DNA of 64,000 bases from Paraburkholderia ginsengiterrae (GTDB lineage: Bacteria > Pseudomonadota > Gammaproteobacteria > Burkholderiales > Burkholderiaceae). This document shows, one piece after another, positions 1-64,000 of the stretch; the stretch's first letter is position 1, and every line of letters starts with the position of its first letter. The stretch is taken from NCBI RefSeq assembly GCF_001645125.1, contig NZ_LXKA01000198.1, positions 1-64,000 on the forward strand, in the 5' to 3' direction. Both the position numbers and the translations under genes were made by a program. The notes beneath the pieces were generated by a model. The model did not search any database. It saw only the letters and a program-made list of their open reading frames with translations, and was not told the DNA's origin.

Positions 1-786
1 GGCACGAGCAACAACGCCCGGGTGATTTCGTGGAACGGCATTGCGACGTATGGCGCGCTGGCGGTCGGTGCACCGCTGGGCGTGGCGATCGAGCGCTCGG
101 TTGGGTTTGCCGCGCTGGGGATTCTGGTGATTCTGCTGGCGGCGCTCGGCTTTTATCTGGCGCGTCCGATGGCACCGGTGCCGATCGTGCATGGTGAGCG
201 GATGTCGTACCGGAGTGTGCTTACGCGGGTGTTGCCGCATGGGATCGGGCTGGCGTTGGGTTCTGCCGGGTTTGGGTCGATCGCTACGTTCATTACGTTG
301 TTTTATGCCGCGAATCATTGGCCGAATGCGGCGTTGTCGTTGACGGTGTTCGGTACGCTGTTCATTGGGGCGCGGTTGCTGTTTGCCAATACGATCAAGA
401 CTTATGGCGGGTTTCGGGTCGCGATTGTTTCGTTTTCGTTTGAGTGTGCCGGGTTGTTGATGCTGTGGCTCGCGCCTGAGCCGCATGTGGCGCTTGCTGG
501 AGCGGCGTTGACCGGGTTTGGGTTTGCTTTGGTGTTTCCTGCTCTTGGGGTTGAAGCGGTGGGGCTTGTGCCGCCCGCTAGCCGGGGGGCGGCCTTGTCG
601 GCTTATTCTGTTTTTCTCGATCTCTCGCTGGGGATTACCGGGCCGTTGGCCGGGTATATTGCCGGGGAGTTTGGGTATGGGTCGGTGTTTCTCTTTGCCG
701 CTGTTGCGGCGGCGCTGGCTGTTGGGCTTTCTGCTTTTCTTTATTTGAGGAATGCGAAGGTTCGGAATTTGCCTGCGGCGCTTTGA
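1..786 (+). CDS. MFS transporter, C-terminal part (cut by window start)
   Basis: The reading frame is open from base 1 and ends with TGA at 784-786, so the gene begins outside the window. The visible ~260 residues hold about eight hydrophobic helices, with a basic loop ([15 protein letters not shown]) between two helical halves, as in the middle of a 12-helix major facilitator. It resembles the YhhS/arabinose-efflux type of MFS exporters and would sit in the inner membrane. The substrate cannot be told. The last codons run into the repeat region at 797. A GTG at 22 is unlikely to be the true start because coding continues upstream. Confidence 0.8.
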
Positions 787-796
787 GGGGGTGTAG

Positions 797-1070
797 GGGG
801 TTTTCCTCGCGCGGCGCTTTGTCTGTGTTCTTTGCGGTGTTGGCCTTTCCTTGAAGTCACGGCGGTCTATTAGCGTTGCCCCTGTGCGGGGCACACCTAC
901 TTTCTTTGCCGCGGCAAAGAAAGTAGGCAAAGAAAGCCGCTTTCCCACCGCAAATTCTTAAGCGGGGCCCCTGGCTTGGAGGGGGCAGTGGTACATCTGG
1001 AATCCGTGCGCTCGCACATTCCGCGTCAGTGACAAGGCCGTCATGCTTCCGGCGGCGCTGCGCGCGCCGT
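797..1070 (+). repeat. Left arm of long imperfect inverted repeat
   Basis: This arm matches the reverse complement of 1360-1651 over most of its length, with scattered mismatches and small indels. It starts about 10 bases after the stop of the MFS gene. It contains a 32-base perfect palindrome at 896-927, centred on CTTTCTTTGCCGCGGCAAAG. Blocks such as 'TTGCCCCTGTGCGGGGC' form further local hairpins. I recognise the family as a dispersed repeat common in Paraburkholderia/Burkholderia intergenic regions; that is recall, not a search. Confidence 0.85.
896..927. repeat. 32-base perfect palindrome (left copy)
   Basis: Both strands read identically through 32 bases, with centre CCGCGG. As RNA it would form a 16-bp hairpin with almost no loop; as DNA it could form a cruciform or bind a dimeric protein. 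An identical copy lies at 1479-1510. Confidence 0.9.
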
Positions 1071-1359
1071 CGCGGTAGTTCTTCAACCACTCGCCAAGTT
1101 GTCCATTCGTAGTACTTCTAAGCGGCCAGTCTATCCCTGCGTCAGCGACACGCCCCCTTAAACGGCAGTCCTCCTCAAATCACTTAGTGTTTCCTCAGCC
1201 CAATGGCTTGCTGGTGCACGGGCGCTTCGGAACACTCGCCCCAATCCACCAATTGTTACAGCGCCCCGCCGAGGCGAAGCCGATGGCCCCGCTACGCGGC
1301 GGCAAAGCCACCGGTGTGCCTGGCAGACCGTTCCGGCGAGCGCGCAGCGCAAGGCGGGA
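1071..1359. other. Spacer between the repeat arms, no gene seen
   Basis: This ~290-base unique stretch separates the two arms. It has no convincing coding sequence: short open frames here lack a ribosome binding site and are rich in Arg/Ala/Pro in shadow-frame fashion. It could hold remnants of a longer repeat element. Confidence 0.5.
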
Positions 1360-1651
1360 AGAATGACGGCCTTGTCACCAGGGCGGAGTGTGCGGGAGCA
1401 CCGATTCCAGATGTGCCACTACCCCCTCCAAGCCAGGGGCTCCGCTTAATGGTTAGCGGTGGGAAGCGGCTTTCTTTGCCTACTTTCTTTGCCGCGGCAA
1501 AGAAAGTAGGTGCCGCCCCGCACAGGGGCAACGCCAATAGACCACCGTGAATTCAAGGAAAGGCCAACACAAAAACATCAGCAAACCGTGAACTCAAGAA
1601 AAGCCCAACACCGCAAAGAACACAGACAAACCGCCGCGCAGGCAAAAAACC
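1360..1651 (-). repeat. Right arm of long imperfect inverted repeat
   Basis: This is the inverted partner of 797-1070. Relative to the left arm it carries a partial tandem duplication near its outer end: the motif read on the minus strand as GTGTTGG-CTTT-CTTGA-TTCACGG occurs twice (about 1545-1572 and 1585-1612). The arm stops 2 bases before the stop codon of the aminotransferase gene, so both convergent genes end directly against the repeat. Confidence 0.85.
1479..1510. repeat. 32-base perfect palindrome (right copy)
   Basis: Identical in sequence to 896-927. An extra half copy (CTTTCTTTGCC) lies just outside it at 1470-1480, mirrored at 928-937 in the left arm, as expected for inverted copies of one element. 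Confidence 0.9.
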
Positions 1652-1653
1652 CC

Positions 1654-2877
1654 TTACTTCCCCTCCGACAACGCACGCTCAAGCGCCGCCACCCCAGCAG
1701 GCAAATCAACCCCAACCCCAAGATCCACCATCGTCCTCCCCAGCGCATGCACAGTCCGAAAAAGATTATGCTCGCGACATTGCTCCCCCATCTGCCCAAC
1801 TCGAACAATGGGCAATCCAAACGACCCAGATATCTCCACCTGATGTTGCCGCGAAATATGCGAACAAACATCACCAGGACTCAGCCCGGCAGGCACCTCG
1901 ATCCCCACCACAGAATTCAACCGGCACGCCGCAGGTGTATAGAGCTTCAACCCCATCGCCGCCACCCCGTCCTGCAACGCCAGCGAACACTTCAGATGCC
2001 GCGCAAACCGCTTCTCCAGCGTCTCGGCACAAACGAGCCGCAAAGCCTCATGCAAAGCCAGAACACCAGAAACAGGCGCCGTATAGTGATACCCCGCGTT
2101 GTGCCAGAAATTCTCCGCTAGCGACGCGTCCAGACACCAATGAGCATTCGGCGCGGTGCGCCCCTTGACCCGCGCCCACGCCGCATCGGAAAACGCGATC
2201 AGCGACACCCCCGGAATGGACGACAAGCCCTTCTGCCCGCCCGTAATCACCGCATCGATACCCCACGCATCCATTTCCAGCGGCATCGTGCTCAACGTGC
2301 ACACCGCATCGACGATCACCAGCGCACCCGCGCTTTTCGCCAGCGCGGCAATATCCTTCAGGTGGTAGTTCCACACCGTGTTCGACGTCTCGCCCTGCAC
2401 CACCGTCACGATCTCGGGACGCTCGCGGCGAATCGCCTCGGCAATCTGCTCGAGACTCGCGACCGAGCGGTCGGCAACCTCGAGCGTGCTCACCTGCGCG
2501 CCGACGCGCCGGCCCATCTCCGCCATCCGTTCGCTGAAAAAGCCGTTCTTGATGGCGAGCACGCGCGTGCCTTCCCAGGCGAGGTTGGAGATCGCCATCT
2601 CCATCGCGGCCGATCCGGGTCCGGCCACACCCAGCACCCATTTCGATTGCGTCTGGAACACGTAGCGCGCCATGGTCTTCACCTGGCCGATCACCTTCAC
2701 CATCGCCCCGCCGAGGTGATTGATCACGATCGTGTTGGCCTTGGCGACAGCCGCGGGAATCGGCACCGGGCCGGCGCCCATCATCAGGAGCGGCTCTTCA
2801 GGAAGAATGGCGTCGAGCGATTCGACAACCGGACAGGGCACTGCGGAGGATTCAGGTGTGAAGGATGAAGTCGGCAT
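1654..2877 (-). CDS. Class V aminotransferase, alanine-glyoxylate / serine-pyruvate type
   Basis: A PLP enzyme of about 407 residues that probably moves the amino group of alanine or serine to glyoxylate. The N-terminal 'LLMMGAGPVPIP' and the mid-protein 'GVAGPGSAAMEMA' are typical of the family. The PLP lysine is expected in 'ITGGQKGLSSIPG', after the 'VDAVCTLS' aspartate that contacts the pyridine nitrogen. An open frame extends 30 codons upstream but crosses a terminator hairpin, so the ATG at 2877 is preferred; its ribosome site is weak. The gene lies behind aspartate decarboxylase, which makes alanine. That suggests, as inference, that it uses that alanine. Exact substrate is unproved. 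Confidence 0.8.
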   Translation of the reverse strand: MPTSSFTPESSAVPCPVVESLDAILPEEPLLMMGAGPVPIPAAVAKANTIVINHLGGAMVKVIGQVKTMARYVFQTQSKWVLGVAGPGSAAMEMAISNLAWEGTRVLAIKNGFFSERMAEMGRRVGAQVSTLEVADRSVASLEQIAEAIRRERPEIVTVVQGETSNTVWNYHLKDIAALAKSAGALVIVDAVCTLSTMPLEMDAWGIDAVITGGQKGLSSIPGVSLIAFSDAAWARVKGRTAPNAHWCLDASLAENFWHNAGYHYTAPVSGVLALHEALRLVCAETLEKRFARHLKCSLALQDGVAAMGLKLYTPAACRLNSVVGIEVPAGLSPGDVCSHISRQHQVEISGSFGLPIVRVGQMGEQCREHNLFRTVHALGRTMVDLGVGVDLPAGVAALERALSEGK

Positions 2878-2904
2878 GATCAGTACGTGAATGTCAGGAC
2901 GCTG

Positions 2905-2949
2905 GAGCGAAACGGAAACGGCCCCGCCAGCAATGACGCTGGCGAGGCC
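2905..2949 (-). terminator. Rho-independent terminator after aspD
   Basis: On the minus strand GGCCTCGCCAGC (2949-2938) pairs with GCTGGCGGGGCC (2931-2920) around a 6-base loop, with one mismatch. It is followed by GTTTCCGTTT. It lies about 70 bases past the aspD stop and would limit read-through into the aminotransferase gene. Confidence 0.65.
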
Positions 2950-3019
2950 GCCTGTCCGATCATTCACCGATCCGCGCGATTGTGCAAGTTTTTTGACGAT
3001 GCACCGCCGCGCGGTGCCG

Positions 3020-4684
3020 TCACTTCACCTTGGTCTTGTCGAGCTTCTTGCCGGTCGCCGCGTTGAACCGCTCGACATACTCTTCCATCAGCTTGCGCAA
3101 GGCGCGGCCGATCTTCCGGTAGTCGGACTCGTTCAGGTTGGCGAGCGAAACGCGTCCCGACGGATGCTGCGTGCCGAACCCACGGCCCGGCAGCAGCACG
3201 ACCCGCGCTTCACGCGCAAGGCGGAACAGCATTTCGGACGGCTCGGTGTTCTTCAACAGCCAGTCGACGAACTCGCGCCCATACACCCGCTCGCCAAGGT
3301 ACTCGACGTCGAGAATCGTGTAGTAGTCGACCTGGTTCGGATCGTCGTCTTCGAACGTGATGCCGACTTCCTCGTAGAGCGCCTGCTTGCGCTTGCGGAT
3401 CAGACGCTTGAGCGCGTTCTTGTAGGCGTCCGGTGTATCCATCAGGGAGAACAGCGAGAACAGCACCATCTGCACCTGCTGCGGCGTCGACAGGCCCGCC
3501 GTGTGATTCAGCGCGACGGTCCGGCTGTCGGCCACCAGGCGGTCGATGAACTTGAGCTTGTCCGGCTCGGTCGTGATCGACTCATAGCGCTCGTGCAACT
3601 GCTTCTTCGCGTCCTTCGGCAGCTCGGCAATCAGCCGGTCGAGCACGTTGTCGCGATGCGTCGCGATCGTGCCCAGACGCCACCCCGTTGCACCGAAATA
3701 CTTCGAGTACGAGTACACGAGAATGGTGTTCTTCGGCGCCAGCGCGAACAGCGACACGAAGTCGTCGGCAAAGGTGCCGTACACGTCGTCGGTCAGCAGA
3801 ATCAGGTCGGGGCGCTCCTTGACGATGTCGGCAATGTACTGAAGGCTTTCGTCGCTGATCTTGACCGAAGGCGGGTTGCTCGGGTTCACGAGGAAGAACG
3901 CCTTGACCTTCGGATCACGCAGCTTGTCGAGTTCCTTCTTCGAATACTGCCAGCCGTTGGCCACATCGGCGTCGAGATTCACGACGTTCAGGCGGTAGTC
4001 GTTCAGGCGCGGAATTTCGATGTACGGCGTGAAGATCGGCATGCCAAGCGCGATCGTGTCGCCCGCCTTGATCAGGTGATTCTCGCGCATCGTGTTGAAG
4101 ATGTAGGTCATGGCCGCGGTGCCGCCTTCCACCGCGAACACGTCGAACTCGCCGACGAACGGATGATTGCCGATCATCTCGCGGCGCAGATACTGTCCGA
4201 CGATTATTTCGGACAGCTTGAGCATGCGGTCCGGCACCGGGTAGTTCGAGGCGAGAATGCCCTCGCACATTTCATACAGGAAGTCGCCGGCGGAGAGTCC
4301 CAGTTGGTCGCGCACATAAGAAACCGCGCCACGCAGGAAGTCGATACCCGGCACGCCCTTGTTTTCGCGCAGGAACAGATCGAAGCGCTCCTCCAGACCG
4401 TCGCGCCGCGGGAACCCGCCCACGCCCTCGGGCATGTACGCGAACGAGCGCTCCGATTCGCGCATCGCAAAGAGACCGAGTTGCCAGAAGCCGTGACGCG
4501 GGATGGTCGCGAGAAAGTTCGGATTGCCGCGGCCGGCGTTGAGCATGGATGCGTTGGCGGGCCGCTCGACGGCGCCACCGCCGGCGGCCTTGATCAGTTC
4601 GTCTTTCAGTTCGAACGGGCTAAGCGAGGACAGACCTGCTTGTGCCATATCCGCCTGTTTCTTGTCGCCTTTCTCTTTTGCCAT
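3020..4684 (-). CDS. aspD: Aspartate 4-decarboxylase / aspartate transaminase
   Basis: A PLP-dependent enzyme of 554 residues that converts L-aspartate to L-alanine and CO2, with side transaminase activity. The length and fold-type I signature fit the AspD family (about 530-550 residues). 'LVYSYSKYFGATGWRLG' holds the PLP lysine, and 'FFLVNPSNPPSVKIS' and 'LTDDVYGTFADDF' are the cofactor-binding segments. The ATG at 4684 has GGAG nine bases upstream, while the longer frame has no such site. It lies downstream of two AspT-type antiporters on the same strand, the classical partner of this enzyme. Together they exchange aspartate for alanine while consuming a proton inside, giving proton motive force and acid resistance (known for Tetragenococcus). 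Confidence 0.93.
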   Translation of the reverse strand: MAKEKGDKKQADMAQAGLSSLSPFELKDELIKAAGGGAVERPANASMLNAGRGNPNFLATIPRHGFWQLGLFAMRESERSFAYMPEGVGGFPRRDGLEERFDLFLRENKGVPGIDFLRGAVSYVRDQLGLSAGDFLYEMCEGILASNYPVPDRMLKLSEIIVGQYLRREMIGNHPFVGEFDVFAVEGGTAAMTYIFNTMRENHLIKAGDTIALGMPIFTPYIEIPRLNDYRLNVVNLDADVANGWQYSKKELDKLRDPKVKAFFLVNPSNPPSVKISDESLQYIADIVKERPDLILLTDDVYGTFADDFVSLFALAPKNTILVYSYSKYFGATGWRLGTIATHRDNVLDRLIAELPKDAKKQLHERYESITTEPDKLKFIDRLVADSRTVALNHTAGLSTPQQVQMVLFSLFSLMDTPDAYKNALKRLIRKRKQALYEEVGITFEDDDPNQVDYYTILDVEYLGERVYGREFVDWLLKNTEPSEMLFRLAREARVVLLPGRGFGTQHPSGRVSLANLNESDYRKIGRALRKLMEEYVERFNAATGKKLDKTKVK

Positions 4685-4826
4685 GATGCGTTCTCCAATG
4701 AGCAAGTGAAAGACGCCGGCGTGGCGATAGTCGCCCAGGGGCGCCGGCGTAAATGATGTCAATGAATACAGTCGATTAGTGAAGCCGATGAGTGTGACCA
4801 GTCAATCCGATCGGTAAGGGCGGGCG

Positions 4827-6509
4827 CTAAACGAGACCGACCACGAGCGGCCCGAGTAGCGTCAACGCGACGTTGGCGATCGCATACGTGATCGCGAACG
4901 GCACGGTCGGCACGGCGCTTTCAGCTTTGTCGAGCACGCCGCCGAATGCCGGATTGGCGCTGCGTGACCCTGTCAGCGCCCCTGCCAGAATGGCCGCGTT
5001 GTTGTACTTCAGCACGTAGCGGCCGAACAGCATGGTGAGCAGAAGCGGAAACAACGTGACGAACACCCCGAGCAGGAAGATCGTCATGCCGCTTTGCTTG
5101 ACGGTGACCACGGCCTGCAAGCCGGAGTTCAGGCCGACCACCGCGACGAAGGCCGCAAGGCCGAAGTCCTTCAGCAATTGCGAGGCCGCGGTGGGCATCA
5201 CGCCGTACATGGGATGCTTGCCGCGCATCCAGCCGAACAGCAGGCCGGCAAGCAGGCAGCCGCCGCCCGAGCCGAGCGTGAGCGGAATCCCGCCGACATT
5301 GAGGACGATCAGCCCGATCAGCAAGCCGAGCACGAGGCCCACGCCCATATAGATGAAGTCGGTCTTGTTGCTGTACGGCAGCTCGTAGCCGGCTGCATCG
5401 ACAGCGCGCTTGGTGTCTTTCGGCGAGCCGTAAAAGGTGATGACGTCGCCGTGCTCCAGTTTGGTTTCCGGCAGGATCGGCAACGGCTGGCCGGCGCGCG
5501 AAATGTTCTGGATGTAGACGCCGTGGCGCAAGTCGCGATCCACGACTTCCCGCGCGGCGGCGATCGTCGTGTGGTTCATGCCTTTGCGCGTAAACACGCC
5601 GTCGCGTGTCTGCATGACAACGCCCACGTCCTCGACAGCGGCAACCTCGCCGCCGCTCGCGCCAAATTCCACCACCGCCTCACGGCGGCCGACCACCAGC
5701 ACCACGTCATTGGCCTTCAGCACCAGATCGGGCGTGGGGTCGAGTTGCTGGCCGTCGCGCTTGATTCGCTCGATCGTCAAATAGTCCTGATGCTGCGTCT
5801 CGACCGCCTTCACCGTTTTGCCGGCGCTGACGTCGATCTTGTACGCGCGCCCCACCAGCTCCGGCAACGCGAGAACCTGGCCAGGCGCGCGTGCCGGTGC
5901 GCCTGAGGCCAGCTCGCGTTCCGCGTCGATCGAGGCATCGCGCAAGCTTTGCCCCATGAACTTGGGCAGGATATTCACGCACACGATGATCGCGCCGAGC
6001 GAGCCGAACACATAGGTCACCGCGTAGGCAATCGCCACGTCCGATTGCAGTGACTTGACCTGATCGGCCGGCAGACCCAGACGCGCGATCGCGTCGCCCG
6101 CCGTGCCGATAATCGCCGACTGCGTCAGCGCACCGCCCGCGAGCCCGGCCGCCAGTCCCTTGTTCAGGTGGAACAGCTTCGCGCAAACCACCACGGTGAT
6201 CAGCGCGGTGACGGCGAGAAAAACGGCCATCGCGATCTCACGCAGCGTCTTGCGGTTCAGCGAGTTGAAGAAGCCCGGGCCGGAGTCATAGCCGACCGCA
6301 TAGATGAAGACGGCGAACATCACCGACTTCACGCCGTTGTCGACCGTCACACCCGCCTGGCTGATGACAACCGCGGCCAGCAACGAACCGCCCACGCCGC
6401 CCAGCTGGAATTTGCCGAAGTTGATCTGGCCGATGAAGTAGCCGACCGCGAGCGACAGAAACAGCGCCATCTCGGGGGATTTCTGAAAGATATGGTGTAG
6501 CCAGTCCAT
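4827..6509 (-). CDS. aspT: Aspartate:alanine antiporter AspT
   Basis: An inner-membrane exchanger of 560 residues with two YidE/YbjL-type membrane halves (about residues 10-190 and 375-560) flanking two cytoplasmic RCK_C (TrkA_C) domains. Repeated 'VGYFIGQINFGKFQLGGVGG' and 'LGSGGGCLLAGLLFGW' glycine motifs mark the two halves. The ATG at 6509 follows GAGGG; a longer frame to 6668 would enter the upstream gene. It sits 142 bases upstream of aspD, so co-transcription is likely. It is predicted to swap external aspartate for internal alanine. A second paralogue lies just upstream. Confidence 0.9.
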   Translation of the reverse strand: MDWLHHIFQKSPEMALFLSLAVGYFIGQINFGKFQLGGVGGSLLAAVVISQAGVTVDNGVKSVMFAVFIYAVGYDSGPGFFNSLNRKTLREIAMAVFLAVTALITVVVCAKLFHLNKGLAAGLAGGALTQSAIIGTAGDAIARLGLPADQVKSLQSDVAIAYAVTYVFGSLGAIIVCVNILPKFMGQSLRDASIDAERELASGAPARAPGQVLALPELVGRAYKIDVSAGKTVKAVETQHQDYLTIERIKRDGQQLDPTPDLVLKANDVVLVVGRREAVVEFGASGGEVAAVEDVGVVMQTRDGVFTRKGMNHTTIAAAREVVDRDLRHGVYIQNISRAGQPLPILPETKLEHGDVITFYGSPKDTKRAVDAAGYELPYSNKTDFIYMGVGLVLGLLIGLIVLNVGGIPLTLGSGGGCLLAGLLFGWMRGKHPMYGVMPTAASQLLKDFGLAAFVAVVGLNSGLQAVVTVKQSGMTIFLLGVFVTLFPLLLTMLFGRYVLKYNNAAILAGALTGSRSANPAFGGVLDKAESAVPTVPFAITYAIANVALTLLGPLVVGLV

Positions 6510-6648
6510 CGCGCCCTCGCTGGAAAGTTTGAAATACTGAGTACTGGGTCCCGCACACACCGGTGAGGCCCGATCGTGTCGCGCTCCACAAGTGGCTTGC
6601 CGCATCACGTGCACGTGGCGTCGCGCCACGCGCGGTCCATCTGCCCGC

Positions 6649-8331
6649 CTAGCCGAATTTCCCGGCAAGACCGACCACCACCGGCCCCATCAAGGGCAAC
6701 AAAATGTTCGAGAGTGCGTACGTGATCGTGTAGCCGATTACCGGCGTGGAATTGCCGGTCACGCCCACCAGCGCGCTAATTGCCGGCGTGCTGCACTGCT
6801 GGCCGGCAATCGCGCCGAGCAGCATGGGCGTTTCGAGCTTGAGAAACATGCGGCCGATCCATAGCGACAGCAGGCCCGGCACGAGCACCATCAGAATCCC
6901 GGCCAACGGCAATGCGAGACCGTACTCGCGTACGAGCTTGATGGCGTCCGGCCCCGCCGACAGACCCACCGCCGCGATAAACGTGGCCAGACCGAAATCC
7001 TTCAGAATCTGCGCGGCCGCCGAAGGCAGCGAGCCGACCAGCGGATAGCGCGAGCGGATCCAGCCGAATAGCAGGCCCGACAACAGGCAGCCGCCGCCCG
7101 TACCGAGCGCGATCGACACGCCGCCGATCCGGCCGCCGAGATGACCGATCGCCATGCCGACCAGCACGCCGAGGCCCAGATAGACAAAGTCGGTTTTCTG
7201 GGTTGCGACCAGGATGTAGCCGAGCCGCCGCGCACTCCGCTCGACAGCGGCCTTCGCGCCTATGAGCGTCAGCACGTCGCCCCGATTGAGCTCGGTGCCC
7301 GGCAGCGCAGGCACCGTGGTCTCGAGCCGCGTCACGGCTGCGATGTAGACGCCGCGCCCCTCCCCGGGTGCGGCCCGTTCGCGCATCTGGGCGACCGTCA
7401 GGCCGTGCGCGTCGCGGCGCGTCAGCACGACGTCGAGTTTCTCGACGGTCACCTGGCCGAAGTCCGCGCCGTCCACCTCCGCGCCGAGGCTGCTGGCCGC
7501 GGCCACGATCGCTTCACGCCGCCCGGCCACGAGCATGACGTCGCCGGGCGTGAGGGTCAGTTGCGGGTCGGCCGGCACGTCCGCGCCGTTGCGCCGGACG
7601 CGTTCGACGGTGAGGTTGGAGCGGTACTGCTGTTCGAACGCGCGGATCGTCATGCCGGCGGCCGCGCCGACCCCGAACGCGCGGCCAACGAGCGCCGGCG
7701 CGGCGGCCTGCTGGCCGTCGCCGAACGCACCGTCGCCGCCGAGCTTGCGCCATACGCGCTCGGCTTCGTCACGCAGATTGACGCGCAGCAGCAGTGGCGC
7801 GAACTGGCTCGTGAAGAGCACGATGGTGATCAGACCGAACAGGTAGCTCACGCTGTACGCGGTCACGACGTTGGCCTGCAGGCGCAGCGTCTGCGCTTCG
7901 CCGAAACCGAGCTTGGCGATCGCCTCGGAGGCCGTGCCGATCACCGCCGACTCGGTTGCGGCGCCCGCCAGCAAGCCGGCCGCCGTACCGGCATCGAGCC
8001 GCATGACGACCACCGCGATCATGATGAGCGCCAGCACCGACACGATCTCGACCACCGATAGCAGGCCATAGCGCCAGCCACGTCCGATATTGGCGAAGAA
8101 TTGCGGTCCACCGGTAAAGCCAAGTGCAAAGATGAACAGGGCAAATGCGATGTTCTTCAAATCGGGGGCAAGGCGCGCGCCCGTCTGTCCCAACAATAGT
8201 GAAACGATCAACGTCCCGCATACGCCGCCGAGCTGGACCGGCCCGACGCGGAACGAACCAATGAAATATCCGATAGCAAGGCTTGCGAATAGCGCGATCT
8301 CTGGTTGAGACCTCAGCAACTCACCTATCAT
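6649..8331 (-). CDS. Second AspT-family antiporter (paralogue)
   Basis: Also exactly 560 residues, with the same two-half membrane plan plus two RCK_C domains: N-terminal 'LFASLAIGYFIGSFRVGPVQ' and C-terminal half with 'LGTGGGCLLSGLLFGWIRS'. The stop at 6649 leaves 139 bases before the start of the next aspT. It is clearly homologous to, but divergent from, its neighbour, so the pair is an old tandem duplication. Whether it carries aspartate, another dicarboxylate, or forms a hetero-oligomer with AspT cannot be read from sequence. It is the first gene of the aspartate block, with an AT-rich promoter region upstream. Confidence 0.88.
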   Translation of the reverse strand: MIGELLRSQPEIALFASLAIGYFIGSFRVGPVQLGGVCGTLIVSLLLGQTGARLAPDLKNIAFALFIFALGFTGGPQFFANIGRGWRYGLLSVVEIVSVLALIMIAVVVMRLDAGTAAGLLAGAATESAVIGTASEAIAKLGFGEAQTLRLQANVVTAYSVSYLFGLITIVLFTSQFAPLLLRVNLRDEAERVWRKLGGDGAFGDGQQAAAPALVGRAFGVGAAAGMTIRAFEQQYRSNLTVERVRRNGADVPADPQLTLTPGDVMLVAGRREAIVAAASSLGAEVDGADFGQVTVEKLDVVLTRRDAHGLTVAQMRERAAPGEGRGVYIAAVTRLETTVPALPGTELNRGDVLTLIGAKAAVERSARRLGYILVATQKTDFVYLGLGVLVGMAIGHLGGRIGGVSIALGTGGGCLLSGLLFGWIRSRYPLVGSLPSAAAQILKDFGLATFIAAVGLSAGPDAIKLVREYGLALPLAGILMVLVPGLLSLWIGRMFLKLETPMLLGAIAGQQCSTPAISALVGVTGNSTPVIGYTITYALSNILLPLMGPVVVGLAGKFG

Positions 8332-8857
8332 GTTGGCTCGCCGATTGACGGATTAATTAGCAAAAGACGGCAAAAATCCTTCGAAAAATCGAATAGATTA
8401 ATTTCGCCATGTATGCCGCACGCATTACTCAATCGATAGGGCGATTGAGTGAAAACTTAATTTATTGCAATGGGATGACGCAATTCGCGCCTAGGATGAT
8501 TTGCCGCGCCGCAACGATAGCACTGGCTGCTGATAGCTCGACAGTCACTCTTTCCTCGCGAAGATGCCTGGCGCCATAAAAAACCCAGACTGCTAATGAA
8601 GCGCTTTTGCAGCATGATCGAACATGCTTTTTTTGAACCGCGTTTTAATAGATATTGCAGTTCGGCGAGGCTGTCAATGTTATTTTTACCTCTTTTTATT
8701 TATCTTCGCAAAAAATGATCATCGGCAAAGGTGAAAGGAATTGGTGCCTTACTTCGCGCGCAATGCATAACCTATACTGGCCTGCCTGTCTTTTCGCACA
8801 CCGCGCCGCGCCGCGAATTCGCTTCCCTGCGCCGGCCGGCACTCTTCGGAGCACGAC
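8332..8857. other. AT-rich divergent intergenic region
   Basis: This 526-base region lies between the second aspT (minus) and ldhA (plus). It is markedly more AT-rich than its surroundings and should hold both promoters. I see no protein gene. It contains a small terminator-like hairpin at 8611-8634. Confidence 0.6.
8611..8634 (+). terminator. Small terminator-like hairpin inside intergenic region
   Basis: AGCATG (8611-8616) pairs with CATGCT (8623-8628) around ATCGAA, followed by an uninterrupted run of seven T (8628-8634). The stem is short. No annotated plus-strand gene ends upstream of it, so it may belong to a small RNA or be chance. Confidence 0.3.
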
Positions 8858-9856
8858 ATGCGCATGATCCTGTTCAGCACCCGCCAGTACGACAGCGACA
8901 CGTTCACCGAAGCCAACGCCGCGCATCGTTTCGAACTGCATTTCCAGGAGTCGCATCTCGACAGCGAGACGGCCATTCTTGCGCAGGGTTATGACGTGGT
9001 GTGCCCATTCGTCAACGACAACGTCGACGCGGAGGTGCTCAGGCGGCTTCACGCCGGCGGCACGCGCATGATCGCGCTACGCTCGGCGGGCTTCAATCAT
9101 GTCGATCTGGCCGCGGCCGAACATTTGGGTATGGCGGTTGCGCGCGTGCCGGCGTACTCGCCCCATGCGGTCGCGGAACATGCGGTTGGTCTGATTCTGG
9201 CGCTGAACCGGCGCCTGCCGCGTGCCGTCGCTCGCACCCGCGAAGGGGACTTTTCGCTGCACGGATTGCTCGGCTTCGACCTTCACGGCAAGACCGCGGG
9301 TGTGGTCGGCACCGGCATGATCGGCCGCGTGTTTGGCCGCATCATGGCGGGCTTCGGCATGCAGGTGCTGGCCTACGATCCCGGTACGCCCGCAGACGAC
9401 CTGCTCGCGCTCGGTGCGCGCTACGTGCCGCTCGACACGCTGCTCGCCGAGTCCGACATTGTCAGCCTGCATTGTCCGCTGGTGCCAGACACCTACCATC
9501 TGATCGACGGCCCCGCGCTCGCCAAGATGAAGCGCGGCGCCATGCTGATCAATACGGGCCGCGGCGGCCTCGTCGAAAGCAACGCGCTGATCGGCGCCCT
9601 GAAAGACGGCCAGCTGGGCCACCTTGGGCTCGACGTCTACGAGGAAGAAGGCGGCCTGTTCTTCGAGGATCACTCGAATCTGCCCTTGCAGGACGACGTG
9701 CTTGCACGCCTCCTGATGTTCCCGAATGTGATCGTCACCGCGCACCAGGCGTTTTTCACGCGTGAGGCAATGAGCGAGATTGCCCAGACCACGCTCGAGA
9801 ACGTTGCGGCATGGCAAGCCGGCACACCACGCAACGTGGTGCGTTCACCCGGCTAG
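8858..9856 (+). CDS. ldhA: D-lactate dehydrogenase (2-hydroxyacid dehydrogenase family)
   Basis: A 332-residue NAD-dependent enzyme reducing pyruvate to D-lactate. It matches the E. coli LdhA pattern along its length: 'STRQYD' start, 'RSAGFNHVDL', nucleotide fold 'GVVGTGMIGRVFG' with 'AYDPG' at the end of the next strand, catalytic Arg in 'NTGRGGLVES', Glu in 'DVYEEEGGLFFED', and His in 'VTAHQAFFT'. GGAG lies 7 bases before the ATG. Its stop overlaps by four bases the stop of the convergent gene at 9853. Confidence 0.92.
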   Translation: MRMILFSTRQYDSDTFTEANAAHRFELHFQESHLDSETAILAQGYDVVCPFVNDNVDAEVLRRLHAGGTRMIALRSAGFNHVDLAAAEHLGMAVARVPAYSPHAVAEHAVGLILALNRRLPRAVARTREGDFSLHGLLGFDLHGKTAGVVGTGMIGRVFGRIMAGFGMQVLAYDPGTPADDLLALGARYVPLDTLLAESDIVSLHCPLVPDTYHLIDGPALAKMKRGAMLINTGRGGLVESNALIGALKDGQLGHLGLDVYEEEGGLFFEDHSNLPLQDDVLARLLMFPNVIVTAHQAFFTREAMSEIAQTTLENVAAWQAGTPRNVVRSPG

Positions 9857-10470
9857 ATGTCGCTGTTGCCGCTCGGTGCGACCACGCGCACTGCCGTGCG
9901 TGCGTCGTCCGCCGCGCCGCAGCATTCGCGCAGCACGGCAGCCTCGCGCTCGTGCACCTCGACCGGGAACCAGCGCGCGCCGGCATCGGCCAGATAACGG
10001 GCGCGATGCTGACCGTTGCGAAACGCGACCACGCCTTCGCGCTCCAGGCCGAACCAGCCCAGCAGACCGGGCGCGCGGCGCGTCGAGATCGTCACGTAGG
10101 GCATCTGCGGAATGCGCGGGTTGTCCGGATCGAGAAACTCACGAATGCCGCGCACCTTGCCCGAATGCCACTCGGCAACCGGTTTCAAAACATAATCCGT
10201 GTTGTCGCGGTCCGCGCAGGCGAGCAGCTTGCGCACATCGACGAGCACGACCTGATGGCGTGTGCCGTCGGTGACGAAGACACGCTTCAGGCGCACGTGG
10301 TCGTACCATGGATGATCTTGCAAAGGCACGATCCAGACCGTCTCGGCAAGGGCCGACGCGGCGGCAGACAATGAGTTGGACAAGGGCAAAGGCAAGCTCG
10401 ATAAGCTGGCGAAAAAGCGCCAGCGCGTTAAGAGAGCGCTAACGCTACGAGCCGATTGTGAAAGAAGCAT
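9853..10470 (-). CDS. Plasmid fertility inhibition factor-like protein
   Basis: About 205 residues. The N-terminus is rich in Ser/Ala/Leu. The C-terminal half contains 'FRNGQHRARYLADAGARWFP', a ParB/sulfiredoxin-like 'GxHRxRYL' nucleotide-binding signature. I recall chromosomal proteins of this type being annotated as 'plasmid fertility inhibition factor family' in Burkholderiales; the function here is unknown. A longer frame reaches 10557, but the ATG at 10470 fits the space before the divergent crotonase gene. It shares the bases CTAG with the end of ldhA. Confidence 0.55.
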   Translation of the reverse strand: MLLSQSARSVSALLTRWRFFASLSSLPLPLSNSLSAAASALAETVWIVPLQDHPWYDHVRLKRVFVTDGTRHQVVLVDVRKLLACADRDNTDYVLKPVAEWHSGKVRGIREFLDPDNPRIPQMPYVTISTRRAPGLLGWFGLEREGVVAFRNGQHRARYLADAGARWFPVEVHEREAAVLRECCGAADDARTAVRVVAPSGNSDI

Positions 10471-10559
10471 GACAGACCACGGTATTAACTGTTTTGCATA
10501 AACATTCTGCGCCGGATCCGAAACGAACGGGCGAACGAGAGGCCGCGAGAGAGACACCC

Positions 10560-11384
10560 ATGACCACCATGCAAAATATCAGTGACCACGTGCGCATCGA
10601 GGCTAATGAGGATATCGGCGTCGCCACGATCGTCCTTGAGCGGCCCGCGCGTCGCAATGCCGTCGACCGCCCTGTCGCGGACGCGCTCAGCGCCGCGTTC
10701 AGCCGTTTCGAAGCAGAGCCGGCGTGGCGCGCGGCGGTGCTGTTCGGCGCGGGTGGCACCTTCTGCGCGGGCGCTGACCTGAGTGCGCTCGCCGACGACA
10801 CCCGCCGCAACGAGCTGCACCCCGATGGCAGCGGCCCCGGACCGATGGGGCCGACGCGCATGAGCTTCAGCAAGCCCGTCATTGCCGCGATCGCGGGCTA
10901 TGCGGTCGCGGGCGGGCTGGAACTGGCGGCCATGTGCGATCTGCGGGTCGTCGAGGAGGACGCGGTGCTCGGCGTGTTCTGCCGGCGTGTCGGGATTCCG
11001 CTGATCGACGGCGGCACGATCCGCTTGCCGCGTTTGATCGGGCTCTCGCGGGCGCTAGACCTGATTCTGACCGGCCGCGCAGTGAGCGCGCAGGAAGCGC
11101 TCAGCTTCGGTCTCGCCAACCGCGTCGTGCCAAGGGGCACCGCACGCGAGGCGGCCGAACAGTTGGCCGCCGAACTGGCTGCCTTTCCGCAGGCGGCGCT
11201 GCTCGCCGACCGCCGCTCCGCGCTGGAAAACAGCACGCTTGAGGATCTCGCGGAAGCCTTGCGGCGCGAAGGCGCAGGCGGCTACGAAGCAGTATTCGAA
11301 GAAGGCGTCGCCGGTGCGGCGCGTTTCGCCAGCGGCGCCGGCCGTCACGGCAACATGCTCGATCCCCGCGGCGAGGGAAGCTAA
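10560..11384 (+). CDS. Crotonase (enoyl-CoA hydratase/isomerase) family protein
   Basis: 274 residues with the crotonase fold. 'GTFCAGADLSAL' and 'AIAGYAVAGGLELAAMCDL' form the oxyanion hole and include the first catalytic glutamate (Glu144 of rat hydratase). The position of the second catalytic glutamate (Glu164), 20 residues on, is Cys in 'GVFCRRVGIPLIDGG'. I recall this as a distinct crotonase subgroup, so simple hydration is doubtful. The ATG at 10560 follows GAGAGAG; the frame is open from 10494. The gene stands alone, divergent from the fertility-inhibition-like gene. Confidence 0.82.
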   Translation: MTTMQNISDHVRIEANEDIGVATIVLERPARRNAVDRPVADALSAAFSRFEAEPAWRAAVLFGAGGTFCAGADLSALADDTRRNELHPDGSGPGPMGPTRMSFSKPVIAAIAGYAVAGGLELAAMCDLRVVEEDAVLGVFCRRVGIPLIDGGTIRLPRLIGLSRALDLILTGRAVSAQEALSFGLANRVVPRGTAREAAEQLAAELAAFPQAALLADRRSALENSTLEDLAEALRREGAGGYEAVFEEGVAGAARFASGAGRHGNMLDPRGEGS

Positions 11385-11574
11385 ACCAGCGGCGTGGCCT
11401 GCCTCCGTCACGGCTTCAGCAAAAAACAACTTCTGCCCAAACAATAAGCAAGCATCCTTTGACTTAGGTAGAATCCCCTACTGTTTACCCCTTGTCCGGC
11501 GCAGGCGTTCTCGCCCCGAAAACGCGCGCCGGCCGCGCGGCGCTCGCCGTCGCGGCAATTCACGCTCCGCCACC

Positions 11575-12741
11575 ATGCCTTTGCCCCTGCTTGCCCTTGC
11601 CATCGCCGCCTTTGGAATCGGTACCACTGAGTTCGTCATCATGGGTCTGCTGCCCGATGTCGCGCGCGATCTGTCGGTCTCGATTCCGGCCGCCGGGATG
11701 CTGGTGTCGGCTTACGCGCTCGGCGTGACCATCGGAGCGCCGATCGTCGCGATCGCGGTCGCCAACATGCCGCGCAAGAAGGCGTTGATGAGCCTGATCG
11801 GCGTGTTCATCGTCGGCAATCTGCTGTGCGCGGTCGCGCCGGGCTATGCGGTGCTGATGGCCGCGCGCATCGTCACGGCGTTCTGCCACGGGGCGTTCTT
11901 CGGCATCGGCTCGGTGGTGGCCGCGGGGCTCGTCGCGCCGAACCGCCGCGCACAGGCCATCGCGCTGATGTTTACCGGCCTGACGCTCGCCAACGTGCTG
12001 GGCGTGCCGCTCGGCACCGCGCTGGGCCAGGCGGTCGGCTGGCGCGCGACCTTCTGGGCGGTGACGGGCATCGGCCTCGTCGCGGCAGCCGCGCTTGCCG
12101 TGTGCCTGCCGGCGAAAATCGACATGCAGAAAGCGAGCCTCGTGCGCGAATTCAGCGTGCTGAAGAACCCGCAGGTGGTGATGGTGCTCGGCATCAGCGT
12201 GCTTGCGTCGGCAAGCCTCTTTTCCACCTTCACGTACATCACGCCGATTCTCGAAGACGTGACCGGCTTTACGCCGCATGCGGTGACGTTCGTGCTGCTG
12301 TTGTTCGGCCTCGGTTTGACGGTCGGCAGCACGCTCGGCGGCAAGCTCGCCGACTGGCGGCTGATGCCTTCGCTGGTGGCGTTTCTGCTCGCCATCGTCG
12401 TGATCCTGACGATCTTTGCCGGCACGATGCACGCGGAGCTTCCGGCCATGCTCACGATTTTCGCGTGGGGCGTGCTGGCCTTCGCGATCGTGCCGCCGCT
12501 GCAAATGCTGATCGTCGACCGCGCGAGCCACGCGCCAAATCTGGCTTCGACGTTGAACCAGGGGGCGTTCAATCTCGGCAATGCGACAGGCGCCTGGCTG
12601 GGCGGCATGGCGATCGGCGCGGGCGCGCCGCTCACTACCCTGCCATGGGTCGGCGTGGCGACCTCGATCGGCGCGTTGCTGCTGACGCTGTGGTCGGTCT
12701 CGATCGACCGGCGCGCGCAGCGGATGGCCGTCACGGGATAG
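11575..12741 (+). CDS. MFS transporter, AraJ/arabinose-efflux type
   Basis: A 388-residue inner-membrane drug/sugar exporter with 12 hydrophobic helices. The first helix starts at once (MPLPLLALAIAAFGIGTTEF), and 'GTTEFVIMGLLPDVARDL' is a strong signature of the AraJ/YdhP efflux subfamily. 'MPRKKALM' is the loop 2-3 motif. The frame is open far upstream (to 11239), but that part overlaps the crotonase gene, so the ATG at 11575 is chosen. Substrate unknown. Confidence 0.88.
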   Translation: MPLPLLALAIAAFGIGTTEFVIMGLLPDVARDLSVSIPAAGMLVSAYALGVTIGAPIVAIAVANMPRKKALMSLIGVFIVGNLLCAVAPGYAVLMAARIVTAFCHGAFFGIGSVVAAGLVAPNRRAQAIALMFTGLTLANVLGVPLGTALGQAVGWRATFWAVTGIGLVAAAALAVCLPAKIDMQKASLVREFSVLKNPQVVMVLGISVLASASLFSTFTYITPILEDVTGFTPHAVTFVLLLFGLGLTVGSTLGGKLADWRLMPSLVAFLLAIVVILTIFAGTMHAELPAMLTIFAWGVLAFAIVPPLQMLIVDRASHAPNLASTLNQGAFNLGNATGAWLGGMAIGAGAPLTTLPWVGVATSIGALLLTLWSVSIDRRAQRMAVTG

Positions 12742-12820
12742 CAAGCGCGGCGCTGGGCCGCGGTCGTCGCGGTCCGCACGCAGGTGCGAATGATCCGCAC
12801 CCGTAGTAGCATCTCGGCCG

Positions 12821-13981
12821 ATGAAAGTCATCTTCACTCGCGATTTTCTCGCGCTGATCCTGAGTGTCGCCGTTGTCGGACTCGGCAGCGGTGCAACGCT
12901 TCCTCTCACCGCCCTCGCGCTCGCGCAAGCCGGCCACGGCACCGACGTGGTCGCCCTGCTGACTGCCGCGCAAGCGGGCGGCGGGCTCATCGTCGTGCCG
13001 CTCGCCGGCTGGATCGCGACGCGCTTCGGCGGCCGCCAGGTGATCGTCGGCACGGTGCTGGTGGTGGCATTCGCCACCGCGCTGATGCAACTCACCTCGA
13101 ACCTGTGGCTATGGGCCATGCTGCGCGTGCTATGCGGCGCGGCGCTGATGCTGCTCTTCACCATTGGCGAAGCCTGGGTGAACCGGCTTGCCGACGACGC
13201 CACGCGTGGCCGCGTCGTCGCCATCTACGCGACGAACTTCACGCTGTTCCAGATGGCAGGACCGGTGCTGGTGAGCCAGATCGCCGACTTCACGCAAGGG
13301 CGCTTCCTGATTTGCGGCGCGATCTTCCTGCTGGCCCTGCCGATGCTCGCTACGATCCGCACCACGCCGCAGGCGTCAGAAGACGATCAGGCGGCGCACG
13401 GCAGTTGGCGCCATGTCTTGCCGCAAATGCCGGCGCTCGTGATCGGCACGGGATTTTTCGCGTTGTTCGACACGATCGCGCTTTCGCTGCTGCCGCTCTT
13501 TGCGATGTCGCACGGCATCACGAGCGAGATTGCCGTGTTGTTCGCCTCGGCCCTGCTGCTCGGCGATACGACCCTGCAGTTTCCGATTGGCTGGCTCGCC
13601 GACCGGCTTGGCCGCGAACGTGTGCATATCGGCTGCGGCGTGATCGTCGTGGCGTTGTTGCCGCTTCTGCCGTGGGCCGTGAGTTCGCCGTGGCTCTGCT
13701 GGCCGCTGCTGTACGTGCTCGGCGCGGCGGCGGGCGCGATCTATACGCTGTCGCTGGTCGCCTGCGGCGAGCGCTTTCGCGGCGTCGCGCTGGTATCGGC
13801 CAGTTCGCTGGTGGGCGCGTCGTGGAGCGCCGCGAGTTTCGGCGGCCCGCTGGTGGCCGGCGCACTGATGAAGGGTGTCGGCAATGACGCGATGGTGGGT
13901 GTGCTGCTGCTCGCCGCGCTGGCGTTTCTCGCGGCCGCCTGGTGGGAACGGCGACGCGCGCCAGCGCAATTGGTTGGGTAA
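12821..13981 (+). CDS. MFS transporter
   Basis: 386 residues, about 12 membrane helices. 'GWIATRFGGRQVIVG' is the conserved loop between helices 2 and 3 and 'GWLADRLGRERVHIG' its repeat in the second half. It belongs to a different MFS branch from its neighbour, closer to YcaD-like transporters. It lies 79 bases behind the previous MFS gene on the same strand, so the two may be co-transcribed. It ends 26 bases from the convergent fahA stop. Substrate unknown. Confidence 0.85.
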   Translation: MKVIFTRDFLALILSVAVVGLGSGATLPLTALALAQAGHGTDVVALLTAAQAGGGLIVVPLAGWIATRFGGRQVIVGTVLVVAFATALMQLTSNLWLWAMLRVLCGAALMLLFTIGEAWVNRLADDATRGRVVAIYATNFTLFQMAGPVLVSQIADFTQGRFLICGAIFLLALPMLATIRTTPQASEDDQAAHGSWRHVLPQMPALVIGTGFFALFDTIALSLLPLFAMSHGITSEIAVLFASALLLGDTTLQFPIGWLADRLGRERVHIGCGVIVVALLPLLPWAVSSPWLCWPLLYVLGAAAGAIYTLSLVACGERFRGVALVSASSLVGASWSAASFGGPLVAGALMKGVGNDAMVGVLLLAALAFLAAAWWERRRAPAQLVG

Positions 13982-14007
13982 CGAGCGGACTCTGGCGGCG
14001 CGTTACT

Positions 14008-15309
14008 TCAGCTGAGCGCCGGCAGGATTTCCCCAACGCACGTGCCAAAACCGACCCGATAGCCAACGCCCTGACACCAGCCGGACAGTGTCAGTTCGTC
14101 GCCGTCCTCGATGAAACTACGCGAGCCGCCTTCTTGCAGCGTCAGCGGCTTGCTCCCGTTCCATGTCGATTCGAGCAGACTGCCACACGAATCCTCCGTC
14201 GGACCGCTGATCGTGCCCGAGCCCATCAGATCGCCCACTCGCGTATTGCAGCCCGATACCGTGTGATGCGCGAGTTGTTGCGCCATCGTCCAGTACATGT
14301 GCTTGAAATTGGTTCGCGAAATCGTGCTCGCCTGCTTCGCCTGTTGCGGACGCAGCGTGACTTCCAGCGTGATGTCGAAGGCGTGCTCGCCGTCGTGGCG
14401 CAAGTAGGCCAACGGCTGCGGCTCCTGCACCGGCTGCGCGACGCGGAACGGTTCGAGCGCGTCGAGCGTCACGATCCATGGCGAGATGGTGGTTGCGAAT
14501 GTCTTCGCGTTGAACGGGCCGAGCGGCACGTATTCCCACTGCTGGATGTCGCGCGCGCTCCAGTCGTTCAGCAGCACCATGCCGAAGATATGCGCCTCGG
14601 CATCGGCGCACGCAACCGGTTCGCCCAATGCGTTGCCCGCGCCGATCACGAAGCCCGTCTCCAGTTCGATATCGAGCTTGCGGCACGCGCCGAACACCGG
14701 ACGTTCCTGATCCGGCAGCTTCAACTGACCGTTAGGACGGCGTACCGGCGTGCCGCTCACCACCACCGACGACGGGCGCCCGTTGTAACCGATCGGCATC
14801 TCCGACCAGTTCGGCAGCAGCGCGTTCTTCGGATCGCGGAACATCGAGCCGACATTCGTCGCGTGCTCCTTCGACGAATAAAAGTCGGTGTAGCCTGGAA
14901 TCTGCACCGGCAGATGCAATTGCGCGTCGGCCTGGCGCACCAGCACTTTCGAGCGCAGCGCCGTATCGTCGCGCAAGGTCGCCGTGTCGCGCGCCAGCAG
15001 CGTGCTCAACTGAACCCGCACGCTGCGCCATGCATCGCGGCCCAGCGCGATGAATTCATTCAGCGTGTCGCGCGTCAGCACGTCGGCCTTCGACGGCAGC
15101 TTCAGCAAACCCTCCGCTTGCAACGCGGCGAGGTCGACGATCTCGTCACCGATCGCGACGCCCACGCGGCGCGTGGCATCGCGCGTGTCGCTGAAAATGC
15201 CGAACGGCAGATTCTGAATCGAAAAATCCTGAGTGGAATCGTTAGCCGACTCGATCCAGCTTTTGCGCGACGGATCGAGCGTCGCCTGGAGATCGCTCAA
15301 TGCGTTCAT
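14008..15309 (-). CDS. fahA: Fumarylacetoacetase
   Basis: 433 residues. It cleaves fumarylacetoacetate to fumarate and acetoacetate, the last step of tyrosine/homogentisate breakdown. '[17 protein letters not shown]' carries the two metal-binding glutamates, and '[19 protein letters not shown]' with '[15 protein letters not shown]' is diagnostic. Length matches the bacterial/eukaryotic FAH family. The ATG at 15309 overlaps the stop of hmgA (ATGA), so the genes are translationally coupled; the longer open frame runs inside hmgA and is not used. Confidence 0.96.
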
Positions 15310-16652
15310 CGCTGCTCCGGGTTGAAGTGTTTGTTGAGGCCTTGCCAGCATTCGTAGTAGTTCGCCTGCAGTTGCGAGGTTTCGAGTGCGAAGCGGGTTG
15401 GTTTGATCAGCGTGCGGGTCTCGAACATGAACGCCATCGTGTCGCCGACTTTCTTCGGCACCGACGTATCGCCATGCGAAGCTTTTTCGAACGTCTCCGC
15501 GTCCGGGCCGTGACCCGACATGCAGTTGTGCAGACTTGCGCCGCCCGGCACGAAACCCTCGGCCTTGGCGTCGTACACCCCGTGCACGAGACCCATGAAC
15601 TCGCTCGCGACGTTGCGATGGAACCAGGGCGGGCGGAACGTATCTTCGGCGGCGAGCCAGCGCGGCGGGAAGATCACGAAGTCGATCGTATCGACGCCCG
15701 GCGTGTCGCTTGGCGAGTGCAGCACCAGAAAGATCGACGGATCCGGATGATCGAAGCTGATCGAGCCGATCGTGTTGAAGCGGCGCAGGTCGTACTTGTA
15801 CGGCGCGTAATTGCCGTGCCACGCGACCACGTCGAGCGGTGAATGGCCGATGCTCGCGCGCCACAGGTTGCCGTTCATCTTGGCGACGAGTTCGAAGTCG
15901 CCTTCGCGATCTTCGTAGGCGGCGTGCGGCGTGAGGAAATCGCGCGGATTGGCGAGGCCGTTCGAGCCGATCGGGCCGAGGTCCGGCAACCGCAGCAGCG
16001 CGCCGAAGTTCTCGCAGATATAGCCGCGCGCCTCTCCGTCCGGCAGGCTCACCGCGAAGCGCACGCCACGCGGAATCACCACGATCTCAAACGGCTCGAC
16101 GGCCAGCCGGCCGAATTCGGTCGCAATATCGAGCCGCCCTTCCTGCGGCACGATCAGCAACTCGCCGTCGGCGCTGTAGAAGAAGCGCTCCGTCATCGAG
16201 CGGTTCGCCGCATACAGGTGGATCGCGCAGCCGTTCATCGCTTCCGCCGAGCCGTTGCCCGCCATCGTCACCCAGCCGTCGATGAAATCTGTCGGCCGGG
16301 CCTGCATCGGCAAGGGGTCCCAACGCAGCTGGTTGGGCGGCGTGGGCGGTACATCTGCAAAGTTGGCGACGAGCCGGTCCGAAGGCAGCGGCGTGAACGG
16401 CTGATGCACGGCGGCCGGCCGTATCCGGTACAGCCACGAGCGGCGGTTATGGCTGCGCGGCGCGGTGAACGCAGTGCCGGACAATTGTTCGGCATACAGG
16501 CCATAGGCCGCGCGCTGCGGCGAATTGCGGCCTTCGGGCAAAGCGCCGGGCAAGGCCTCCGTCGCGAATTCGTTCGCGAAGCCCGACTGATAGCCCGGCT
16601 CGATCTCGGGCCGCGAACTGGCGGTATTCGGCGTACGTGTTGGGGTATCCAT
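15306..16652 (-). CDS. hmgA: Homogentisate 1,2-dioxygenase
   Basis: 448 residues, iron-dependent ring cleavage of homogentisate to maleylacetoacetate. '[19 protein letters not shown]' is the family N-terminus. '[16 protein letters not shown]' contains an iron-binding His and Glu, and '[12 protein letters not shown]' supplies the third ligand region. It is first in the hmgA-fahA operon. No maleylacetoacetate isomerase gene is in the window, so that step must be encoded elsewhere. The ATG at 16652 follows GGAGAG on the minus strand. Confidence 0.96.
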
Positions 16653-16733
16653 GCAAGGCTCTCCGTTGATACTCAATCTTCTCGACTCACGCGGTCCGCG
16701 GCCCTGACAGCGGGCATGTCGCGGCATCACAAT

Positions 16734-16762
16734 TTACGTATAGTAAAACGAATTACGCATAG
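16734..16762. promoter_or_regulatory. Direct repeats in the hmgA promoter region
   Basis: TTACGTATAG (16734-16743) and TTACGCATAG (16753-16762) are near-identical direct repeats 19 bases apart in an AT-rich island of the 305-base region between hmgA and the EAL gene. They may be a regulator binding site or overlapping promoter elements. The rest of 16653-16957 shows no gene. Confidence 0.4.
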
Positions 16763-16957
16763 AGAAATTAACGTAAACCCTGGAGATCCTCGGAAAAACC
16801 CTCGGACGGGCCGTGTGCACAGGCGTTCGGCGGATAACGTTATGAGCAATATGTTCATGTAATCGCGGTCCGGACTGCTACCATCAAGGCATGCGGCAAC
16901 CGAGTCGCGTTGCCGAGCGCCTGGCGCGCCTGCCTTTTTTGCTATTCATTCGCCTAA

Positions 16958-17791
16958 ATGATTCTGCCAACCATCCCCAACCTCATTGCCCGTGCCGCCG
17001 ACCACCCGTTTCTCGGCCAGCACCTGATGATGGGACAAGGCATGCATCACGACGTCGCACTAGCGCAATCCGGCGGCCTTGAACTCACCAGCGCCTATGA
17101 ACCGATCTTCGATATCAGCGTGCACGCGCTCGCGCAGTCGCTCTCCTGCGGGGCAGAAGGCGTAGACCGTTTCGGCGATGAACTCGGGTTTCAGGCCGTC
17201 ACGCAGCGGCTCGACGCCGCGCCGTTCGAAGTCTTCGATCCGTTCGACCGGATTGCCGACGATCAGGAACTGGTCGCGCTCGACCGGATGTCGCGCGCGC
17301 TGCACGCCATCAATTTCTTCGGCGCGCAGCGGCATGGGTTGCTCTTTCTGCGCGTGCACGAACGGCTGCTGAAGAGCGTGAAGTACGATCACGGGCTGCA
17401 TTTCTCGACCATCCTGGTGTCGTTCGGCCTGAACCCGTCGCGAGTGGTGATCGAGCTGCCGGCCGCGGCCGTCGCGCACAAGACCTTTCTCGGCTATCTG
17501 ACCACGAGTTATCAGCGCTACGGCTTCAAGGTGGCCGGCAATCTGTCCAATGCCGGACAAATTCTGTCGGTGTCGGAAACGGCGCGGCTCGACTTCATCA
17601 AGATGGATGCGGGCATCGCGTTGCGCGATGCGATGGTCAAGCCGTTAGTCGGCTACGCCGGCCGGTTGCGGGTTCCGCTGATCTTCAACGGTGTGGTGAG
17701 CGAAACGCAGTTCGAAGCGCTGCAGCAGTACGACGTGCGCTTCGTGCAAGGGCCGCTGTTCAACGCCCATTACCATGACCGGACGGCCTGA
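16958..17791 (+). CDS. Degenerate EAL-domain protein
   Basis: 277 residues. The fold of c-di-GMP phosphodiesterases is visible: 'SAYEPIFDI' near residue 45, 'LNPSRVVIELPA' mid-protein, 'DFIKMDAGIA', and 'VRFVQGPLFNAHY' near the C-terminus. The catalytic signature is missing: no EALLR follows 'YEPIFDISVHALAQSL', the general NE metal pair is not evident, and KMD keeps only one Asp. It is therefore probably a non-catalytic EAL protein, perhaps a c-di-GMP receptor or protein-interaction module. No GGDEF, sensor or membrane domain is attached. Similar stand-alone EAL proteins are frequent in Burkholderia. Confidence 0.8.
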   Translation: MILPTIPNLIARAADHPFLGQHLMMGQGMHHDVALAQSGGLELTSAYEPIFDISVHALAQSLSCGAEGVDRFGDELGFQAVTQRLDAAPFEVFDPFDRIADDQELVALDRMSRALHAINFFGAQRHGLLFLRVHERLLKSVKYDHGLHFSTILVSFGLNPSRVVIELPAAAVAHKTFLGYLTTSYQRYGFKVAGNLSNAGQILSVSETARLDFIKMDAGIALRDAMVKPLVGYAGRLRVPLIFNGVVSETQFEALQQYDVRFVQGPLFNAHYHDRTA

Positions 17792-17841
17792 GGGCGACTC
17801 AGCTGCGCGTTGAGATGCGGCAGCGCCCTGCCGCCGTCGCC

Positions 17842-18627
17842 TCAAGCCGTTTCGCCCAGGCGCCGGGCAAGCGCCTTCAGCCGGGGCGCGACGTTTTCAC
17901 GAAACACCTCCTCTCCCATCGACGAAGCCGGCCCGCTGCAGCTCAGCACCAGCCAGCGCCCTTCTCGTGGCTCGCGAAACGGCACTGCCACCGCGTTCAC
18001 ATCGTCATGCCACGCGCGGAACGAATAGCAGCACCGCGCCTTGGCAAAGGCCTCGATTTCCTGTTCCGCACCGGCCACCAGCTCCACGCCCTCGTCGCCG
18101 GCAGCCTTGCCGAGTTCGACCAGCAGCGCGGCGCGCACGTCCGCCGGCTGCACGGCCAGATAGGCCCGGCCCATCGAGCTGGTCAACATCGACAGTTTCG
18201 AACCGGACGCCAGCCCGAGCGTCAGCGCAGTTTCGCTGCGGATCGTCTCGAGATAAACCATGTCGAGCCCGTCACGGCAGCCGAGCGAGACCGCCGCGCC
18301 CACTTCGCGCGCGAAGGCGCGCATGTGCGGGCGCGCCAGTTCGAGCGTGTCAGTGCCCGCGAGCAGCGCGAAACCGAGCGACAGCACGCCGGCGTCGAGC
18401 GCATATTTGCCAAGGGTTTCGTCGAGCCGCAGATAGCCGAGCACGGTCAACGTGTAGGCGAGACGGTTGACGGTCGCCTTCGGCAAACCCGTGCGTTCGA
18501 CGAAATCGCGGTTGCCGAGCATCGTTTCGCCCGGCTTGAAAGCGCGCAGCAGATCCAGCCCGCGTGCCAGGGCAACGACGAATTTGCGTTCGTCTAGCGG
18601 TTCGGAGAGAGTGGATACAGGCGTCAT
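17842..18627 (-). CDS. IclR-family transcriptional regulator
   Basis: 261 residues. N-terminal winged helix (about residues 15-75, '[19 protein letters not shown]') and C-terminal effector domain ('[19 protein letters not shown]', '[12 protein letters not shown]', '[21 protein letters not shown]'). It is divergently placed to gcdH with an IclR-type palindrome in between, so it most likely controls gcdH and itself. A GTG at 18639 is an alternative start. Confidence 0.9.
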
Positions 18628-18662
18628 GGGGTGGTACACTCGGACGTGGTTTGCAAAACATT

Positions 18663-18679
18663 GTTCCGCATGGCGGAAC
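18663..18679. promoter_or_regulatory. Palindromic operator between iclR-type gene and gcdH
   Basis: GTTCCGC-ATG-GCGGAAC is a perfect 7-base inverted repeat with a 3-base spacer. It matches the shape of known IclR-family operators (TTCCGC-N3-GCGGAA-like). It lies 36 bases from the regulator start and 31 bases from the gcdH start. Confidence 0.75.
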
Positions 18680-18709
18680 TTACGTCAAGCAGGATTCAGG
18701 AGATACGTC

Positions 18710-19900
18710 ATGGCCGAGGCCGCGCAGTTTCACTGGGAAGACCCGCTGCTGCTGGATCAGCAGCTCACCGAAGACGAACGCATGGTGCGCGACGCCGCCG
18801 CGGCCTACGCACAGGACAAGCTGCAACCGCGCGTGCTCGAAGCGTTCCGTCATGAAAAGACCGACGTCGAGATCTTTCGCGAAATGGGCGAACTCGGCCT
18901 GCTCGGCCCGACGATTCCCGAGCAATATGGCGGCCCCGGTCTGAATTACGTCGCGTACGGCCTGATCGCGCGGGAAGTGGAACGTGTCGATTCCGGCTAC
19001 CGCTCGATGATGTCGGTGCAGTCGTCGCTGGTCATGGTGCCGATCTATGAATTCGGCTCCGAAGCGCAGAAGCAGAAGTACCTGCCGAAGCTCGTCACCG
19101 GCGAGTGGATCGGCTGCTTCGGCCTGACTGAACCGAACCATGGGTCCGATCCGGGCAGCATGGTCACGCGAGCGAAAAAGGTCGACGGCGGCTACTCGCT
19201 GTCAGGCTCGAAGATGTGGATCACCAATTCGCCGATCGCCGACGTGTTCGTCGTGTGGGCGAAGCTCGAAGAAAACGGCAAGGACCAGATCCGTGGCTTC
19301 ATTCTCGAGAAAGGCTGGAAGGGTCTGTCGGCTCCCACCATCCATAGCAAGGTGGGCCTGCGCGCGTCGATCACCGGCGAGATCGTGCTCGACGAGGTGT
19401 TCGTGCCGGAAGAAAACCGCTTCCCGGAAGTCAGCGGCTTGCGCGGCCCGTTCACGTGCCTGAACTCGGCGCGTTACGGCATTGCCTGGGGTGCGCTCGG
19501 CGCAGCCGAAGCGTGCTGGCACACCGCGCGTCAATACGTGCTGGATCGCAAGCAGTTCGGCCGGCCGCTCGCCGCCAACCAGCTGATCCAGAAAAAGCTC
19601 GCCGACATGCAAACCGAGATCACGCTCGGCCTGCAAGGCGTGCTGCGCCTCGGCCGCATGAAGGACGAAGGGACCGCGGCGGTCGAAATCACTTCGATCA
19701 TGAAGCGCAATTCGTGCGGCAAGGCGCTGGATATCGCGCGGCTCGCGCGTGACATGCTCGGCGGCAATGGCATTTCGGACGAGTTCGGCATCGCCCGGCA
19801 CCTCGTGAATCTGGAAGTGGTGAACACGTACGAAGGTACGCACGACATTCACGCGCTGATTCTCGGGCGCGCGCAAACCGGCATCCAGGCGTTCTTCTGA
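18710..19900 (+). CDS. gcdH: Glutaryl-CoA dehydrogenase
   Basis: 396 residues, FAD enzyme of the acyl-CoA dehydrogenase family. It oxidises and decarboxylates glutaryl-CoA to crotonyl-CoA in lysine/tryptophan breakdown. '[15 protein letters not shown]' and '[18 protein letters not shown]' bind FAD, and '[17 protein letters not shown]' carries the catalytic glutamate. '[26 protein letters not shown]' is characteristic of GCDH. AGGAG precedes the ATG at 18710. A CoA-transferase often found beside gcdH is not adjacent here. Confidence 0.95.
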
Positions 19901-19956
19901 AAGTCTTCTGACGCGCCGCTTGCGGCGCGAGCGGCGGTATTGGTACTGCCTCGATA

Positions 19957-19994
19957 AAAAAGCCCGGTCATCAATGACGATGACCGGGCTTTTT
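19957..19994. terminator. Bidirectional terminator between gcdH and peroxiredoxin
   Basis: A perfect 16-bp stem, AAAAAGCCCGGTCATC (19957-19972) with its complement (19979-19994), loop AATGAC. Poly-T on both strands lets it serve both convergent genes. Confidence 0.92.
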
Positions 19995-20037
19995 AACGTC
20001 CTGAAGCTAACTGCGCGCTTCGTGGCTCATCACGCGC

Positions 20038-20676
<639 letters not shown>

Positions 20677-21016
20677 GTTGATCCTTTAAGGTTATTGGAC
20701 ATTGCGCGCGAGCAACCGCTCGCGCCGCCCCGCAGACGCAAAGCATAAGGGCGCGACGTTACACGACGAACCAACATCGCGTCACTACTTTATGCGTTTT
20801 TGTAATTTTCACCGATTTAGTGGAAACTTTGCGGGACAGATCAACTCCATCTTTGGCAAACTTTGCCGACGCGGTTGTGCAGGTGGAGCATTTTTTTGCC
20901 TATGCTTCAACCGGGAACGGTTCATGCGAACTGGCGAGACAGTGGAACCATACCCTCGCCAGCGGCCGTTTCTTTGGTTACGATTCACGCGTGGCGTGAT
21001 ATGAAGGGAGCTGTCA
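20677..21016. other. Divergent intergenic region, no gene seen
   Basis: 340 bases between the peroxiredoxin gene and the DUF883 gene, AT-richer in the first half. It should contain both promoters. I could not identify a clear OxyR site or small RNA. Confidence 0.5.
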
Positions 21017-21319
21017 ATGTCGGAAGTCAACAAGGAGAGATTGATGTCGGATATCAAAACCGTCCTCGCGGACGCAGAAGATTTGCTGAAACAGGCCGCG
21101 AGTGCCACCGGCGAGCGCGCTTCGGAACTGCGTGAAACGGCGCTTACGCGCCTGAAGCAGGCTAAGGAAAAAGCGGCTGACGTGCAGGTCGTGGTGGTCG
21201 AAAAAGGCAAGAAGGCCGCCCGCGCCACCGACGACTACGTGCATGAGCATCCGTGGGCATCCATCGGCATCGCTGCGGGCGCCGGCATCCTGCTTGGGTT
21301 GTTGATCAATCGCAAGTAA
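21017..21319 (+). CDS. DUF883 (ElaB/YqjD-like) membrane-anchored protein
   Basis: 100 residues. A long charged helix with heptad character (residues 5-70) is followed by 'DYVHEHPWASIGIAAGAGILLGLLI', one C-terminal membrane helix. This is the ElaB/YqjD arrangement: inner-membrane, tail-anchored proteins linked to ribosomes and stress in E. coli. GGGAG precedes the ATG. It is the first of three small genes matching the yqjD-yqjE-yqjK arrangement. Confidence 0.88.
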   Translation: MSEVNKERLMSDIKTVLADAEDLLKQAASATGERASELRETALTRLKQAKEKAADVQVVVVEKGKKAARATDDYVHEHPWASIGIAAGAGILLGLLINRK

Positions 21320-21451
21320 GACTGGTGACGAGGCCGGACGACCCGCGTCCGGCGCACCAGCGAATCGAGTCGCCCGGCGCACGCCTGGCCGGCCCGCTTT
21401 CCCCGGCGCATGCATGCGCCGGTTAGGCCTTCACGCGCAACGTCCATAGCC

Positions 21452-21838
21452 ATGACGATCGAAACACAATCGCAGCGCGGAGAGCGTAGTCCGTTGCGCC
21501 GCATCCTCAGTTCCGTGTTTGCGATACTGCAAACGCGGCTGGAACTGGTCGGCATTGAACTCGCCGAAGAAAAGGACCGCTTGCTCGGCGTGCTATTTCT
21601 TGGCCTTGCGGCCATGATGCTCGCCACGATGGCCCTGATCGCGCTGACGGCGCTGATCGCCATCGCGTTCTGGGACACTTATCGCTTGCAGGCGCTCGCC
21701 GGCATCACCGTCGTCTACGCGATAGCGGGACTGGCCTGCGCGCTGAAAGCGCGCAGCAGTTTACGCAACGCGCCGATGGTGTTCGAAGCGACCATCGCCG
21801 AGTTCGAAAAAGACCGCGAGGTATTCCGCAAGCCGTGA
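21452..21838 (+). CDS. YqjE / phage-holin-III-family membrane protein
   Basis: 128 residues. An amphipathic N-terminus ('RTRLELVGIELAEEKDRLLG'-like segment at about 30-50) is followed by two membrane helices (about 50-75 and 83-102). The family is called 'phage holin family' in databases, but in this setting it is the YqjE protein beside ElaB/YqjD. Function unknown. No strong ribosome site is seen, and the preceding gene ends 132 bases upstream. Confidence 0.82.
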   Translation: MTIETQSQRGERSPLRRILSSVFAILQTRLELVGIELAEEKDRLLGVLFLGLAAMMLATMALIALTALIAIAFWDTYRLQALAGITVVYAIAGLACALKARSSLRNAPMVFEATIAEFEKDREVFRKP

Positions 21839-21959
21839 CACCGAGGGCGTAACGGGAGTGCTTTGCCCGCTCCGCGCCCAGGTTGGGAACCTCGAGCGAT
21901 TTGCAGCGCTTATTTGCAACGTTTATCCGCTGTCTGACTTTCACCGCCGCCGACACGCC

Positions 21960-22445
21960 ATGAGCCAGATTCATTCCGACACCGCATTCCGTAACACGCG
22001 CCACCACGCCAGAGATCTGAGCACCCCGCATTTGCGTGCGCTACGCAAGGAGTTGCTGCTGGTGCGCGCGGATGTCGAGCGCATGGAACTCGCGCAGGCG
22101 ACCATTGAATTTCGGCAGGCAGTCACGCATTTCAGCTGGCTCAAATTCATCGTGCCGGGTTTTGCCGGCATGCGCACAGGCAGCGGTTCGAAGGCGGGCA
22201 TTCTCAACGCCACGAGCATCGGCGCGCTCCTCAAACAATATCCGCTCATCAGTTCGATCGCGTCGATCGTTCTTGCCAAGCCGCTGCGCGCAACGGTCGT
22301 GGCCGGCGCCAAGCCCGCGCTCAAGTGGGGCAGCCTTGTGCTCGCCGGGTGGGAAGCGTACCGGATCTGGCAGCAGATGAAGCGCGAGAAGGCCGCTTCT
22401 GCCTCCACCGGCGACAAAGCCGGCTCGCCGGATAACGGCTACTGA
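21960..22445 (+). CDS. Small membrane-associated protein, DUF3318-like
   Basis: 161 residues. The N-terminal third is a charged helix ('LRKELLLVRADVERMELAQATIEFRQAV'-like region, residues 25-55). A central segment is rich in Gly/Ala/Ile, and the C-terminus is basic. Third gene of the ElaB/YqjE-type cluster, where YqjK-like or DUF3318 proteins are common in Burkholderiales. DUF3318 is from memory. The ATG at 21960 is chosen because the upstream frame lacks conservation-like features. Confidence 0.65.
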   Translation: MSQIHSDTAFRNTRHHARDLSTPHLRALRKELLLVRADVERMELAQATIEFRQAVTHFSWLKFIVPGFAGMRTGSGSKAGILNATSIGALLKQYPLISSIASIVLAKPLRATVVAGAKPALKWGSLVLAGWEAYRIWQQMKREKAASASTGDKAGSPDNGY

Positions 22446-22496
22446 GCGGTTACTGAGGCGTCATGCCTCGCGACGTCTTACTGCCCCGCTGATTGT

Positions 22497-22928
22497 CTAG
22501 CTCGTATTCCAGCACTCGCCGCTTGCCGGCGTCACGCTGTTTGCCCCACTTCTGTTGCCGCGCTGCCCTGTCGCATCGAGTGTGAAAATGCCGCAGGGAT
22601 CGTCGTGCATTGGACCGGTTTCGCTCGGTACCGCCTCGATCGCGTAGCCACCGTTTGCCTGGTCTGCGGGCAGCACGTGCAAGCGATAGACAGGCGCGCC
22701 ATACTGCGGCGCCTGATCCAGGCCTGGCGGGAGTGCCGGCGCGCTGTCGCTTGTTGCGCCTTCGACGAATTGCGCGGCCCGATAGAGCGCGGACGCTGCA
22801 TCGATTCGATGGCTTCGTACGACATGCCGCTGGTACGAAGGCACGGCAAACACCGCCAGCGTGGCGGCTATCGCCAGTGTGATCACCAGTTCGAGCAACG
22901 TGAATGCGGATGGCGGCGGCTTCATCAT
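22497..22928 (-). CDS. pilE: Type IV pilin-like protein PilE (minor pilin)
   Basis: 143 residues. Prepilin N-terminus 'PPSAFTLLELVITLAIAATL', with Glu at +5 and a single membrane helix. Cleavage would fall between Ala and Phe: the residue at -1 is Ala, not the nearly invariant Gly. C-terminal Cys pair ('DDPCGIF' and 'GECWNTS') suggests a disulfide loop. GGGGAG precedes the double ATG (22928/22925). Last gene of the minor pilin operon, 8 bases behind pilX. Confidence 0.85.
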   Translation of the reverse strand: MMKPPPSAFTLLELVITLAIAATLAVFAVPSYQRHVVRSHRIDAASALYRAAQFVEGATSDSAPALPPGLDQAPQYGAPVYRLHVLPADQANGGYAIEAVPSETGPMHDDPCGIFTLDATGQRGNRSGANSVTPASGECWNTS

Positions 22929-22936
22929 GCTCCCCG

Positions 22937-23542
22937 TCAAAATGGCCGGGAGGCGACGCGGCGCCAGTGACGTTCGATCTTCTCCCCCTCGATCACCAGT
23001 TCCATTTGCAGCCACACCTGCGACTCTTTGGTCCGGCCGAAACCGCGCGACGTCAGTAAATACGCCTGGGCGTCCGCGCGGGTAGCCAGGCGCCATGCCT
23101 CGACCAGACATTGTGGCGCGCGCAGCGATCCGGGCCATCTCGCGACGGGTTCGATAGCGCCTGCTTCGAAGGCGGATTCGACTTTCCATTGCGCCGGCTC
23201 GACGGATGCAAGCGGCGGCGCGGCCGTTTGCATTCCTGCTGACGAGACCACACTGCGAGCGCATAAGGTCAGCGCCGAATTTGCGGCTTGAAAGGCTTGC
23301 AGATACTCGCGCACGTTGGCGGCGCCGCGCGCGGCCGCAAGCGATGATTCAAACCACGCGGCAGACGTGGCCAGCATCATGGCTGATATCAGCAGCACGA
23401 TTGGCAGAACTACGCCACGCTGACGGCCACGTGATCTGCGTCGCATGACGCTCAGGCAGCCTAAGGTTTCTGCCCGCTCGTCGCATGAGGCGCGCTGCCC
23501 GTCCTCGCGATCTTGCTGCGGGCTAACTGATCGCTGCGTCAC
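22937..23542 (-). CDS. pilX: Minor pilin assembly protein PilX
   Basis: About 201 residues from a GTG at 23542, which has GGAGG seven bases upstream and starts 2 bases after the pilW stop. An ATG at 23446 would give 169 residues and a shorter leader, but has a poor ribosome site. The hydrophobic N-terminus 'RQRGVVLPIVLLISAMML' has a Gly at the cleavage point and no Glu at +5. 'AFQAANSALTLC' resembles the conserved helix of PilX. It belongs to the FimT-PilV-PilW-PilX-PilE priming set that starts pilus assembly in the inner membrane. Confidence 0.75.
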   Translation of the reverse strand: MTQRSVSPQQDREDGQRASCDERAETLGCLSVMRRRSRGRQRGVVLPIVLLISAMMLATSAAWFESSLAAARGAANVREYLQAFQAANSALTLCARSVVSSAGMQTAAPPLASVEPAQWKVESAFEAGAIEPVARWPGSLRAPQCLVEAWRLATRADAQAYLLTSRGFGRTKESQVWLQMELVIEGEKIERHWRRVASRPF

Positions 23543-23544
23543 GG

Positions 23545-24348
23545 TTAATCCTCCGCATGATTGCGTATCGCCACGCGCCGCCAGAATGCCTGGCGCGGCC
23601 TCGAATCGGTACCAAGAATGGTCACCCCGTCGCAATCGACATAGCGCGAGCGCTGCCCTCGCGGCGCACCGCGTACGAGGACACACAGATCGACGGCGAC
23701 GATCTTTGCCCATTGAGTGACGCTAATTGACGACGCGTCGACTGCTCCTAACCCTCCGGCCAGCCAATATTTGATCCGCACGCGCTCGATGCCCTCCACC
23801 AGCGGCTGCGCAGACCCCGCCTTGCCGTTGCCCTCACAGTAAAGTTCCGGCTCGCCTGTCGAACCGCTGACTCTGGCGAAAAACCGGTTCACTACCCATA
23901 CGCCCTGGCCTCCTGCAACTGGATGGTTGCCTGTCACAGCCTGGCCAAGGCAGTCGGTTGCCTGTCCAGTCGCCGATGGCCATGTGGAGACGCTGTCACC
24001 CACGTAACGGACCGCAACCCCGTCCGAACGACTCGGCAACGTTTCACAGGCCAGACTGTCGTCCGCGCCAGTCGGACGGCCACCCGAGCAGCCGAACAAC
24101 GGTGGCGGACCGTTGTAGCTTGAAACGTCCGCGGGTACGAAGCCGGCCATTTGCAACTGCTGGCCAATCAGCGCCAACGCGATCAGGCCGGCTTCGCGGA
24201 TCCGCATGGCGTCGCTCGCGTGATCGAAAGCGGCCCGCTGCGTCGTATAGAGTGACGCGGCGCCCGCTGTCACGACTAACCCCAGCGCGATAGCAATCAC
24301 GAACTCAAGCAACGTATGACCGCGAGCAGGATTTGAACGCCGCATCAT
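23545..24348 (-). CDS. pilW: Minor pilin PilW
   Basis: 267 residues. Prepilin signal 'ARGHTLLEFVIAIALGLVV' with Gly(-1) and Glu(+5), then a large periplasmic domain with several cysteines ('FGCSGG', 'LACETLPS', 'TDCLGQ', 'YCEGNG', 'VDLCVL', 'VDCDG'). Length and order match PilW of the Pseudomonas minor pilin operon. The start ATG overlaps the pilV stop (ATGA). Confidence 0.85.
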   Translation of the reverse strand: MMRRSNPARGHTLLEFVIAIALGLVVTAGAASLYTTQRAAFDHASDAMRIREAGLIALALIGQQLQMAGFVPADVSSYNGPPPLFGCSGGRPTGADDSLACETLPSRSDGVAVRYVGDSVSTWPSATGQATDCLGQAVTGNHPVAGGQGVWVVNRFFARVSGSTGEPELYCEGNGKAGSAQPLVEGIERVRIKYWLAGGLGAVDASSISVTQWAKIVAVDLCVLVRGAPRGQRSRYVDCDGVTILGTDSRPRQAFWRRVAIRNHAED

Positions 24349-24791
24349 TTCGCAAACGCCAGTGCAACGCATGAGGAGCCCACGGGAAGATCCACACCGC
24401 CGCAAGATGCTGGCTTGTCGATCACGTCGTCCGCATGCGGCATGTCACGCAGCGATTCCCAGGTCACACGGGCCGCAGACACCCCGCCGCTTTCGGTTAC
24501 CGATGCTTGGCCGTGGGGTAAAACGGCCGCCGCCCGCGCATCCCATTGCCTGATCGCGGGATCACCCGTGGCGGGCGTGTACATCGCTTCCGCCACGGAA
24601 TCGGCTATCCACGCTGCTTGTTCGCGCAGCGCCATCGCGCGATCTTCGCGGGCGGTCCACAATTGCCCGGCGATAAGCCCTAACGCTGTGACCGCCATCA
24701 ACGCGACTGCCAGCATGACTTCGATCAATGAGCTACCGCCGCATTTCAAGCCGCGGTGGGGCAAACATGGGATCTGCCAGTACCGTCTCAT
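24345..24791 (-). CDS. pilV: Minor pilin PilV
   Basis: 148 residues. The N-terminus has an unusually long basic leader (MRRYWQIPCLPHRGLKCGG) before 'SSLIEVMLAVALMAVTALG', with Gly(-1) and Glu(+5). The C-terminal domain ends 'GSSCVALAFAK'. It overlaps fimT and pilW by ATGA at both ends, so translation is coupled. Confidence 0.82.
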   Translation of the reverse strand: MRRYWQIPCLPHRGLKCGGSSLIEVMLAVALMAVTALGLIAGQLWTAREDRAMALREQAAWIADSVAEAMYTPATGDPAIRQWDARAAAVLPHGQASVTESGGVSAARVTWESLRDMPHADDVIDKPASCGGVDLPVGSSCVALAFAK

Positions 24792-25354
24792 GAGGTTGCT
24801 CCACACGCACCCTCGACAATCCGCGCGCGGCCACCCGCGGCAATGTGGATGCAGCGCCGCCATTTGTTTCCTTGGGTTGCCCTGGCGGGGGAGCGCGGCG
24901 CTATGTCGAAACTGCGGAACGTGCCGATCAGTTGTCCGGCCGGCGGCGTGAACGTGAGATTCGTCTGCACCCCAGTGATGCTCACCGCCGCGAGCAGGGG
25001 CTGCGCGCGCAGCAGCGCGCGGGTGCCGCCTTGTTCCACCAGCACGGCCCAACCACAGGACCAGTCGGCGACGCCATTGCTGCACGACTGCCCCGCGGTC
25101 AGGCACTGTCGTGCCGCATCGATCCGGCACACAGTGACGCGTGCACCGCGGCGCAATGCTTCACTGCGCGCATAGGCCAGTGTCGAGGCAAGTGCTCTTG
25201 CGCGTGCATCGACCTGGTCGCGCACGTGCCACGCTACGAACGACGGCGTCGCCATCACCGCGACGACCGCCAGCAGCGCGATGACGGCGAGCGTCTCGAC
25301 AAGCGTGAAACCGCGCCATGGCGGTGGATTGGCCACATCCCATTTCATCTGCAT
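24788..25354 (-). CDS. fimT: Minor pilin FimT/GspH family
   Basis: 188 residues. 'WRGFTLVETLAVIALLAVVAV' is the cleavage site and membrane helix. 'ALASTLAYARSEALRRGARVTVCR' is the GspH/FimT hallmark. A C-terminal 'AGGRARIVEG' strand completes the family pattern. First gene of the operon. Alternative ATG at 25348, two codons in. Confidence 0.88.
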   Translation of the reverse strand: MQMKWDVANPPPWRGFTLVETLAVIALLAVVAVMATPSFVAWHVRDQVDARARALASTLAYARSEALRRGARVTVCRIDAARQCLTAGQSCSNGVADWSCGWAVLVEQGGTRALLRAQPLLAAVSITGVQTNLTFTPPAGQLIGTFRSFDIAPRSPARATQGNKWRRCIHIAAGGRARIVEGACGATS

Positions 25355-25552
25355 CCCTGATCGTTTCGAAGAATGCAGCCAATCTAGCGAATCGCAAACA
25401 CCTCAACAATCGGCCGAATGGCCAGGTGGCATTCAGACGCTATCCCGCGCAAGAATTCACGCGACGAACCACAACGGAAGCGGGAGATGCGGATGCGCCA
25501 AACAACGCGGAGGAAAACAGCCTCCAGAACGCAACATGAAGTGCGGCAGCGA

Positions 25553-26035
25553 CTAGCGCTTGCGGGAAGGCTTGGGAGGAGAAGTGGCGCGGCGAAATTC
25601 TTCGATCACGTCTTCGAATTCGGAGACGTCTTCAAAGCGCCGGTAGACGGAAGCGAAACGAACGTAGGCAATCGTGTCGAGCGCGCGCAACTCGTTCATC
25701 ACGAGTTCGCCGAGGCGCTCGCTGCGCACCTCGCGCTCGCCGCTGCCGAGCAACTGGTATTCGATGCGTGCAACGGCCGCGTCGATCGCGTCTGCCGCAA
25801 CCGGGCGCTTGCGCAGTGCCAGTTGCATGCTCGCTACGATCTTGCGGCGGTCGAATTCCGTGCGGCTGCCATCCTTCTTGACGACCGACGGCAACGCCAG
25901 CTCGACCCGCTCATACGTCGTGAAACGTTTGTCGCAGGCCGGGCAGCGGCGGCGCCGGCGAATCGTGGCACCGTCTTCGGATACGCGCGAGTCGACAACC
26001 TGCGTATCGGCGTGACGGCAGAAGGGGCAATGCAT
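25553..26035 (-). CDS. nrdR: Transcriptional repressor NrdR
   Basis: 160 residues. Zinc ribbon with Cys3-x2-Cys6 and Cys31-x2-Cys34, then an ATP-cone domain (about 49-139, '[20 protein letters not shown]'). It represses ribonucleotide reductase genes by sensing dATP/ATP. It lies 6 bases downstream of glyA, a conserved betaproteobacterial pairing, and is probably co-transcribed with it. Confidence 0.96.
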
Positions 26036-26041
26036 AACGGC

Positions 26042-27289
26042 TTAGCGGTAAACCGGGAAGCGCTGGGTCAGCTCTGCAACCTGCGCGCGTACACGTTCGA
26101 TCGTGGCTGCGTCTTCCGGGTTGTCCAGCACGTCGGCAATCAGGTTGCCCACCTGTTCCGCTTCCTTGACGCCGAAGCCGCGCGTGGTCATGGCAGGCGA
26201 GCCGAGACGCACGCCGCTCGTCACGAACGGCTTTTCCGGATCGTTCGGAATCGCGTTCTTGTTGACGGTGATGTGCGCGGCGCCGAGCGCGGCTTCCGCA
26301 GCCTTGCCGGTAATCTTCTTCGCGCGCAGATCGACCAGCATCACGTGGCTTTCGGTGCGGCCCGACACGATACGCAGACCGCGCTTGACCAGCGTCTCGG
26401 CCAGCACGCGGGCGTTTTCCACGACCTGCTGCTGGTACGCCTTGAATTCCGGCGACAGCGCTTCCTTGAAAGCCACGGCCTTGCCGGCGATCACGTGCAT
26501 CAGCGGACCACCCTGAATGCCCGGGAAGATGGCCGAGTTGATCTGCTTTTCGAACTCGGCCTTCATCAGGATCACGCCGCCGCGCGGGCCGCGCAGGCTC
26601 TTGTGCGTGGTGGTGGTGACGAAATCGGCGTGCGGCACCGGGTTCGGATACACACCCGCGGCAACCAGGCCGGCGTAGTGCGCCATGTCGACCATGAAGT
26701 ACGCGCCGATCGACTTGGCGATCTTCGACAGGCGTTCGAAATCGATACGCAGCGCGAAAGCAGAGGCGCCCGCTACGATCAACTTCGGCTTGTGCTCCTG
26801 AGCGAGCTTCTCGGCAGCGTCGTAGTCGATGTCTTCGGCTTCGTTCAGGCCGTAGCTCACCACGTTGAACCACTTGCCCGACATGTTGACCGGCGAGCCG
26901 TGCGTGAGGTGGCCGCCGTGCGCGAGGCTCATGCCCATGATGGTATCGCCCGGCTTGAGCATGGCGAAGAACACACCCTGGTTGGCTTGCGAGCCGGAGT
27001 TCGGCTGCACGTTCGCCGCTTCGGCGCCGAACAGTTGCTTGACGCGGTCGATCGCGAGCTGCTCGGCGATGTCGACGAATTCACAGCCGCCGTAATAGCG
27101 CTTGCCCGGATACCCTTCAGCGTACTTGTTCGTGAGTTGCGAGCCTTGTGCAGCCATGACAGCCGGGCTCGTATAGTTTTCCGACGCGATCAGTTCGATG
27201 TGCTCTTCCTGACGGCGGTTTTCCTGCTCGATGACCTTCCAGAGTTCAGGATCGACGTTGGCGATGGTGCTTTGGGCTCTGTCAAACAT
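26042..27289 (-). CDS. glyA: Serine hydroxymethyltransferase
   Basis: 415 residues. Converts serine and tetrahydrofolate to glycine and methylene-THF. '[13 protein letters not shown]' and '[18 protein letters not shown]' are hallmark segments, and '[14 protein letters not shown]' holds the PLP lysine (about residue 228). A ZTP-sensing riboswitch lies 171 bases upstream in the leader, tying expression to the one-carbon/folate state. Confidence 0.97.
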
Positions 27290-27459
27290 ACGGATTCCGT
27301 TGAGTGTGTTCAGGTTGACCGGATCGTGCGCCGAATCTTGCGTAGAGGGTACGCAGCGCTGCTGGCGGCTAGGCCAGCCCTGACGTGGCGGATGGAGAGA
27401 CGCCGCACACGCGAGGCAGGACAGCCACCGTCAGCGCAGATCATTGCGCGCGGATCACA

Positions 27460-27563
27460 GCTGCCCAGGCGAACGGCAAAACGGCACCCTGCGCTTCACG
27501 GTGGGTTGCTCCACCTTGAACCCGGTTGCTTGAACCGGTTCTATCGCCAGTCACGCAGGGATG
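27460..27563 (-). ncRNA. ZTP (pfl-motif) riboswitch in the glyA leader
   Basis: Read on the minus strand. Stem P1 is CCCTGCG (27560-27554) pairing with CGCAGGG (27493-27487). After the 5' arm comes the conserved TGACTGGCG (27553-27545). A hairpin GGTGGAGCAACCCACC (27515-27500) precedes the 3' arm, and then, after a short linker, CGCCTGGGCA (27471-27462). The GGCG and CGCC blocks can form the pseudoknot that binds ZTP/ZMP. This matches the pfl consensus in element order and in all conserved blocks. The motif is known upstream of glyA, purH and folD genes. The ~170 bases to the glyA ATG contain further hairpins that may be the expression platform. Confidence 0.88.
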
Positions 27564-27802
27564 AGCGCGTTAGTTTATTGGAAGAGGATCGAATAGGCAA
27601 CCGGCCTCCGGGCGCCCCGGCGGGCGCTCGCCACGCGGACGGCCAGGCCGCCCGGCGCGGCATTCAAACGTCTGATAAATGTCCGCGCCGAATTCACGGT
27701 GCCTCCCTGCCACAACCGCTGATGCAACTGGTTCATCCTTGCCGCAGCGCCGCAATGAAAGTAGGCTTGGGGCCTTTCTCTCTTCTCGACCAGGGAACTG
27801 CA
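27564..27802. other. GC-rich divergent promoter region
   Basis: This region lies between the glyA leader and the plus-strand SDR gene. The part at 27598-27665 is very GC-rich with local inverted repeats. No gene is evident. Confidence 0.4.
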
Positions 27803-28549
27803 ATGATCGTGTTCGTCACCGGAGCATCGGCGGGATTCGGCGCCGCTATCGCTCGCGCCTTTGTCAAGGGCGGCCATCGCGTCGTCGCCACTGCACGCCG
27901 TAAAGACCGCCTGCAGGCACTCGCCGACGAACTCGGCGACGCTCTCCTGCCTTACGAACTGGACGTGCGCGACCGCGCCGCCGTCGAGGCGGTGCCGGCC
28001 TCGCTGCCGGCGGGTTTCGCTGCAATCGACGTGCTGGTCAACAATGCGGGCCTCGCGCTCGGTATCGAGCCTGCGCAAAAAGCGAGTCTGGATGAATGGA
28101 CGACCATGATCGAGACCAACTGTACGGGCCTCGTGCAGGTCACGCACGCGCTCCTGCCCGGCATGGTGGAGCGCAACCGCGGGCACATCGTCAATCTGGG
28201 CTCCGCGGCCGGCAACTGGCCGTATGCCGGCGGCAACGTGTATGGCGCAACCAAGGCGTTCGTGCGCCAGTTCAGCCTGAATCTGCGCTCAGACCTCGCC
28301 GGCACTGCGCTTCGCGTGACTGACGTCGAACCGGGCCTGTGCGGCGGCACCGAGTTCTCCAACGTGCGTTTTCGCGGTGACGACGCGAGGGCCGGCAAAA
28401 TGTACGAAAACGTGCAACCGCTGACCCCCGAAGACATCGCTGATTCGATCTACTGGATCACCACTCGCCCGGCGCACGTCAACATCAACACGATCGAGCT
28501 GATGCCGGTGGCTCAAACGTTCGCCGCGTTGTCCGTGCATCGCGGCTGA
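27803..28549 (+). CDS. SDR oxidoreductase, YdfG-type 3-hydroxy acid dehydrogenase
   Basis: 248 residues. 'VFVTGASAGFGAAIARAF' is the NADP-binding TGxxxGxG site, 'VNNAGLALG' the NNAG motif, and Ser plus 'YGATKAF' the catalytic residues. 'TDVEPGLCGGTEFSNVRF' and 'PEDIADSIYWITTRPAHVNINTIELMP' are typical of YdfG (NADP-dependent 3-hydroxy acid/malonic semialdehyde reductase). Start ATG has CAGGGA upstream. An open frame extends far upstream but covers glyA/nrdR antisense and is not coding. Confidence 0.88.
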   Translation: MIVFVTGASAGFGAAIARAFVKGGHRVVATARRKDRLQALADELGDALLPYELDVRDRAAVEAVPASLPAGFAAIDVLVNNAGLALGIEPAQKASLDEWTTMIETNCTGLVQVTHALLPGMVERNRGHIVNLGSAAGNWPYAGGNVYGATKAFVRQFSLNLRSDLAGTALRVTDVEPGLCGGTEFSNVRFRGDDARAGKMYENVQPLTPEDIADSIYWITTRPAHVNINTIELMPVAQTFAALSVHRG

Positions 28550-28640
28550 ATTTCCGGCTGAAATCGCCGCTGAAGCCCGCCAGACGGGGCGCACATCTTG
28601 AAACAGACCTCGGGATGTGCGTTCCGGTAAAATGCGCGGC

Positions 28641-29111
28641 ATGAATATGTCGACCAGCCAGCCCGGCACCGAAATCGGCTGCACGTGGCCAATCCGCGTG
28701 TATTACGAAGATACCGACGCCGGCGGCATCGTGTTTTACGCGAACTACCTGAAGTTTTTCGAGCGGGCGCGCACTGAATGGCTGCGCGCCTGTGGCGTCG
28801 ACCAGAACCGGCTTGCGGACGAAACCGGTGCAATTTTCATCGTGCGCAGCACCGCGGTCGACTATCGGGCGCCGGCCCGGCTCGACGACATCGTCAACGT
28901 TGTCAGCCGGATCGAGCGTCTTGGCAGGGCATCGGTCGATTTCGCGCAGGAGGCGTGGCGTAATGACACGCTGCTTGCCACCGGCTCCATCCGCGTCGGC
29001 TGTGTCGACCGCATTGCGCTACGGCCGGCCGCGATTCCTCCGCAGGTTCTTGCAGCTTTGCGGCGTGGGCCGGGCGTGAGTCACGGCGACGTGTCAACGA
29101 ACCATGACTGA
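28641..29111 (+). CDS. ybgC: Acyl-CoA thioesterase YbgC (Tol-Pal associated)
   Basis: About 156 residues, hotdog-fold thioesterase. 'WPIRVYYEDTDAGGIVFYANYLKFFERARTEWL' includes the catalytic Asp of the 4HBT family (D in 'EDTDAGG'). It is the first gene of the tol-pal operon, as in most proteobacteria, and is linked to membrane lipid trafficking. ATGs at 28632 and 28647 and a GTG at 28617 are alternative starts. Confidence 0.93.
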   Translation: MNMSTSQPGTEIGCTWPIRVYYEDTDAGGIVFYANYLKFFERARTEWLRACGVDQNRLADETGAIFIVRSTAVDYRAPARLDDIVNVVSRIERLGRASVDFAQEAWRNDTLLATGSIRVGCVDRIALRPAAIPPQVLAALRRGPGVSHGDVSTNHD

Positions 29112-29267
29112 ACCCCGTTGTTACGGGGCCAGTGAACTCGTATCGATCAAGCAACACAAAGCATGGTTCGGCTTGCAATTTCGCCGATGCTTCCGTTTTG
29201 CTCACGGCAAGCTTCGAGTGGCCTTGCAGCCGGACGCCCCCTTCCCGGGACGTTAAAACGAACCTTT

Positions 29268-29945
29268 ATGAACACTACACAAGATCTATCGATCATTTCT
29301 CTCGTACTTAATGCGAGCTTGCTGGCACAGGCCGTCATGGCGCTGCTGCTGTTGTTGTCGCTGATGTCGTGGACTTTCATCTTCCGCAAGTGGTTTGCGA
29401 TTCGCCGGGCGCGGGCGCAAACTGAACGTTTCGAACGCGATTTCTGGTCGGGCGGCGACCTGCAGGCGCTCTATCAGAGCGCGGCGAACAACCGCCATAC
29501 GATCGGCGCGCTGGAGCGAATTTTCGAATCCGGCATGCGCGAATTCCTGAAGGGCAAGGAAAAGCGCCTGAACGATCCAGGCGCGATTCTCGACGGCGCA
29601 CGCCGCGCCATGCGCGCCGCGTTTCAGCGTGAAATGGACGTCCTCGAAGCGAACCTCGCCTTTCTCGCATCTGTCGGCTCGGTCAGCCCGTACATTGGTC
29701 TGTTCGGCACGGTGTGGGGGATCATGAATGCGTTCCGCGGCCTTGCCAACGTGCAGCAGGCCACGCTGGCAAACGTCGCGCCGGGCATTGCCGAGGCGCT
29801 GACCGCCACCGCAATCGGCCTGTTCGCCGCGATTCCGGCCGTGGTGGCCTACAACCGCTACGCGCACGACATCGACCGACTGGCGATCCGCTTCGAGACG
29901 TTCATCGAAGAATTCTCGAACATCCTGCAGCGCCAGGCACACTAA
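29268..29945 (+). CDS. tolQ: TolQ
   Basis: 225 residues, inner-membrane proton channel subunit, ExbB/MotA family. Three membrane helices: about 15-38, then 'SVGSVSPYIGLFGTVWGIMNAF' and 'GIAEALTATAIGLFAAIPAVVAYN'. It energises TolA with TolR during cell division. The 156-base gap after ybgC contains no gene. Confidence 0.96.
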   Translation: MNTTQDLSIISLVLNASLLAQAVMALLLLLSLMSWTFIFRKWFAIRRARAQTERFERDFWSGGDLQALYQSAANNRHTIGALERIFESGMREFLKGKEKRLNDPGAILDGARRAMRAAFQREMDVLEANLAFLASVGSVSPYIGLFGTVWGIMNAFRGLANVQQATLANVAPGIAEALTATAIGLFAAIPAVVAYNRYAHDIDRLAIRFETFIEEFSNILQRQAH

Positions 29946-29955
29946 GGAGCTCACG

Positions 29956-30402
29956 ATGGCAGGCTCTCGCCCTTCCAGCATGCGCGGCGGCCGCTCGCGC
30001 CGCGCGATGGCCGACATCAACGTCGTGCCGTACATCGACGTGATGCTCGTGCTGCTTGTGATCTTCATGGTGACCGCGCCACTCGTCGCCCCGTCGATTG
30101 TCAATCTGCCGACCGTCGGCGGCGCCGCGCCACAGCAGCAAACGCCGCCCGTGATCGTGAATATTCGCGCAGACGGCAACATGAGCGTCAAATACAAGGA
30201 CGACTCGGGTGCGCAGCAACAGGAAGACATGACGAAAGCCGACCTGCGGGGCTTCATTTCCGACCGCGCGCAGTCGCACCCTGACCAGCCTGTCGTGATC
30301 GCCGCCGACAAGACGGTCAAGTACGAAACCGTGATGAACGTGATGTCCGAACTGAAAGCCCGCGGCGTCAAACGCGTTGGATTGCTCGTCAAATCGCAAT
30401 GA
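29956..30402 (+). CDS. tolR: TolR
   Basis: 148 residues, ExbD family. One membrane helix contains the essential Asp ('VVPYIDVMLVLLVIFMVTAPLV'). The periplasmic domain ends 'VKRVGLLVKSQ'. Begins 10 bases after tolQ and overlaps tolA by ATGA. Confidence 0.96.
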   Translation: MAGSRPSSMRGGRSRRAMADINVVPYIDVMLVLLVIFMVTAPLVAPSIVNLPTVGGAAPQQQTPPVIVNIRADGNMSVKYKDDSGAQQQEDMTKADLRGFISDRAQSHPDQPVVIAADKTVKYETVMNVMSELKARGVKRVGLLVKSQ

Positions 30403-31412
30403 TCCGCAAGAAATCCGAATACCCGCTCCAGCCACCGCGTGAACGCGGTACCGGGCGCGCCTTTGTGTTCGCGCTGGTGATGCACCTGCTGCTCGGGTTC
30501 TTCCTGTACCACGGTATTCATTGGCAAAACAGCACACCCGAAGGGGAAGAAGCGGAACTGTGGACCGAGGTGCCGGATACGGCGATTCCGCGCCCCGCGC
30601 CGCCTCCGCCCGTGCCGGTCGCCCCCGCTCCGCCGCTGCCGGACGAACAGGCCGACATCGCTTTGCAGGAAAAAAAGCGGCAGCAACAGGAAGCAGCCCG
30701 TCAGGCGCAGCTGGCGGAGCAGCAGCGTCTGCAGAAGCTGCAAGCCCAGCAGGAAGCGGAGGCGAAACGTCAGCAACAGCTGGCGGCCGACCAGGCGGCG
30801 CAACTCGCCGCGCAGAAAGCCGCTGCCGCGAAGCAGAAGCAATTGCAACAGCAGCAGGCCGACAAGCTCAAGCAACAGCAACTGGCCGAGCAGCAAAAGC
30901 AGGAGCAATTGAAAGAACAGCAGGAACAGCAGAAGCAGGCCGAAGCTGAAGCGCAGAAGAAGGCCGACGCGCAGAAAGCGGCGAAAGCCAAGGCGCAGGC
31001 CGACGCTGCGGCTCAGGCGAAGAAGCTGGATACGGAACGCCGGGCTCGCCTCGCGCAGATGATGCAGGGCTCCGCCGGCGGCACGAGTTCGACCAGCGAT
31101 GGGCTTGGCAAGAGTGGCACGGGTAGTGGCTCGGGTGGCAATGCGACATCGCCTGGGTATTCGGATAAGGTGCGTCGTGCGGTGCGCCCGCACATCTCGT
31201 GGGGTGGCGAAACGAGCGGACTGGAGACCGTGGTCTCCGTGCGTTGCTCGCCGACCGGCACCTTGCTTGGGGCAACCATCTCGCGCAGCAGCGGCAACCC
31301 GGCATGGGACGACGCCGCACTCCGGGCGGTCCAGCTTACCGATCCGATGCCTCAGGACATCAATGGCAAGACACCGACCAGCTTCCTGATTACGTTACGC
31401 CCGGCAAGTTGA
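30399..31412 (+). CDS. tolA: TolA
   Basis: 337 residues. Membrane anchor at about 20-42 ('AFVFALVMHLLLGFFLYHG'), a proline-rich stretch, then a long Gln/Ala/Lys-rich helical stalk (about 85-215), a Ser/Gly-rich hinge, and a C-terminal TonB-like domain ('ISWGGETSGLETVVSVRCSPTG', 'NPAWDDAALRAV'). It spans the periplasm to reach Pal/TolB. The stalk codons (CAG/GCG rich) make the DNA repetitive. Confidence 0.95.
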   Translation: MIRKKSEYPLQPPRERGTGRAFVFALVMHLLLGFFLYHGIHWQNSTPEGEEAELWTEVPDTAIPRPAPPPPVPVAPAPPLPDEQADIALQEKKRQQQEAARQAQLAEQQRLQKLQAQQEAEAKRQQQLAADQAAQLAAQKAAAAKQKQLQQQQADKLKQQQLAEQQKQEQLKEQQEQQKQAEAEAQKKADAQKAAKAKAQADAAAQAKKLDTERRARLAQMMQGSAGGTSSTSDGLGKSGTGSGSGGNATSPGYSDKVRRAVRPHISWGGETSGLETVVSVRCSPTGTLLGATISRSSGNPAWDDAALRAVQLTDPMPQDINGKTPTSFLITLRPAS

Positions 31413-31551
31413 TAGCAGCAGTTTGACAGTCAGTTGACAGCAGACCCGGCGCCAGGCCTAGCGGGGCGCGCCGGGGAACGAAATGGGACTTTTGGGGTCT
31501 CTCTGCTGTCTTGAAGTGTTAGTAAAACCGTTTTTGGGGAATCCATACAGC

Positions 31552-32844
31552 ATGAGTTTGATGACCAAGCTAGGCCTGCGGACTTTGGTAGCGTCCTGCC
31601 TGATCGCCGTAGCCGGCGCCGCCAACGCACAACTCAACGTCCTCGTGACAGGCGTCGGATCCACCCAGTTTCCGATTGCCACGGCAAATTTTGCCAATGA
31701 AGCGAACTCGCCGCAGCAGGTCAGCACAATCGTGCGCCAGGATCTGCAACGCAGCGGCAAATTCACGAATATCGACGCCGGCTCGACGCCGGTCTCCGAA
31801 ACCGACTCCGTCGACCTGGGCAGCTGGAAGGCCAAGGGTGCGAACGCTTTCGTATCGGGCAGCGTGAATCGCCTGCCGAACGGGCAGTACGAAGTGCGCT
31901 TCAAGCTGTATGACACGGTCAAGGGCGAAAGCCTCGGCGGCCTCGTGCTGGTGAGCCCGGAAAGCGGCTTGCGCATGAGCGCTCACAAGGTCGCGGATTA
32001 CATCTACGCAAAGCTGATGGGCGGCCGCGGCGTGTTCGCCACGCGCCTGTCGTACGTCATCAAGACGGGTGGCCGTTATCAATTGCAGATTTCCGATTCG
32101 GACGGCCAGGACGCGCATATCGCCCTGTCGAGCCCCGAGCCGATCATCTCGCCGGCATGGTCGCCGGACGGCACCAAGGTCGCTTACGTTTCGTTTGAAA
32201 AGAAGAAGCCGATCGTCTACATCCACGATCTCCCCACGGGCCGTCGCGTGGTCGTTTCCGATCAGAAGGGCAACAACAGTGCGCCGGCGTGGTCGCCGGA
32301 TGGACGCACGCTGGCGGTCGCGCTCTCACGCACGGGCAACACGCAGATTTTCGCCGTCAATGCAGACGGCAGCGGCCTGCGGCGCCTCACGCAAGGCAGC
32401 TCGATCGACACAGAACCGTGCTTTTCGCCTGACGGCCAGTCGATCTACTTCACCAGCGACCGTGGCGGCCAACCGCAGATCTACAAGATGTCGGCCCAAG
32501 GCGAAAGCGCCGGCGCCGCACAACGCGTTACATTCACGGGCAGCTATAACACCAGCCCCCGCGTGAGCCCGGACGGCAAGCAGCTTGCCTATATCTCGCG
32601 CGTCGGCGGCGGCTTCAAGCTCTATATCCAGGACCTGCAAGGCAATACCGCCACAGGCCTGACGGACACGACACATGACGAATCGCCGAGCTTCGCGGCG
32701 AACGGTCAGTACATTCTTTACGCCACAGAGGTGAACGGCCGTGGCGTGTTGGCCGCAGTATCGACTGATGGTCGCACTCGGCAGGTCCTGTCCGTTCAGG
32801 GTGGTAGCGTACGCGAGCCGTCCTGGGGCCCGTTTATGCAATAA
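31552..32844 (+). CDS. tolB: TolB
   Basis: 430 residues, periplasmic. Signal peptide '[15 protein letters not shown]', N-terminal domain to about 165, then a six-blade beta-propeller with repeated '[11 protein letters not shown]', '[12 protein letters not shown]', '[15 protein letters not shown]', '[11 protein letters not shown]' blades. Binds Pal and TolA. An ATG at 31561 is an alternative start. The 139-base gap after tolA is GC-rich without a clear terminator. Confidence 0.96.
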
Positions 32845-32876
32845 CGTTGATGCAATAACACAAGGAGAGTAACAAA

Positions 32877-33386
32877 ATGATGTCCAAGCTTCGTTTCGCT
32901 TTTGCCGTTCTGATGGTCGGTGCGCTGGCCGCATGTCACTCGGGCGTCAAGCTCGACGAAAACGCCAACAAGGGTGGCGCTGTCTCGACGCAGCCGAACC
33001 CGACCGATGTCGCACAGGTCAATGTCGACCCGCTGAATGACCCGAACAGCCCGCTGGCCAAGCGCAGCATCTACTTCGACTTCGACAGCTACTCGGTCAA
33101 AGATGACTATCAGTCGCTGCTGCAGCAACACGCGCAGTACCTGAAGAGCCATCCGCAGCGTCACGTCCTGATCCAGGGCAACACGGACGAGCGCGGCACC
33201 AGCGAGTACAACCTGGCACTCGGCCAGAAGCGTGCTGAAGCTGTCCGCCGTTCGCTGTCGCTGATGGGCGTGACGGACTCGCAAATGGAAGCCGTGAGCC
33301 TCGGCAAGGAAAAGCCGCAAGCTACCGGTCATGACGAATCGTCGTGGGCACAAAACCGCCGCGCCGACCTCGTGTACCAACAGTAA
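32877..33386 (+). CDS. pal: Peptidoglycan-associated lipoprotein Pal
   Basis: 169 residues. Lipobox LAAC at about 17-20. OmpA-like domain with 'SIYFDFDSYSVKDDY' and peptidoglycan-binding 'IQGNTDERGTSEYNLALGQKRAEAV'. Outer-membrane anchored. AAGGAGAG before the ATG is a strong ribosome site. Confidence 0.97.
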   Translation: MMSKLRFAFAVLMVGALAACHSGVKLDENANKGGAVSTQPNPTDVAQVNVDPLNDPNSPLAKRSIYFDFDSYSVKDDYQSLLQQHAQYLKSHPQRHVLIQGNTDERGTSEYNLALGQKRAEAVRRSLSLMGVTDSQMEAVSLGKEKPQATGHDESSWAQNRRADLVYQQ

Positions 33387-33396
33387 GTAACGGGTG

Positions 33397-34155
33397 ATGA
33401 GCCGAATGACGCATCGTTTCTCCTGGCTGCGGTTTGCCGCAGCGGCCTGCGTCGCGGGCACGGTCTTCGCGGCTGTGCCCGCGCATGCGGGCATCTTCGA
33501 CGACGATCAGGCCCGCCAGGCCATTCTCGATCTGCGTACGAAGACCGACAGCCTGTCGAGCCAGTTGTCGGCCGCGCAGCGCACGATCCTCGATCAGTCC
33601 AACCGTCTCGACCAGCTGAATCAGCAGGTCGCTACGCTGCGTGGGCAGAACGAGGATATGGCCAATCAGCTCGCCACGCTGCAAAAGCAGCAGAAGGACT
33701 ACTACACCGATCTGGACACGCGTCTGAAGAAATTCGAGCCGCAGCAGCAAACGGTGGACGGCGTCCAGGGCGAGGTGCAGCCGGGTGAAACTGAATCGTT
33801 CAATGCGGCTTCCCAGCAGTTCCGCAGCGGCGACTTCAAGAATGCCGCGGCGTCGTTCCGCACCTTCATCTCCAAGTATCCGAACAGCCCCTATCAGCCG
33901 ACGGCGCAGTACTGGCTCGGCAACGCGCTGTATGCATTGCGCGACTACAAGGGCTCGACGGCGACCTGGCAAGGTGTGGTGAAGAACTACCCGCAGCATC
34001 CGCGTGCGCCGGAGGCGCTGCTGGCGATTGCAAACAATCAGCTTGAGCAAGGTCAGAAGGCTGCGGCCAAGAAGACGCTGGAGCAGATCGTCGCGCAGTA
34101 CGGCGGCACGGACGTTGCGCAGTCGGCCCAGAGCAAGCTGTCGCAGATCAAGTAG
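33397..34155 (+). CDS. cpoB: CpoB (YbgF), Tol-Pal system protein
   Basis: 252 residues, periplasmic. Signal peptide ending 'VPAHAG', an N-terminal trimerising coiled coil (about 35-105, 'TDSLSSQLSAAQRTILDQSN'), then TPR repeats ('SFNAASQQFRSGDFKNAAASF', 'YWLGNALYALRDYKGS'). It coordinates PBP1b activity and Tol during constriction. Begins 10 bases after pal; GTG at 33394 or ATG at 33406 are alternatives. Confidence 0.94.
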   Translation: MSRMTHRFSWLRFAAAACVAGTVFAAVPAHAGIFDDDQARQAILDLRTKTDSLSSQLSAAQRTILDQSNRLDQLNQQVATLRGQNEDMANQLATLQKQQKDYYTDLDTRLKKFEPQQQTVDGVQGEVQPGETESFNAASQQFRSGDFKNAAASFRTFISKYPNSPYQPTAQYWLGNALYALRDYKGSTATWQGVVKNYPQHPRAPEALLAIANNQLEQGQKAAAKKTLEQIVAQYGGTDVAQSAQSKLSQIK

Positions 34156-34220
34156 TCGTCGGTTGAGCAGTTGGCTGTAACGCGTAGTGTCCGATGCCAA
34201 GGCCACGCGCGCCTCTCGCT

Positions 34221-34252
34221 GAAAAGCCCGGGTAGTGATACCCGGGCTTTTC
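34221..34252. terminator. Terminator of the tol-pal operon
   Basis: A perfect 14-bp stem, GAAAAGCCCGGGTA with its complement, loop GTGA, ending in TTTTC. It lies 66 bases after cpoB. Confidence 0.9.
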
Positions 34253-34291
34253 ACTATCTGGAGTGCCGGTAGCGCGAATGGTCGACATGGG

Positions 34292-34321
34292 TTGACAGCC
34301 TGCACAGGCTATCGCTATAAT
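34292..34321 (+). promoter_or_regulatory. Sigma-70 promoter of tRNA-Lys
   Basis: Consensus -35 TTGACA (34292-34297) and -10 TATAAT (34316-34321), spaced 18 bases, ending 14 bases before the tRNA. Confidence 0.9.
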
Positions 34322-34335
34322 TTCGCTTCTCTTTT

Positions 34336-34411
34336 GGGTCGTTAGCTCAGCTGGTAGAGCAGCGGACTTTTAATCCGTTGGTCACAGGTTCGAATCCCGT
34401 ACGGCCTACCA
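34336..34411 (+). tRNA. tRNA-Lys (anticodon TTT)
   Basis: 76 bases including encoded CCA. The anticodon arm CGGACTTTTAATCCG has the TTT anticodon in a 7-base loop. D arm GCTCAGCTGGTAGAGC and T-arm GGTTCGAATCC are present. The acceptor stem GGGTCGT/ACGGCCT contains G-U pairs. Confidence 0.97.
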
Positions 34412-34428
34412 AGAATCGCAGTAAAAAC

Positions 34429-34466
34429 AAGCCCCTACGGTACTGGTTGCCGTAGGGGCTTTGTTT
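34429..34466 (+). terminator. Terminator after tRNA-Lys
   Basis: AAGCCCCTACGG (34429-34440) pairs with CCGTAGGGGCTT (34450-34461), followed by TGTTTTT. The next ~225 bases to the acyl-CoA dehydrogenase stop show no gene. Confidence 0.9.
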
Positions 34467-34692
34467 TTCCCGCGCCATCACGCATCACGTACCGCCCACA
34501 GGATGATGTGATCCAACGAGAACGGCATTGGCATGCGCAGCCAGATGACCGCCGGGCTTGATCTCGCGGGCGCCGCCTGGCGCTGACGCGTCGCCGCGCA
34601 GACAAACAAGCAGCGAACGCGTGTCAGGTTCTACACACATCGAATCGCTGCCCATGGTTTAGAGGCGCCTCAATGCGGGCTTCGCATCGGCC

Positions 34693-35838
34693 TTACATCA
34701 GGCTGCGGGCGATGATCAGCTTCTGAATATGGCTCGTGCCTTCGTAGATCTTGCAGACACGCACATCGCGGCTATAGCGCTCGACCGGGAAGTCCGTCAG
34801 GTAGCCGTAACCGCCATGAATCTGGATAGCCTCCGAGCACACCTTTTCTGCAATCTCGCTCGCAAAGAGCTTGGCGATCGACGCCTCCTTCGAGCATTCG
34901 ATACCTTCCGCGCACAGACGAGCGGCGTGCAGCGAGTACTGGTACGCGATCTCGACCTGAGCGGCCATGTCCGCGAGATCGAAACTTACGCCCTGCAACT
35001 CCGCAATCGGGCGGCCATAGGCCTCGCGATCCTTCGCATACGCGACAGCAGCGTCGAGCGCAGCACGTGCGACGCCGGCCGCGATAAAGGCGATACCGAT
35101 GCGACCGTCCGACAACCCGGACATAACGAGAGAATAGCCTTCGCCTTCGGCGCCCAGCAGGTTCTCACGTGGCACGCGAAACCCTTCGAGCGAAATTGCT
35201 GCCGTGTGCGCCGTGTGCTGGCCAAGCTTGTTTTCGATGCGAGTGATCGTGTAACCCGGCTGCTTCGGGTCGATGATGAAGGTGCTCGCGCCGCGCTTGC
35301 CCGCGTCCTTGCTCGTCAGAACGAAGGCAATTGCGACACCCGCCTGGCTGCCGTTCGAGATGAACTGTTTCGCCCCGTCGAGAATGTAGTAGTCGCCGTC
35401 GCGGCGGCCAGTCGCGCGCAGCGCGGCGGTGTCAGAGCCGGCTTGCGGTTCGCTCAGCAGGAACGCGCCGATTGACTCGCCGCATGCCATCGCCGGCAAA
35501 TAGCGGCGCTTTTGCTCCTCCGTGCCGTGGATCGCGATGCACAGCGCCGTGAAGTTATGCACGTGCAGAATCGTCGCAAGGCCTGCATCGGCACCCGCGA
35601 ATTCATATTGCGCAAGGCAGAATTCGACAACGCCCGCACCCACGCCGCCATACTCTTCAGGAACGAGCATGCCAAGAAAGCCAAGCTCCGCGAGTTGCTT
35701 CAGTTCGGTATGCGGCCAGGCCGACGTGCGGTCGCGCTCCGCAGCGGTCGGCGCGATCACCTCCGCAGCGACGCGGCGCGCCGAGTCGCGAATCATGATC
35801 TGTTGCTCGGTGAGAAATACTGCGGATGTATCTGCCAT
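34693..35838 (-). CDS. Acyl-CoA dehydrogenase (homotetramer type)
   Basis: 381 residues, FAD enzyme for the first step of beta-oxidation. 'LLSEPQAGSDTAALRATG' and 'GAKQFISNGSQAGVAIAF' are FAD contacts. 'CKIYEGTSHIQKLIIARSL' has the catalytic Glu at the usual short/branched-chain position. 'IQIHGGYGYLTDFPVERYSRDVRVCKIYEGTS' pattern is like butyryl- or 2-methylbutyryl-CoA dehydrogenases. Divergent from the TetR gene, with a shared operator at 35944-35961. Part of catabolic module 1. Confidence 0.92.
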   Translation of the reverse strand: MADTSAVFLTEQQIMIRDSARRVAAEVIAPTAAERDRTSAWPHTELKQLAELGFLGMLVPEEYGGVGAGVVEFCLAQYEFAGADAGLATILHVHNFTALCIAIHGTEEQKRRYLPAMACGESIGAFLLSEPQAGSDTAALRATGRRDGDYYILDGAKQFISNGSQAGVAIAFVLTSKDAGKRGASTFIIDPKQPGYTITRIENKLGQHTAHTAAISLEGFRVPRENLLGAEGEGYSLVMSGLSDGRIGIAFIAAGVARAALDAAVAYAKDREAYGRPIAELQGVSFDLADMAAQVEIAYQYSLHAARLCAEGIECSKEASIAKLFASEIAEKVCSEAIQIHGGYGYLTDFPVERYSRDVRVCKIYEGTSHIQKLIIARSLM

Positions 35839-35943
35839 GGGTTGTCTCCGTATTCCGGGGGCGTCAATCGCCGTGCTGAATTCTCGTTCCGCAACGTCGC
35901 AGCTGCCTGTGGCGCGCTACCAATCCATGCTGCGCAACGCACT

Positions 35944-35961
35944 TTCTACTTTCGAGTAAAT
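35944..35961. promoter_or_regulatory. TetR-type operator, site A
   Basis: TTCTACT-TTCG-AGTAAAT: same layout as sites B (39297-39314) and C (40625-40642). It lies 106 bases upstream of the acyl-CoA dehydrogenase start and 175 bases upstream of the TetR start. Confidence 0.7.
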
Positions 35962-36135
35962 TTTTATACCGCGAAGTCAAATTGTCAATCTGAAACTTCC
36001 TTTCGTTGACTGAAAAGGCATTGCCCGGTAGCGGGCTGGACCGTTACCGGGCCTTCCCGGTCATGGCAAGAGCGCGATCAACATCGGTTCGACCGCGTGG
36101 TAAGATTCACTGAATCAATAATGGGATAGTCCACG

Positions 36136-36840
36136 ATGGCATCGACGGCGCGCAAATCTCCCGGCACCCGAAAATCGAAAGAGTCGTCCACACGCTGGAA
36201 AGACGCGCTACCGTCGCGCGAAGACCTGCAGCAGTTGAAGAAAACCGCCTTGATCCGCGAGGCGGGTCGAGCATTCAAGACGAAGGGGTTCCACAACACC
36301 TCGCTCGACGAAGTGGCCGAGGCGCTCAATGTCACCAAGGCAGCGCTCTACTATTACGTGAAGGGCAAGCGTGAGCTATTGTTCGAAACGCAGATGCTCG
36401 TGCTCGAAATGGGTGACGCCGCGCTGGAGGAAGGCCAGCACGGCAAGACCGGTCTGGAAAAGCTCGAGCGGACAATCGGCCGGTTCATCGTGCTGATGGC
36501 AAGGGATTTCATTTCGCACTCTTTCGTGTCCACGCTTGACGACATGCTGCCCGAGCATCAGGACATCATTCGCAAGCGCCGCCGTGCTTTCGATCTGCGT
36601 ATCAGAGAATTCGTGCAGGACGGCATCAACGACGGTTCGATCGCGCCTTGCGAGCCCAAGCTCGCCGTTGCGTGGCTGATGGGTTCAATCAACTGGATTC
36701 CTAACTGGTTCAATCCGGAAGGCGAGTACGGCCCCGAGGCAATCGCGGAGGTGTTCGTCAACTTCATATCGCACGGACTCGCAGCGGGATCCGCGAAGGT
36801 CCGCGGCCGCCCGCGCAAGTCCTCAAGTGAAGCCACCTAG
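36136..36840 (+). CDS. TetR-family transcriptional regulator
   Basis: 234 residues. Basic N-terminal extension (about 1-30), then the helix-turn-helix 'NTSLDEVAEALNVTKAALYYYVKGKRELLF' (about 55-85). The ligand domain contains 'VSTLDDMLPEHQDIIRKRRRAFD'. The C-terminus 'INWIPNWFNPEGEYGPEAIAEVFVNFISHGL' resembles regulators of lipid/CoA-ester catabolism. Three nearby promoters share one palindrome, so it is the likely repressor of module 1, with an acyl-CoA as probable inducer (inference). A short palindrome GATTCA-C-TGAATC at 36104-36116 lies near its own start. Confidence 0.9.
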   Translation: MASTARKSPGTRKSKESSTRWKDALPSREDLQQLKKTALIREAGRAFKTKGFHNTSLDEVAEALNVTKAALYYYVKGKRELLFETQMLVLEMGDAALEEGQHGKTGLEKLERTIGRFIVLMARDFISHSFVSTLDDMLPEHQDIIRKRRRAFDLRIREFVQDGINDGSIAPCEPKLAVAWLMGSINWIPNWFNPEGEYGPEAIAEVFVNFISHGLAAGSAKVRGRPRKSSSEAT

Positions 36841-37015
36841 GCATTCCATAGACAACCTTGCAGCCAGCGCGCATCCAACCACCTGCGTGCACGTGCCGGC
36901 AGCGAGCCGATTTATCCATGTCGCGCCTCCCCTTGAAAAAGCGCGAACGCGAATGCCGCGGACAATTCAAGGGAAGTCGAATTCCGCGTGCGCGTGATTT
37001 CCTTCGAGGGTCGCC

Positions 37016-38368
37016 TCAAGGCTGCCGGACGAATGGTGGCGGGAAATACTGCCCTGCCGCCACCTCGGTCGTCGGGCCATATAATCGGAACGTGAGGTTG
37101 TAAGTGGTGCCGCGCTGCGTGGGCAACCAGTTCGTTGCGGGGACGCCGTCAGGACGCGCGGGACCGAACGCGAGCGTGACGGAGCCATCCGCGTTGGGCT
37201 GCACGCGCGACTGCCGGTTTAGCAGAAAGCGGCCGAGCGGATTCGGCACCACCCTATATTGCGTCGAGTCGACTTCGGTGACCGACCAGAAATAGCGAGC
37301 GAGACTCTGCGGCAGCGCATCCTTCGGATACGTTTGTGTATAGGTCGCACTGCCGTCCAGATGCAGCATGGCGTAGTACATCACTTCATCCGGGTTATTC
37401 GCCCAGATGCCGGCGAGATCAACGACCGTCCGATCGAGGTAGTTGCTTCCGTACTGACCGACGGTCGAGGGCCGAATCCAGCCATTACCGGCCGGACCGA
37501 GCGCTTTCATCCGGCGTGCGAGCGCCGGCAATGCCTCGCGTTCGATGACGCTGTCGACCCGGGCGCGCCCCGGCGCTCCCGATTGCACTAGCGCAGCGAC
37601 CGCCCTGACCTGCGCACGAACCTCGTCCATACGCGGCGCGAGATCCGGCTGGCCGTCGAGAATTTGCGCAGCGAAGGCGAACGCCTCGACGTGCGGCAGC
37701 TGTGCATTCGTAAAGAGCGGCACCTCGATGGGCGCTTCGAGCTTCGGCTCGCCGAGCGGCGTTAAGCGGAATTCGCGCTGAAGACGCTGAGCCTGCGCCG
37801 GGTCATCGCCCAACTCGATACGCGTGAGCATCCGCAACGTCCGGACCGGCAGATCGATGCGTAATGCGCCGGCCGGTGGCGTCGCGTGTGCGCCCTTCAA
37901 ACACAGCGCGTAGCGGCCATAAGGCCGTTGCGCAAAGGTGCGCTCGTTGATATTGAGCACCGTCTCGCCCCAGCCGTCCAGCATCTGCCATGTGTAGTAG
38001 CGTCCTTCGATACGTGGGATATCGGCCAGCACGCAGGTCTTCTCGTCGAGTGCGACCCACGCTTCGGCATAGACTACGTCAAGATTTGGGTTCGCCCATT
38101 GCACGCCGCCTGGCCTGCGGTACACGACGCGGTTCCATTGGAATCCGTCTTTCTCGAAGTCAAGACGTTGCTGGCGCAAGATCAGCAACCGCCCGAGCAG
38201 ATAGTGGTAAGCGTGAACGATGTCGGCGTCGCTCACGCTGGCTCCGGCGTCCTGATCAATCGCAGCGGCCGGCGGCTGTTCAGCCGACACGCTCTTGCAA
38301 CCTCCGACGCCCGCGAGCAGGGTCAGCGCGAGCAGCATCGCCGCACCCGTGCGAAAAAGCTTGTGCAT
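37016..38368 (-). CDS. DUF1254/DUF1214 lipoprotein
   Basis: 450 residues. Lipoprotein signal 'LLALTLLAGVGGC' with Cys near residue 23. N-terminal DUF1254 region ('GRYYTWQMLDGWGETVLNINERTF') and C-terminal DUF1214 region ('FWSVTEVDSTQYRVVPNPLGRF', 'PATNWLPTQRGTTYNLTFRLYGP'). The enzymatic role of the family is not established. It is 61 bases downstream of the enoyl-CoA hydratase gene and probably in its operon, so it may act on the catabolic substrate in the envelope. A paralogue lies at 52337. Confidence 0.85.
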   Translation of the reverse strand: MHKLFRTGAAMLLALTLLAGVGGCKSVSAEQPPAAAIDQDAGASVSDADIVHAYHYLLGRLLILRQQRLDFEKDGFQWNRVVYRRPGGVQWANPNLDVVYAEAWVALDEKTCVLADIPRIEGRYYTWQMLDGWGETVLNINERTFAQRPYGRYALCLKGAHATPPAGALRIDLPVRTLRMLTRIELGDDPAQAQRLQREFRLTPLGEPKLEAPIEVPLFTNAQLPHVEAFAFAAQILDGQPDLAPRMDEVRAQVRAVAALVQSGAPGRARVDSVIEREALPALARRMKALGPAGNGWIRPSTVGQYGSNYLDRTVVDLAGIWANNPDEVMYYAMLHLDGSATYTQTYPKDALPQSLARYFWSVTEVDSTQYRVVPNPLGRFLLNRQSRVQPNADGSVTLAFGPARPDGVPATNWLPTQRGTTYNLTFRLYGPTTEVAAGQYFPPPFVRQP

Positions 38369-38429
38369 TCTAGTCTCCGTCAAATGCGGGCGGCCGCAGC
38401 GTACCAGCGAAAGCGGCCGCCGGGCCAGA

Positions 38430-39218
38430 TTAGAGGCCGGTAAACTGGGGCGAACGTTTTTCCTGGAACGCGGCAAGTCCTTCGCGGAGGTCCTCACTGT
38501 GTTCGTGGAGCGCGATCATCAGCAGTTCCTGACGAAGCGCGACCTCGGCAGGCTGCTCGAGGCCGTCGTTCACAAGCAGCTTCATCCGGCTCAGGCCGAG
38601 CGGACTTTTGGCTGCCATCGTCTGCACAAGCGCGTCAACCCTCGCGCGAAGCTGCGCGTCCTCGACGACTTGGTTGACGAGTCCTGCCGACTCCATCGCC
38701 TCGGCCGTAACAAATTCGCCCGTGTACATCAGATACTTCGCGCGCGTCGCGCCAATCTTGCGTGGCAGGCGGACCGAGCCGCCGCCGCCGGGCAGCAACC
38801 CATAGTTCGCATGCGCGTCGCCGAACCGCGCCGACTTCCCCGCGATCACAAGATCGCAGCACAGCACCAGTTCGAGGCCGCCCGCGAGCGCCATGCCGTT
38901 CACGGCGGCAATGACAGGTCGTGGGAAGCGTTCCAGACGGTTTAGCAGAGCGAGCAGTGCGTCGAGGAACCGGCTCCCACCCGACTGGTCTCCGTCGCGC
39001 TCACCACGCACAAATTTCAGATCGGCGCCGGCGCAAAACGCACGGCCCGCTCCGGTCAGCACAACCACGCGTACATCGTCGCGTTTCGTGGCTTCGTCGA
39101 GCGCCCACTCGATTCCCCGAACCACGTCGGGAGTAATCGCATTCATCGCCGCGGGACGATTCAGTGTGATCCATAACGCGCCTTGCCGTACTTCGGCGAT
39201 AACGGGCATCTCCTGCAT
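38430..39218 (-). CDS. Enoyl-CoA hydratase/isomerase family protein
   Basis: 262 residues, crotonase fold. 'RAFCAGADLKFVRG' and 'NGMALAGGLELVLCCDLVI' supply the oxyanion hole and the first Glu. The second catalytic position is His in 'FGDAHANYGLLPGGGGSVRLPRKIG', not Glu. It may hydrate, isomerise or hydrolyse a CoA ester in module 1. Divergent from the CoA-transferase gene, with operator B between. Confidence 0.87.
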   Translation of the reverse strand: MQEMPVIAEVRQGALWITLNRPAAMNAITPDVVRGIEWALDEATKRDDVRVVVLTGAGRAFCAGADLKFVRGERDGDQSGGSRFLDALLALLNRLERFPRPVIAAVNGMALAGGLELVLCCDLVIAGKSARFGDAHANYGLLPGGGGSVRLPRKIGATRAKYLMYTGEFVTAEAMESAGLVNQVVEDAQLRARVDALVQTMAAKSPLGLSRMKLLVNDGLEQPAEVALRQELLMIALHEHSEDLREGLAAFQEKRSPQFTGL

Positions 39219-39296
39219 GGTGCCTTCCTCCTGAAACGTCTCTGCTCAAGCCGCCGGATCTCAATTTCAAGGCGACGTTAAATTTCAAGTACATAT

Positions 39297-39314
39297 ATTA
39301 ACTCGCGAGTAGAA
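39297..39314. promoter_or_regulatory. TetR-type operator, site B
   Basis: On the minus strand TTCTACT-CGCG-AGTTAAT; the central ACTCGCGAGT is a perfect 10-base palindrome. It sits in the 256-base divergent region between the hydratase and CoA-transferase genes and could control both. Confidence 0.72.
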
Positions 39315-39474
39315 AATATGCCAATATAGCGCGTCAGCAAACCTCGGCGCGACGCATCGACAGGCCACTCGCACGCGCATTGATTGCGCGAGCCGCTGGG
39401 TCGCTACACAACCACCTCGCACGCGACCGAAGTACGCGCTCAAGCGCCAACTCCGGTCGACACAGGAGACACGC

Positions 39475-40596
39475 ATGAGTTTGCCTCTGGAGGGTGTGCG
39501 CATCCTCAGTCTTGCCGAACAGTATCCCGGCCCCTTCGCCACGCTCGTAATGGCCGACCTGGGCGCTGACGTGGTCTTGATCGAGCGGCCGCCGGCTGGC
39601 GACCCGGCCCGTCAGTTGCCCGACTTTCACGCCGCGCTCAACCGCGGCAAACGCTCGGTCGGCGTCGACCTGAAAACCGACGCAGGGCGCGCGGCGCTGC
39701 GCGAACTGATCGCTTGCGCGGACGTGCTGATGGAAGGTTTCCGCCCCGGCACGATGGCCCGCCTCGGCTTCGGCTATGACGACGTCGCGAAGCTCAATCC
39801 GCGCATCGTCTATCTGTCGATTTCAGGTTTCGGCCAGAACGGCCCGTATCGGAACCGGCCCGCGCACGACCTCTCGTATCAGGCCATTGCGGGCCTGCTG
39901 CACCGCCAAGCGGCCAGCGGCCAGATCGAAGCGCCGCCCGAACTCGCGATCGGCGACCTCTCCGCGGCCATGTTCGCCGTCACAGGCTGCCTTGCCGCAC
40001 TGCTCGAGCGCACCCGCACCGGCTTCGGCAAATGCGTGGACGTGTCGATGACGGACGGCCTCGTGTCGTGGATGAGCGTGTTCCTTTCTCCGGCGATGAA
40101 CGGCGGACGGCTCGGCATGGCTGAAATCAACGCCCAACCCGCTTACGGAGTGTTCCGCTGCGAGGACGGCCTTCTGCTGACACTGTCGATTGCGCACGAA
40201 GACTGGTTCTGGACTTCCCTATGCGAGCTTCTCGGCCTCACCGACATTGCGCAGGTGAAGAACGCGGAACGCGCTCCGCGCAAAGCGGAACTTCGCGCCC
40301 GCGTTACCGAAGCGCTCCGCCGCAAGCCTCGTGCTCAATGGGCACCGCTGCTCGACCAGGCGGGCGTGCCCTGGGGGCCGGTGAACAGCCTCGACGAAGT
40401 CGTGAATGACCCGCACTTCCGCGCGCGCGGCATGTTCCGCGAGGTCAACGAACGCGGCGGGCGTCGCGCCTGGCACGTTGCGCAGCCACTCGTCTTCAAC
40501 GGCGTGCATCCGGGACCTACGCGCGGGGTGCCTGATGTCGGCGAGCATGACGCGGAGTTGCTCGCGTGCTCCGCGAATGCGAAAAACGCCGGGTAA
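39475..40596 (+). CDS. CaiB/BaiF (class III) CoA-transferase
   Basis: 373 residues. Family N-terminus 'LEGVRILSLAEQYPGPFATLVMADLGADVVLIERP'. 'GKRSVGVDLKTDAGRAALRELI' and 'LNPRIVYLSISGFGQNGPY' bind CoA. The aspartate that carries the acyl group is expected in 'NRPAHDLSYQAIAG'. It would activate the acid substrate of module 1 using another CoA ester, or epimerise a 2-methyl branch like AMACR, a relative of the same family. AGGAG lies before the ATG. Confidence 0.9.
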   Translation: MSLPLEGVRILSLAEQYPGPFATLVMADLGADVVLIERPPAGDPARQLPDFHAALNRGKRSVGVDLKTDAGRAALRELIACADVLMEGFRPGTMARLGFGYDDVAKLNPRIVYLSISGFGQNGPYRNRPAHDLSYQAIAGLLHRQAASGQIEAPPELAIGDLSAAMFAVTGCLAALLERTRTGFGKCVDVSMTDGLVSWMSVFLSPAMNGGRLGMAEINAQPAYGVFRCEDGLLLTLSIAHEDWFWTSLCELLGLTDIAQVKNAERAPRKAELRARVTEALRRKPRAQWAPLLDQAGVPWGPVNSLDEVVNDPHFRARGMFREVNERGGRRAWHVAQPLVFNGVHPGPTRGVPDVGEHDAELLACSANAKNAG

Positions 40597-40624
40597 ACAT
40601 GAACTTCTACTCAATCGACTATAT

Positions 40625-40642
40625 TTCTACTCACAAGTAGAA
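40625..40642. promoter_or_regulatory. TetR-type operator, site C
   Basis: TTCTACT-CACA-AGTAGAA, a perfect inverted repeat with 7-base arms. It lies in the gap between CoA-transferase and thiolase, indicating a separately controlled promoter for the thiolase-SDR pair. Confidence 0.78.
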
Positions 40643-40686
40643 TTAGTCGATCGAATTGTCAATCCTTAAACAATCTGGGAACCAAC

Positions 40687-41925
40687 ATGAAGGATGTCTA
40701 TGTAGTCGGAGTCGGCATGACGCGGTTCGGCCGGCTGCTCGATCAGAGCATCAAAGCGCTGGTGCGCACCGCCACCGAAGCGGCCCTCAAGGACGCCGGC
40801 GTCGAAAAGAGCGCCGTTGAAGCCGCCTTCTATGGCAATGCATCGCAGGGCCACATGGATGGTCAGCACATGATTCGTGGTGAAATCGCGCTGCGCGACA
40901 TGGGTATCGGCGGCATTCCGGTAGTGAACGTCGAGAATGCGTGCGCGAGCGGCAGCAGTGCATTTGTGCTGGCGCTCAACCATCTGCGCTCGGGCGCCGG
41001 GGACGTTGCGCTGGCCGTGGGCGCCGAAAAAATGTTCTCGGAAGACCGTGAACGCATGTTCTCCGTGTTCGACAGCGCACTCGACGTTTCGCGCGCGAAT
41101 GAAATTCACGCCGAGTTGTTGCGTATCGGCGAAGGCATGGAAATTCCGGCTGGCTCGACCTCGTCAAAGCCCTATAGCGTCTTCATGGACGTGTACGCAG
41201 CATTTTGCCGCGCGCACATGAGACGCTTCGGCACTACACAGCGCCAGATCGCCGCCGTGTCAGCGAAGAACCATCGTCATTCCGTGCACAACCCGCTGTC
41301 ACAATACCGGGTGGCCTACACCGTGGAAGAGGTGCTGGCCGCGCCGCCCATTACCTACCCGTTCACGCTGCCAATGTGCTCGCCTGTGTCCGACGGCGCT
41401 GCGGCTGCCATCCTGTGTACAGCCGACGCGCTCAAGCGTCTGAACATCGATGCGAAGCGTGCGATCCACGTGCTGGCCTCGGTCGTCCAGAGCGGAACGG
41501 ACCGCTCCCCCCACGACATCGAGCAGCATGTCACCGCGCGGGCTTCGCGGCGCGCGTACGAGCTGGCTGGCGTCGGTCCGAAGGACGTGTCGGTAGCAGA
41601 GGTGCATGACGCAACCGCGATGGGCGAGATCGTCCAGATCGAAAATCTCGGCTTCTGCGACTTCGGCGACGGCGGCCCGATCTCTGAGCGCGGCGACACG
41701 TCAATCGGCGGCCGGATCCCGGTCAACCCGTCGGGCGGCCTGGAATCGAAGGGACACCCGGTCGGCGCGACGGGTCTCGGACAGGTGCATGAGCTCGTCA
41801 CCCAGTTGCGCGGCGAAGCAGGCCCGCGTCAGGTCGACAACGCGCGGATCGCTGTCGCAGAGAACGGCGGCGGCCTGTATGGCGTTGAGGAAGCGGTGGC
41901 CTGCATCACGATTCTGGCGCGCTGA
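40687..41925 (+). CDS. SCP2-type thiolase (acetyl-CoA acetyltransferase family)
   Basis: 412 residues. 'VVNVENACASGSSAFVLAL' carries the nucleophilic Cys, and 'NPSGGLESKGHPVGATGLGQVHEL' the active-site His. The C-terminal CxG of classical thiolases is replaced by 'AENGGG', as in the sterol-carrier-protein-X / lipid-transfer subgroup. It would release acetyl- or propionyl-CoA from a bulky or branched 3-ketoacyl-CoA. A second thiolase of this group is in module 2. Confidence 0.88.
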   Translation: MKDVYVVGVGMTRFGRLLDQSIKALVRTATEAALKDAGVEKSAVEAAFYGNASQGHMDGQHMIRGEIALRDMGIGGIPVVNVENACASGSSAFVLALNHLRSGAGDVALAVGAEKMFSEDRERMFSVFDSALDVSRANEIHAELLRIGEGMEIPAGSTSSKPYSVFMDVYAAFCRAHMRRFGTTQRQIAAVSAKNHRHSVHNPLSQYRVAYTVEEVLAAPPITYPFTLPMCSPVSDGAAAAILCTADALKRLNIDAKRAIHVLASVVQSGTDRSPHDIEQHVTARASRRAYELAGVGPKDVSVAEVHDATAMGEIVQIENLGFCDFGDGGPISERGDTSIGGRIPVNPSGGLESKGHPVGATGLGQVHELVTQLRGEAGPRQVDNARIAVAENGGGLYGVEEAVACITILAR

Positions 41926-42080
41926 CGCATCACGGGGGGGGCGGATCGCAGCGGCGACTTCAAAATCTTCCCAAACAAGATTCGCGGCAAATTTTGGGAG
42001 GGCCAGTGGCGCGCAGTCCGACACCTGCGCGAGGCCGATCACCTCTCTCTTACACATCAAACCAGCAACCGGGCAAGAAC

Positions 42081-42827
42081 ATGAATCTGCAAAACAAAGT
42101 TGCAATCGTCACTGGCGCAGCATCTGGCCTCGGCCTCGCCACCTGCCGGGCGCTTGCCGCAGCGGGCGCAAAAGTAGTCGGCTTCGACCTCGACGGCACG
42201 ACGCTCGAAGAAACACTCGGGCCGGATATCAAAGGCATCGCGGTCGACGTAGCCAGCGAAGGGAGTGTCAAGACAGGGATCAATGCCGTCGTACGCACGT
42301 ATGGGGCCGTGCATGTGGCGGTCAATTGCGCAGGCATTCTCGGACCAGGCAAGACCATCTCCAAAGGACAGCTTTTTCCATCCGATCTGTGGAACCGCGT
42401 GCTGTCGGTGAACCTGACCGGCACCTTCAACGTGCTCCGTCACGCAGCGCTCGCGATGACGGCCAACGAGCCGGAGGAAACCGGCGAACGCGGCGTGATT
42501 ATCAACACGGCGTCAGGCGCGGCGCGTCAGGGGCAGATGGGGCAGGCGGCATACAGCGCAAGCAAGGCCGGTGTGATCGGCATGACGATTCCTGTAGCAC
42601 GCGATCTCGCCGAGTACGGCATTCGCGTTGTATCGATAGCACCGGGCCTGTTCGAATCGGGCATGTCGGCAGGCATGCCGACGAAAGTGTCCGACACGAT
42701 CGTCGGCAAACTACTGTTCCCGCAACGTATGGGCAAGCCCGACGAATTCGCGAGACTTGTCCAGCATATCGTCGAAAACGCCTATCTGAACGCGACAACT
42801 TTCGACATCGAGTGCGGAACGCGTTAG
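42081..42827 (+). CDS. 3-hydroxyacyl-CoA dehydrogenase, HSD10-like SDR
   Basis: 248 residues. 'VAIVTGAASGLGLATCRAL' binds NAD; 'FDLDG' acid end gives NAD preference. Catalytic Ser and 'YSASKAGVIGMTIPVARDLAEYGIRV' follow, and 'SIAPGLFESGM' and 'FPQRMGKPDEFARLVQHIVENAYLNA' closely parallel human HSD17B10 (2-methyl-3-hydroxyacyl-CoA dehydrogenase). That favours a branched-chain substrate. ATG at 42081; the frame is open upstream to 41994 without a ribosome site. Confidence 0.9.
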   Translation: MNLQNKVAIVTGAASGLGLATCRALAAAGAKVVGFDLDGTTLEETLGPDIKGIAVDVASEGSVKTGINAVVRTYGAVHVAVNCAGILGPGKTISKGQLFPSDLWNRVLSVNLTGTFNVLRHAALAMTANEPEETGERGVIINTASGAARQGQMGQAAYSASKAGVIGMTIPVARDLAEYGIRVVSIAPGLFESGMSAGMPTKVSDTIVGKLLFPQRMGKPDEFARLVQHIVENAYLNATTFDIECGTR

Positions 42828-42883
42828 TCGTCGTGGTGCGCAACGCGCCATGCCCCACATGTCATTATCGTTTTCGCTAAAAA

Positions 42884-42900
42884 TTCAGACAAAGTAGAAA
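42884..42900. promoter_or_regulatory. Possible degenerate operator half-site D upstream of porin
   Basis: On the minus strand TTTCTACTTTG matches the left part of site A exactly for the first ten bases, but the right arm (TCTGAAT) is degenerate. It lies about 180 bases upstream of the porin. Low-confidence fourth member of the operator set. The AT-rich stretch 42840-43081 also holds the porin promoter. Confidence 0.3.
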
Positions 42901-43081
42901 GTTTGGCGTCGCATCAATCAAGATAACAATAAGCCATCTAATTTATAAGGATTCCTCTTAATATAAAAATTCTCGATGCTCTCGATAAAAGGAGAATTCG
43001 TTTCGACTATTAAGAAGAATCTGCCTGATTTCGCATTACCCCGCGTCTGTCGGATGCGGCATACACACAGAGGAGACATGC

Positions 43082-44203
43082 ATGCGTTCTATTAGCAAAA
43101 GCATTTTCGCCGCGACCATGGCGCTCGCTGCGGGCAGCGCCGCCGCACAGTCGAGCGTGACGTTGTACGGAGTGGCCGACGTGTTCATCCAGTATCTGAA
43201 CAATGGCGGGAAGAGTTCGGTTTTCGAGCGAAGCGGCGGCTCGACGGGTTCGATGGTGGGCTTGAAGGGCACGGAGGATCTGGGCGGTGGGCTGAAGGGT
43301 GTGTTCGACCTGGAAAGCGGCTTTACAATCAACAACGGTGGCTTGTTCGCCGATTCGTCCACTCTCTTCTATCGCCAGGCCTGGGTAGGGTTAAAGCAAG
43401 ACAAATACGGTACGCTTACCTTTGGACGTCAATATCAGCCGAGCTTCTGGGCCGTTTATCCAACCGATCCATTCCGCGGCAACGAAGTGCTCTCGCCACT
43501 CTCGGCGATCATTCTTGCCGCGGCCACCGACCACAACACGCTCGCGACTCAGTTTGTGCCGGGGCGCATCAGCAATACGCTGATGTATCAATCTCCGGAC
43601 GTCGCGGGCGCGAAGCTCTATGCAATGTACGGTTTCGCGGCAACAGCCACACAGCCAATCCCATCCACGTCCGGGAACATGATGGATATCGCGCTGACCT
43701 GGCAAGGTGCTGGGCTTTACGCGGCCATGGCCTACATGAACCAGCAGTCAGGAGAGGAGACCATCGCGGGTCTGCCGCGTTCGCTCAACCTGCTTCGCAC
43801 CGAGCATTTCACCGGCGCAGTCGCGTATCGGATCGGTATCGTGAACCTCCAGTTCAACTATGGGTACACGCGCCCGGCCAATGCGGCGCCAGGGTCGATG
43901 GCGGCCCTACTCGGCGCAGGACATGCGCTGAGCACCGCGGAGCTTGGTGCGACCATCCAGGCGACGGCCGCCGACTCGATCGAGGCCGCAGTCGTCCACC
44001 GCAATGTGCGCGGCGCCCATGACAACGCAGTCGGCTTCCAGCTCGGTGTCGATCACAATATATCGAAGCGAACCAGCTTCTACGCGCGGGCTGGTTACAT
44101 GAAGAACAATGGCAGCTCGACGACGAGCTGGCCGGGCATTTCAGTGACGGAGCCTGATGCTTCGCAAACGCTCGTTGTCGTCGGCATGACGCACCGCTTC
44201 TGA
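43082..44203 (+). CDS. Gram-negative porin (OmpC/Burkholderia type)
   Basis: 373 residues. Signal peptide 'ATMALAAGSAAAQ', then 'SSVTLYGVADVFIQYL' and 'VGLKGTEDLGGGLKGVFDLESGF', the hallmark opening of betaproteobacterial trimeric porins. It ends 'TLVVVGMTHRF' with the terminal Phe needed for outer-membrane assembly. Placed between the two catabolic modules, it probably admits their substrate. Confidence 0.95.
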   Translation: MRSISKSIFAATMALAAGSAAAQSSVTLYGVADVFIQYLNNGGKSSVFERSGGSTGSMVGLKGTEDLGGGLKGVFDLESGFTINNGGLFADSSTLFYRQAWVGLKQDKYGTLTFGRQYQPSFWAVYPTDPFRGNEVLSPLSAIILAAATDHNTLATQFVPGRISNTLMYQSPDVAGAKLYAMYGFAATATQPIPSTSGNMMDIALTWQGAGLYAAMAYMNQQSGEETIAGLPRSLNLLRTEHFTGAVAYRIGIVNLQFNYGYTRPANAAPGSMAALLGAGHALSTAELGATIQATAADSIEAAVVHRNVRGAHDNAVGFQLGVDHNISKRTSFYARAGYMKNNGSSTTSWPGISVTEPDASQTLVVVGMTHRF

Positions 44204-44225
44204 TACTCACCCGAGTTTGTTTTGT

Positions 44226-44252
44226 GGCGGCCTTCCGATGGGGGAGGCCGCC
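44226..44252 (+). terminator. Hairpin downstream of porin
   Basis: GGCGGCCT (44226-44233) pairs with AGGCCGCC (44245-44252). There is no T-run, so it is a weak terminator at best. Confidence 0.35.
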
Positions 44253-44353
44253 AGCGCGTGACACACTCCGATCAGTGCGCCTCACACGCTGCTGGCGCCA
44301 CCGAAATCCTTTGAATTGTCCTTTGTGGTGCGGTGGTCCCGTCAGCGGTTACG

Positions 44354-44482
44354 TCAGGCGTTCCGCCACATAACGGCCGGGAGCCGGCTCGCGTTGAGGA
44401 GCCCGCCGCCATGCATGTACTCGACCTGCGCGACGATGCGTTCGTCGACGAACGCGCCGGGAGGCTGGGGCGACCGGCACAC
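44354..44482 (-). pseudogene. Possible C-terminal gene remnant
   Basis: A 42-codon minus-strand frame with protein-like codon usage (strong G/C third positions) and reading 'GAFVDERIVAQVEYMHGGGL', ending TGA at 44354-44356. There is no ribosome site and an in-frame stop lies just upstream, so it looks like the tail of a lost gene at the end of the module 2 operon. Family not recognised. The rest of 44253-44531 shows nothing else. Confidence 0.25.
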
Positions 44483-44531
44483 GGCACGGCCCGAGCGAAG
44501 CGCGTGTCCCCAGCGTCACGGCCTTCGCAGC

Positions 44532-45425
44532 TCAGGCAGCGCCCGTGACTTGCGTGATGAATTGCTGGATTTCCTGCGAGGCGCTCTCGTATGAACGGGC
44601 AGAACTCCAATCGGCAATCGAGGCGAAGCGCTCCGCAATCGCTTCCGGTGTCAGCGCGTCGCTGGCGAAGTGCACCGGTGCGGTTTCCATCATCGCCGCG
44701 ACGGCGAAAGATCCTCCCGCAGCCGAGACGATCGTCCTGGCAGGGGCATCTTCGCTGCACAGGAACAGCACGGCCGGCGTGACCCGTTCCGGCTGAAGCG
44801 CGGCGTGCACAGCTTCCGGCAACAGCTCCGCCGTCATCTGGGTCGTTGCAACAGGAGCGATAGTATTGACGCGGATATTTTTCTTGTAGCCTTCCTGATG
44901 CATCACGTTCATCAGACCCACCAGGCCCAGCTTGGCCGCGCCGTAGTTGGCCTGACCGAAATTGCCGTACAGGCCTGCCGCAGACGTGGTCATAACGATG
45001 CGGCCGTAGTTCTGCTCGCGCATGATGTCCCACACGGCCTTCGAACAGTGCGCGGAGCCCATCAGGTGAACATCCAGCACCATGCGGAATTCGGCCATGT
45101 CCATCTTGGAGAAGGATTTGTCGCGCAGGATGCCGGCGTTGTTCACCAGGATGTCCACCCGGCCGAACTCCCTCATGGCTTGCGCCACCATTGCCTGCAC
45201 CTGTTCGTAGTCCGCCACATCCGCGCCATTGGCGATTGCCGTGCCACCGGCTTCACGGATCTCCTTGCTCACCGCCTGCGCTGCGGCCGACGAACCGCTG
45301 CCGCCGCCAAAATCATTCACTACCACCTTGGCACCACGTGCCGCGAAAGCCAGCGCGTGCTGCCGCCCCAAGCCGGCGCCCGCGCCGGTAATGACGGCGA
45401 CCTTGCCGTCGAATCGGATGCTCAT
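44532..45425 (-). CDS. 17beta-HSD4/MFE-2-like (R)-3-hydroxyacyl-CoA dehydrogenase (SDR)
   Basis: 297 residues. 'RFDGKVAVITGAGAGLGRQHALAFAARG', 'VVVNDFGGG', 'NNAGILRDKSFSKM' and 'YGNFGQANYGAAKLGLVGLMN' closely match the N-terminal dehydrogenase domain of peroxisomal multifunctional enzyme 2. A ~45-residue C-terminal tail follows the SDR core. It would oxidise (R)-3-hydroxyacyl-CoA made by the MaoC hydratase encoded upstream. Last intact gene of the module 2 operon. Confidence 0.88.
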   Translation of the reverse strand: MSIRFDGKVAVITGAGAGLGRQHALAFAARGAKVVVNDFGGGSGSSAAAQAVSKEIREAGGTAIANGADVADYEQVQAMVAQAMREFGRVDILVNNAGILRDKSFSKMDMAEFRMVLDVHLMGSAHCSKAVWDIMREQNYGRIVMTTSAAGLYGNFGQANYGAAKLGLVGLMNVMHQEGYKKNIRVNTIAPVATTQMTAELLPEAVHAALQPERVTPAVLFLCSEDAPARTIVSAAGGSFAVAAMMETAPVHFASDALTPEAIAERFASIADWSSARSYESASQEIQQFITQVTGAA

Positions 45426-45459
45426 GTCTTGCCTTGTCGAATCGACTTTGACGATATGC

Positions 45460-45912
45460 TCAGGAATACTGGCGAATGATGGACTCGGCCACACAGGCAG
45501 GTTTGGCCGCGTTCTCCAGTTCGACTGTCATCTCGATCTTCATCTGCGCGCCGCCTTCGAGCGCGTCCCAGGCCAGCAGCTGGAAGTGCGCGCGCACCCG
45601 CTTGCCAACAGGCACCGGCGTCATGAAGCGCACCTTATCCAGTCCGTAGTTGACACCTCTGCGGCAATGACGAATGTGGAACGCCGTGGCGAAGAACCCG
45701 GGCAGCAGGCTGAGCGTGAGAAAACCGTGGGCGATAGGGCCACCGAACGGGCCCGCCTTGGCGCGCTCCATGTCGACGTGGATCCACTGATGGTCGCCGG
45801 TGGCGTCGGCAAACTGGTTGACGCGCGCCTGATCAACCACGAGCCAGTCGCTGGTGCCGATGGACTGGCCAACCAACGGCTGCAGGTCGGAGATATTTTC
45901 GAAGCTGTTCAT
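45460..45912 (-). CDS. MaoC-family (R)-enoyl-CoA hydratase
   Basis: About 150 residues, hotdog fold. 'VNQFADATGDHQWIHVDMERA' contains the Asp/His hydratase-2 motif, and 'GPIAHGFLTLSLLPGF' the following helix. It gives (R)-3-hydroxyacyl-CoA. An ATG at 45924 overlapping the upstream gene's stop is an alternative start; the ATG at 45912 has GGAAG in front. Lies 34 bases before the SDR gene. Confidence 0.9.
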   Translation of the reverse strand: MNSFENISDLQPLVGQSIGTSDWLVVDQARVNQFADATGDHQWIHVDMERAKAGPFGGPIAHGFLTLSLLPGFFATAFHIRHCRRGVNYGLDKVRFMTPVPVGKRVRAHFQLLAWDALEGGAQMKIEMTVELENAAKPACVAESIIRQYS

Positions 45913-45924
45913 GGGGGCTTCCAT

Positions 45925-47043
45925 TCATCGCACCGGTTGATGAGCCGCGGCGCATGCGGCGTCGTGCTGGTCGCTGCTGCCGAAGAGCACGTCGGCAACG
46001 ACCGCGCGCTTGAAGTAGTGGCCGACGACGTATTCGTCCGTCATGCCGATGCCACCGTGCAACTGGATTGCCTGCCCACACACGCTTTTGGCAAGGCGGC
46101 CGATCAGCGACTTGGCTTGCGACACGACCACCTCCTGCTGAGCCGTCCCGTCGTTCTCCAGCGATGCCAGCAAGGCATACAGCATCGACCGTGACAGTTC
46201 CATTTCGGCGGCCATGTCAACCAGTCGGTGCTGCAGAGCCTGAAAGCTCCCGATCGCGACCCCGAACTGCTGGCGGATCTTCAGGTAGTCGGCCGTCATG
46301 TCGATGGCGGCCTCCATGGCGCCGACCAGTTCCGCGCACAGCGCAGCGACTGCATGCGAGAGCCCGTGCCGCAGGGCTTGCAGCCCATTGCCCGCAACGC
46401 CCACGAGTGACGCCGGCACGGCGCCGAGGACCAGTTCCGCGGCCTCGCTGCCGTCATGCAGAGGCAGTGCCCGCACCTGCAAACCGGGACTGGCCTTGTC
46501 CACCAGGAACAGCGAAACGCCCGGCGTGCCCGCGATCGCGGCCGACACAAGGTAACGGTCGGCAGACACGCCGCCGAGCACAAGCGTCTTGCAGCCGCTC
46601 AGCACAAAGCCGGGCCCGATCGCCTCTGCGCGCGCAGCCACCACGGCGGGGTTGCCGCGTGCCTGCGGCTCGCTGTATGCGAGCGCCAGAAGCTGTGATC
46701 CATCGGCCAGCGCGGGCAACAGCGCCTCCCTCTGTGCAGCACCAGCGCCGACGAGGAAGGTTTGCGCCGCGAGCACTGCGCAGCCCAGGAAGGGCTCCAC
46801 CACCAGGCTGCGGCCGAATGCCTGGGCGATCAGGACAGTATCGACGATGCTGCCGCCGAGGCCACCGTAGGCCTCGGGTATGGCGGCTGCCAGCCAGCCG
46901 TTGTCGGCAAAAGCTTGCCAATTCCCCGCGCTGGCGCCGCCCTTGCGCGCGGCGACGCGCGCCTCGAAGGTGTACGCCTTGTCGAGGAAGCGGCGCACGC
47001 TGTCCTGCAGCATCTGCTGTTCGTCGTCGAGTTTGAACTTCAT
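45925..47043 (-). CDS. Acyl-CoA dehydrogenase subunit (small/beta type)
   Basis: 372 residues. The acyl-CoA dehydrogenase fold is clear ('AAAIPEAYGGLGGSIVDTVLIAQAFGRSLVVEPF', 'QLHGGIGMTDEYVVGHYFKR'). The canonical 'YEGT' catalytic glutamate is absent; the region reads 'VLFGSSDQHDAA'. This pattern is known for one subunit of heteromeric enzymes acting on dicarboxylic or steroid CoA esters (PimC/PimD, FadE28/FadE29-like). Begins 16 bases after its partner gene. Confidence 0.88.
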   Translation of the reverse strand: MKFKLDDEQQMLQDSVRRFLDKAYTFEARVAARKGGASAGNWQAFADNGWLAAAIPEAYGGLGGSIVDTVLIAQAFGRSLVVEPFLGCAVLAAQTFLVGAGAAQREALLPALADGSQLLALAYSEPQARGNPAVVAARAEAIGPGFVLSGCKTLVLGGVSADRYLVSAAIAGTPGVSLFLVDKASPGLQVRALPLHDGSEAAELVLGAVPASLVGVAGNGLQALRHGLSHAVAALCAELVGAMEAAIDMTADYLKIRQQFGVAIGSFQALQHRLVDMAAEMELSRSMLYALLASLENDGTAQQEVVVSQAKSLIGRLAKSVCGQAIQLHGGIGMTDEYVVGHYFKRAVVADVLFGSSDQHDAACAAAHQPVR

Positions 47044-47059
47044 TGCTGGTATCCCCGCA

Positions 47060-48259
47060 TCAAAGTTGGAACATCAGCTTGGCGACAATCCCTCGCTGCA
47101 CTTCGCTTGTCCCGCCATAAATGGTGGATGCGCGACGGAAGAACATCTCCGTGGCAATGCCCTGCGCCATCTGCTGCCACGGCAGCGGTTCCATGCCGAC
47201 AGCATGATCATGGGCAGGTAGATAAGCCACGGCGCCGTAGTCGCCCAGTGACTCGACCAGGAGCCCCGTCATGCGCTGCTGCAGATCGGTGCCCCGGATC
47301 TTCAGCAGCGAGCCCATGACGTGCGTGACGGGGCTCTGCTCCCGCTCCAGCTCGGCCACGCGATGCACCATCACTTCCAGTGCGCGCAACTCGCCCTCCA
47401 TCTGTGCCAGGCGAAGGGCAAACTCGGGCCGCTGCGCCAACGCCACACTGCCTACGAACTGGGAGGTAGCCAGCCGTTTGAGCACCTGCATATAGCGCAG
47501 CAGCGACGGCAGATCCGCCGTGGCGGCATGCTCGTTATTCAGCAGGAATTTGGTCGCCTTCCAGCCGTCGCCTTCCGCACCGATCCTGTTCCCGACCGGG
47601 ACGCGGACGTTGTCGAAATACGTTTCGTTCAGGTGATGGCAGCCATCGATGGTGATGATGGGACGCACCGTGATGCCAGGCGTCTTCATGTCCACCAGCA
47701 AAAAGCTGATACCGGCCTGTTTCTTCGCCGCGGGATCGGTACGCACCAGCAGGAATATCCAGTCCGCTTCGTGGGCATAGCTGGTCCACGTCTTCTGGCC
47801 GTTGACGACGTAGTAGTCGCCGTCGCGCACGGCTTGCGTGCGCAGCGACGCCAGATCCGAACCTGCTCCGGGCTCGGAGAAGCCCTGGCACCAGAAGCGC
47901 TCGCCACGCAGGATGGCGGGCATGTGCTCGGCCCTCTGCTCGGAACTGGCAAACGCATTCATGACCGGGCCAAGCAGGCGGTGTGCGAAGACATCCTGTT
48001 TCGGGGCTCCAAGGGCCGCACACTCTTCGTCGAAGACCTGCAATTGCGCAGCGTCCCATCCCGTGCCACCGTGCTCGCTGGTCCACGAGGGCGCACCCCA
48101 CCCATGGTCATTGAGGATGCGCTGCCATCTCGCCATCGCGTCGCACGAGGACCGCACGCCCAGCGTCTGTCCGCGCAATGACGCTGGCAGGTACTCGAGC
48201 AGGAACGCGCGCACCTCCGCGCGAAAGGCCTGCAGCCCCGCGTCCGGTTGAAAGTTCAT
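47060..48259 (-). CDS. Acyl-CoA dehydrogenase subunit (large/alpha type)
   Basis: 399 residues. 'CQGFSEPGAGSDLASLRTQAV' and 'NGQKTWTSYAHEADWIFLLVRT' are FAD/substrate motifs. The usual catalytic Glu position reads 'TIYGGTSEVQRGIVAK', with Gly. A Glu in 'RLAQMEGELRALEV', in the helix used by isovaleryl-CoA-type enzymes, may serve instead (inference). Adjacent to a second divergent subunit, so an alpha2beta2 enzyme is likely. GGGAG precedes the ATG. Confidence 0.88.
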   Translation of the reverse strand: MNFQPDAGLQAFRAEVRAFLLEYLPASLRGQTLGVRSSCDAMARWQRILNDHGWGAPSWTSEHGGTGWDAAQLQVFDEECAALGAPKQDVFAHRLLGPVMNAFASSEQRAEHMPAILRGERFWCQGFSEPGAGSDLASLRTQAVRDGDYYVVNGQKTWTSYAHEADWIFLLVRTDPAAKKQAGISFLLVDMKTPGITVRPIITIDGCHHLNETYFDNVRVPVGNRIGAEGDGWKATKFLLNNEHAATADLPSLLRYMQVLKRLATSQFVGSVALAQRPEFALRLAQMEGELRALEVMVHRVAELEREQSPVTHVMGSLLKIRGTDLQQRMTGLLVESLGDYGAVAYLPAHDHAVGMEPLPWQQMAQGIATEMFFRRASTIYGGTSEVQRGIVAKLMFQL

Positions 48260-48274
48260 AGGAGATCTCCCGCT

Positions 48275-49459
48275 TCAGGTTCGTTCGTATAACGTAACGA
48301 CGCAGGCGCCACCTATGCCGATGTTGTGTTGCAAAGCCAGTCGCGCACCTTCTACCTGCCGCTTTGCGGCCTTGCAGCGCAGCTGGCTGACCAACTCGTG
48401 GCATTGCGCCAGCCCGGTCGCACCGAGCGGGTGACCCTTCGAGAGTAGCCCGCCGGACGGATTGGTGACGACCTGGCCACCGTAGGTATTGTCGCCGTCG
48501 TCGACGAACTTCTCTGCGCCACCTTCCGGGCACAGCCCAAGCGCCTCATACGTAAGCAGCTCGTTTTGAGCGAAGCAGTCGTGCAACTCGACCACATCGA
48601 TGTCCTGCGGACCGACGCCGGCCTGCTCGTAGACCTTCTGCGCAGCAGTGCGAGACATGCTGAATCCCGCGACTTCGCGCATGTCTACACCGTCGAAGGC
48701 ATTTGCCCGGTCGGTTGTCATCGCTTGCGCAGCTATCCGGACATCGCGCTTCAAGCCGTGGCGGCTGGCGAAATCCTCCGAGCACAACACCGCTGCCGCC
48801 GCGCCGCAGGTCGGCGGGCACGCCATCAGGCGGGTCATGACACCGGGCCAGACCATAGGCGAGGCCATCACCTCTTCGGTGCTCACGACGTTGCGAAACA
48901 CGGCCAGCGGATTATTGGCGGCATGGCGACTCGCCTTGGCGCGAATCTTTGCGAAGGTTTCGAGCCTGGTGCCGAAGCGCTCCATATGCGCTAGCCCTGC
49001 CGACCCAAAGATACGCAGCGCCCCGGGCACCTCGCTGGCCCCCAGCTTCTCGTCGATCGCGGCGTAGAAGCGGTCGAACACCGAAGGGCGATCCTTGAAC
49101 TGCACTTCGAGCGCTCCCGGTACCATCTGGTCGAATCCCACCATCAGTATGCATTCGGCGGCGCCAGCCTCGATCGCCTGCCGCGCAAGGTATATCGCGG
49201 TAGAGCCGGTCGCACAGTTGTTGTTGACGTTGAAAACAGGAATCCCCGTCATGCCCACTTCGTACAATGCGCGCTGTCCGGCGCAGGAGTCGGCATACAT
49301 AAAGCCGGCGTAGGCGTGGTCGATCTGGTCGTAACCGACACCGGCGTCATCGAGCGCGGCAACAGCCGCCTTCGCGCCCATCTGGTAATACGCCTCACTG
49401 GCACCGGGCTTGGTGAACGGAATCATACCGACGCCGGCAACATAAACATTCTGGCTCAT
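48275..49459 (-). CDS. SCP-X-type thiolase / lipid-transfer protein
   Basis: 394 residues. 'VFNVNNNCATGSTAIYLA' has the nucleophilic Cys, 'VVELHDCFAQNELLTYEALGL' and 'NPSGGLLSKGHPLGATGLAQCHEL' the rest of the active site, as in mammalian SCPx and bacterial Ltp thiolases for branched and sterol side chains. Fifteen bases separate it from the large dehydrogenase subunit. Confidence 0.9.
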   Translation of the reverse strand: MSQNVYVAGVGMIPFTKPGASEAYYQMGAKAAVAALDDAGVGYDQIDHAYAGFMYADSCAGQRALYEVGMTGIPVFNVNNNCATGSTAIYLARQAIEAGAAECILMVGFDQMVPGALEVQFKDRPSVFDRFYAAIDEKLGASEVPGALRIFGSAGLAHMERFGTRLETFAKIRAKASRHAANNPLAVFRNVVSTEEVMASPMVWPGVMTRLMACPPTCGAAAAVLCSEDFASRHGLKRDVRIAAQAMTTDRANAFDGVDMREVAGFSMSRTAAQKVYEQAGVGPQDIDVVELHDCFAQNELLTYEALGLCPEGGAEKFVDDGDNTYGGQVVTNPSGGLLSKGHPLGATGLAQCHELVSQLRCKAAKRQVEGARLALQHNIGIGGACVVTLYERT

Positions 49460-49495
49460 GGGAGTCTCTGCAAAAACTGCATGAATAGGGGCACC

Positions 49496-51052
49496 TCACG
49501 CAACGCTGCGCGTCACGTCTTTCCAGTAGGGTTCGCGCAACGTGGCTTTGAGGACCTTGCCAGCGCCTGAGATAGGCAGTGCCTCGACGAAGGCTACGCT
49601 GGCGGGACATTTGTAAGCCGCAATCAGCGTCTTGCAGTGCGCGATCAGTTCAGCGGCCGTAAGCGTCTGACCGGGCGCGAGCACTACCACAGCGTGCACG
49701 GCCTCTCCCCACTGCACATGCGGAACCGCGATCACCGCGCAGGACGCGATGGCCGGATGCCTTGAAATTGCACTTTCGACTTCGGCCGAGTAGACGTTCT
49801 CCCCGCCGCTGACAATCATGTCCTTCATGCGGTCGGCAATGAAGAGATAGCCATCCTCGTCAAGGTATCCACCGTCGCCGGTGTAGTACCAGCCATTGCG
49901 AATCACTTCGGCCGTCTGCTCCGGCTTGTTCCAGTAGCCCTGCATCAACATGTCGCCGCGCACGACGATCTCTCCGACGGTGCCACGGGAAACTTCCTGG
50001 CCGTGTATGTCGATTATTTTGAGCTCCACGCAGTTGCCCGTGCATCCTGCCGCGGTCAATTTGCTGGGCGACGGAAGCAGCCCGGGCCGGTAGTTGGGCG
50101 GATTCACGGTGAGCGGCCCAATCTCCGTCATGCCATAGACTTGCACGAGCCCGACTCCAGGCAAGACTCGCTGCGCCCGCTCCAGCACCGACCCGGAAAT
50201 AGGCGATGCGCCATAAGCAATGGTTTTCAGGCTGCTCAGGTCATAGCGCCCCTGGCTTGCCGGATGATCGACCATCATCTGGATCATGGTCGGCACCAGC
50301 AAAGTGCTCGTCACGCGATGCGCTTCGATGGCCTTGAGAACGGCTTCCGGCTGAAAGCCGGGAATGATCGAATGCGTGTTGCCGACGATCCAGTGAGGCA
50401 GCGCCGCGCCAAAGTCCGCTACATGAAACATTGGTGCAGCATGAAGATACGTATCTCCGGCTTCGGACAGCCCCATCGATAGCAACGATAGTGCAGAGAT
50501 GCCAATACTGATATGACTGCGCATGACCCCTTTGGGAAAGCCTGTCGTGCCGCCCGTATAGAAGATGCCCAACAGGTCTTCGGCGCGCCGCACCGCGTCG
50601 TCCACCGGCTCTGTTTCACGCACCAGCGTTTCATAGTCGAGCATGCCGGCAGGCGCCTGCCCTTCTCCGCAATATATGATCTGACGCAAGCATGCAGCAT
50701 CGCGCTGGAGTTGTTCGGCTGCCTGAACAAATGCGTCGTCGACCAGCAGGATGGCGGAACCGGAGTCTTCGAGGGCGTAGACCAGTTCTGGAACTGACCA
50801 GCGGGTGTTGCACGGATTGAGCACGCCGCCACCCCAGGGAACCGCCATCAGATACTCAAGGTAACGATCGGAGTTCAGTGCCAGCATGGCCACGCGATCC
50901 CCTTCGCCCATGCCAACGCGCTGAAGGGCGCCGGCGAGGCGGGCGACGCGGTCCGCAAACTCACGAAATGTGCGCTGGCGCGAGCCAAACCGCACCGCGA
51001 CCTTCTCGGGATACTGCTGCAACGCGCGGTGCAGGTATTGGGTCAAGTACAC
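49496..51052 (-). CDS. Acyl-CoA synthetase (AMP-forming)
   Basis: 518 residues, ANL superfamily. 'GIFYTGGTTGFPKGVMRSH' is the phosphate loop, 'VYGMTEIGPL' the A5 motif, 'YYTGDGGYLDEDGYLFIADRMKDMIVSGGENVYSAEVE' contains the hinge, and 'ISGAGKVLKATLREPYW' the C-terminal lysine. It starts at GTG with GGAG upstream. First gene of module 2: it would charge the free acid with CoA. The specificity pocket cannot be judged by eye. Confidence 0.92.
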   Translation of the reverse strand: MYLTQYLHRALQQYPEKVAVRFGSRQRTFREFADRVARLAGALQRVGMGEGDRVAMLALNSDRYLEYLMAVPWGGGVLNPCNTRWSVPELVYALEDSGSAILLVDDAFVQAAEQLQRDAACLRQIIYCGEGQAPAGMLDYETLVRETEPVDDAVRRAEDLLGIFYTGGTTGFPKGVMRSHISIGISALSLLSMGLSEAGDTYLHAAPMFHVADFGAALPHWIVGNTHSIIPGFQPEAVLKAIEAHRVTSTLLVPTMIQMMVDHPASQGRYDLSSLKTIAYGASPISGSVLERAQRVLPGVGLVQVYGMTEIGPLTVNPPNYRPGLLPSPSKLTAAGCTGNCVELKIIDIHGQEVSRGTVGEIVVRGDMLMQGYWNKPEQTAEVIRNGWYYTGDGGYLDEDGYLFIADRMKDMIVSGGENVYSAEVESAISRHPAIASCAVIAVPHVQWGEAVHAVVVLAPGQTLTAAELIAHCKTLIAAYKCPASVAFVEALPISGAGKVLKATLREPYWKDVTRSVA

Positions 51053-51210
51053 GGCGTGTCTCCAATGATCTATTCTGTCCTTGAGCCAATGTTAGGCCAG
51101 AGGCGCGGCAAACCGCGAGAGCGAATCACGTCAGATTCTTTGTGGATTACCGCATTTCGTCGCGACGGCCCGGATCGACAGACTGCGACGGATCAGCTCT
51201 AATATCCGGC

Positions 51211-52224
51211 ATGCCGACCACGCCCCCTACCCTGCCCATACTGGTTGTTCATCGCACGCTGGCAGGCGCGCGCAAGCGCGGCGCCATGTCAGACGAGGCG
51301 ATCTCCGCGCTGGTCGGCGCGGCCGGAATACCGCTGGCGCTGCTGGCGGAAAGCGGCGCGAGAATCACGGCCAAGCAATATGAAGCGCTATGCGCTCTGC
51401 TCATCGAGCAACTGGGTGATGAGAGTATTGGCTTTCTCTCCCGCCCACTACAACGGGGAAGCTTTGCGCTAATCGGCCGGTCCATGCTAGGCGCGCCCTC
51501 GCTGGACGTGGCACTGCGACGCGGCGCGCATACGTTTCGGCTGCTGCAGCATGATCTCGCCATGCACTGCGTCAAGCATGGCGAACTATCCGGATTTGCG
51601 CTGGAAGCCAGGAATTCCGAGGCCGGCCGTGAGACCTTCCTGCTTGAGATGCTCGTGCGGATATTCTGGCTGATGCTGGCCTGGTTGAACCGGGGCCGGC
51701 TGCCGATCCAACGCATCGACTTCGGATTTGAGCAGCCAGCCTATGCGGCGTACTATTCCGTGATATTTCCTGCGCCCCTGCAGTTCGATCAGCCATGCAC
51801 CGCGGTCTGGTTCGACGCCGGCGCCCTTCTGGCACCGGCACGGCGGACCGAAGACGACTTACGTGCCACGCTACGACAGGCTCCGGGTAACGTCATCCTG
51901 CCTCGGCCAGGAGAATACGCATGCAGTGACCGTGTGAAGGTCATTCTGGAGCAAAGCTCGCCAGACTGGCTCGACCTGGATGGGGTGGCCAAATGTATCC
52001 ACGTTTCGGCCAGCACCTTGCAGCGGCGGCTGGCTTTGGAAGGCACGTCATTTCAGTCATTGAAAGACGCATTGCGACGTGACCTCGCCATCGAGCGACT
52101 GACCACCGGCAAAGTGCCTGTTGCCCAATTGGCGGTCGAGCTTGGCTTTGCGGATGCCACGGCGTTCAATCGCGCATTCAAGCTTTGGACCGGCAGTACG
52201 CCAAGTTGCTATCGGCGCCGCTAA
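51211..52224 (+). CDS. AraC-family transcriptional regulator (OruR/ArgR-like)
   Basis: 337 residues. The N-terminal 'arabinose-binding' type domain (about 20-200) has 'EQLGDESIGFLSRPLQRGSFALIG' and 'LDVALRRGAHTFRLLQHDL', typical of the OruR branch. C-terminal double HTH: 'VAKCIHVSASTLQRRLALEGTSF' and 'VAQLAVELGFADATAFNRAFKLWTGSTP'. Divergent from the acyl-CoA synthetase and likely activator of module 2. A GTG at 51142 is an alternative start. Confidence 0.9.
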   Translation: MPTTPPTLPILVVHRTLAGARKRGAMSDEAISALVGAAGIPLALLAESGARITAKQYEALCALLIEQLGDESIGFLSRPLQRGSFALIGRSMLGAPSLDVALRRGAHTFRLLQHDLAMHCVKHGELSGFALEARNSEAGRETFLLEMLVRIFWLMLAWLNRGRLPIQRIDFGFEQPAYAAYYSVIFPAPLQFDQPCTAVWFDAGALLAPARRTEDDLRATLRQAPGNVILPRPGEYACSDRVKVILEQSSPDWLDLDGVAKCIHVSASTLQRRLALEGTSFQSLKDALRRDLAIERLTTGKVPVAQLAVELGFADATAFNRAFKLWTGSTPSCYRRR

Positions 52225-52336
52225 CTCCGGCCGTTCGCTGCCAGCAGTGAGTCGAGCTTTCAAAGCTTGCCATTTCCTCAAAAAGTTCCAACAATGCTCC
52301 GTCGGGCTAAAAAGCGATGACACCCCCAACTATTGA

Positions 52337-53713
52337 ATGAAAATTATGCATAACTATGTTTTTGCCCGGCGAGTGTTCGCCAGCCTTGTAGTAGCTTCCT
52401 CCGTGACTACGACAAGCATGCCGGGCGCGACCGCCGCCGTGCCACAGGAACAGACCGCGGTCGTCGCGAAGCCTGACGAGCAGACAGTATCCGACACATT
52501 TGTTTATGTTCTCGGCCGTCTGCTTGTGATCCGACAGGAGCAAATGGATCGCAAAGCGCCCGCCTTTGCCTGGAACTCGATCAAATACAACCCGCTCGGC
52601 TCGGCGGATTTCGTCAATCCGAATTTCGACGTAGCCTATCTGGAAGCGTGGATCGCGACAGACGACCATGCCGGGGTACTGTTGGAAGTCCCTGAAATCA
52701 AGGGACGCTACTACACCGCGCAGATACTCGACGAGTGGGGTGAGGTGATCGCCAACATTAACGAGCGAACGTTCCCGTCTAAACCCTACGGAAAATTCGC
52801 TCTGGTCAAACCCGGATCGAACGTGGCGATTCCGCCCGACGCGGCACGTATAGAACTTCATTCGAGCAAAGCGAAGCTGCTTGCACGAGTGGAGATAAAA
52901 GGTGATCGCGATGGCGCACTCGCACTACAGAAACAGTTCAAGCTGACGCCTTTGGGCAATATCGCCGTGTCCACGGCGCCAAACGTCCCCGATTTCGACA
53001 ACGCGAAACTGTTGGGCGCCGAAGCGTTTGACAATCTGGACGCGGTGTTCTCGAGCGCACTGGACGTATCGCCTGTTGCCGCGCGAATGCAGCAGCAGGC
53101 CCGTTACGTTGCCAGCTATGCCGCGTCGAGCCCGCAAGCACGCGCCGAAATTGACCGGCTCCTGCGCGACAAGATCGACCCCGACTTCGTCCAGAACGCC
53201 CTTGCGAGGAGCGGGCCCATTCACAATCATTGGGTTGGCGGCGCGCCAACCGGTAACTACGGCAGCAACTACTCGCTTCGCACCGTTGCCAATTACGCGG
53301 GTATCTGGGCGAACGTGACCGATGAGGTGATCTACTTTGTTCCAGCAGGCGACGCAAACAATCAACCACTGGACGGCAGCAAAAGTTACATCATGCGCTT
53401 CCCTGCCGACAGACTGCCGTCCAGTGTTGTCAACGGTTACTGGTCGGTGATTCTGGTCGGCGTTCCAGATTATCGGGTTGTACCTAATTCGCTGAATCGC
53501 TTCAATTTCAACAGCTATTCCAACCTGACGAAAGAGCGCGACGGTTCGCTGACAATCGCCATTGGGCCGAAACCAGTCAAGGGCGTTCCGGAAACGAACT
53601 GGCTACCTACCGATCCTGGCAAGCGCTTGTCGTTGACATTCAGAACCTACGTGCCGAAGGACATAGTCAAGCAAGGTAAATGGGCACCGCCTGCCGTTAC
53701 CGAAGTGCAGTGA
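52337..53713 (+). CDS. DUF1254/DUF1214 secreted protein
   Basis: 458 residues. Signal peptide ('FASLVVASSVTTTSMPGATAAV', no lipobox). DUF1254 region 'GRYYTAQILDEWGEVIANINERTF' and DUF1214 region 'YWSVILVGVPDYRVVPNSLNRF', 'ETNWLPTDPGKRLSLTFRTYVP'. A clear paralogue of the lipoprotein at 37016 but exported rather than lipidated. Start ATG at 52337 lacks a good ribosome site; ATG at 52346 is possible. Confidence 0.85.
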   Translation: MKIMHNYVFARRVFASLVVASSVTTTSMPGATAAVPQEQTAVVAKPDEQTVSDTFVYVLGRLLVIRQEQMDRKAPAFAWNSIKYNPLGSADFVNPNFDVAYLEAWIATDDHAGVLLEVPEIKGRYYTAQILDEWGEVIANINERTFPSKPYGKFALVKPGSNVAIPPDAARIELHSSKAKLLARVEIKGDRDGALALQKQFKLTPLGNIAVSTAPNVPDFDNAKLLGAEAFDNLDAVFSSALDVSPVAARMQQQARYVASYAASSPQARAEIDRLLRDKIDPDFVQNALARSGPIHNHWVGGAPTGNYGSNYSLRTVANYAGIWANVTDEVIYFVPAGDANNQPLDGSKSYIMRFPADRLPSSVVNGYWSVILVGVPDYRVVPNSLNRFNFNSYSNLTKERDGSLTIAIGPKPVKGVPETNWLPTDPGKRLSLTFRTYVPKDIVKQGKWAPPAVTEVQ

Positions 53714-53896
53714 TGCATTCCCGCCGCGAAATGCGGCGTCCACATAGAACGACCTGAATGAGGAAATTCCCAGAGGCGCAGCCTGCGAGTTGAGCAACTA
53801 CGGCGGTTGTGCATCAATTGGACTGGATTGCGCGCCTATGCAAGCGATGGACAGGTTCCGACCTGACTGTCGCTTGCGATGATCAATCTGAAAACA

Positions 53897-54859
53897 TCAG
53901 AAAGCCACGGTTGCTGTTGCCATCACTGTCGACGTGCTCGAAAGCCGGTTCTTGCTACTCACGGTTGGAACCCAGCGCAGGGTCATGCTGAGCGGGGTCT
54001 TTTTGATCTTGGTGTCGTAAGTCAAGATCGGACCGATCGACCAGTCAAAGCCCCGAAAGCCATTGAGCTTGTCCGCCGTAGGCCCGCTATCATTACCGAT
54101 CTGCTGGACCGTGCCGACGATCAGGCCCGCGCCAACCCCGTTGCCGAAGCGCTTCAGCGCCATCATGTCCAGCGTGAAAAGTGGGGCGTTCTGGTAGTCA
54201 GTCGCCGAATTGCGTGTGTAGAACTGCACGCCGGCGGTAACGTCGAATTCCATCCCAATCGACGGCACGATTTTGGTATAGGACACCGTAGGAATAAACG
54301 TCCAGTTGTTCAGGCTGACGTTGGCGAGGTTGCCCGGATCGTACTTACCAGTCGGCGCCCAGACGTTGACGCTAAAAGATATGTGCTCGGTCTTCGAAAA
54401 ATGATAGCCGGCAATTAGTGGTGTGAAGGTCAAATCGAACAGACCGGACGCATCCTGCCTGACGCTTCCTGTCCGGTTGCCGACTCCAAGTGCCGCGCTA
54501 ACGCTGGTCCAGGCATACGGGAGCGTGACGCTCGACGCGAAGTTCCATGGTCCAGGGCCGGTGTCCCAGACCTTCAGCAAGGTTGCCAGAGTGAACGAGA
54601 TCTGCCCGTCGAGTCCTAGCGTAGTCTTCCCGCCAATGGGTACCGGGCGTCCCGCACTGATAGAGCCGTCGTAGTAGATCTCGGCCAGATTCACGAACCA
54701 CCCTGGTTCCGGCGGTACGACACCCACGTCCGGTATCACACTCGTACCGGAGATGGGGCGGCCCAATGCACCTTCGGTGCCGTGTGCGGCGAACGGCAAT
54801 CCCAGCGTCAATATGAGAACGGAAGCACCAACGATTCGCTTAAGCACTATCAGCACCAT
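53897..54859 (-). CDS. SphA/MetA-pathway phenol-degradation family outer-membrane protein
   Basis: 320 residues. Signal peptide 'LGLPFAAHG'. The body shows alternating beta strands, e.g. 'FTPLIAGYHFSKTEHISFSVNVWAPTGKYDPGNLANVSLNNW', as in the family 'protein involved in meta-pathway of phenol degradation', which forms outer-membrane barrels next to catabolic operons. It ends in a beta strand with Phe ('STVMATATVAF'). Probably the island's hydrophobic-substrate channel. Confidence 0.82.
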   Translation of the reverse strand: MVLIVLKRIVGASVLILTLGLPFAAHGTEGALGRPISGTSVIPDVGVVPPEPGWFVNLAEIYYDGSISAGRPVPIGGKTTLGLDGQISFTLATLLKVWDTGPGPWNFASSVTLPYAWTSVSAALGVGNRTGSVRQDASGLFDLTFTPLIAGYHFSKTEHISFSVNVWAPTGKYDPGNLANVSLNNWTFIPTVSYTKIVPSIGMEFDVTAGVQFYTRNSATDYQNAPLFTLDMMALKRFGNGVGAGLIVGTVQQIGNDSGPTADKLNGFRGFDWSIGPILTYDTKIKKTPLSMTLRWVPTVSSKNRLSSTSTVMATATVAF

Positions 54860-55261
54860 GGTCAGGTCGTGGGATTACGGCATTTCAGAAAAACGTCACG
54901 GCTTTGCACTGCGGCCTAAAACGTAACCGTGATCGTATGTGTAACGCGGGATCATTGCCAGCTTTTCGTAGGACTTTTTATTATGTAGATCGCCGGACAA
55001 TGGCGATTCCTCAAATCGCTGAATATCTCGACACCTCCACAGAATGTTCTCGCAGGGCTTCCGTCCATTTCTCACACTCGTTCAGAATATTCGCATACCT
55101 AACCGAACGCCATAAACAACAAACAACGAACTCCGGATCGGAACATTTATTGAGACATAAAGACGTGCAATGATCGCCACCGGTCCAGCGAAACACGCTG
55201 CGACTCCGCGTAAGCGGACGCCTTGGCAACACCGCAGCCCCTGCGCTTTCATTCCATCGAC
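54860..55261. other. Intergenic region at end of the catabolic island
   Basis: 402 bases, less GC-rich than its surroundings. It must carry the sphA-like promoter (minus strand). I found no gene, tRNA, direct repeat or integrase site that would mark an island edge. Confidence 0.5.
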
Positions 55262-55636
55262 ATGACCAACTTTCTGTTCGATCTCTTCTCGAACCTGGCT
55301 TTGCTGGCCTTCGTGCTGGCCGCATGCCATCTGTGCAATATTCTTATGCCCGATGCATCACTTAACGGTGTGCGTGTTTTCACGGTGCTGGCGTTGACCG
55401 CATTCCTGCTCGATGCCGCGCTGACCTTTCTCGTATTCGCCGACGCGCGCAGCCAATACGGCCAGTTCAGCACGCCCACCGCATTTTTCGAGCGCGCTGG
55501 CGCTTACTTGCTCGCGATCCTTGCTGCTTTCGCCTGGCGCCAACTTGCACGCCGCTCGCACCCCGCGAAAGCCAGTCCCGGTGAATCGCTCGCCATCCAG
55601 ACCTCGCCGTATTCGAAGTCGCATCTGCCGATGTAG
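55262..55636 (+). CDS. Small membrane protein of unknown function
   Basis: 124 residues with three hydrophobic helices (about 7-28, 38-60, 72-92) and a short hydrophilic tail. 'NLALLAFVLAACHLCNILMPD' is the first helix. I do not recognise the family. The ATG at 55262 is used; an upstream TTG at 55223 is less likely. Followed 223 bases later by mscS with no gene between. Confidence 0.6.
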   Translation: MTNFLFDLFSNLALLAFVLAACHLCNILMPDASLNGVRVFTVLALTAFLLDAALTFLVFADARSQYGQFSTPTAFFERAGAYLLAILAAFAWRQLARRSHPAKASPGESLAIQTSPYSKSHLPM

Positions 55637-55859
55637 ATCGCGGTAATCGCAATCGCCTCGCATATCTGCGCCACGCCGTCTGCTTCGCCCGCCAGGCAAC
55701 CCGCCGACGCAACTGGAACGGTCCTTGCGGATGCTCGCGCCGTCGCCTATAACTTCCGAAGATCAAGTGTTACCGTTTGCGCCCTCCCCGGGCATTTGCC
55801 GCTGTATTGCGCTACCGCCACTCAATCAGTCGAAGGCAACTCACCTAACGAGGAACATT

Positions 55860-56672
55860 TTGGATCTCGAAACCGTACGCGTCTTCATCATGACCCGAGG
55901 CATCGACCTCGGCACCAAGGTCCTCGGGGCGATCGTCTTGTGGATCGTCGGCCGCTGGCTCATCGGGCTGATCACGGGCTTGCTACGCAAGGTGCTGTCG
56001 CGTAACGGCAAGGTCGATCCAACCCTGGCTCATTATCTCGGCTCGATTCTCGGCGCACTGCTGAACTTGCTGCTGATCCTCGCGATCCTGCAAGTGTTCG
56101 GTGTGCAGACCACGTCGTTCGCCGCTCTGCTCGGCGGCCTCGGCCTCGCGATCGGCACCGCTTGGGGCGGCCTGCTCGCCCATTTCGCGGCGGGTGTCTT
56201 CATGCAGGTGCTACGGCCGTTCAAGGTGGGCGATTTTGTCACGGCGGGCGGCGTGACCGGCACGGTCTCGGAACTCGGCCTGTTCGGCACCACCATCGTG
56301 ACGCCGGACAACGTCACGACCATCGTCGGCAATAACAAGATCTTCTCGGACACGATTTCGAACTACAGCGTCTTACCCGTGCGGCGCGTCGAACTCACGG
56401 CGAAGATCGCCAATGGAGTCGATCCGACTGACGCGATGAGCCGGTTGCGGGCGGCCGTCACGCAGATTCCGAATGTGGCCGAGAGTCCGGCGCCGGACGT
56501 CGAACTGCTGAGCTTCACGCCAGAAGGCCCCCTTCTTTGCGTACGGCCTTATGCCCACAATGAGCATTATTGGCAGGTCTATTTCGACACCAATCGTGCG
56601 ATCGTCAAGACGTTCAAGGAGGCCGGTTATCCGACGCCGGAAACGCCGCTCGCACCACGTGCGGTGACCTGA
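55860..56672 (+). CDS. mscS: Small-conductance mechanosensitive channel MscS
   Basis: 270 residues from a TTG start (55860) with GAGGA seven bases upstream; the first residues 'DLETVRVFIMTRGIDLGTKVLG' match related proteins as I recall them. Two N-terminal helices, then the pore helix 'ALLGGLGLAIGTAWGGLLAHFAAGVF', then 'LRPFKVGDFVTAGGVTGTVSELGLF' of the MscS beta domain and a C-terminal cytoplasmic cage. Releases solutes on osmotic downshock. Confidence 0.9.
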   Translation: MDLETVRVFIMTRGIDLGTKVLGAIVLWIVGRWLIGLITGLLRKVLSRNGKVDPTLAHYLGSILGALLNLLLILAILQVFGVQTTSFAALLGGLGLAIGTAWGGLLAHFAAGVFMQVLRPFKVGDFVTAGGVTGTVSELGLFGTTIVTPDNVTTIVGNNKIFSDTISNYSVLPVRRVELTAKIANGVDPTDAMSRLRAAVTQIPNVAESPAPDVELLSFTPEGPLLCVRPYAHNEHYWQVYFDTNRAIVKTFKEAGYPTPETPLAPRAVT

Positions 56673-56755
56673 GCGTTCAGGCGCGTCCGGCGAACAGCAC
56701 GCGGCTCACCAGCAGCGTCGATTCCCGATCCGCCGAATGCAGCGATGTAAAACAA

Positions 56756-56786
56756 AAACGGCGTCGCGAAATTCGCGACGCCGTTT
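56756..56786. terminator. Bidirectional terminator between mscS and dedA
   Basis: A perfect 15-bp stem, AAACGGCGTCGCGAA (56756-56770) and its complement (56772-56786), with a single-base loop, A/T rich on both sides. Confidence 0.88.
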
Positions 56787-56825
56787 GTTCGTCTGGCTTG
56801 CCCTGCGCTGAAACGTTATGGCGTG

Positions 56826-57497
56826 TTATCGGTTGCCGGCATTGGATGCGTTCTTGCGCATCATCTTCCACACCGCACCGATCACGACCGGCACGATGGC
56901 CGCGCCGATACCCACGAGCACGATCACATTCAGGTATTGCCTGATAAACGGAATGTTGCCGAAGAAGTAGCCGGCCAACGTCAGCAGCAATACCCAGAAA
57001 AACGCCCCGGCGAAGTTGAACAACTGAAACCGGCTCACCGTCATTTCCGATGCGCCCGCAACGAATGGAGCGAAGGTGCGCACCACCGGAATGAAACGCG
57101 CCAGCACAATGGTCTTGCCCCCATGCTTCTCATAGAAGTCATGCGTCTTTTGCAACGCGCTCCGGTCAAGGAAACGTTCAAGCAAAGGAATGTGCGAATT
57201 GAACACTCGCGGTCCAATGGCTCGCCCGATCATGTAGTTAACCGTATTGCCGCCGATCGCCGCAACGAGCAGCAACACGATCAGCAGACCGATATTCATT
57301 TCACCGGTCGCGCAAAAGGCGCCGCCGATAAACAGCAGCGAGTCGCCCGGCAAAAACGGCAAGACAACCAGCCCGGTTTCGCAGAACACGATCAGAAACA
57401 GCACCGCGTAGACCCAGGCGCCGTACACATGAATGAAGTCTCCAAGGAACTTGTCGATGTGCAAGACAAGGTTGACGAAATGTAGCAACGTGTCCAA
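56826..57497 (-). CDS. DedA-family membrane protein
   Basis: 223 residues from TTG (57497) preceded by AAAGGA. 'FCETGLVVLPFLPGDSLLFIGGAF' and 'FYEKHGGKTIVLARFIPVVRTFAPFVAGASEMTVSRFQLFNFAGAFFWV' are the DedA/SNARE-associated motifs with the essential Glu, Asp and Arg residues. The family includes polyprenyl- and phospholipid scramblases linked to envelope integrity and polymyxin resistance in Burkholderia. Confidence 0.92.
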   Translation of the reverse strand: MDTLLHFVNLVLHIDKFLGDFIHVYGAWVYAVLFLIVFCETGLVVLPFLPGDSLLFIGGAFCATGEMNIGLLIVLLLVAAIGGNTVNYMIGRAIGPRVFNSHIPLLERFLDRSALQKTHDFYEKHGGKTIVLARFIPVVRTFAPFVAGASEMTVSRFQLFNFAGAFFWVLLLTLAGYFFGNIPFIRQYLNVIVLVGIGAAIVPVVIGAVWKMMRKNASNAGNR

Positions 57498-57690
57498 AGA
57501 GAGTCCTTTATTAAGCGAATATGACGGTGGCAAGTGCGGCTGTGCCGGCAGACCTGTTAGCTATGGCGGCAAGCGCTGACTCGCCGCCGAAATTGACCGC
57601 GTCATGATACCGAAAGTGCCCGGCAGCGATTAAAAATCTCCTGTGCTTCGGGATGTCCGTGCGTGCCGCAGGCTTGCCGCGCCGAATCGC

Positions 57691-57696
57691 TATAAT
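57691..57696 (+). promoter_or_regulatory. -10 box directly before mutL
   Basis: TATAAT ends seven bases before the mutL ATG, so transcription would begin at or beside the ATG. The surrounding ATCGCTATAATTTCGC is identical over 16 bases to the tRNA-Lys promoter region (34311-34326). No good -35 box is seen. Confidence 0.5.
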
Positions 57697-57702
57697 TTCG
57701 CC

Positions 57703-59754
57703 ATGTCCGAATTCTCCGAAACGCCAGCCGGCACCGACGCCGCGGCCGCGATTTCCGCTGCGGCGCCCGCCCCGCGCCCGTTGCGCGCGATCCAGCCCCT
57801 TCCCGATCAGCTGATCAGCCAGATAGCCGCCGGCGAAGTGGTCGAGCGGCCGGCCTCAGTGGTCAAGGAACTGCTGGAAAATGCGCTCGACGCGGGCGCT
57901 ACGTCGCTGCGCATCCTGCTCGATGAAGGCGGCGTCAAGCGCATCTCGATCACCGACGACGGCTGCGGCATCCCCGAAAACGAACTCGCGCTCGCGCTGA
58001 TGCGCCACGCAACCAGCAAGATCCGCTCGCTCGCCGAGCTGGAAGCGGTCGCCACGCTGGGGTTCCGCGGTGAAGCGCTGGCCTCGATCGCCTCGGTCGC
58101 GCAGATGACCATCACGAGCCGCACGGCCGATGCGCCGCACGCCGTGCGCGTGGATGCGCAAACCGGCGTACTGAGCCCCGCTGCGGGCACCCAAGGCACC
58201 ACGATCGAAGTTCGCGAGTTGTACTTCAACACGCCGGCGCGCCGCAAATTTCTGAAAAGCGAGCAAACCGAACTCGGCCATTGTCTCGAACAGATCCGCC
58301 GCGCGGCGCTGGCGCGGCCGGACGTCGCGATTTCGGTGCTGCATAACGGCAAGGCCGTCGAACACTGGAATGCCAGCGAACCGCCGGTGCGGGTCGCGAA
58401 GATTCTCGGCGAAACTTTTGCCACGGCGCATCTGCCACTCGACGAATCCGCGGGGCCGCTCGCCGTCTACGGCTGCGCCGGTCTGCCGACCGCGAGCCGT
58501 GGGCGCGCCGACCAGCAGTATTTCTTCGTCAACGGCCGCTTCGTGCGCGACAAACTGCTCACGCATGCCGTGCGCGCCGCCTATGAAGACGTGCTGCACG
58601 GCGAACGTTACCCGTCGTACGTGCTGTTCCTCGATCTGCCGCCTGAAGCGGTCGATGTGAACGTGCATCCGTCGAAGATCGAAGTGCGGTTTCGCGACTC
58701 GCGCTCGATTCACCAGTTCGTGTTTCATGCGGTGCAGCGCGCGCTCGCGCGGCATGCGGGCGCGTCGCCGGAGACGACGGCGGGCGGGCATGCAGCGCAT
58801 CTGGCGCCTTCCGCAGACAGACCCGCTTCGTTTGGCGCGACGCCGTTGGGCGGCGCGGGCATCGGCGGGGGCAGCTTTGGGGCCAGCTCGGGCGCAGGTG
58901 GCCTTGGCGGCGGACTTGGCGGTGGCTCAGGCGCCTTCGGATCGTCGTCCCAGCCCGGCAACACCTGGATGCGCCAGGCGCGCATGACGCAAGGCACGCT
59001 GCCGGTCGCGCAGCCGCTCGCGTTTTACGATGCGCTGTTCGGCCGTAAAGACGCCAACGCCGGAACGGCGGAAGGCGCCACGCTGTTCGAAGCGCGAGAC
59101 TCCGCGGCAGAAACGCCGCCGCACAACGCGTCTGCCCCCTACGATGCGCCCGCGTTCAGCGCCTCCGACGAGCAACCGCTCGGCTTCGCGCTCGGCCAGA
59201 TTCACGGCATCTACGTGCTGGCGCAGAACGCGCATGGTCTGGTGATCGTCGACATGCACGCCGCCCACGAGCGCATTCTGTACGAGCAGTTCAAGAACGC
59301 GCTGGCCGATCGCACGATTGCCGTGCAGCCGCTCCTGATCCCGCAGACCATGCAGGCCGACCCGATCGAAATCGGCACGGTGGAAGAAGAACGCGACACA
59401 CTCGACGCGCTCGGCTTCGACCTTGCGGTGTTGTCGCCAACCACACTCGCGATCCGCGCCGTGCCGGCGCTGCTGAAAGACGCCGACCTGCAGGCGCTGG
59501 CGCGCGCGGTCCTCGCCGATCTGCATGCGTTCGGCGGCTCGCGTGTGCTGACCGAGCGTCAGCATGAGCTGCTCGGCACGCTCGCCTGCCATCACGCGGT
59601 ACGCGCCAACCGCCGTCTGACGCTCGACGAAATGAACGCGCTACTGCGCCAGATGGAAGCGACCGAGCGCGCCGATCAATGCAATCACGGGCGTCCCACG
59701 TGGTACCAGTTGACGCTGTCCGATCTCGATCGGCTGTTCATGCGCGGTCAGTAA
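57703..59754 (+). CDS. mutL: DNA mismatch repair protein MutL
   Basis: 683 residues. GHKL ATPase motifs: '[26 protein letters not shown]', 'DDGCGI', '[10 protein letters not shown]'. A long Gly/Ser-rich linker is at about residues 380-420. The C-terminal domain has '[13 protein letters not shown]' (nicking-endonuclease metal motif), 'ACHHAVRAN' and '[10 protein letters not shown]', so it is the endonuclease-type MutL found in bacteria without MutH. Overlaps nothing; miaA follows by 29 bases. Confidence 0.97.
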
Positions 59755-59783
59755 CTCCGGTTCGATGCGCGCCCGCCTCACCT

Positions 59784-60731
59784 ATGAATACACGCTCCCA
59801 CACGCCGGTCCCTTGCCTGCTCGGGCCGACCGCCTCCGGCAAAACCGCTGCCGCGCTGGCGTTCGCCGCGCGGCGGCCGGTGGAAATCATCAGCGTCGAT
59901 TCGGCGCTCGTCTATCGCGAGATGGATATCGGCACCGCCAAGCCGAGCGCCGAAGAGCGCGCGGTGGCGCCGCACCACCTGATCGATATCGTCGATCCCA
60001 CCGACGCCTATTCGGCCGCGCAGTTTCGCGCCGACACGTTGCGGCTGACCGGCGAGATACATGCGCGCGGACACCTGCCGTTGCTGGTCGGCGGGACCAT
60101 GCTGTACTACAAGGCGCTCACCCAGGGCCTCAACGATCTGCCCTCGGCCAATGCCGAAGTGCGGGCCGCGCTCGACGCCGACGCCGCACGCGATGGCTGG
60201 CCCGCCATGCATGCGCGCCTTGCCGCCGTCGATCCCGTGACCGCCGCGCGCCTCGCGCCGAACGACTCACAGCGGATTCAGCGGGCGCTCGAAGTGTTCA
60301 TGCTGAGCGGAAAAGCCATGTCGGTATTGCTGGCCGCACCGGCCCCGCAGGACGACGCGGCCGCGGCATGGCGCTTCGTGCCGATTGCGCTGGAGCCTTC
60401 CGATCGCAGCGTGCTGCATGCGCGCATCGAGAAGCGCTTCGACGCCATGCTGGCCGGCGGTTTCGTCGATGAGGTGGTGAAGTTGCGCGAACGCGGCGAT
60501 TTGCTGCCCGACATGCCATCCATGCGCTGCGTGGGTTATCGGCAGGTCTGGGAGTATCTGGACGGTTCGGTCGACTATGCGACCATGCGCGACAAGGGCA
60601 TATTTGCGACCCGGCAGCTGTGCAAGCGGCAGCTCACATGGCTGCGGAGCATGACGGAACGGGTGGTGGTGGACTGTTGCGACCCGCGCGCGACTGAGCG
60701 CGTGCTTGAAGAGATTGAAGCGCTGGTTTGA
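59784..60731 (+). CDS. miaA: tRNA dimethylallyltransferase MiaA
   Basis: 315 residues. P-loop '[15 protein letters not shown]', '[17 protein letters not shown]', '[15 protein letters not shown]', '[13 protein letters not shown]' and '[17 protein letters not shown]'. Adds dimethylallyl to A37 of tRNAs that read UNN codons. The mutL-miaA order is widely conserved. ATG at 59784 is used; an upstream frame overlaps mutL. Confidence 0.97.
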
Positions 60732-60805
60732 AACCCGCTTTGACACATTGAGGCGTTGAGCCCGCGCGGCGCTTGAAACGCACTCGCCGCGCAGGCACCT
60801 AGCCT

Positions 60806-61861
60806 TTAAACCACGACCGTTTGGGCTTCACCGGCCGCGCTTTCGCGAATCACGCCGATTTTCCAGACCTTTTCGCCGGCTGCGGACAGCAGACCGATTG
60901 CCGCGTCGGCGTCGGCGGCGGACAGCACCACTGCCATGCCGATACCGCAGTTGAACACGCGGTGCATTTCCGCATCCGCCACGCCGCCGTGCTGTTGCAG
61001 CCACGAGAACAGCGGGGGCATCGGCCATGCCTTGTGATCCAGCTCGGCCGTCAGGCCTTCGCGCAGCACGCGCGGAATATTTTCGACCAGACCGCCGCCC
61101 GTGATGTGCGCCATGCCTTTGACGGTGATCTGCTGCATCAACGCCAGCAACGGCTTCACGTAGATGTGCGTAGGCGCCATCAGCGCGTCGGCGAGCGTTC
61201 GGCCGTCGAAATCGGCATTCAGGTCAGGCTGGGCGCGCTCGATGATCTTGCGCACCAGCGAAAAGCCGTTCGAATGGATGCCGCTCGAAGCCAGACCCAG
61301 CACCACGTCGCCCGGGGCAATCGTGCTGCCGTCGATAATCTTGCTCTTTTCCACCGCGCCAACCGCGAAACCGGCCAGATCATACTCGCCGTCGGGGTAC
61401 ATGCCCGGCATTTCCGCCGTTTCGCCGCCGATCAGCGCGCAACCCGACAGTTCGCAGCCATGTGCGATGCCCTTCACGACCGTTGCCGCCGTGCCGACGT
61501 CCAGCTTGCCGCAGGCGAAATAATCGAGGAAGAACAGCGGCTCGGCGCCCTGCACGAGAATGTCGTTCACGCTCATCGCCACCAGATCCTGGCCGACGGT
61601 GTCGTGTTTGTTCAGTTGAAAGGCGAGGCGCAGCTTGGTGCCGACGCCGTCGGTGCCGGACACCAGCACCGGCTCCTTATACTTCTTCGGCACCTCGAAC
61701 AGCGCGCCGAATCCGCCGATGCCGCCCAGCACGCCGTCGCGCATCGTCTTTTTGGCAAAGGGCTTGATCGCGTCGACAAGGGCGTCGCCCGCGTCGATGT
61801 CCACGCCGGCGTCGCGATACGACAAACCTTGGGATTCTGGGGCGGATTTCGGTTGATTCAT
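60806..61861 (-). CDS. purM: Phosphoribosylformylglycinamidine cyclo-ligase (AIR synthetase)
   Basis: 351 residues. '[22 protein letters not shown]', '[15 protein letters not shown]', '[24 protein letters not shown]' and '[15 protein letters not shown]' are PurM signatures. Fifth step of purine synthesis: FGAM to AIR using ATP. Divergent from the permease gene. Confidence 0.97.
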
Positions 61862-61881
61862 GGGGAAGAGCGAGAAGGTCG

Positions 61882-61898
61882 GTAAAATGCGATTTTAC
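61882..61898. promoter_or_regulatory. Symmetric element in purM/permease divergent promoter
   Basis: GTAAAAT-GCG-ATTTTAC is a perfect 7-base inverted repeat. Each arm reads as a TAAAAT -10-like box, one per strand, so it may be two back-to-back promoters or an operator. Confidence 0.45.
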
Positions 61899-61960
61899 CC
61901 GATGCTGGCCGACTGGCTGGAATTGTATTGTCCGGTTCCGACGACACCAGAGAAACCATT

Positions 61961-63037
61961 TTGCAAGAGAAACCCTCGACAGTGACACCTGTGCAGCGCC
62001 GCGCCATCATCTGGCTGGCTATCGCGCTGGGCGTCGGCATTCTGCTCTGGCTGCTGAGTCCGGTCCTCACGCCGTTCCTGCTCGGCGCGATTCTCGCGTA
62101 CATCCTGCAGCCAGGCGTTGCGTGGATGGTACGCCGGCATGTGCCGCGCGCGCTGGCGGCCTTGCTGATGATGCTGCTCTTCACGCTGGCACTGACGCTG
62201 CTCGTGCTGATGGTCTTCGCCGTCATCCAGAAAGAAGCGCCGCAATTGCGGCAACAGGTGCCCGTGCTGTTCGCGCACGTCAACGCGTGGCTGCAACCCA
62301 AGCTGGCCATGCTGGGCCTCGCCGATTCGCTCGATTTCGCCAGCATCCGCGATCTCGTGATGGGACAGCTGGAAGGCAGCGCGCAAACCGTCGCCGTGTA
62401 CGCGTGGACTTACATTCGCACGAGCGGCAACGTCATGGTGACGGTGGTCGGCAACCTCGTGCTGGTGCCGCTCGTGCTGTTCTATCTACTGTACGACTGG
62501 AATCGCATGCTCGCCCGCGTGCAGATCGCGGTGCCGCGCCGCTGGCTCGACAAGACGCTGCAGCTCGCACGCGACATGGATCAGATGCTGTCGCAATACC
62601 TGCGCGGCCAGTTGCTCGTGATGGGGGTGCTGGCAGCGTACTATGCGATTGCGCTGACCATCGCCCGCTTCGAAATCGCCTTGCCGGTGGGCATTTTCAC
62701 GGGCCTCGCGGTGTTTATCCCGTACGTCGGTTTTGCCACCGGCCTCGCGCTGGCGCTGCTCGCGGCGTTGCTGCAGTTCGGCAGCTGGTATGGCTTTGGC
62801 GCGGTCGCGGTGATTTACGGGCTCGGTCAGATCGTAGAGAGCTTTTATCTCACGCCGCGCCTCGTGGGCGAGCGGATCGGCCTGCACCCGCTCGCGGTCA
62901 TCTTCGCGCTGCTCGCGTTCGGCCAGTTATTCGGCTTTTTCGGCATTCTGCTTGCGTTGCCGGTCAGCGCGATCCTGTCCGTCGCGCTGCGCGAGTTGCG
63001 TCAAAGCTATCTGACGAGCACGCTATATAACAACTGA
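61961..63037 (+). CDS. PerM / AI-2E transporter family permease
   Basis: About 358 residues with seven to eight membrane helices. 'LLWLLSPVLTPFLLGAILAYILQPGV' is the N-terminal family signature, 'YLRGQLLVMGVLAAYYAIAL' and 'VFIPYVGFATGLALALLAALLQFG' the C-terminal half, and 'LTPRLVGERIGLHPLAVIFALLAFGQLFGFFG' the conserved end. The family covers autoinducer exporters, Na+/H+ antiporters and unknowns. The start is uncertain: TTG at 61961 or 61928. Adjacent to hda, as in many Burkholderiales. Confidence 0.85.
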   Translation: MQEKPSTVTPVQRRAIIWLAIALGVGILLWLLSPVLTPFLLGAILAYILQPGVAWMVRRHVPRALAALLMMLLFTLALTLLVLMVFAVIQKEAPQLRQQVPVLFAHVNAWLQPKLAMLGLADSLDFASIRDLVMGQLEGSAQTVAVYAWTYIRTSGNVMVTVVGNLVLVPLVLFYLLYDWNRMLARVQIAVPRRWLDKTLQLARDMDQMLSQYLRGQLLVMGVLAAYYAIALTIARFEIALPVGIFTGLAVFIPYVGFATGLALALLAALLQFGSWYGFGAVAVIYGLGQIVESFYLTPRLVGERIGLHPLAVIFALLAFGQLFGFFGILLALPVSAILSVALRELRQSYLTSTLYNN

Positions 63038-63110
63038 CGGCTCATTGACTATTCAGGGCCCGAGGTCGGGGCCCATTGCGGCTTAGCCTCATTTTCGGCA
63101 ATCACCTACT

Positions 63111-63893
63111 GTGCTTCGTCAACTGACGCTCGATCTCGGCACCCCGCCGCCATCGACATTCGACAATTTCTTCGCCGGCGCCAACGCCGAGCTGGTCACG
63201 CGCCTGCGTGAGCTCGACAACGCGCTCGCCGCCGGGCCGGTCGCCGATCGCACCTTCTACCTCTGGGGCGAGTCCGGCAGCGGCCGCACGCACCTGCTGC
63301 AGGCGCTCGTGCACGAAGCGCCGCCGGGTCACGCACGCTTTGCCGGCCCGCAGAGCAGCCTCGCCGCGTTCAGCTTCGACCCGCGCGTCGCGCTCTACGC
63401 CATCGACGATTGCGACGGCCTGTCGGCCGCGCAGCAGATCGCTGTCTTCAACCTGTTCAACGAAGTGCGCGCGCACCCCACCAGCGCGCTGGTCGCCGCG
63501 GGCAACGCGCCGCCCATCGGCATGACCGTGCGCGAGGATTTGCGCACGCGCCTCGGCTGGGGTCTCGTGTTCCATCTCTCGCCGCTGCCGGATGAAGGCA
63601 AAGCCGCCGTGCTGAAACACGCAGCACGCGAGCGCGGCATCATGCTCGCCGACGACGTGCCGGCCTACCTGCTCACGCACTTTCGCCGCGACATGCCGAG
63701 CCTGATGGCGCTGCTCGACGCGCTCGACCGCTTTTCGCTCGAACAGAAACGCGCAGTCACGCTGCCGCTGTTGCGCACCATGCTCGCTTCGCCCGATGCC
63801 GACGAACGGCGCGGCGCGCCCTTCGCGGCGGGTTCGCACGGTGCTTCGGGTCAGTCTCCCGCCGCTTCAAGTAAAATAGGCCCCCATGGCTAA
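63111..63893 (+). CDS. hda: DnaA regulatory inactivator Hda
   Basis: 260 residues from a GTG start (63111). '[27 protein letters not shown]' opens with the clamp-binding 'QLTLDL' motif. '[16 protein letters not shown]' is a Walker A variant, and '[10 protein letters not shown]' Walker B. Together with the DNA clamp it promotes ATP hydrolysis by DnaA. A Ser/Gly/Ala-rich C-terminal tail of ~30 residues is present. Overlaps the next gene by 8 bases. Confidence 0.93.
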
Positions 63894-64000
63894 CCTCGCA
63901 CTCTTCGACCTCGATCACACGCTCATCCCCACCGACAGCGACCACGAATGGGGCCGCTTCATGGTGAAACAAGGCATGGTCGACGCCGACAATTTCGCCC
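63886..64000 (+). CDS. HAD-family phosphatase, N-terminal part (cut by window end)
   Basis: The first 38 residues are visible. '[27 protein letters not shown]' contains the HAD motif I DxDxT nucleophile and is typical of HAD-IB SerB-like phosphatases. In Burkholderiales this gene regularly follows hda. The frame runs off the window edge. Confidence 0.85.

Follow-up and report, generated by a model that had tools for sequence, protein, structure and literature searches.

A tRNA-flanked accessory island in Paraburkholderia ginsengiterrae carries two beta-oxidation modules that may serve one branched-acid pathway

The window, a stretch of 64,000 nucleotides from Paraburkholderia ginsengiterrae, contains a block of ~20.7 kb that lies between a tRNA-Lys gene and genes that almost adjoin in close relatives (Table 1). 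Module 1 consists of an acyl-CoA dehydrogenase (ACAD1), a TetR regulator, a crotonase, a family-III CoA-transferase/racemase, an SCP2-like thiolase (THIOL1), an HSD10-like SDR (SDR1) and a porin. Module 2 consists of an AMP ligase (LIG), two dehydrogenase subunits (ACAD_L and ACAD_S), a MaoC hydratase, an MFE-2-like SDR (SDR2), an SCPx thiolase (THIOL2) and an AraC regulator. Domain and profile scans of the island proteins agree in gene content and order with an earlier note on this DNA. ACAD1 is 85-95% identical to its counterparts in five other islands, and the porin is found in all six. The first of the two DUF1254/DUF1214 proteins shows a weak PDB match to VPA0735 and has a leader that appears lipoprotein-like, with what we take to be a lipobox.

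Table 1. Features of the island and the evidence for their assignment
Feature	Position	Strand	Basis or remark
tRNA-Lys (TTT)	34336..34411	+	left edge of the block
ACAD1, acyl-CoA dehydrogenase, module 1	34693..35838	-	Pfam PF02771/02770/00441
Candidate TetR operator copy 1, between ACAD1 and TetR	35943..35960	-	motif scan
TetR-family regulator, module 1	36136..36840	+	PF00440, PF17932
DUF1254/DUF1214 protein	37016..38368	-	PF06863, PF06742; start codon uncertain
Crotonase-type enoyl-CoA hydratase, module 1	38430..39218	-	PF00378; PDB crotonases
Candidate TetR operator copy 2	39298..39315	+	motif scan
Family-III CoA-transferase fold protein with racemase residues	39475..40596	+	Pfam, PDB alignment
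Candidate TetR operator copy 3, palindrome	40624..40643		motif scan
THIOL1, SCP2-like thiolase, one catalytic cysteine (HDAT replaces HDCF)	40687..41925	+	profile and motif scans
SDR1, HSD10-like 3-hydroxyacyl-CoA dehydrogenase	42081..42827	+	structure-database relatives; search query began at 42084
Gram-negative porin	43082..44203	+	PF13609
SDR2, MFE-2/HSD17B4-type (3R)-hydroxyacyl-CoA dehydrogenase	44532..45425	-	PDB relatives; search query 44532-45419
MaoC-type hydratase	45460..45924	-	PF01575; PDB Rv0130
ACAD_S, small dehydrogenase subunit	45925..47043	-	profile and PDB searches
ACAD_L, large dehydrogenase subunit	47060..48259	-	best PDB matches 4x28_A, Tcur3483
THIOL2, canonical SCPx-type thiolase (CxS, HDCF, GHP)	48275..49459	-	NF006102 above cut-off
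LIG, AMP-forming acyl-CoA ligase	49496..51052	-	PF00501; NF004837 above cut-off
AraC-family regulator, module 2	51211..52224	+	PF12625, PF12833; start uncertain
Second DUF1254/DUF1214 protein	52337..53713	+	Pfam scan
PF13557 (Phenol_MetA_deg) outer-membrane protein, "SphA-like" in the earlier note	53897..54859	-	Pfam

The island is accessory, as had been supposed, and is inserted beside the tRNA. The block is missing at this place in all 12 congeners whose flank was read, and in three of them (L202, L203 and L205) ybgF and the small ORF that lies to the right of the block are within ~1.5 kb of each other; flank comparison likewise found no block beside tRNA-Lys in G049 and G055. Of the usual marks of a tRNA island, insertion beside a tRNA and absence from relatives are thus present. 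An integrase was not found among the block genes scanned against Pfam, and as to an att repeat, no exact repeat of at least 14 bases from the tRNA and the 109 bases that follow it occurs elsewhere in the window, where fainter repeats are possible. A literature search, with most subscription papers outside its reach, found no description of this cluster.

The top four PDB matches of SDR2 (2et6, which we take to be yeast MFE-2, 1gz6, 1zbq and 3oml) are MFE-2/HSD17B4 proteins, which places SDR2 in the MFE-2 group. The best-matching models for ACAD_L and ACAD_S are pimC_large and pimD_small of the pimeloyl-CoA dehydrogenase (pimCD) family, but the scores (355 of 624 bits and 263 of 653 bits) are far below the curated cut-offs. 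Among the curated profile matches shown for the island proteins, none passes the cut-off of a substrate-naming equivalog.

The two thiolases differ in their active sites. The motifs of SCP2-thiolases are CxS, HDCF and GHP (excerpts of PMC7682436 and PMC6790690). THIOL2 has the CxS nucleophile, HDCF and GHP in 46 of 46 rows and belongs with the SCP2-thiolases, and THIOL1 has HDA[TS] at the HDCF position in 114 of 114 rows; both counts include gene repeats, the distinct sequences being 36 and 99, respectively. No cysteine is present in the carboxy-terminal loop of THIOL1 in any of the 113 rows that reach it. THIOL1 therefore has neither the HDCF nor the CxG cysteine, one of which would mark an SCP2-thiolase, and since this second catalytic cysteine is missing, its thiolysis is not assured. 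The earlier description of THIOL1 as an SCP2-type thiolase holds as regards its SCP2 likeness and fails at the HDCF cysteine. The Sal/Ltp2 steroid aldolases have YDxF/YDCY motifs and, in CtSal, a Gly at the nucleophile (excerpt of PMC12329534). Both island thiolases have HDxx and a Cys nucleophile, and YDxF is absent from them.

The solved structures closest to ACAD_L, and nearly so to ACAD_S, are the actinobacterial sterol side-chain dehydrogenases ChsE4-ChsE5 (4x28_A, which we take to be ChsE4) and Tcur3481-Tcur3483. ChsE4-ChsE5, an alpha2-beta2 assembly, works on the side chains of steroids, and bile-acid precursors are substrates of SCPx and MFE-2. These relationships would suit an island that removes a sterol or bile-acid side chain, with ring genes elsewhere completing the breakdown, and KshA does have a full-length match in the window's genome, as does, below cut-off, an HsaA-like gene (contig C328). 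The distribution of these genes argues against this. Strong KshA matches (E below 1e-50) occur in 28 of 145 genomes (52 pass the family cut-off when weak matches are counted), in three of the six island genomes and in one of 13 looser paired genomes, in which THIOL1 and THIOL2 relatives lie within ~25 kb (a 14th, G131, has incomplete thiolases and was excluded); with both lists compiled by hand, neither association is significant (Fisher p 0.086 and 0.46). G100, G096 and G134 are without strong KshA or HsaA matches. In addition, unlike the actinobacterial systems, the island has no detected aldolase/DUF35 pair and is unlinked to KshA across the genus; no DUF35 was found in the scanned island proteins or in the genomes G100 and G134, two of the six with islands. 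On the KshA/HsaA distribution, a steroid side chain was rejected as the main reading; a steroid substrate is not favoured, and we consider this alternative highly improbable.

The family-III protein had been called a CoA-transferase, a naming trap that comparison of active-site residues corrects. By a hand count on the alignment, its H131, D161 and E242 align with H126, D156 and E241 of MCR. H126 and E241 are catalytic in MCR, and the mutants H126A and E241A appear in PDB titles. The three residues are constant in 23 of 23 rows, and the His and Asp are kept in all 58 loci that have a relative (46 distinct sequences). Three E. coli proteins that served as the transferase control (Frc, YfdE and CaiB) lack this His and Glu and have Y at the former position and Q, N and G at the latter. 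The Asp is conserved in family-III CoA-transferases as well, so that the island protein shares it with them and has His where these controls have Tyr. Three of five Phaeobacter/Rhizorhabdus proteins annotated as 'CoA transferase' also carry the racemase-position His. Because of these residues, and because a ligase is also present in 52 of the 58 loci, the product is probably an alpha-methylacyl-CoA racemase-type enzyme and not the activator of the acid. A CoA-transferase as acid activator was rejected on the same grounds, though the fold search favours transferases: Foldseek places human and E. coli CoA-transferases at the top, SUGCT and YfdW before MCR, which is tenth, using a model of low confidence around H131 and the active-site loop.

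That fold order would fit an alternative in which the family-III protein is a true CoA-transferase and, as in the bbs pathway of toluene breakdown, module 1 uses succinyl-CoA to activate a dicarboxylic acid, module 2 being separate or subsequent. Module 1 resembles the bbs operon of anaerobic toluene degradation in having a family-III protein, a dehydrogenase, a crotonase, an SDR and a BbsB-related thiolase, and THIOL1 scores 223.8 bits against BbsB, short of the 750-bit cut-off. In contrast to the bbs operon, the island has a single family-III protein, which carries the racemase His, Asp and Glu, as well as a ligase, and no DUF35 was found. With the family-III protein as query, benzylsuccinate CoA-transferase chains score 115.7 and 103.9 bits versus 186.6 for MCR. 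The ligase at 52 of 58 loci also counts against this route. It was rejected as the main reading on the THIOL1 score, the family-III residues and the lack of a DUF35 match in the G100 and G134 genomes, and seems to us improbable.

THIOL1 relatives of at least 84% identity occur in 6 of 145 congeneric genomes, all of which have THIOL2 within ~20 kb. The modules are paired in these six islands and also in Acidovorax sp. 210-6, and the earlier note's ground for giving up a joint reading, that the two never co-occur, is not what is seen. Beyond these islands, most module-1 loci show no THIOL2 in flanks of at most 10 kb (9 of 80 show it), and some genomes that have a module-2 thiolase have no close module 1; each module can therefore work alone.

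Intact module ligases are divided between the modules: G100, G096 and G134 have only that of module 1, G000 and G062 only that of module 2, and G085 both. None of the six islands is without a ligase, and five have a single intact one; LIG is the only ligase seen in the window's island. In G100 and G096, 54 and 56 residues of the module-2 ligase persist as remnants 35 bases ahead of THIOL2. The argument from ligases is weakened by the 31 AMP ligase matches in the window's own genome and by the presence in the G062 stretch of another, distant AMP-binding-like protein (26%). Excluded from the identity table were the LIG/LIG1 rows of islands without the gene, which compare unlike ligases, and the THIOL2 rows of G110, G019 and G081 (18-40%; most likely wrong strand or frame).

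The window's module 2 thiolase comes from a lineage other than that of the sister islands, and module 1 does not. In the THIOL1 tree the window groups with G100 and G096 (support 99/96), and in the THIOL2 tree with Acidovorax sp. 210-6 (96/97); one clade of islands is rejected for THIOL2 (p-AU 0.012), a test that spans five of the six islands because a length filter dropped G062, whose THIOL2 is split in two (pieces at 68% and 80%; the identity table took one piece). By these placements, the pairing of the modules outlived an exchange.

A palindromic motif, the candidate TetR operator, is present at three intergenic sites of module 1. With up to three mismatches it has 4 matches in the window versus 0.16 expected, and 0 of 100 shuffles reached 4; the pattern was derived from two of the three sites, so that independent support comes from the third site and from other islands. 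With up to one mismatch, the motif occurs in 4 of 80 module-1 loci, all of them Paraburkholderia islands already counted. The islands of G100, G096 and G134 have module 2 behind ACAD1, in the same orientation and without AraC (gaps of ~278, 392 and 109 bases), and the motif lies upstream of this ACAD1. Within the window, the motif was not found between LIG and AraC, ahead of module 2, and at the sequence level the modules do appear separately regulated, as had been proposed. The different regulators and the lack of a common motif in the window weigh against one pathway.

They favour instead two independent pathways, each with its own acid, that are co-sited since such loci gather catabolic genes. 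The occurrence of each module without the other, the conflict between the module trees, the wealth of other AMP ligases in the window's genome and the additional genes between the modules in G085 and G062 point the same way. This alternative accounts poorly for co-location in six of six islands, with that of G085 at a different genomic place, for loss of the ligase from either module, and for module 2 lying behind ACAD1 in three islands; we judge it rather unlikely.

We are inclined, with somewhat better than even confidence, to regard the island as encoding one catabolic pathway built of two beta-oxidation rounds that can be exchanged, which would be the bacterial equivalent of the way peroxisomes degrade 2-alkyl-branched acids. 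The earlier note had suggested that one bulky branched or cyclic acid may pass through consecutive rounds, and with pairing in six of six islands such rounds on a bulky branched acid are still the best reading. The reason then given, that each module has its own means of activation (CoA-transferase or ligase), is unsupported because the family-III protein is racemase-like, 52 of 58 loci have a ligase and five of six islands have one intact module ligase. The acid, presumably bulky and 2-methyl or 2-ethyl branched, would be taken up via the porin and the outer-membrane proteins and converted by LIG to its CoA ester, and the racemase-type protein may invert the alpha-alkyl centre, making both stereoisomers usable. 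Judging from the enzyme families, one round would proceed via (3S)-hydroxyacyl-CoA (ACAD1, crotonase, SDR1 and THIOL1) and the other via (3R)-hydroxyacyl-CoA (ACAD_L/ACAD_S, MaoC, SDR2 and THIOL2), in an order that we can only suggest. TetR may govern module 1 through the three candidate operators, and AraC may govern module 2.

Peroxisomal branched-chain beta-oxidation employs AMACR, MFE-2/HSD17B4 and SCPx. The island resembles it in its racemase-type protein, its MFE-2-type dehydrogenase with a MaoC hydratase, and its SCPx thiolase with all three motifs. It differs in using separate genes, and acyl-CoA dehydrogenases instead of oxidases, and in having another round, of (3S) type, served by an unusual thiolase of its own; the SCP2 lipid-carrier domain was not found in the island by Pfam scans.

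On a Phaeobacter plasmid, THIOL1/THIOL2 homologues lie among genes annotated as methylcrotonoyl-CoA carboxylase, HMG-CoA lyase and DUF1446. AtuA (PF07287, which we take to be the DUF1446 family) is over the cut-off in five of the six island genomes, with none of the listed places in the island's neighbourhood. A terpenoid atu-type route was set aside, such genes being absent from the island, and remains a hint only. Acidovorax sp. 210-6 has a full module 2 no more than 10 kb from a partial module 1, in a stretch (L117) that lacks the racemase-type gene, and the same strain has another module 1 (L091). This strain uses 2-ethyl-1-hexanol for growth, and the excerpt describing it ties none of these genes to that growth (PMC8269228).

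If the preferred reading of one two-round pathway is correct, bacteria possess a version of the peroxisomal 2-alkyl-branched acid machinery that is both mobile and regulated, and an evolutionary pattern in which the ligase is lost from either module and one module is exchanged although the two stay paired would mark them as one pathway. Its substrate class would include plasticiser-derived 2-ethylhexanoate, which is testable. The analysis also points to a possible one-cysteine thiolase. On a bolder and rather unlikely reading, THIOL1 would be the founder of a widespread class of one-cysteine, SCP2-like beta-ketoacyl-CoA thiolases that cleave alpha-branched 3-ketoacyl-CoA without a DUF35 partner or the acid/base cysteine supplied in known thiolases by the CxG or HDCF loop and that, with the racemase and an exchangeable SCPx round, could form a portable two-stroke pathway releasing alkyl-branched (propionyl-/butyryl-CoA) and plain units from one acid.

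Every gene named in the earlier note was found where that note had placed it, in a block bordered by the features listed in the table; two further genes to its right are taken to be dedA and mutL. Alignment of the window with one congeneric genome (G049, locus L203) ends at about 34418, 7 bases past the tRNA, and restarts at about 55126, with about 0.23 kb between the two breakpoints in G049 that lacks a match in the window. Because the alignment stops and resumes in this way, about 20.7 kb of the window is inserted DNA. None of the 12 congeners whose flank was read carries the block at the ybgF/tRNA-Lys site; in three of these (L202, L203 and L205) no more than about 1.5 kb separates ybgF from the small ORF, and in the remainder the gap is wider or the right flank lies beyond 20 kb. 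The distance from ybgF/tRNA-Lys to mscS, dedA or mutL in loci L204 and L206-L213 varies from a few kb to more than the 20 kb read, and the site may therefore be an insertion hotspot. No integrase was present among the block's genes scanned, and no exact repeats of at least 14 bases from the tRNA region were found in the window. In P. silviterrae (G085) the cluster and ybgF are on different contigs, and the cluster has therefore moved.

Placement of features in the window and in related sequences
Feature	Sequence	Position	Remark
ZMP/ZTP riboswitch	window	27456-27564	minus strand; 62.9 bits
ybgF, TolA-binding domains	window		left of block
tRNA-Lys	window	34336-34411	left of block
DUF1254/DUF1214 proteins	window	37016-38368, 52337-53713	in 6/6 islands; Pfam domains of unknown function
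Family-III protein	window	39475-40596	module 1
Small ORF	window		right of block
MscS-type channel	window		right of block
HsaA-like gene locus (L198)	own genome, contig C328	~2.3-15.6 kb	386.6 bits, cut-off 450
KshA_C match, full length	own genome, contig C328	246403-247005	
Cluster with THIOL1 paralogue (L200)	own genome, contig C336	7488-17006	paralogue 59% identical
Module-1-like set (L166)	Rhizorhabdus wittichii DC-6 plasmid pDC01	5423-14338	adjoins maleylacetate reductase

Synteny across 145 congeneric genomes bears out the association of the two beta-oxidation modules described in the earlier note. The module 1 thiolase, THIOL1, is present at 84% identity or more in six genomes, the window's own included (next best 68%), and in all six the module 2 thiolase, THIOL2, lies within about 20 kb on the same contig, at 73-76% identity in four islands and as two pieces (68% and 80%) in G062. 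Outside the genus, the 80 best-ranked of 245 loci with a THIOL1 relative (67-95% identity) were read, with flanks of up to 10 kb; a family-III protein occurs in 58 of them (46 distinct sequences) and THIOL2 in nine. Looser pairs (THIOL1 about 60%, THIOL2 about 70%) are present in other congeners, and a Caballeronia grimmiae plasmid combines such a pair with further beta-oxidation genes. Since single-module loci exist outside the six islands, the modules are separable from each other, yet they are paired in this island type.

Several related loci are observations in their own right. The THIOL1 sequences of Bordetella petrii BT 1 9.2 and Cupriavidus pauculus CCUG 12507 (L098, L099) do not differ at all, suggesting that module 1 passed recently from one family to another. 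Homologues of both thiolases lie on a plasmid of Phaeobacter sp. G2, from an algal culture (L163, L164), amid carboxylase, HMG-CoA lyase and DUF1446 genes, surroundings that are isoprenoid-like. Plasmid pDC01 is typed as conjugative, and its module-1-like set possibly serves branched ring-cleavage products. In the C336 cluster the neighbour of the THIOL1 paralogue is the gene most similar (42%) to the ligase that module 1 lacks.

The earlier note had argued that each module activates its own acid, one by a CoA-transferase and the other by a ligase; this argument is replaced here, as the supposed transferase is quite probably of racemase type. A sequence search places M. tuberculosis alpha-methylacyl-CoA racemase (MCR) first (186.6 bits) and human SUGCT, a CoA-transferase, near it (179.4 bits). 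By hand count on the alignment, H131, D161 and E242 align with MCR H126, D156 and E241; their equivalents are invariant in 23 rows, and the His and Asp are kept in all 58 loci with the protein. In place of the His, the E. coli transferases Frc, YfdE and CaiB all carry Tyr, and in place of the Glu they carry Gln, Asn and Gly, respectively. Five more proteins annotated 'CoA transferase', from two plasmids, have His in three cases and Tyr or Phe in two, so annotation is no test of class. An AMP ligase accompanies the family-III protein in 52 of the 58 loci and a PaaK-like ligase in one more, the other five being contig pieces of 4.2-13.6 kb. Foldseek, however, puts two transferases, SUGCT and YfdW, at the top and MCR in tenth place, with a predicted model in which the H131 loop is poorly modelled.

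THIOL2 carries the SCP2-thiolase signature (nucleophilic Cys, HDCF and GHP; all 46 rows, 36 of them distinct, have HDCF) and matches zebrafish SCP2-thiolase at 440.7 bits. In THIOL1 the nucleophile and GHP are retained, but all 114 rows (99 distinct) show HDA[TS], and none of the 113 rows reaching the C-terminal loop has a Cys there; in the accessible text of PMC7682436 and PMC6790690, CxG supplies the acid/base cysteine of thiolases, a role that HDCF fills in SCP2-thiolases. Going by the motifs in the available portion of PMC12329534, THIOL1 does not class as a Sal/Ltp2-type aldolase. As the genomes of Paraburkholderia sp. BL9I2N2 (G100) and P. tagetis (G134) yielded no DUF35 match, THIOL1 seems not to need a DUF35 partner; the own genome has one match, on another contig than the island. 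The nearest folds to the THIOL1 model (pLDDT 78) are zebrafish SCP2-thiolase, an archaeal acetoacetyl-CoA thiolase and BbsB. Going by what is known of their families, MaoC and the MFE-2-type SDR would take the module 2 round through (3R)-hydroxyacyl-CoA, and the crotonase and HSD10-type SDR would take that of module 1 through (3S)-hydroxyacyl-CoA. Among solved structures, the closest to the dehydrogenase subunit ACAD_L are 4x28_A and Tcur3483, and Tcur3481 is second for ACAD_S.

A palindromic motif, approximately TTTACTC-NN-GAGTAGAAA, occurs in the window between ACAD1 and the TetR gene, between the crotonase and racemase-type genes, and between the latter and THIOL1. With up to three mismatches it matches four times (the third site on both strands) against 0.16 expected, and none of 100 shuffles reached four; the pattern was derived from the first two sites, so that independent support is provided by the remaining site and by the other islands. 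All six islands have it at the same three places within three mismatches, and elsewhere in the stretches read it matches once, in the G062 flank, with three mismatches. The motif was not found between the ligase gene LIG and the AraC gene. This distribution argues that module 1 is probably a TetR regulon and that module 2 of the window probably answers to AraC. As far as the sequence shows, the separate regulation claimed in the earlier note holds for the window; in BL9I2N2, BL25I1N1 (G096) and P. tagetis, module 2 may be under TetR.

Three lines of evidence strengthen the idea that both modules serve one pathway. The first is the ligases: the BL9I2N2, BL25I1N1 and P. tagetis islands have one between THIOL1 and SDR1 but lack an intact module 2 ligase, the window's and G062 islands have the reverse, P. 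silviterrae has both, and no island has neither. In BL9I2N2 and BL25I1N1, remnants of the module 2 ligase (54 C-terminal and 56 N-terminal residues, 63-64%) remain 35 bases before THIOL2. Separate acids would each require their own activation, so a single intact ligase favours one pathway, unless ligases encoded elsewhere do the work; AMP ligases give 31 matches in the own genome, and the G062 stretch has an additional distant AMP-binding-like protein (26%). This makes a good case, though not a proof. Secondly, ACAD1 is followed by module 2 in the same orientation and without AraC in BL9I2N2, BL25I1N1 and P. tagetis, the gaps measuring about 278, 392 and 109 bases; in P. silviterrae and G062 other genes separate the modules.

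Thirdly, module 2 has been exchanged. The window's module 1 has its nearest relatives in BL9I2N2 and BL25I1N1 (84-95% over ACAD1, TetR, crotonase, racemase-type protein, THIOL1 and SDR1), with which it clades in the THIOL1 tree (support 99/96), whereas the window's five module 2 enzymes share only 63-75% identity with theirs and THIOL2 of the window clusters with Acidovorax sp. 210-6 (support 96/97). Constraining the five islands together is rejected for THIOL2 (p-AU 0.012), a value that is only indicative because the group was chosen once the identities were known, the test covered a single gene, and the branches leading to the window and Acidovorax are rather long. Module 2 of the window is thus of different origin, the pairing having persisted through the exchange. 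Between BL9I2N2/BL25I1N1 and P. silviterrae, G062 and P. tagetis, ACAD_S and MaoC are only 64-68% identical and THIOL2 and ACAD_L 81-91%, so that module 2 appears to be a mosaic itself. A single pathway is on balance somewhat favoured, with confidence slightly lowered by the extra ligases and by a partial module 1 in Acidovorax.

None of the matches listed was to a curated equivalog that names a substrate. Strong matches to KshA, a steroid ring-degradation marker, occur in 28 of the 145 genomes, three of the six islands and one of 13 looser pairs. The own genome probably carries a steroid or polycyclic ring cluster on contig C328, where the neighbours of the HsaA-like gene are presumably of KstD, KshB and LuxR type. 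The most useful substrate lead is Acidovorax sp. 210-6, which, in the accessible part of PMC8269228, grows on 2-ethyl-1-hexanol. There (L117) a module 2 that is sister to the window's own adjoins the partial module 1 (THIOL1, SDR1, ACAD1 and a 35% crotonase), with no racemase-type gene in that stretch, and a fuller module 1 lies elsewhere (L091). With its alpha branch and its chirality, 2-ethylhexanoate has what a racemase would require; a single branched round would satisfy it, so it leaves the second module unexplained. The island is real, mobile and catabolic over two rounds, and we infer that a longer or bulkier 2-alkyl-branched acid would be a better fit.
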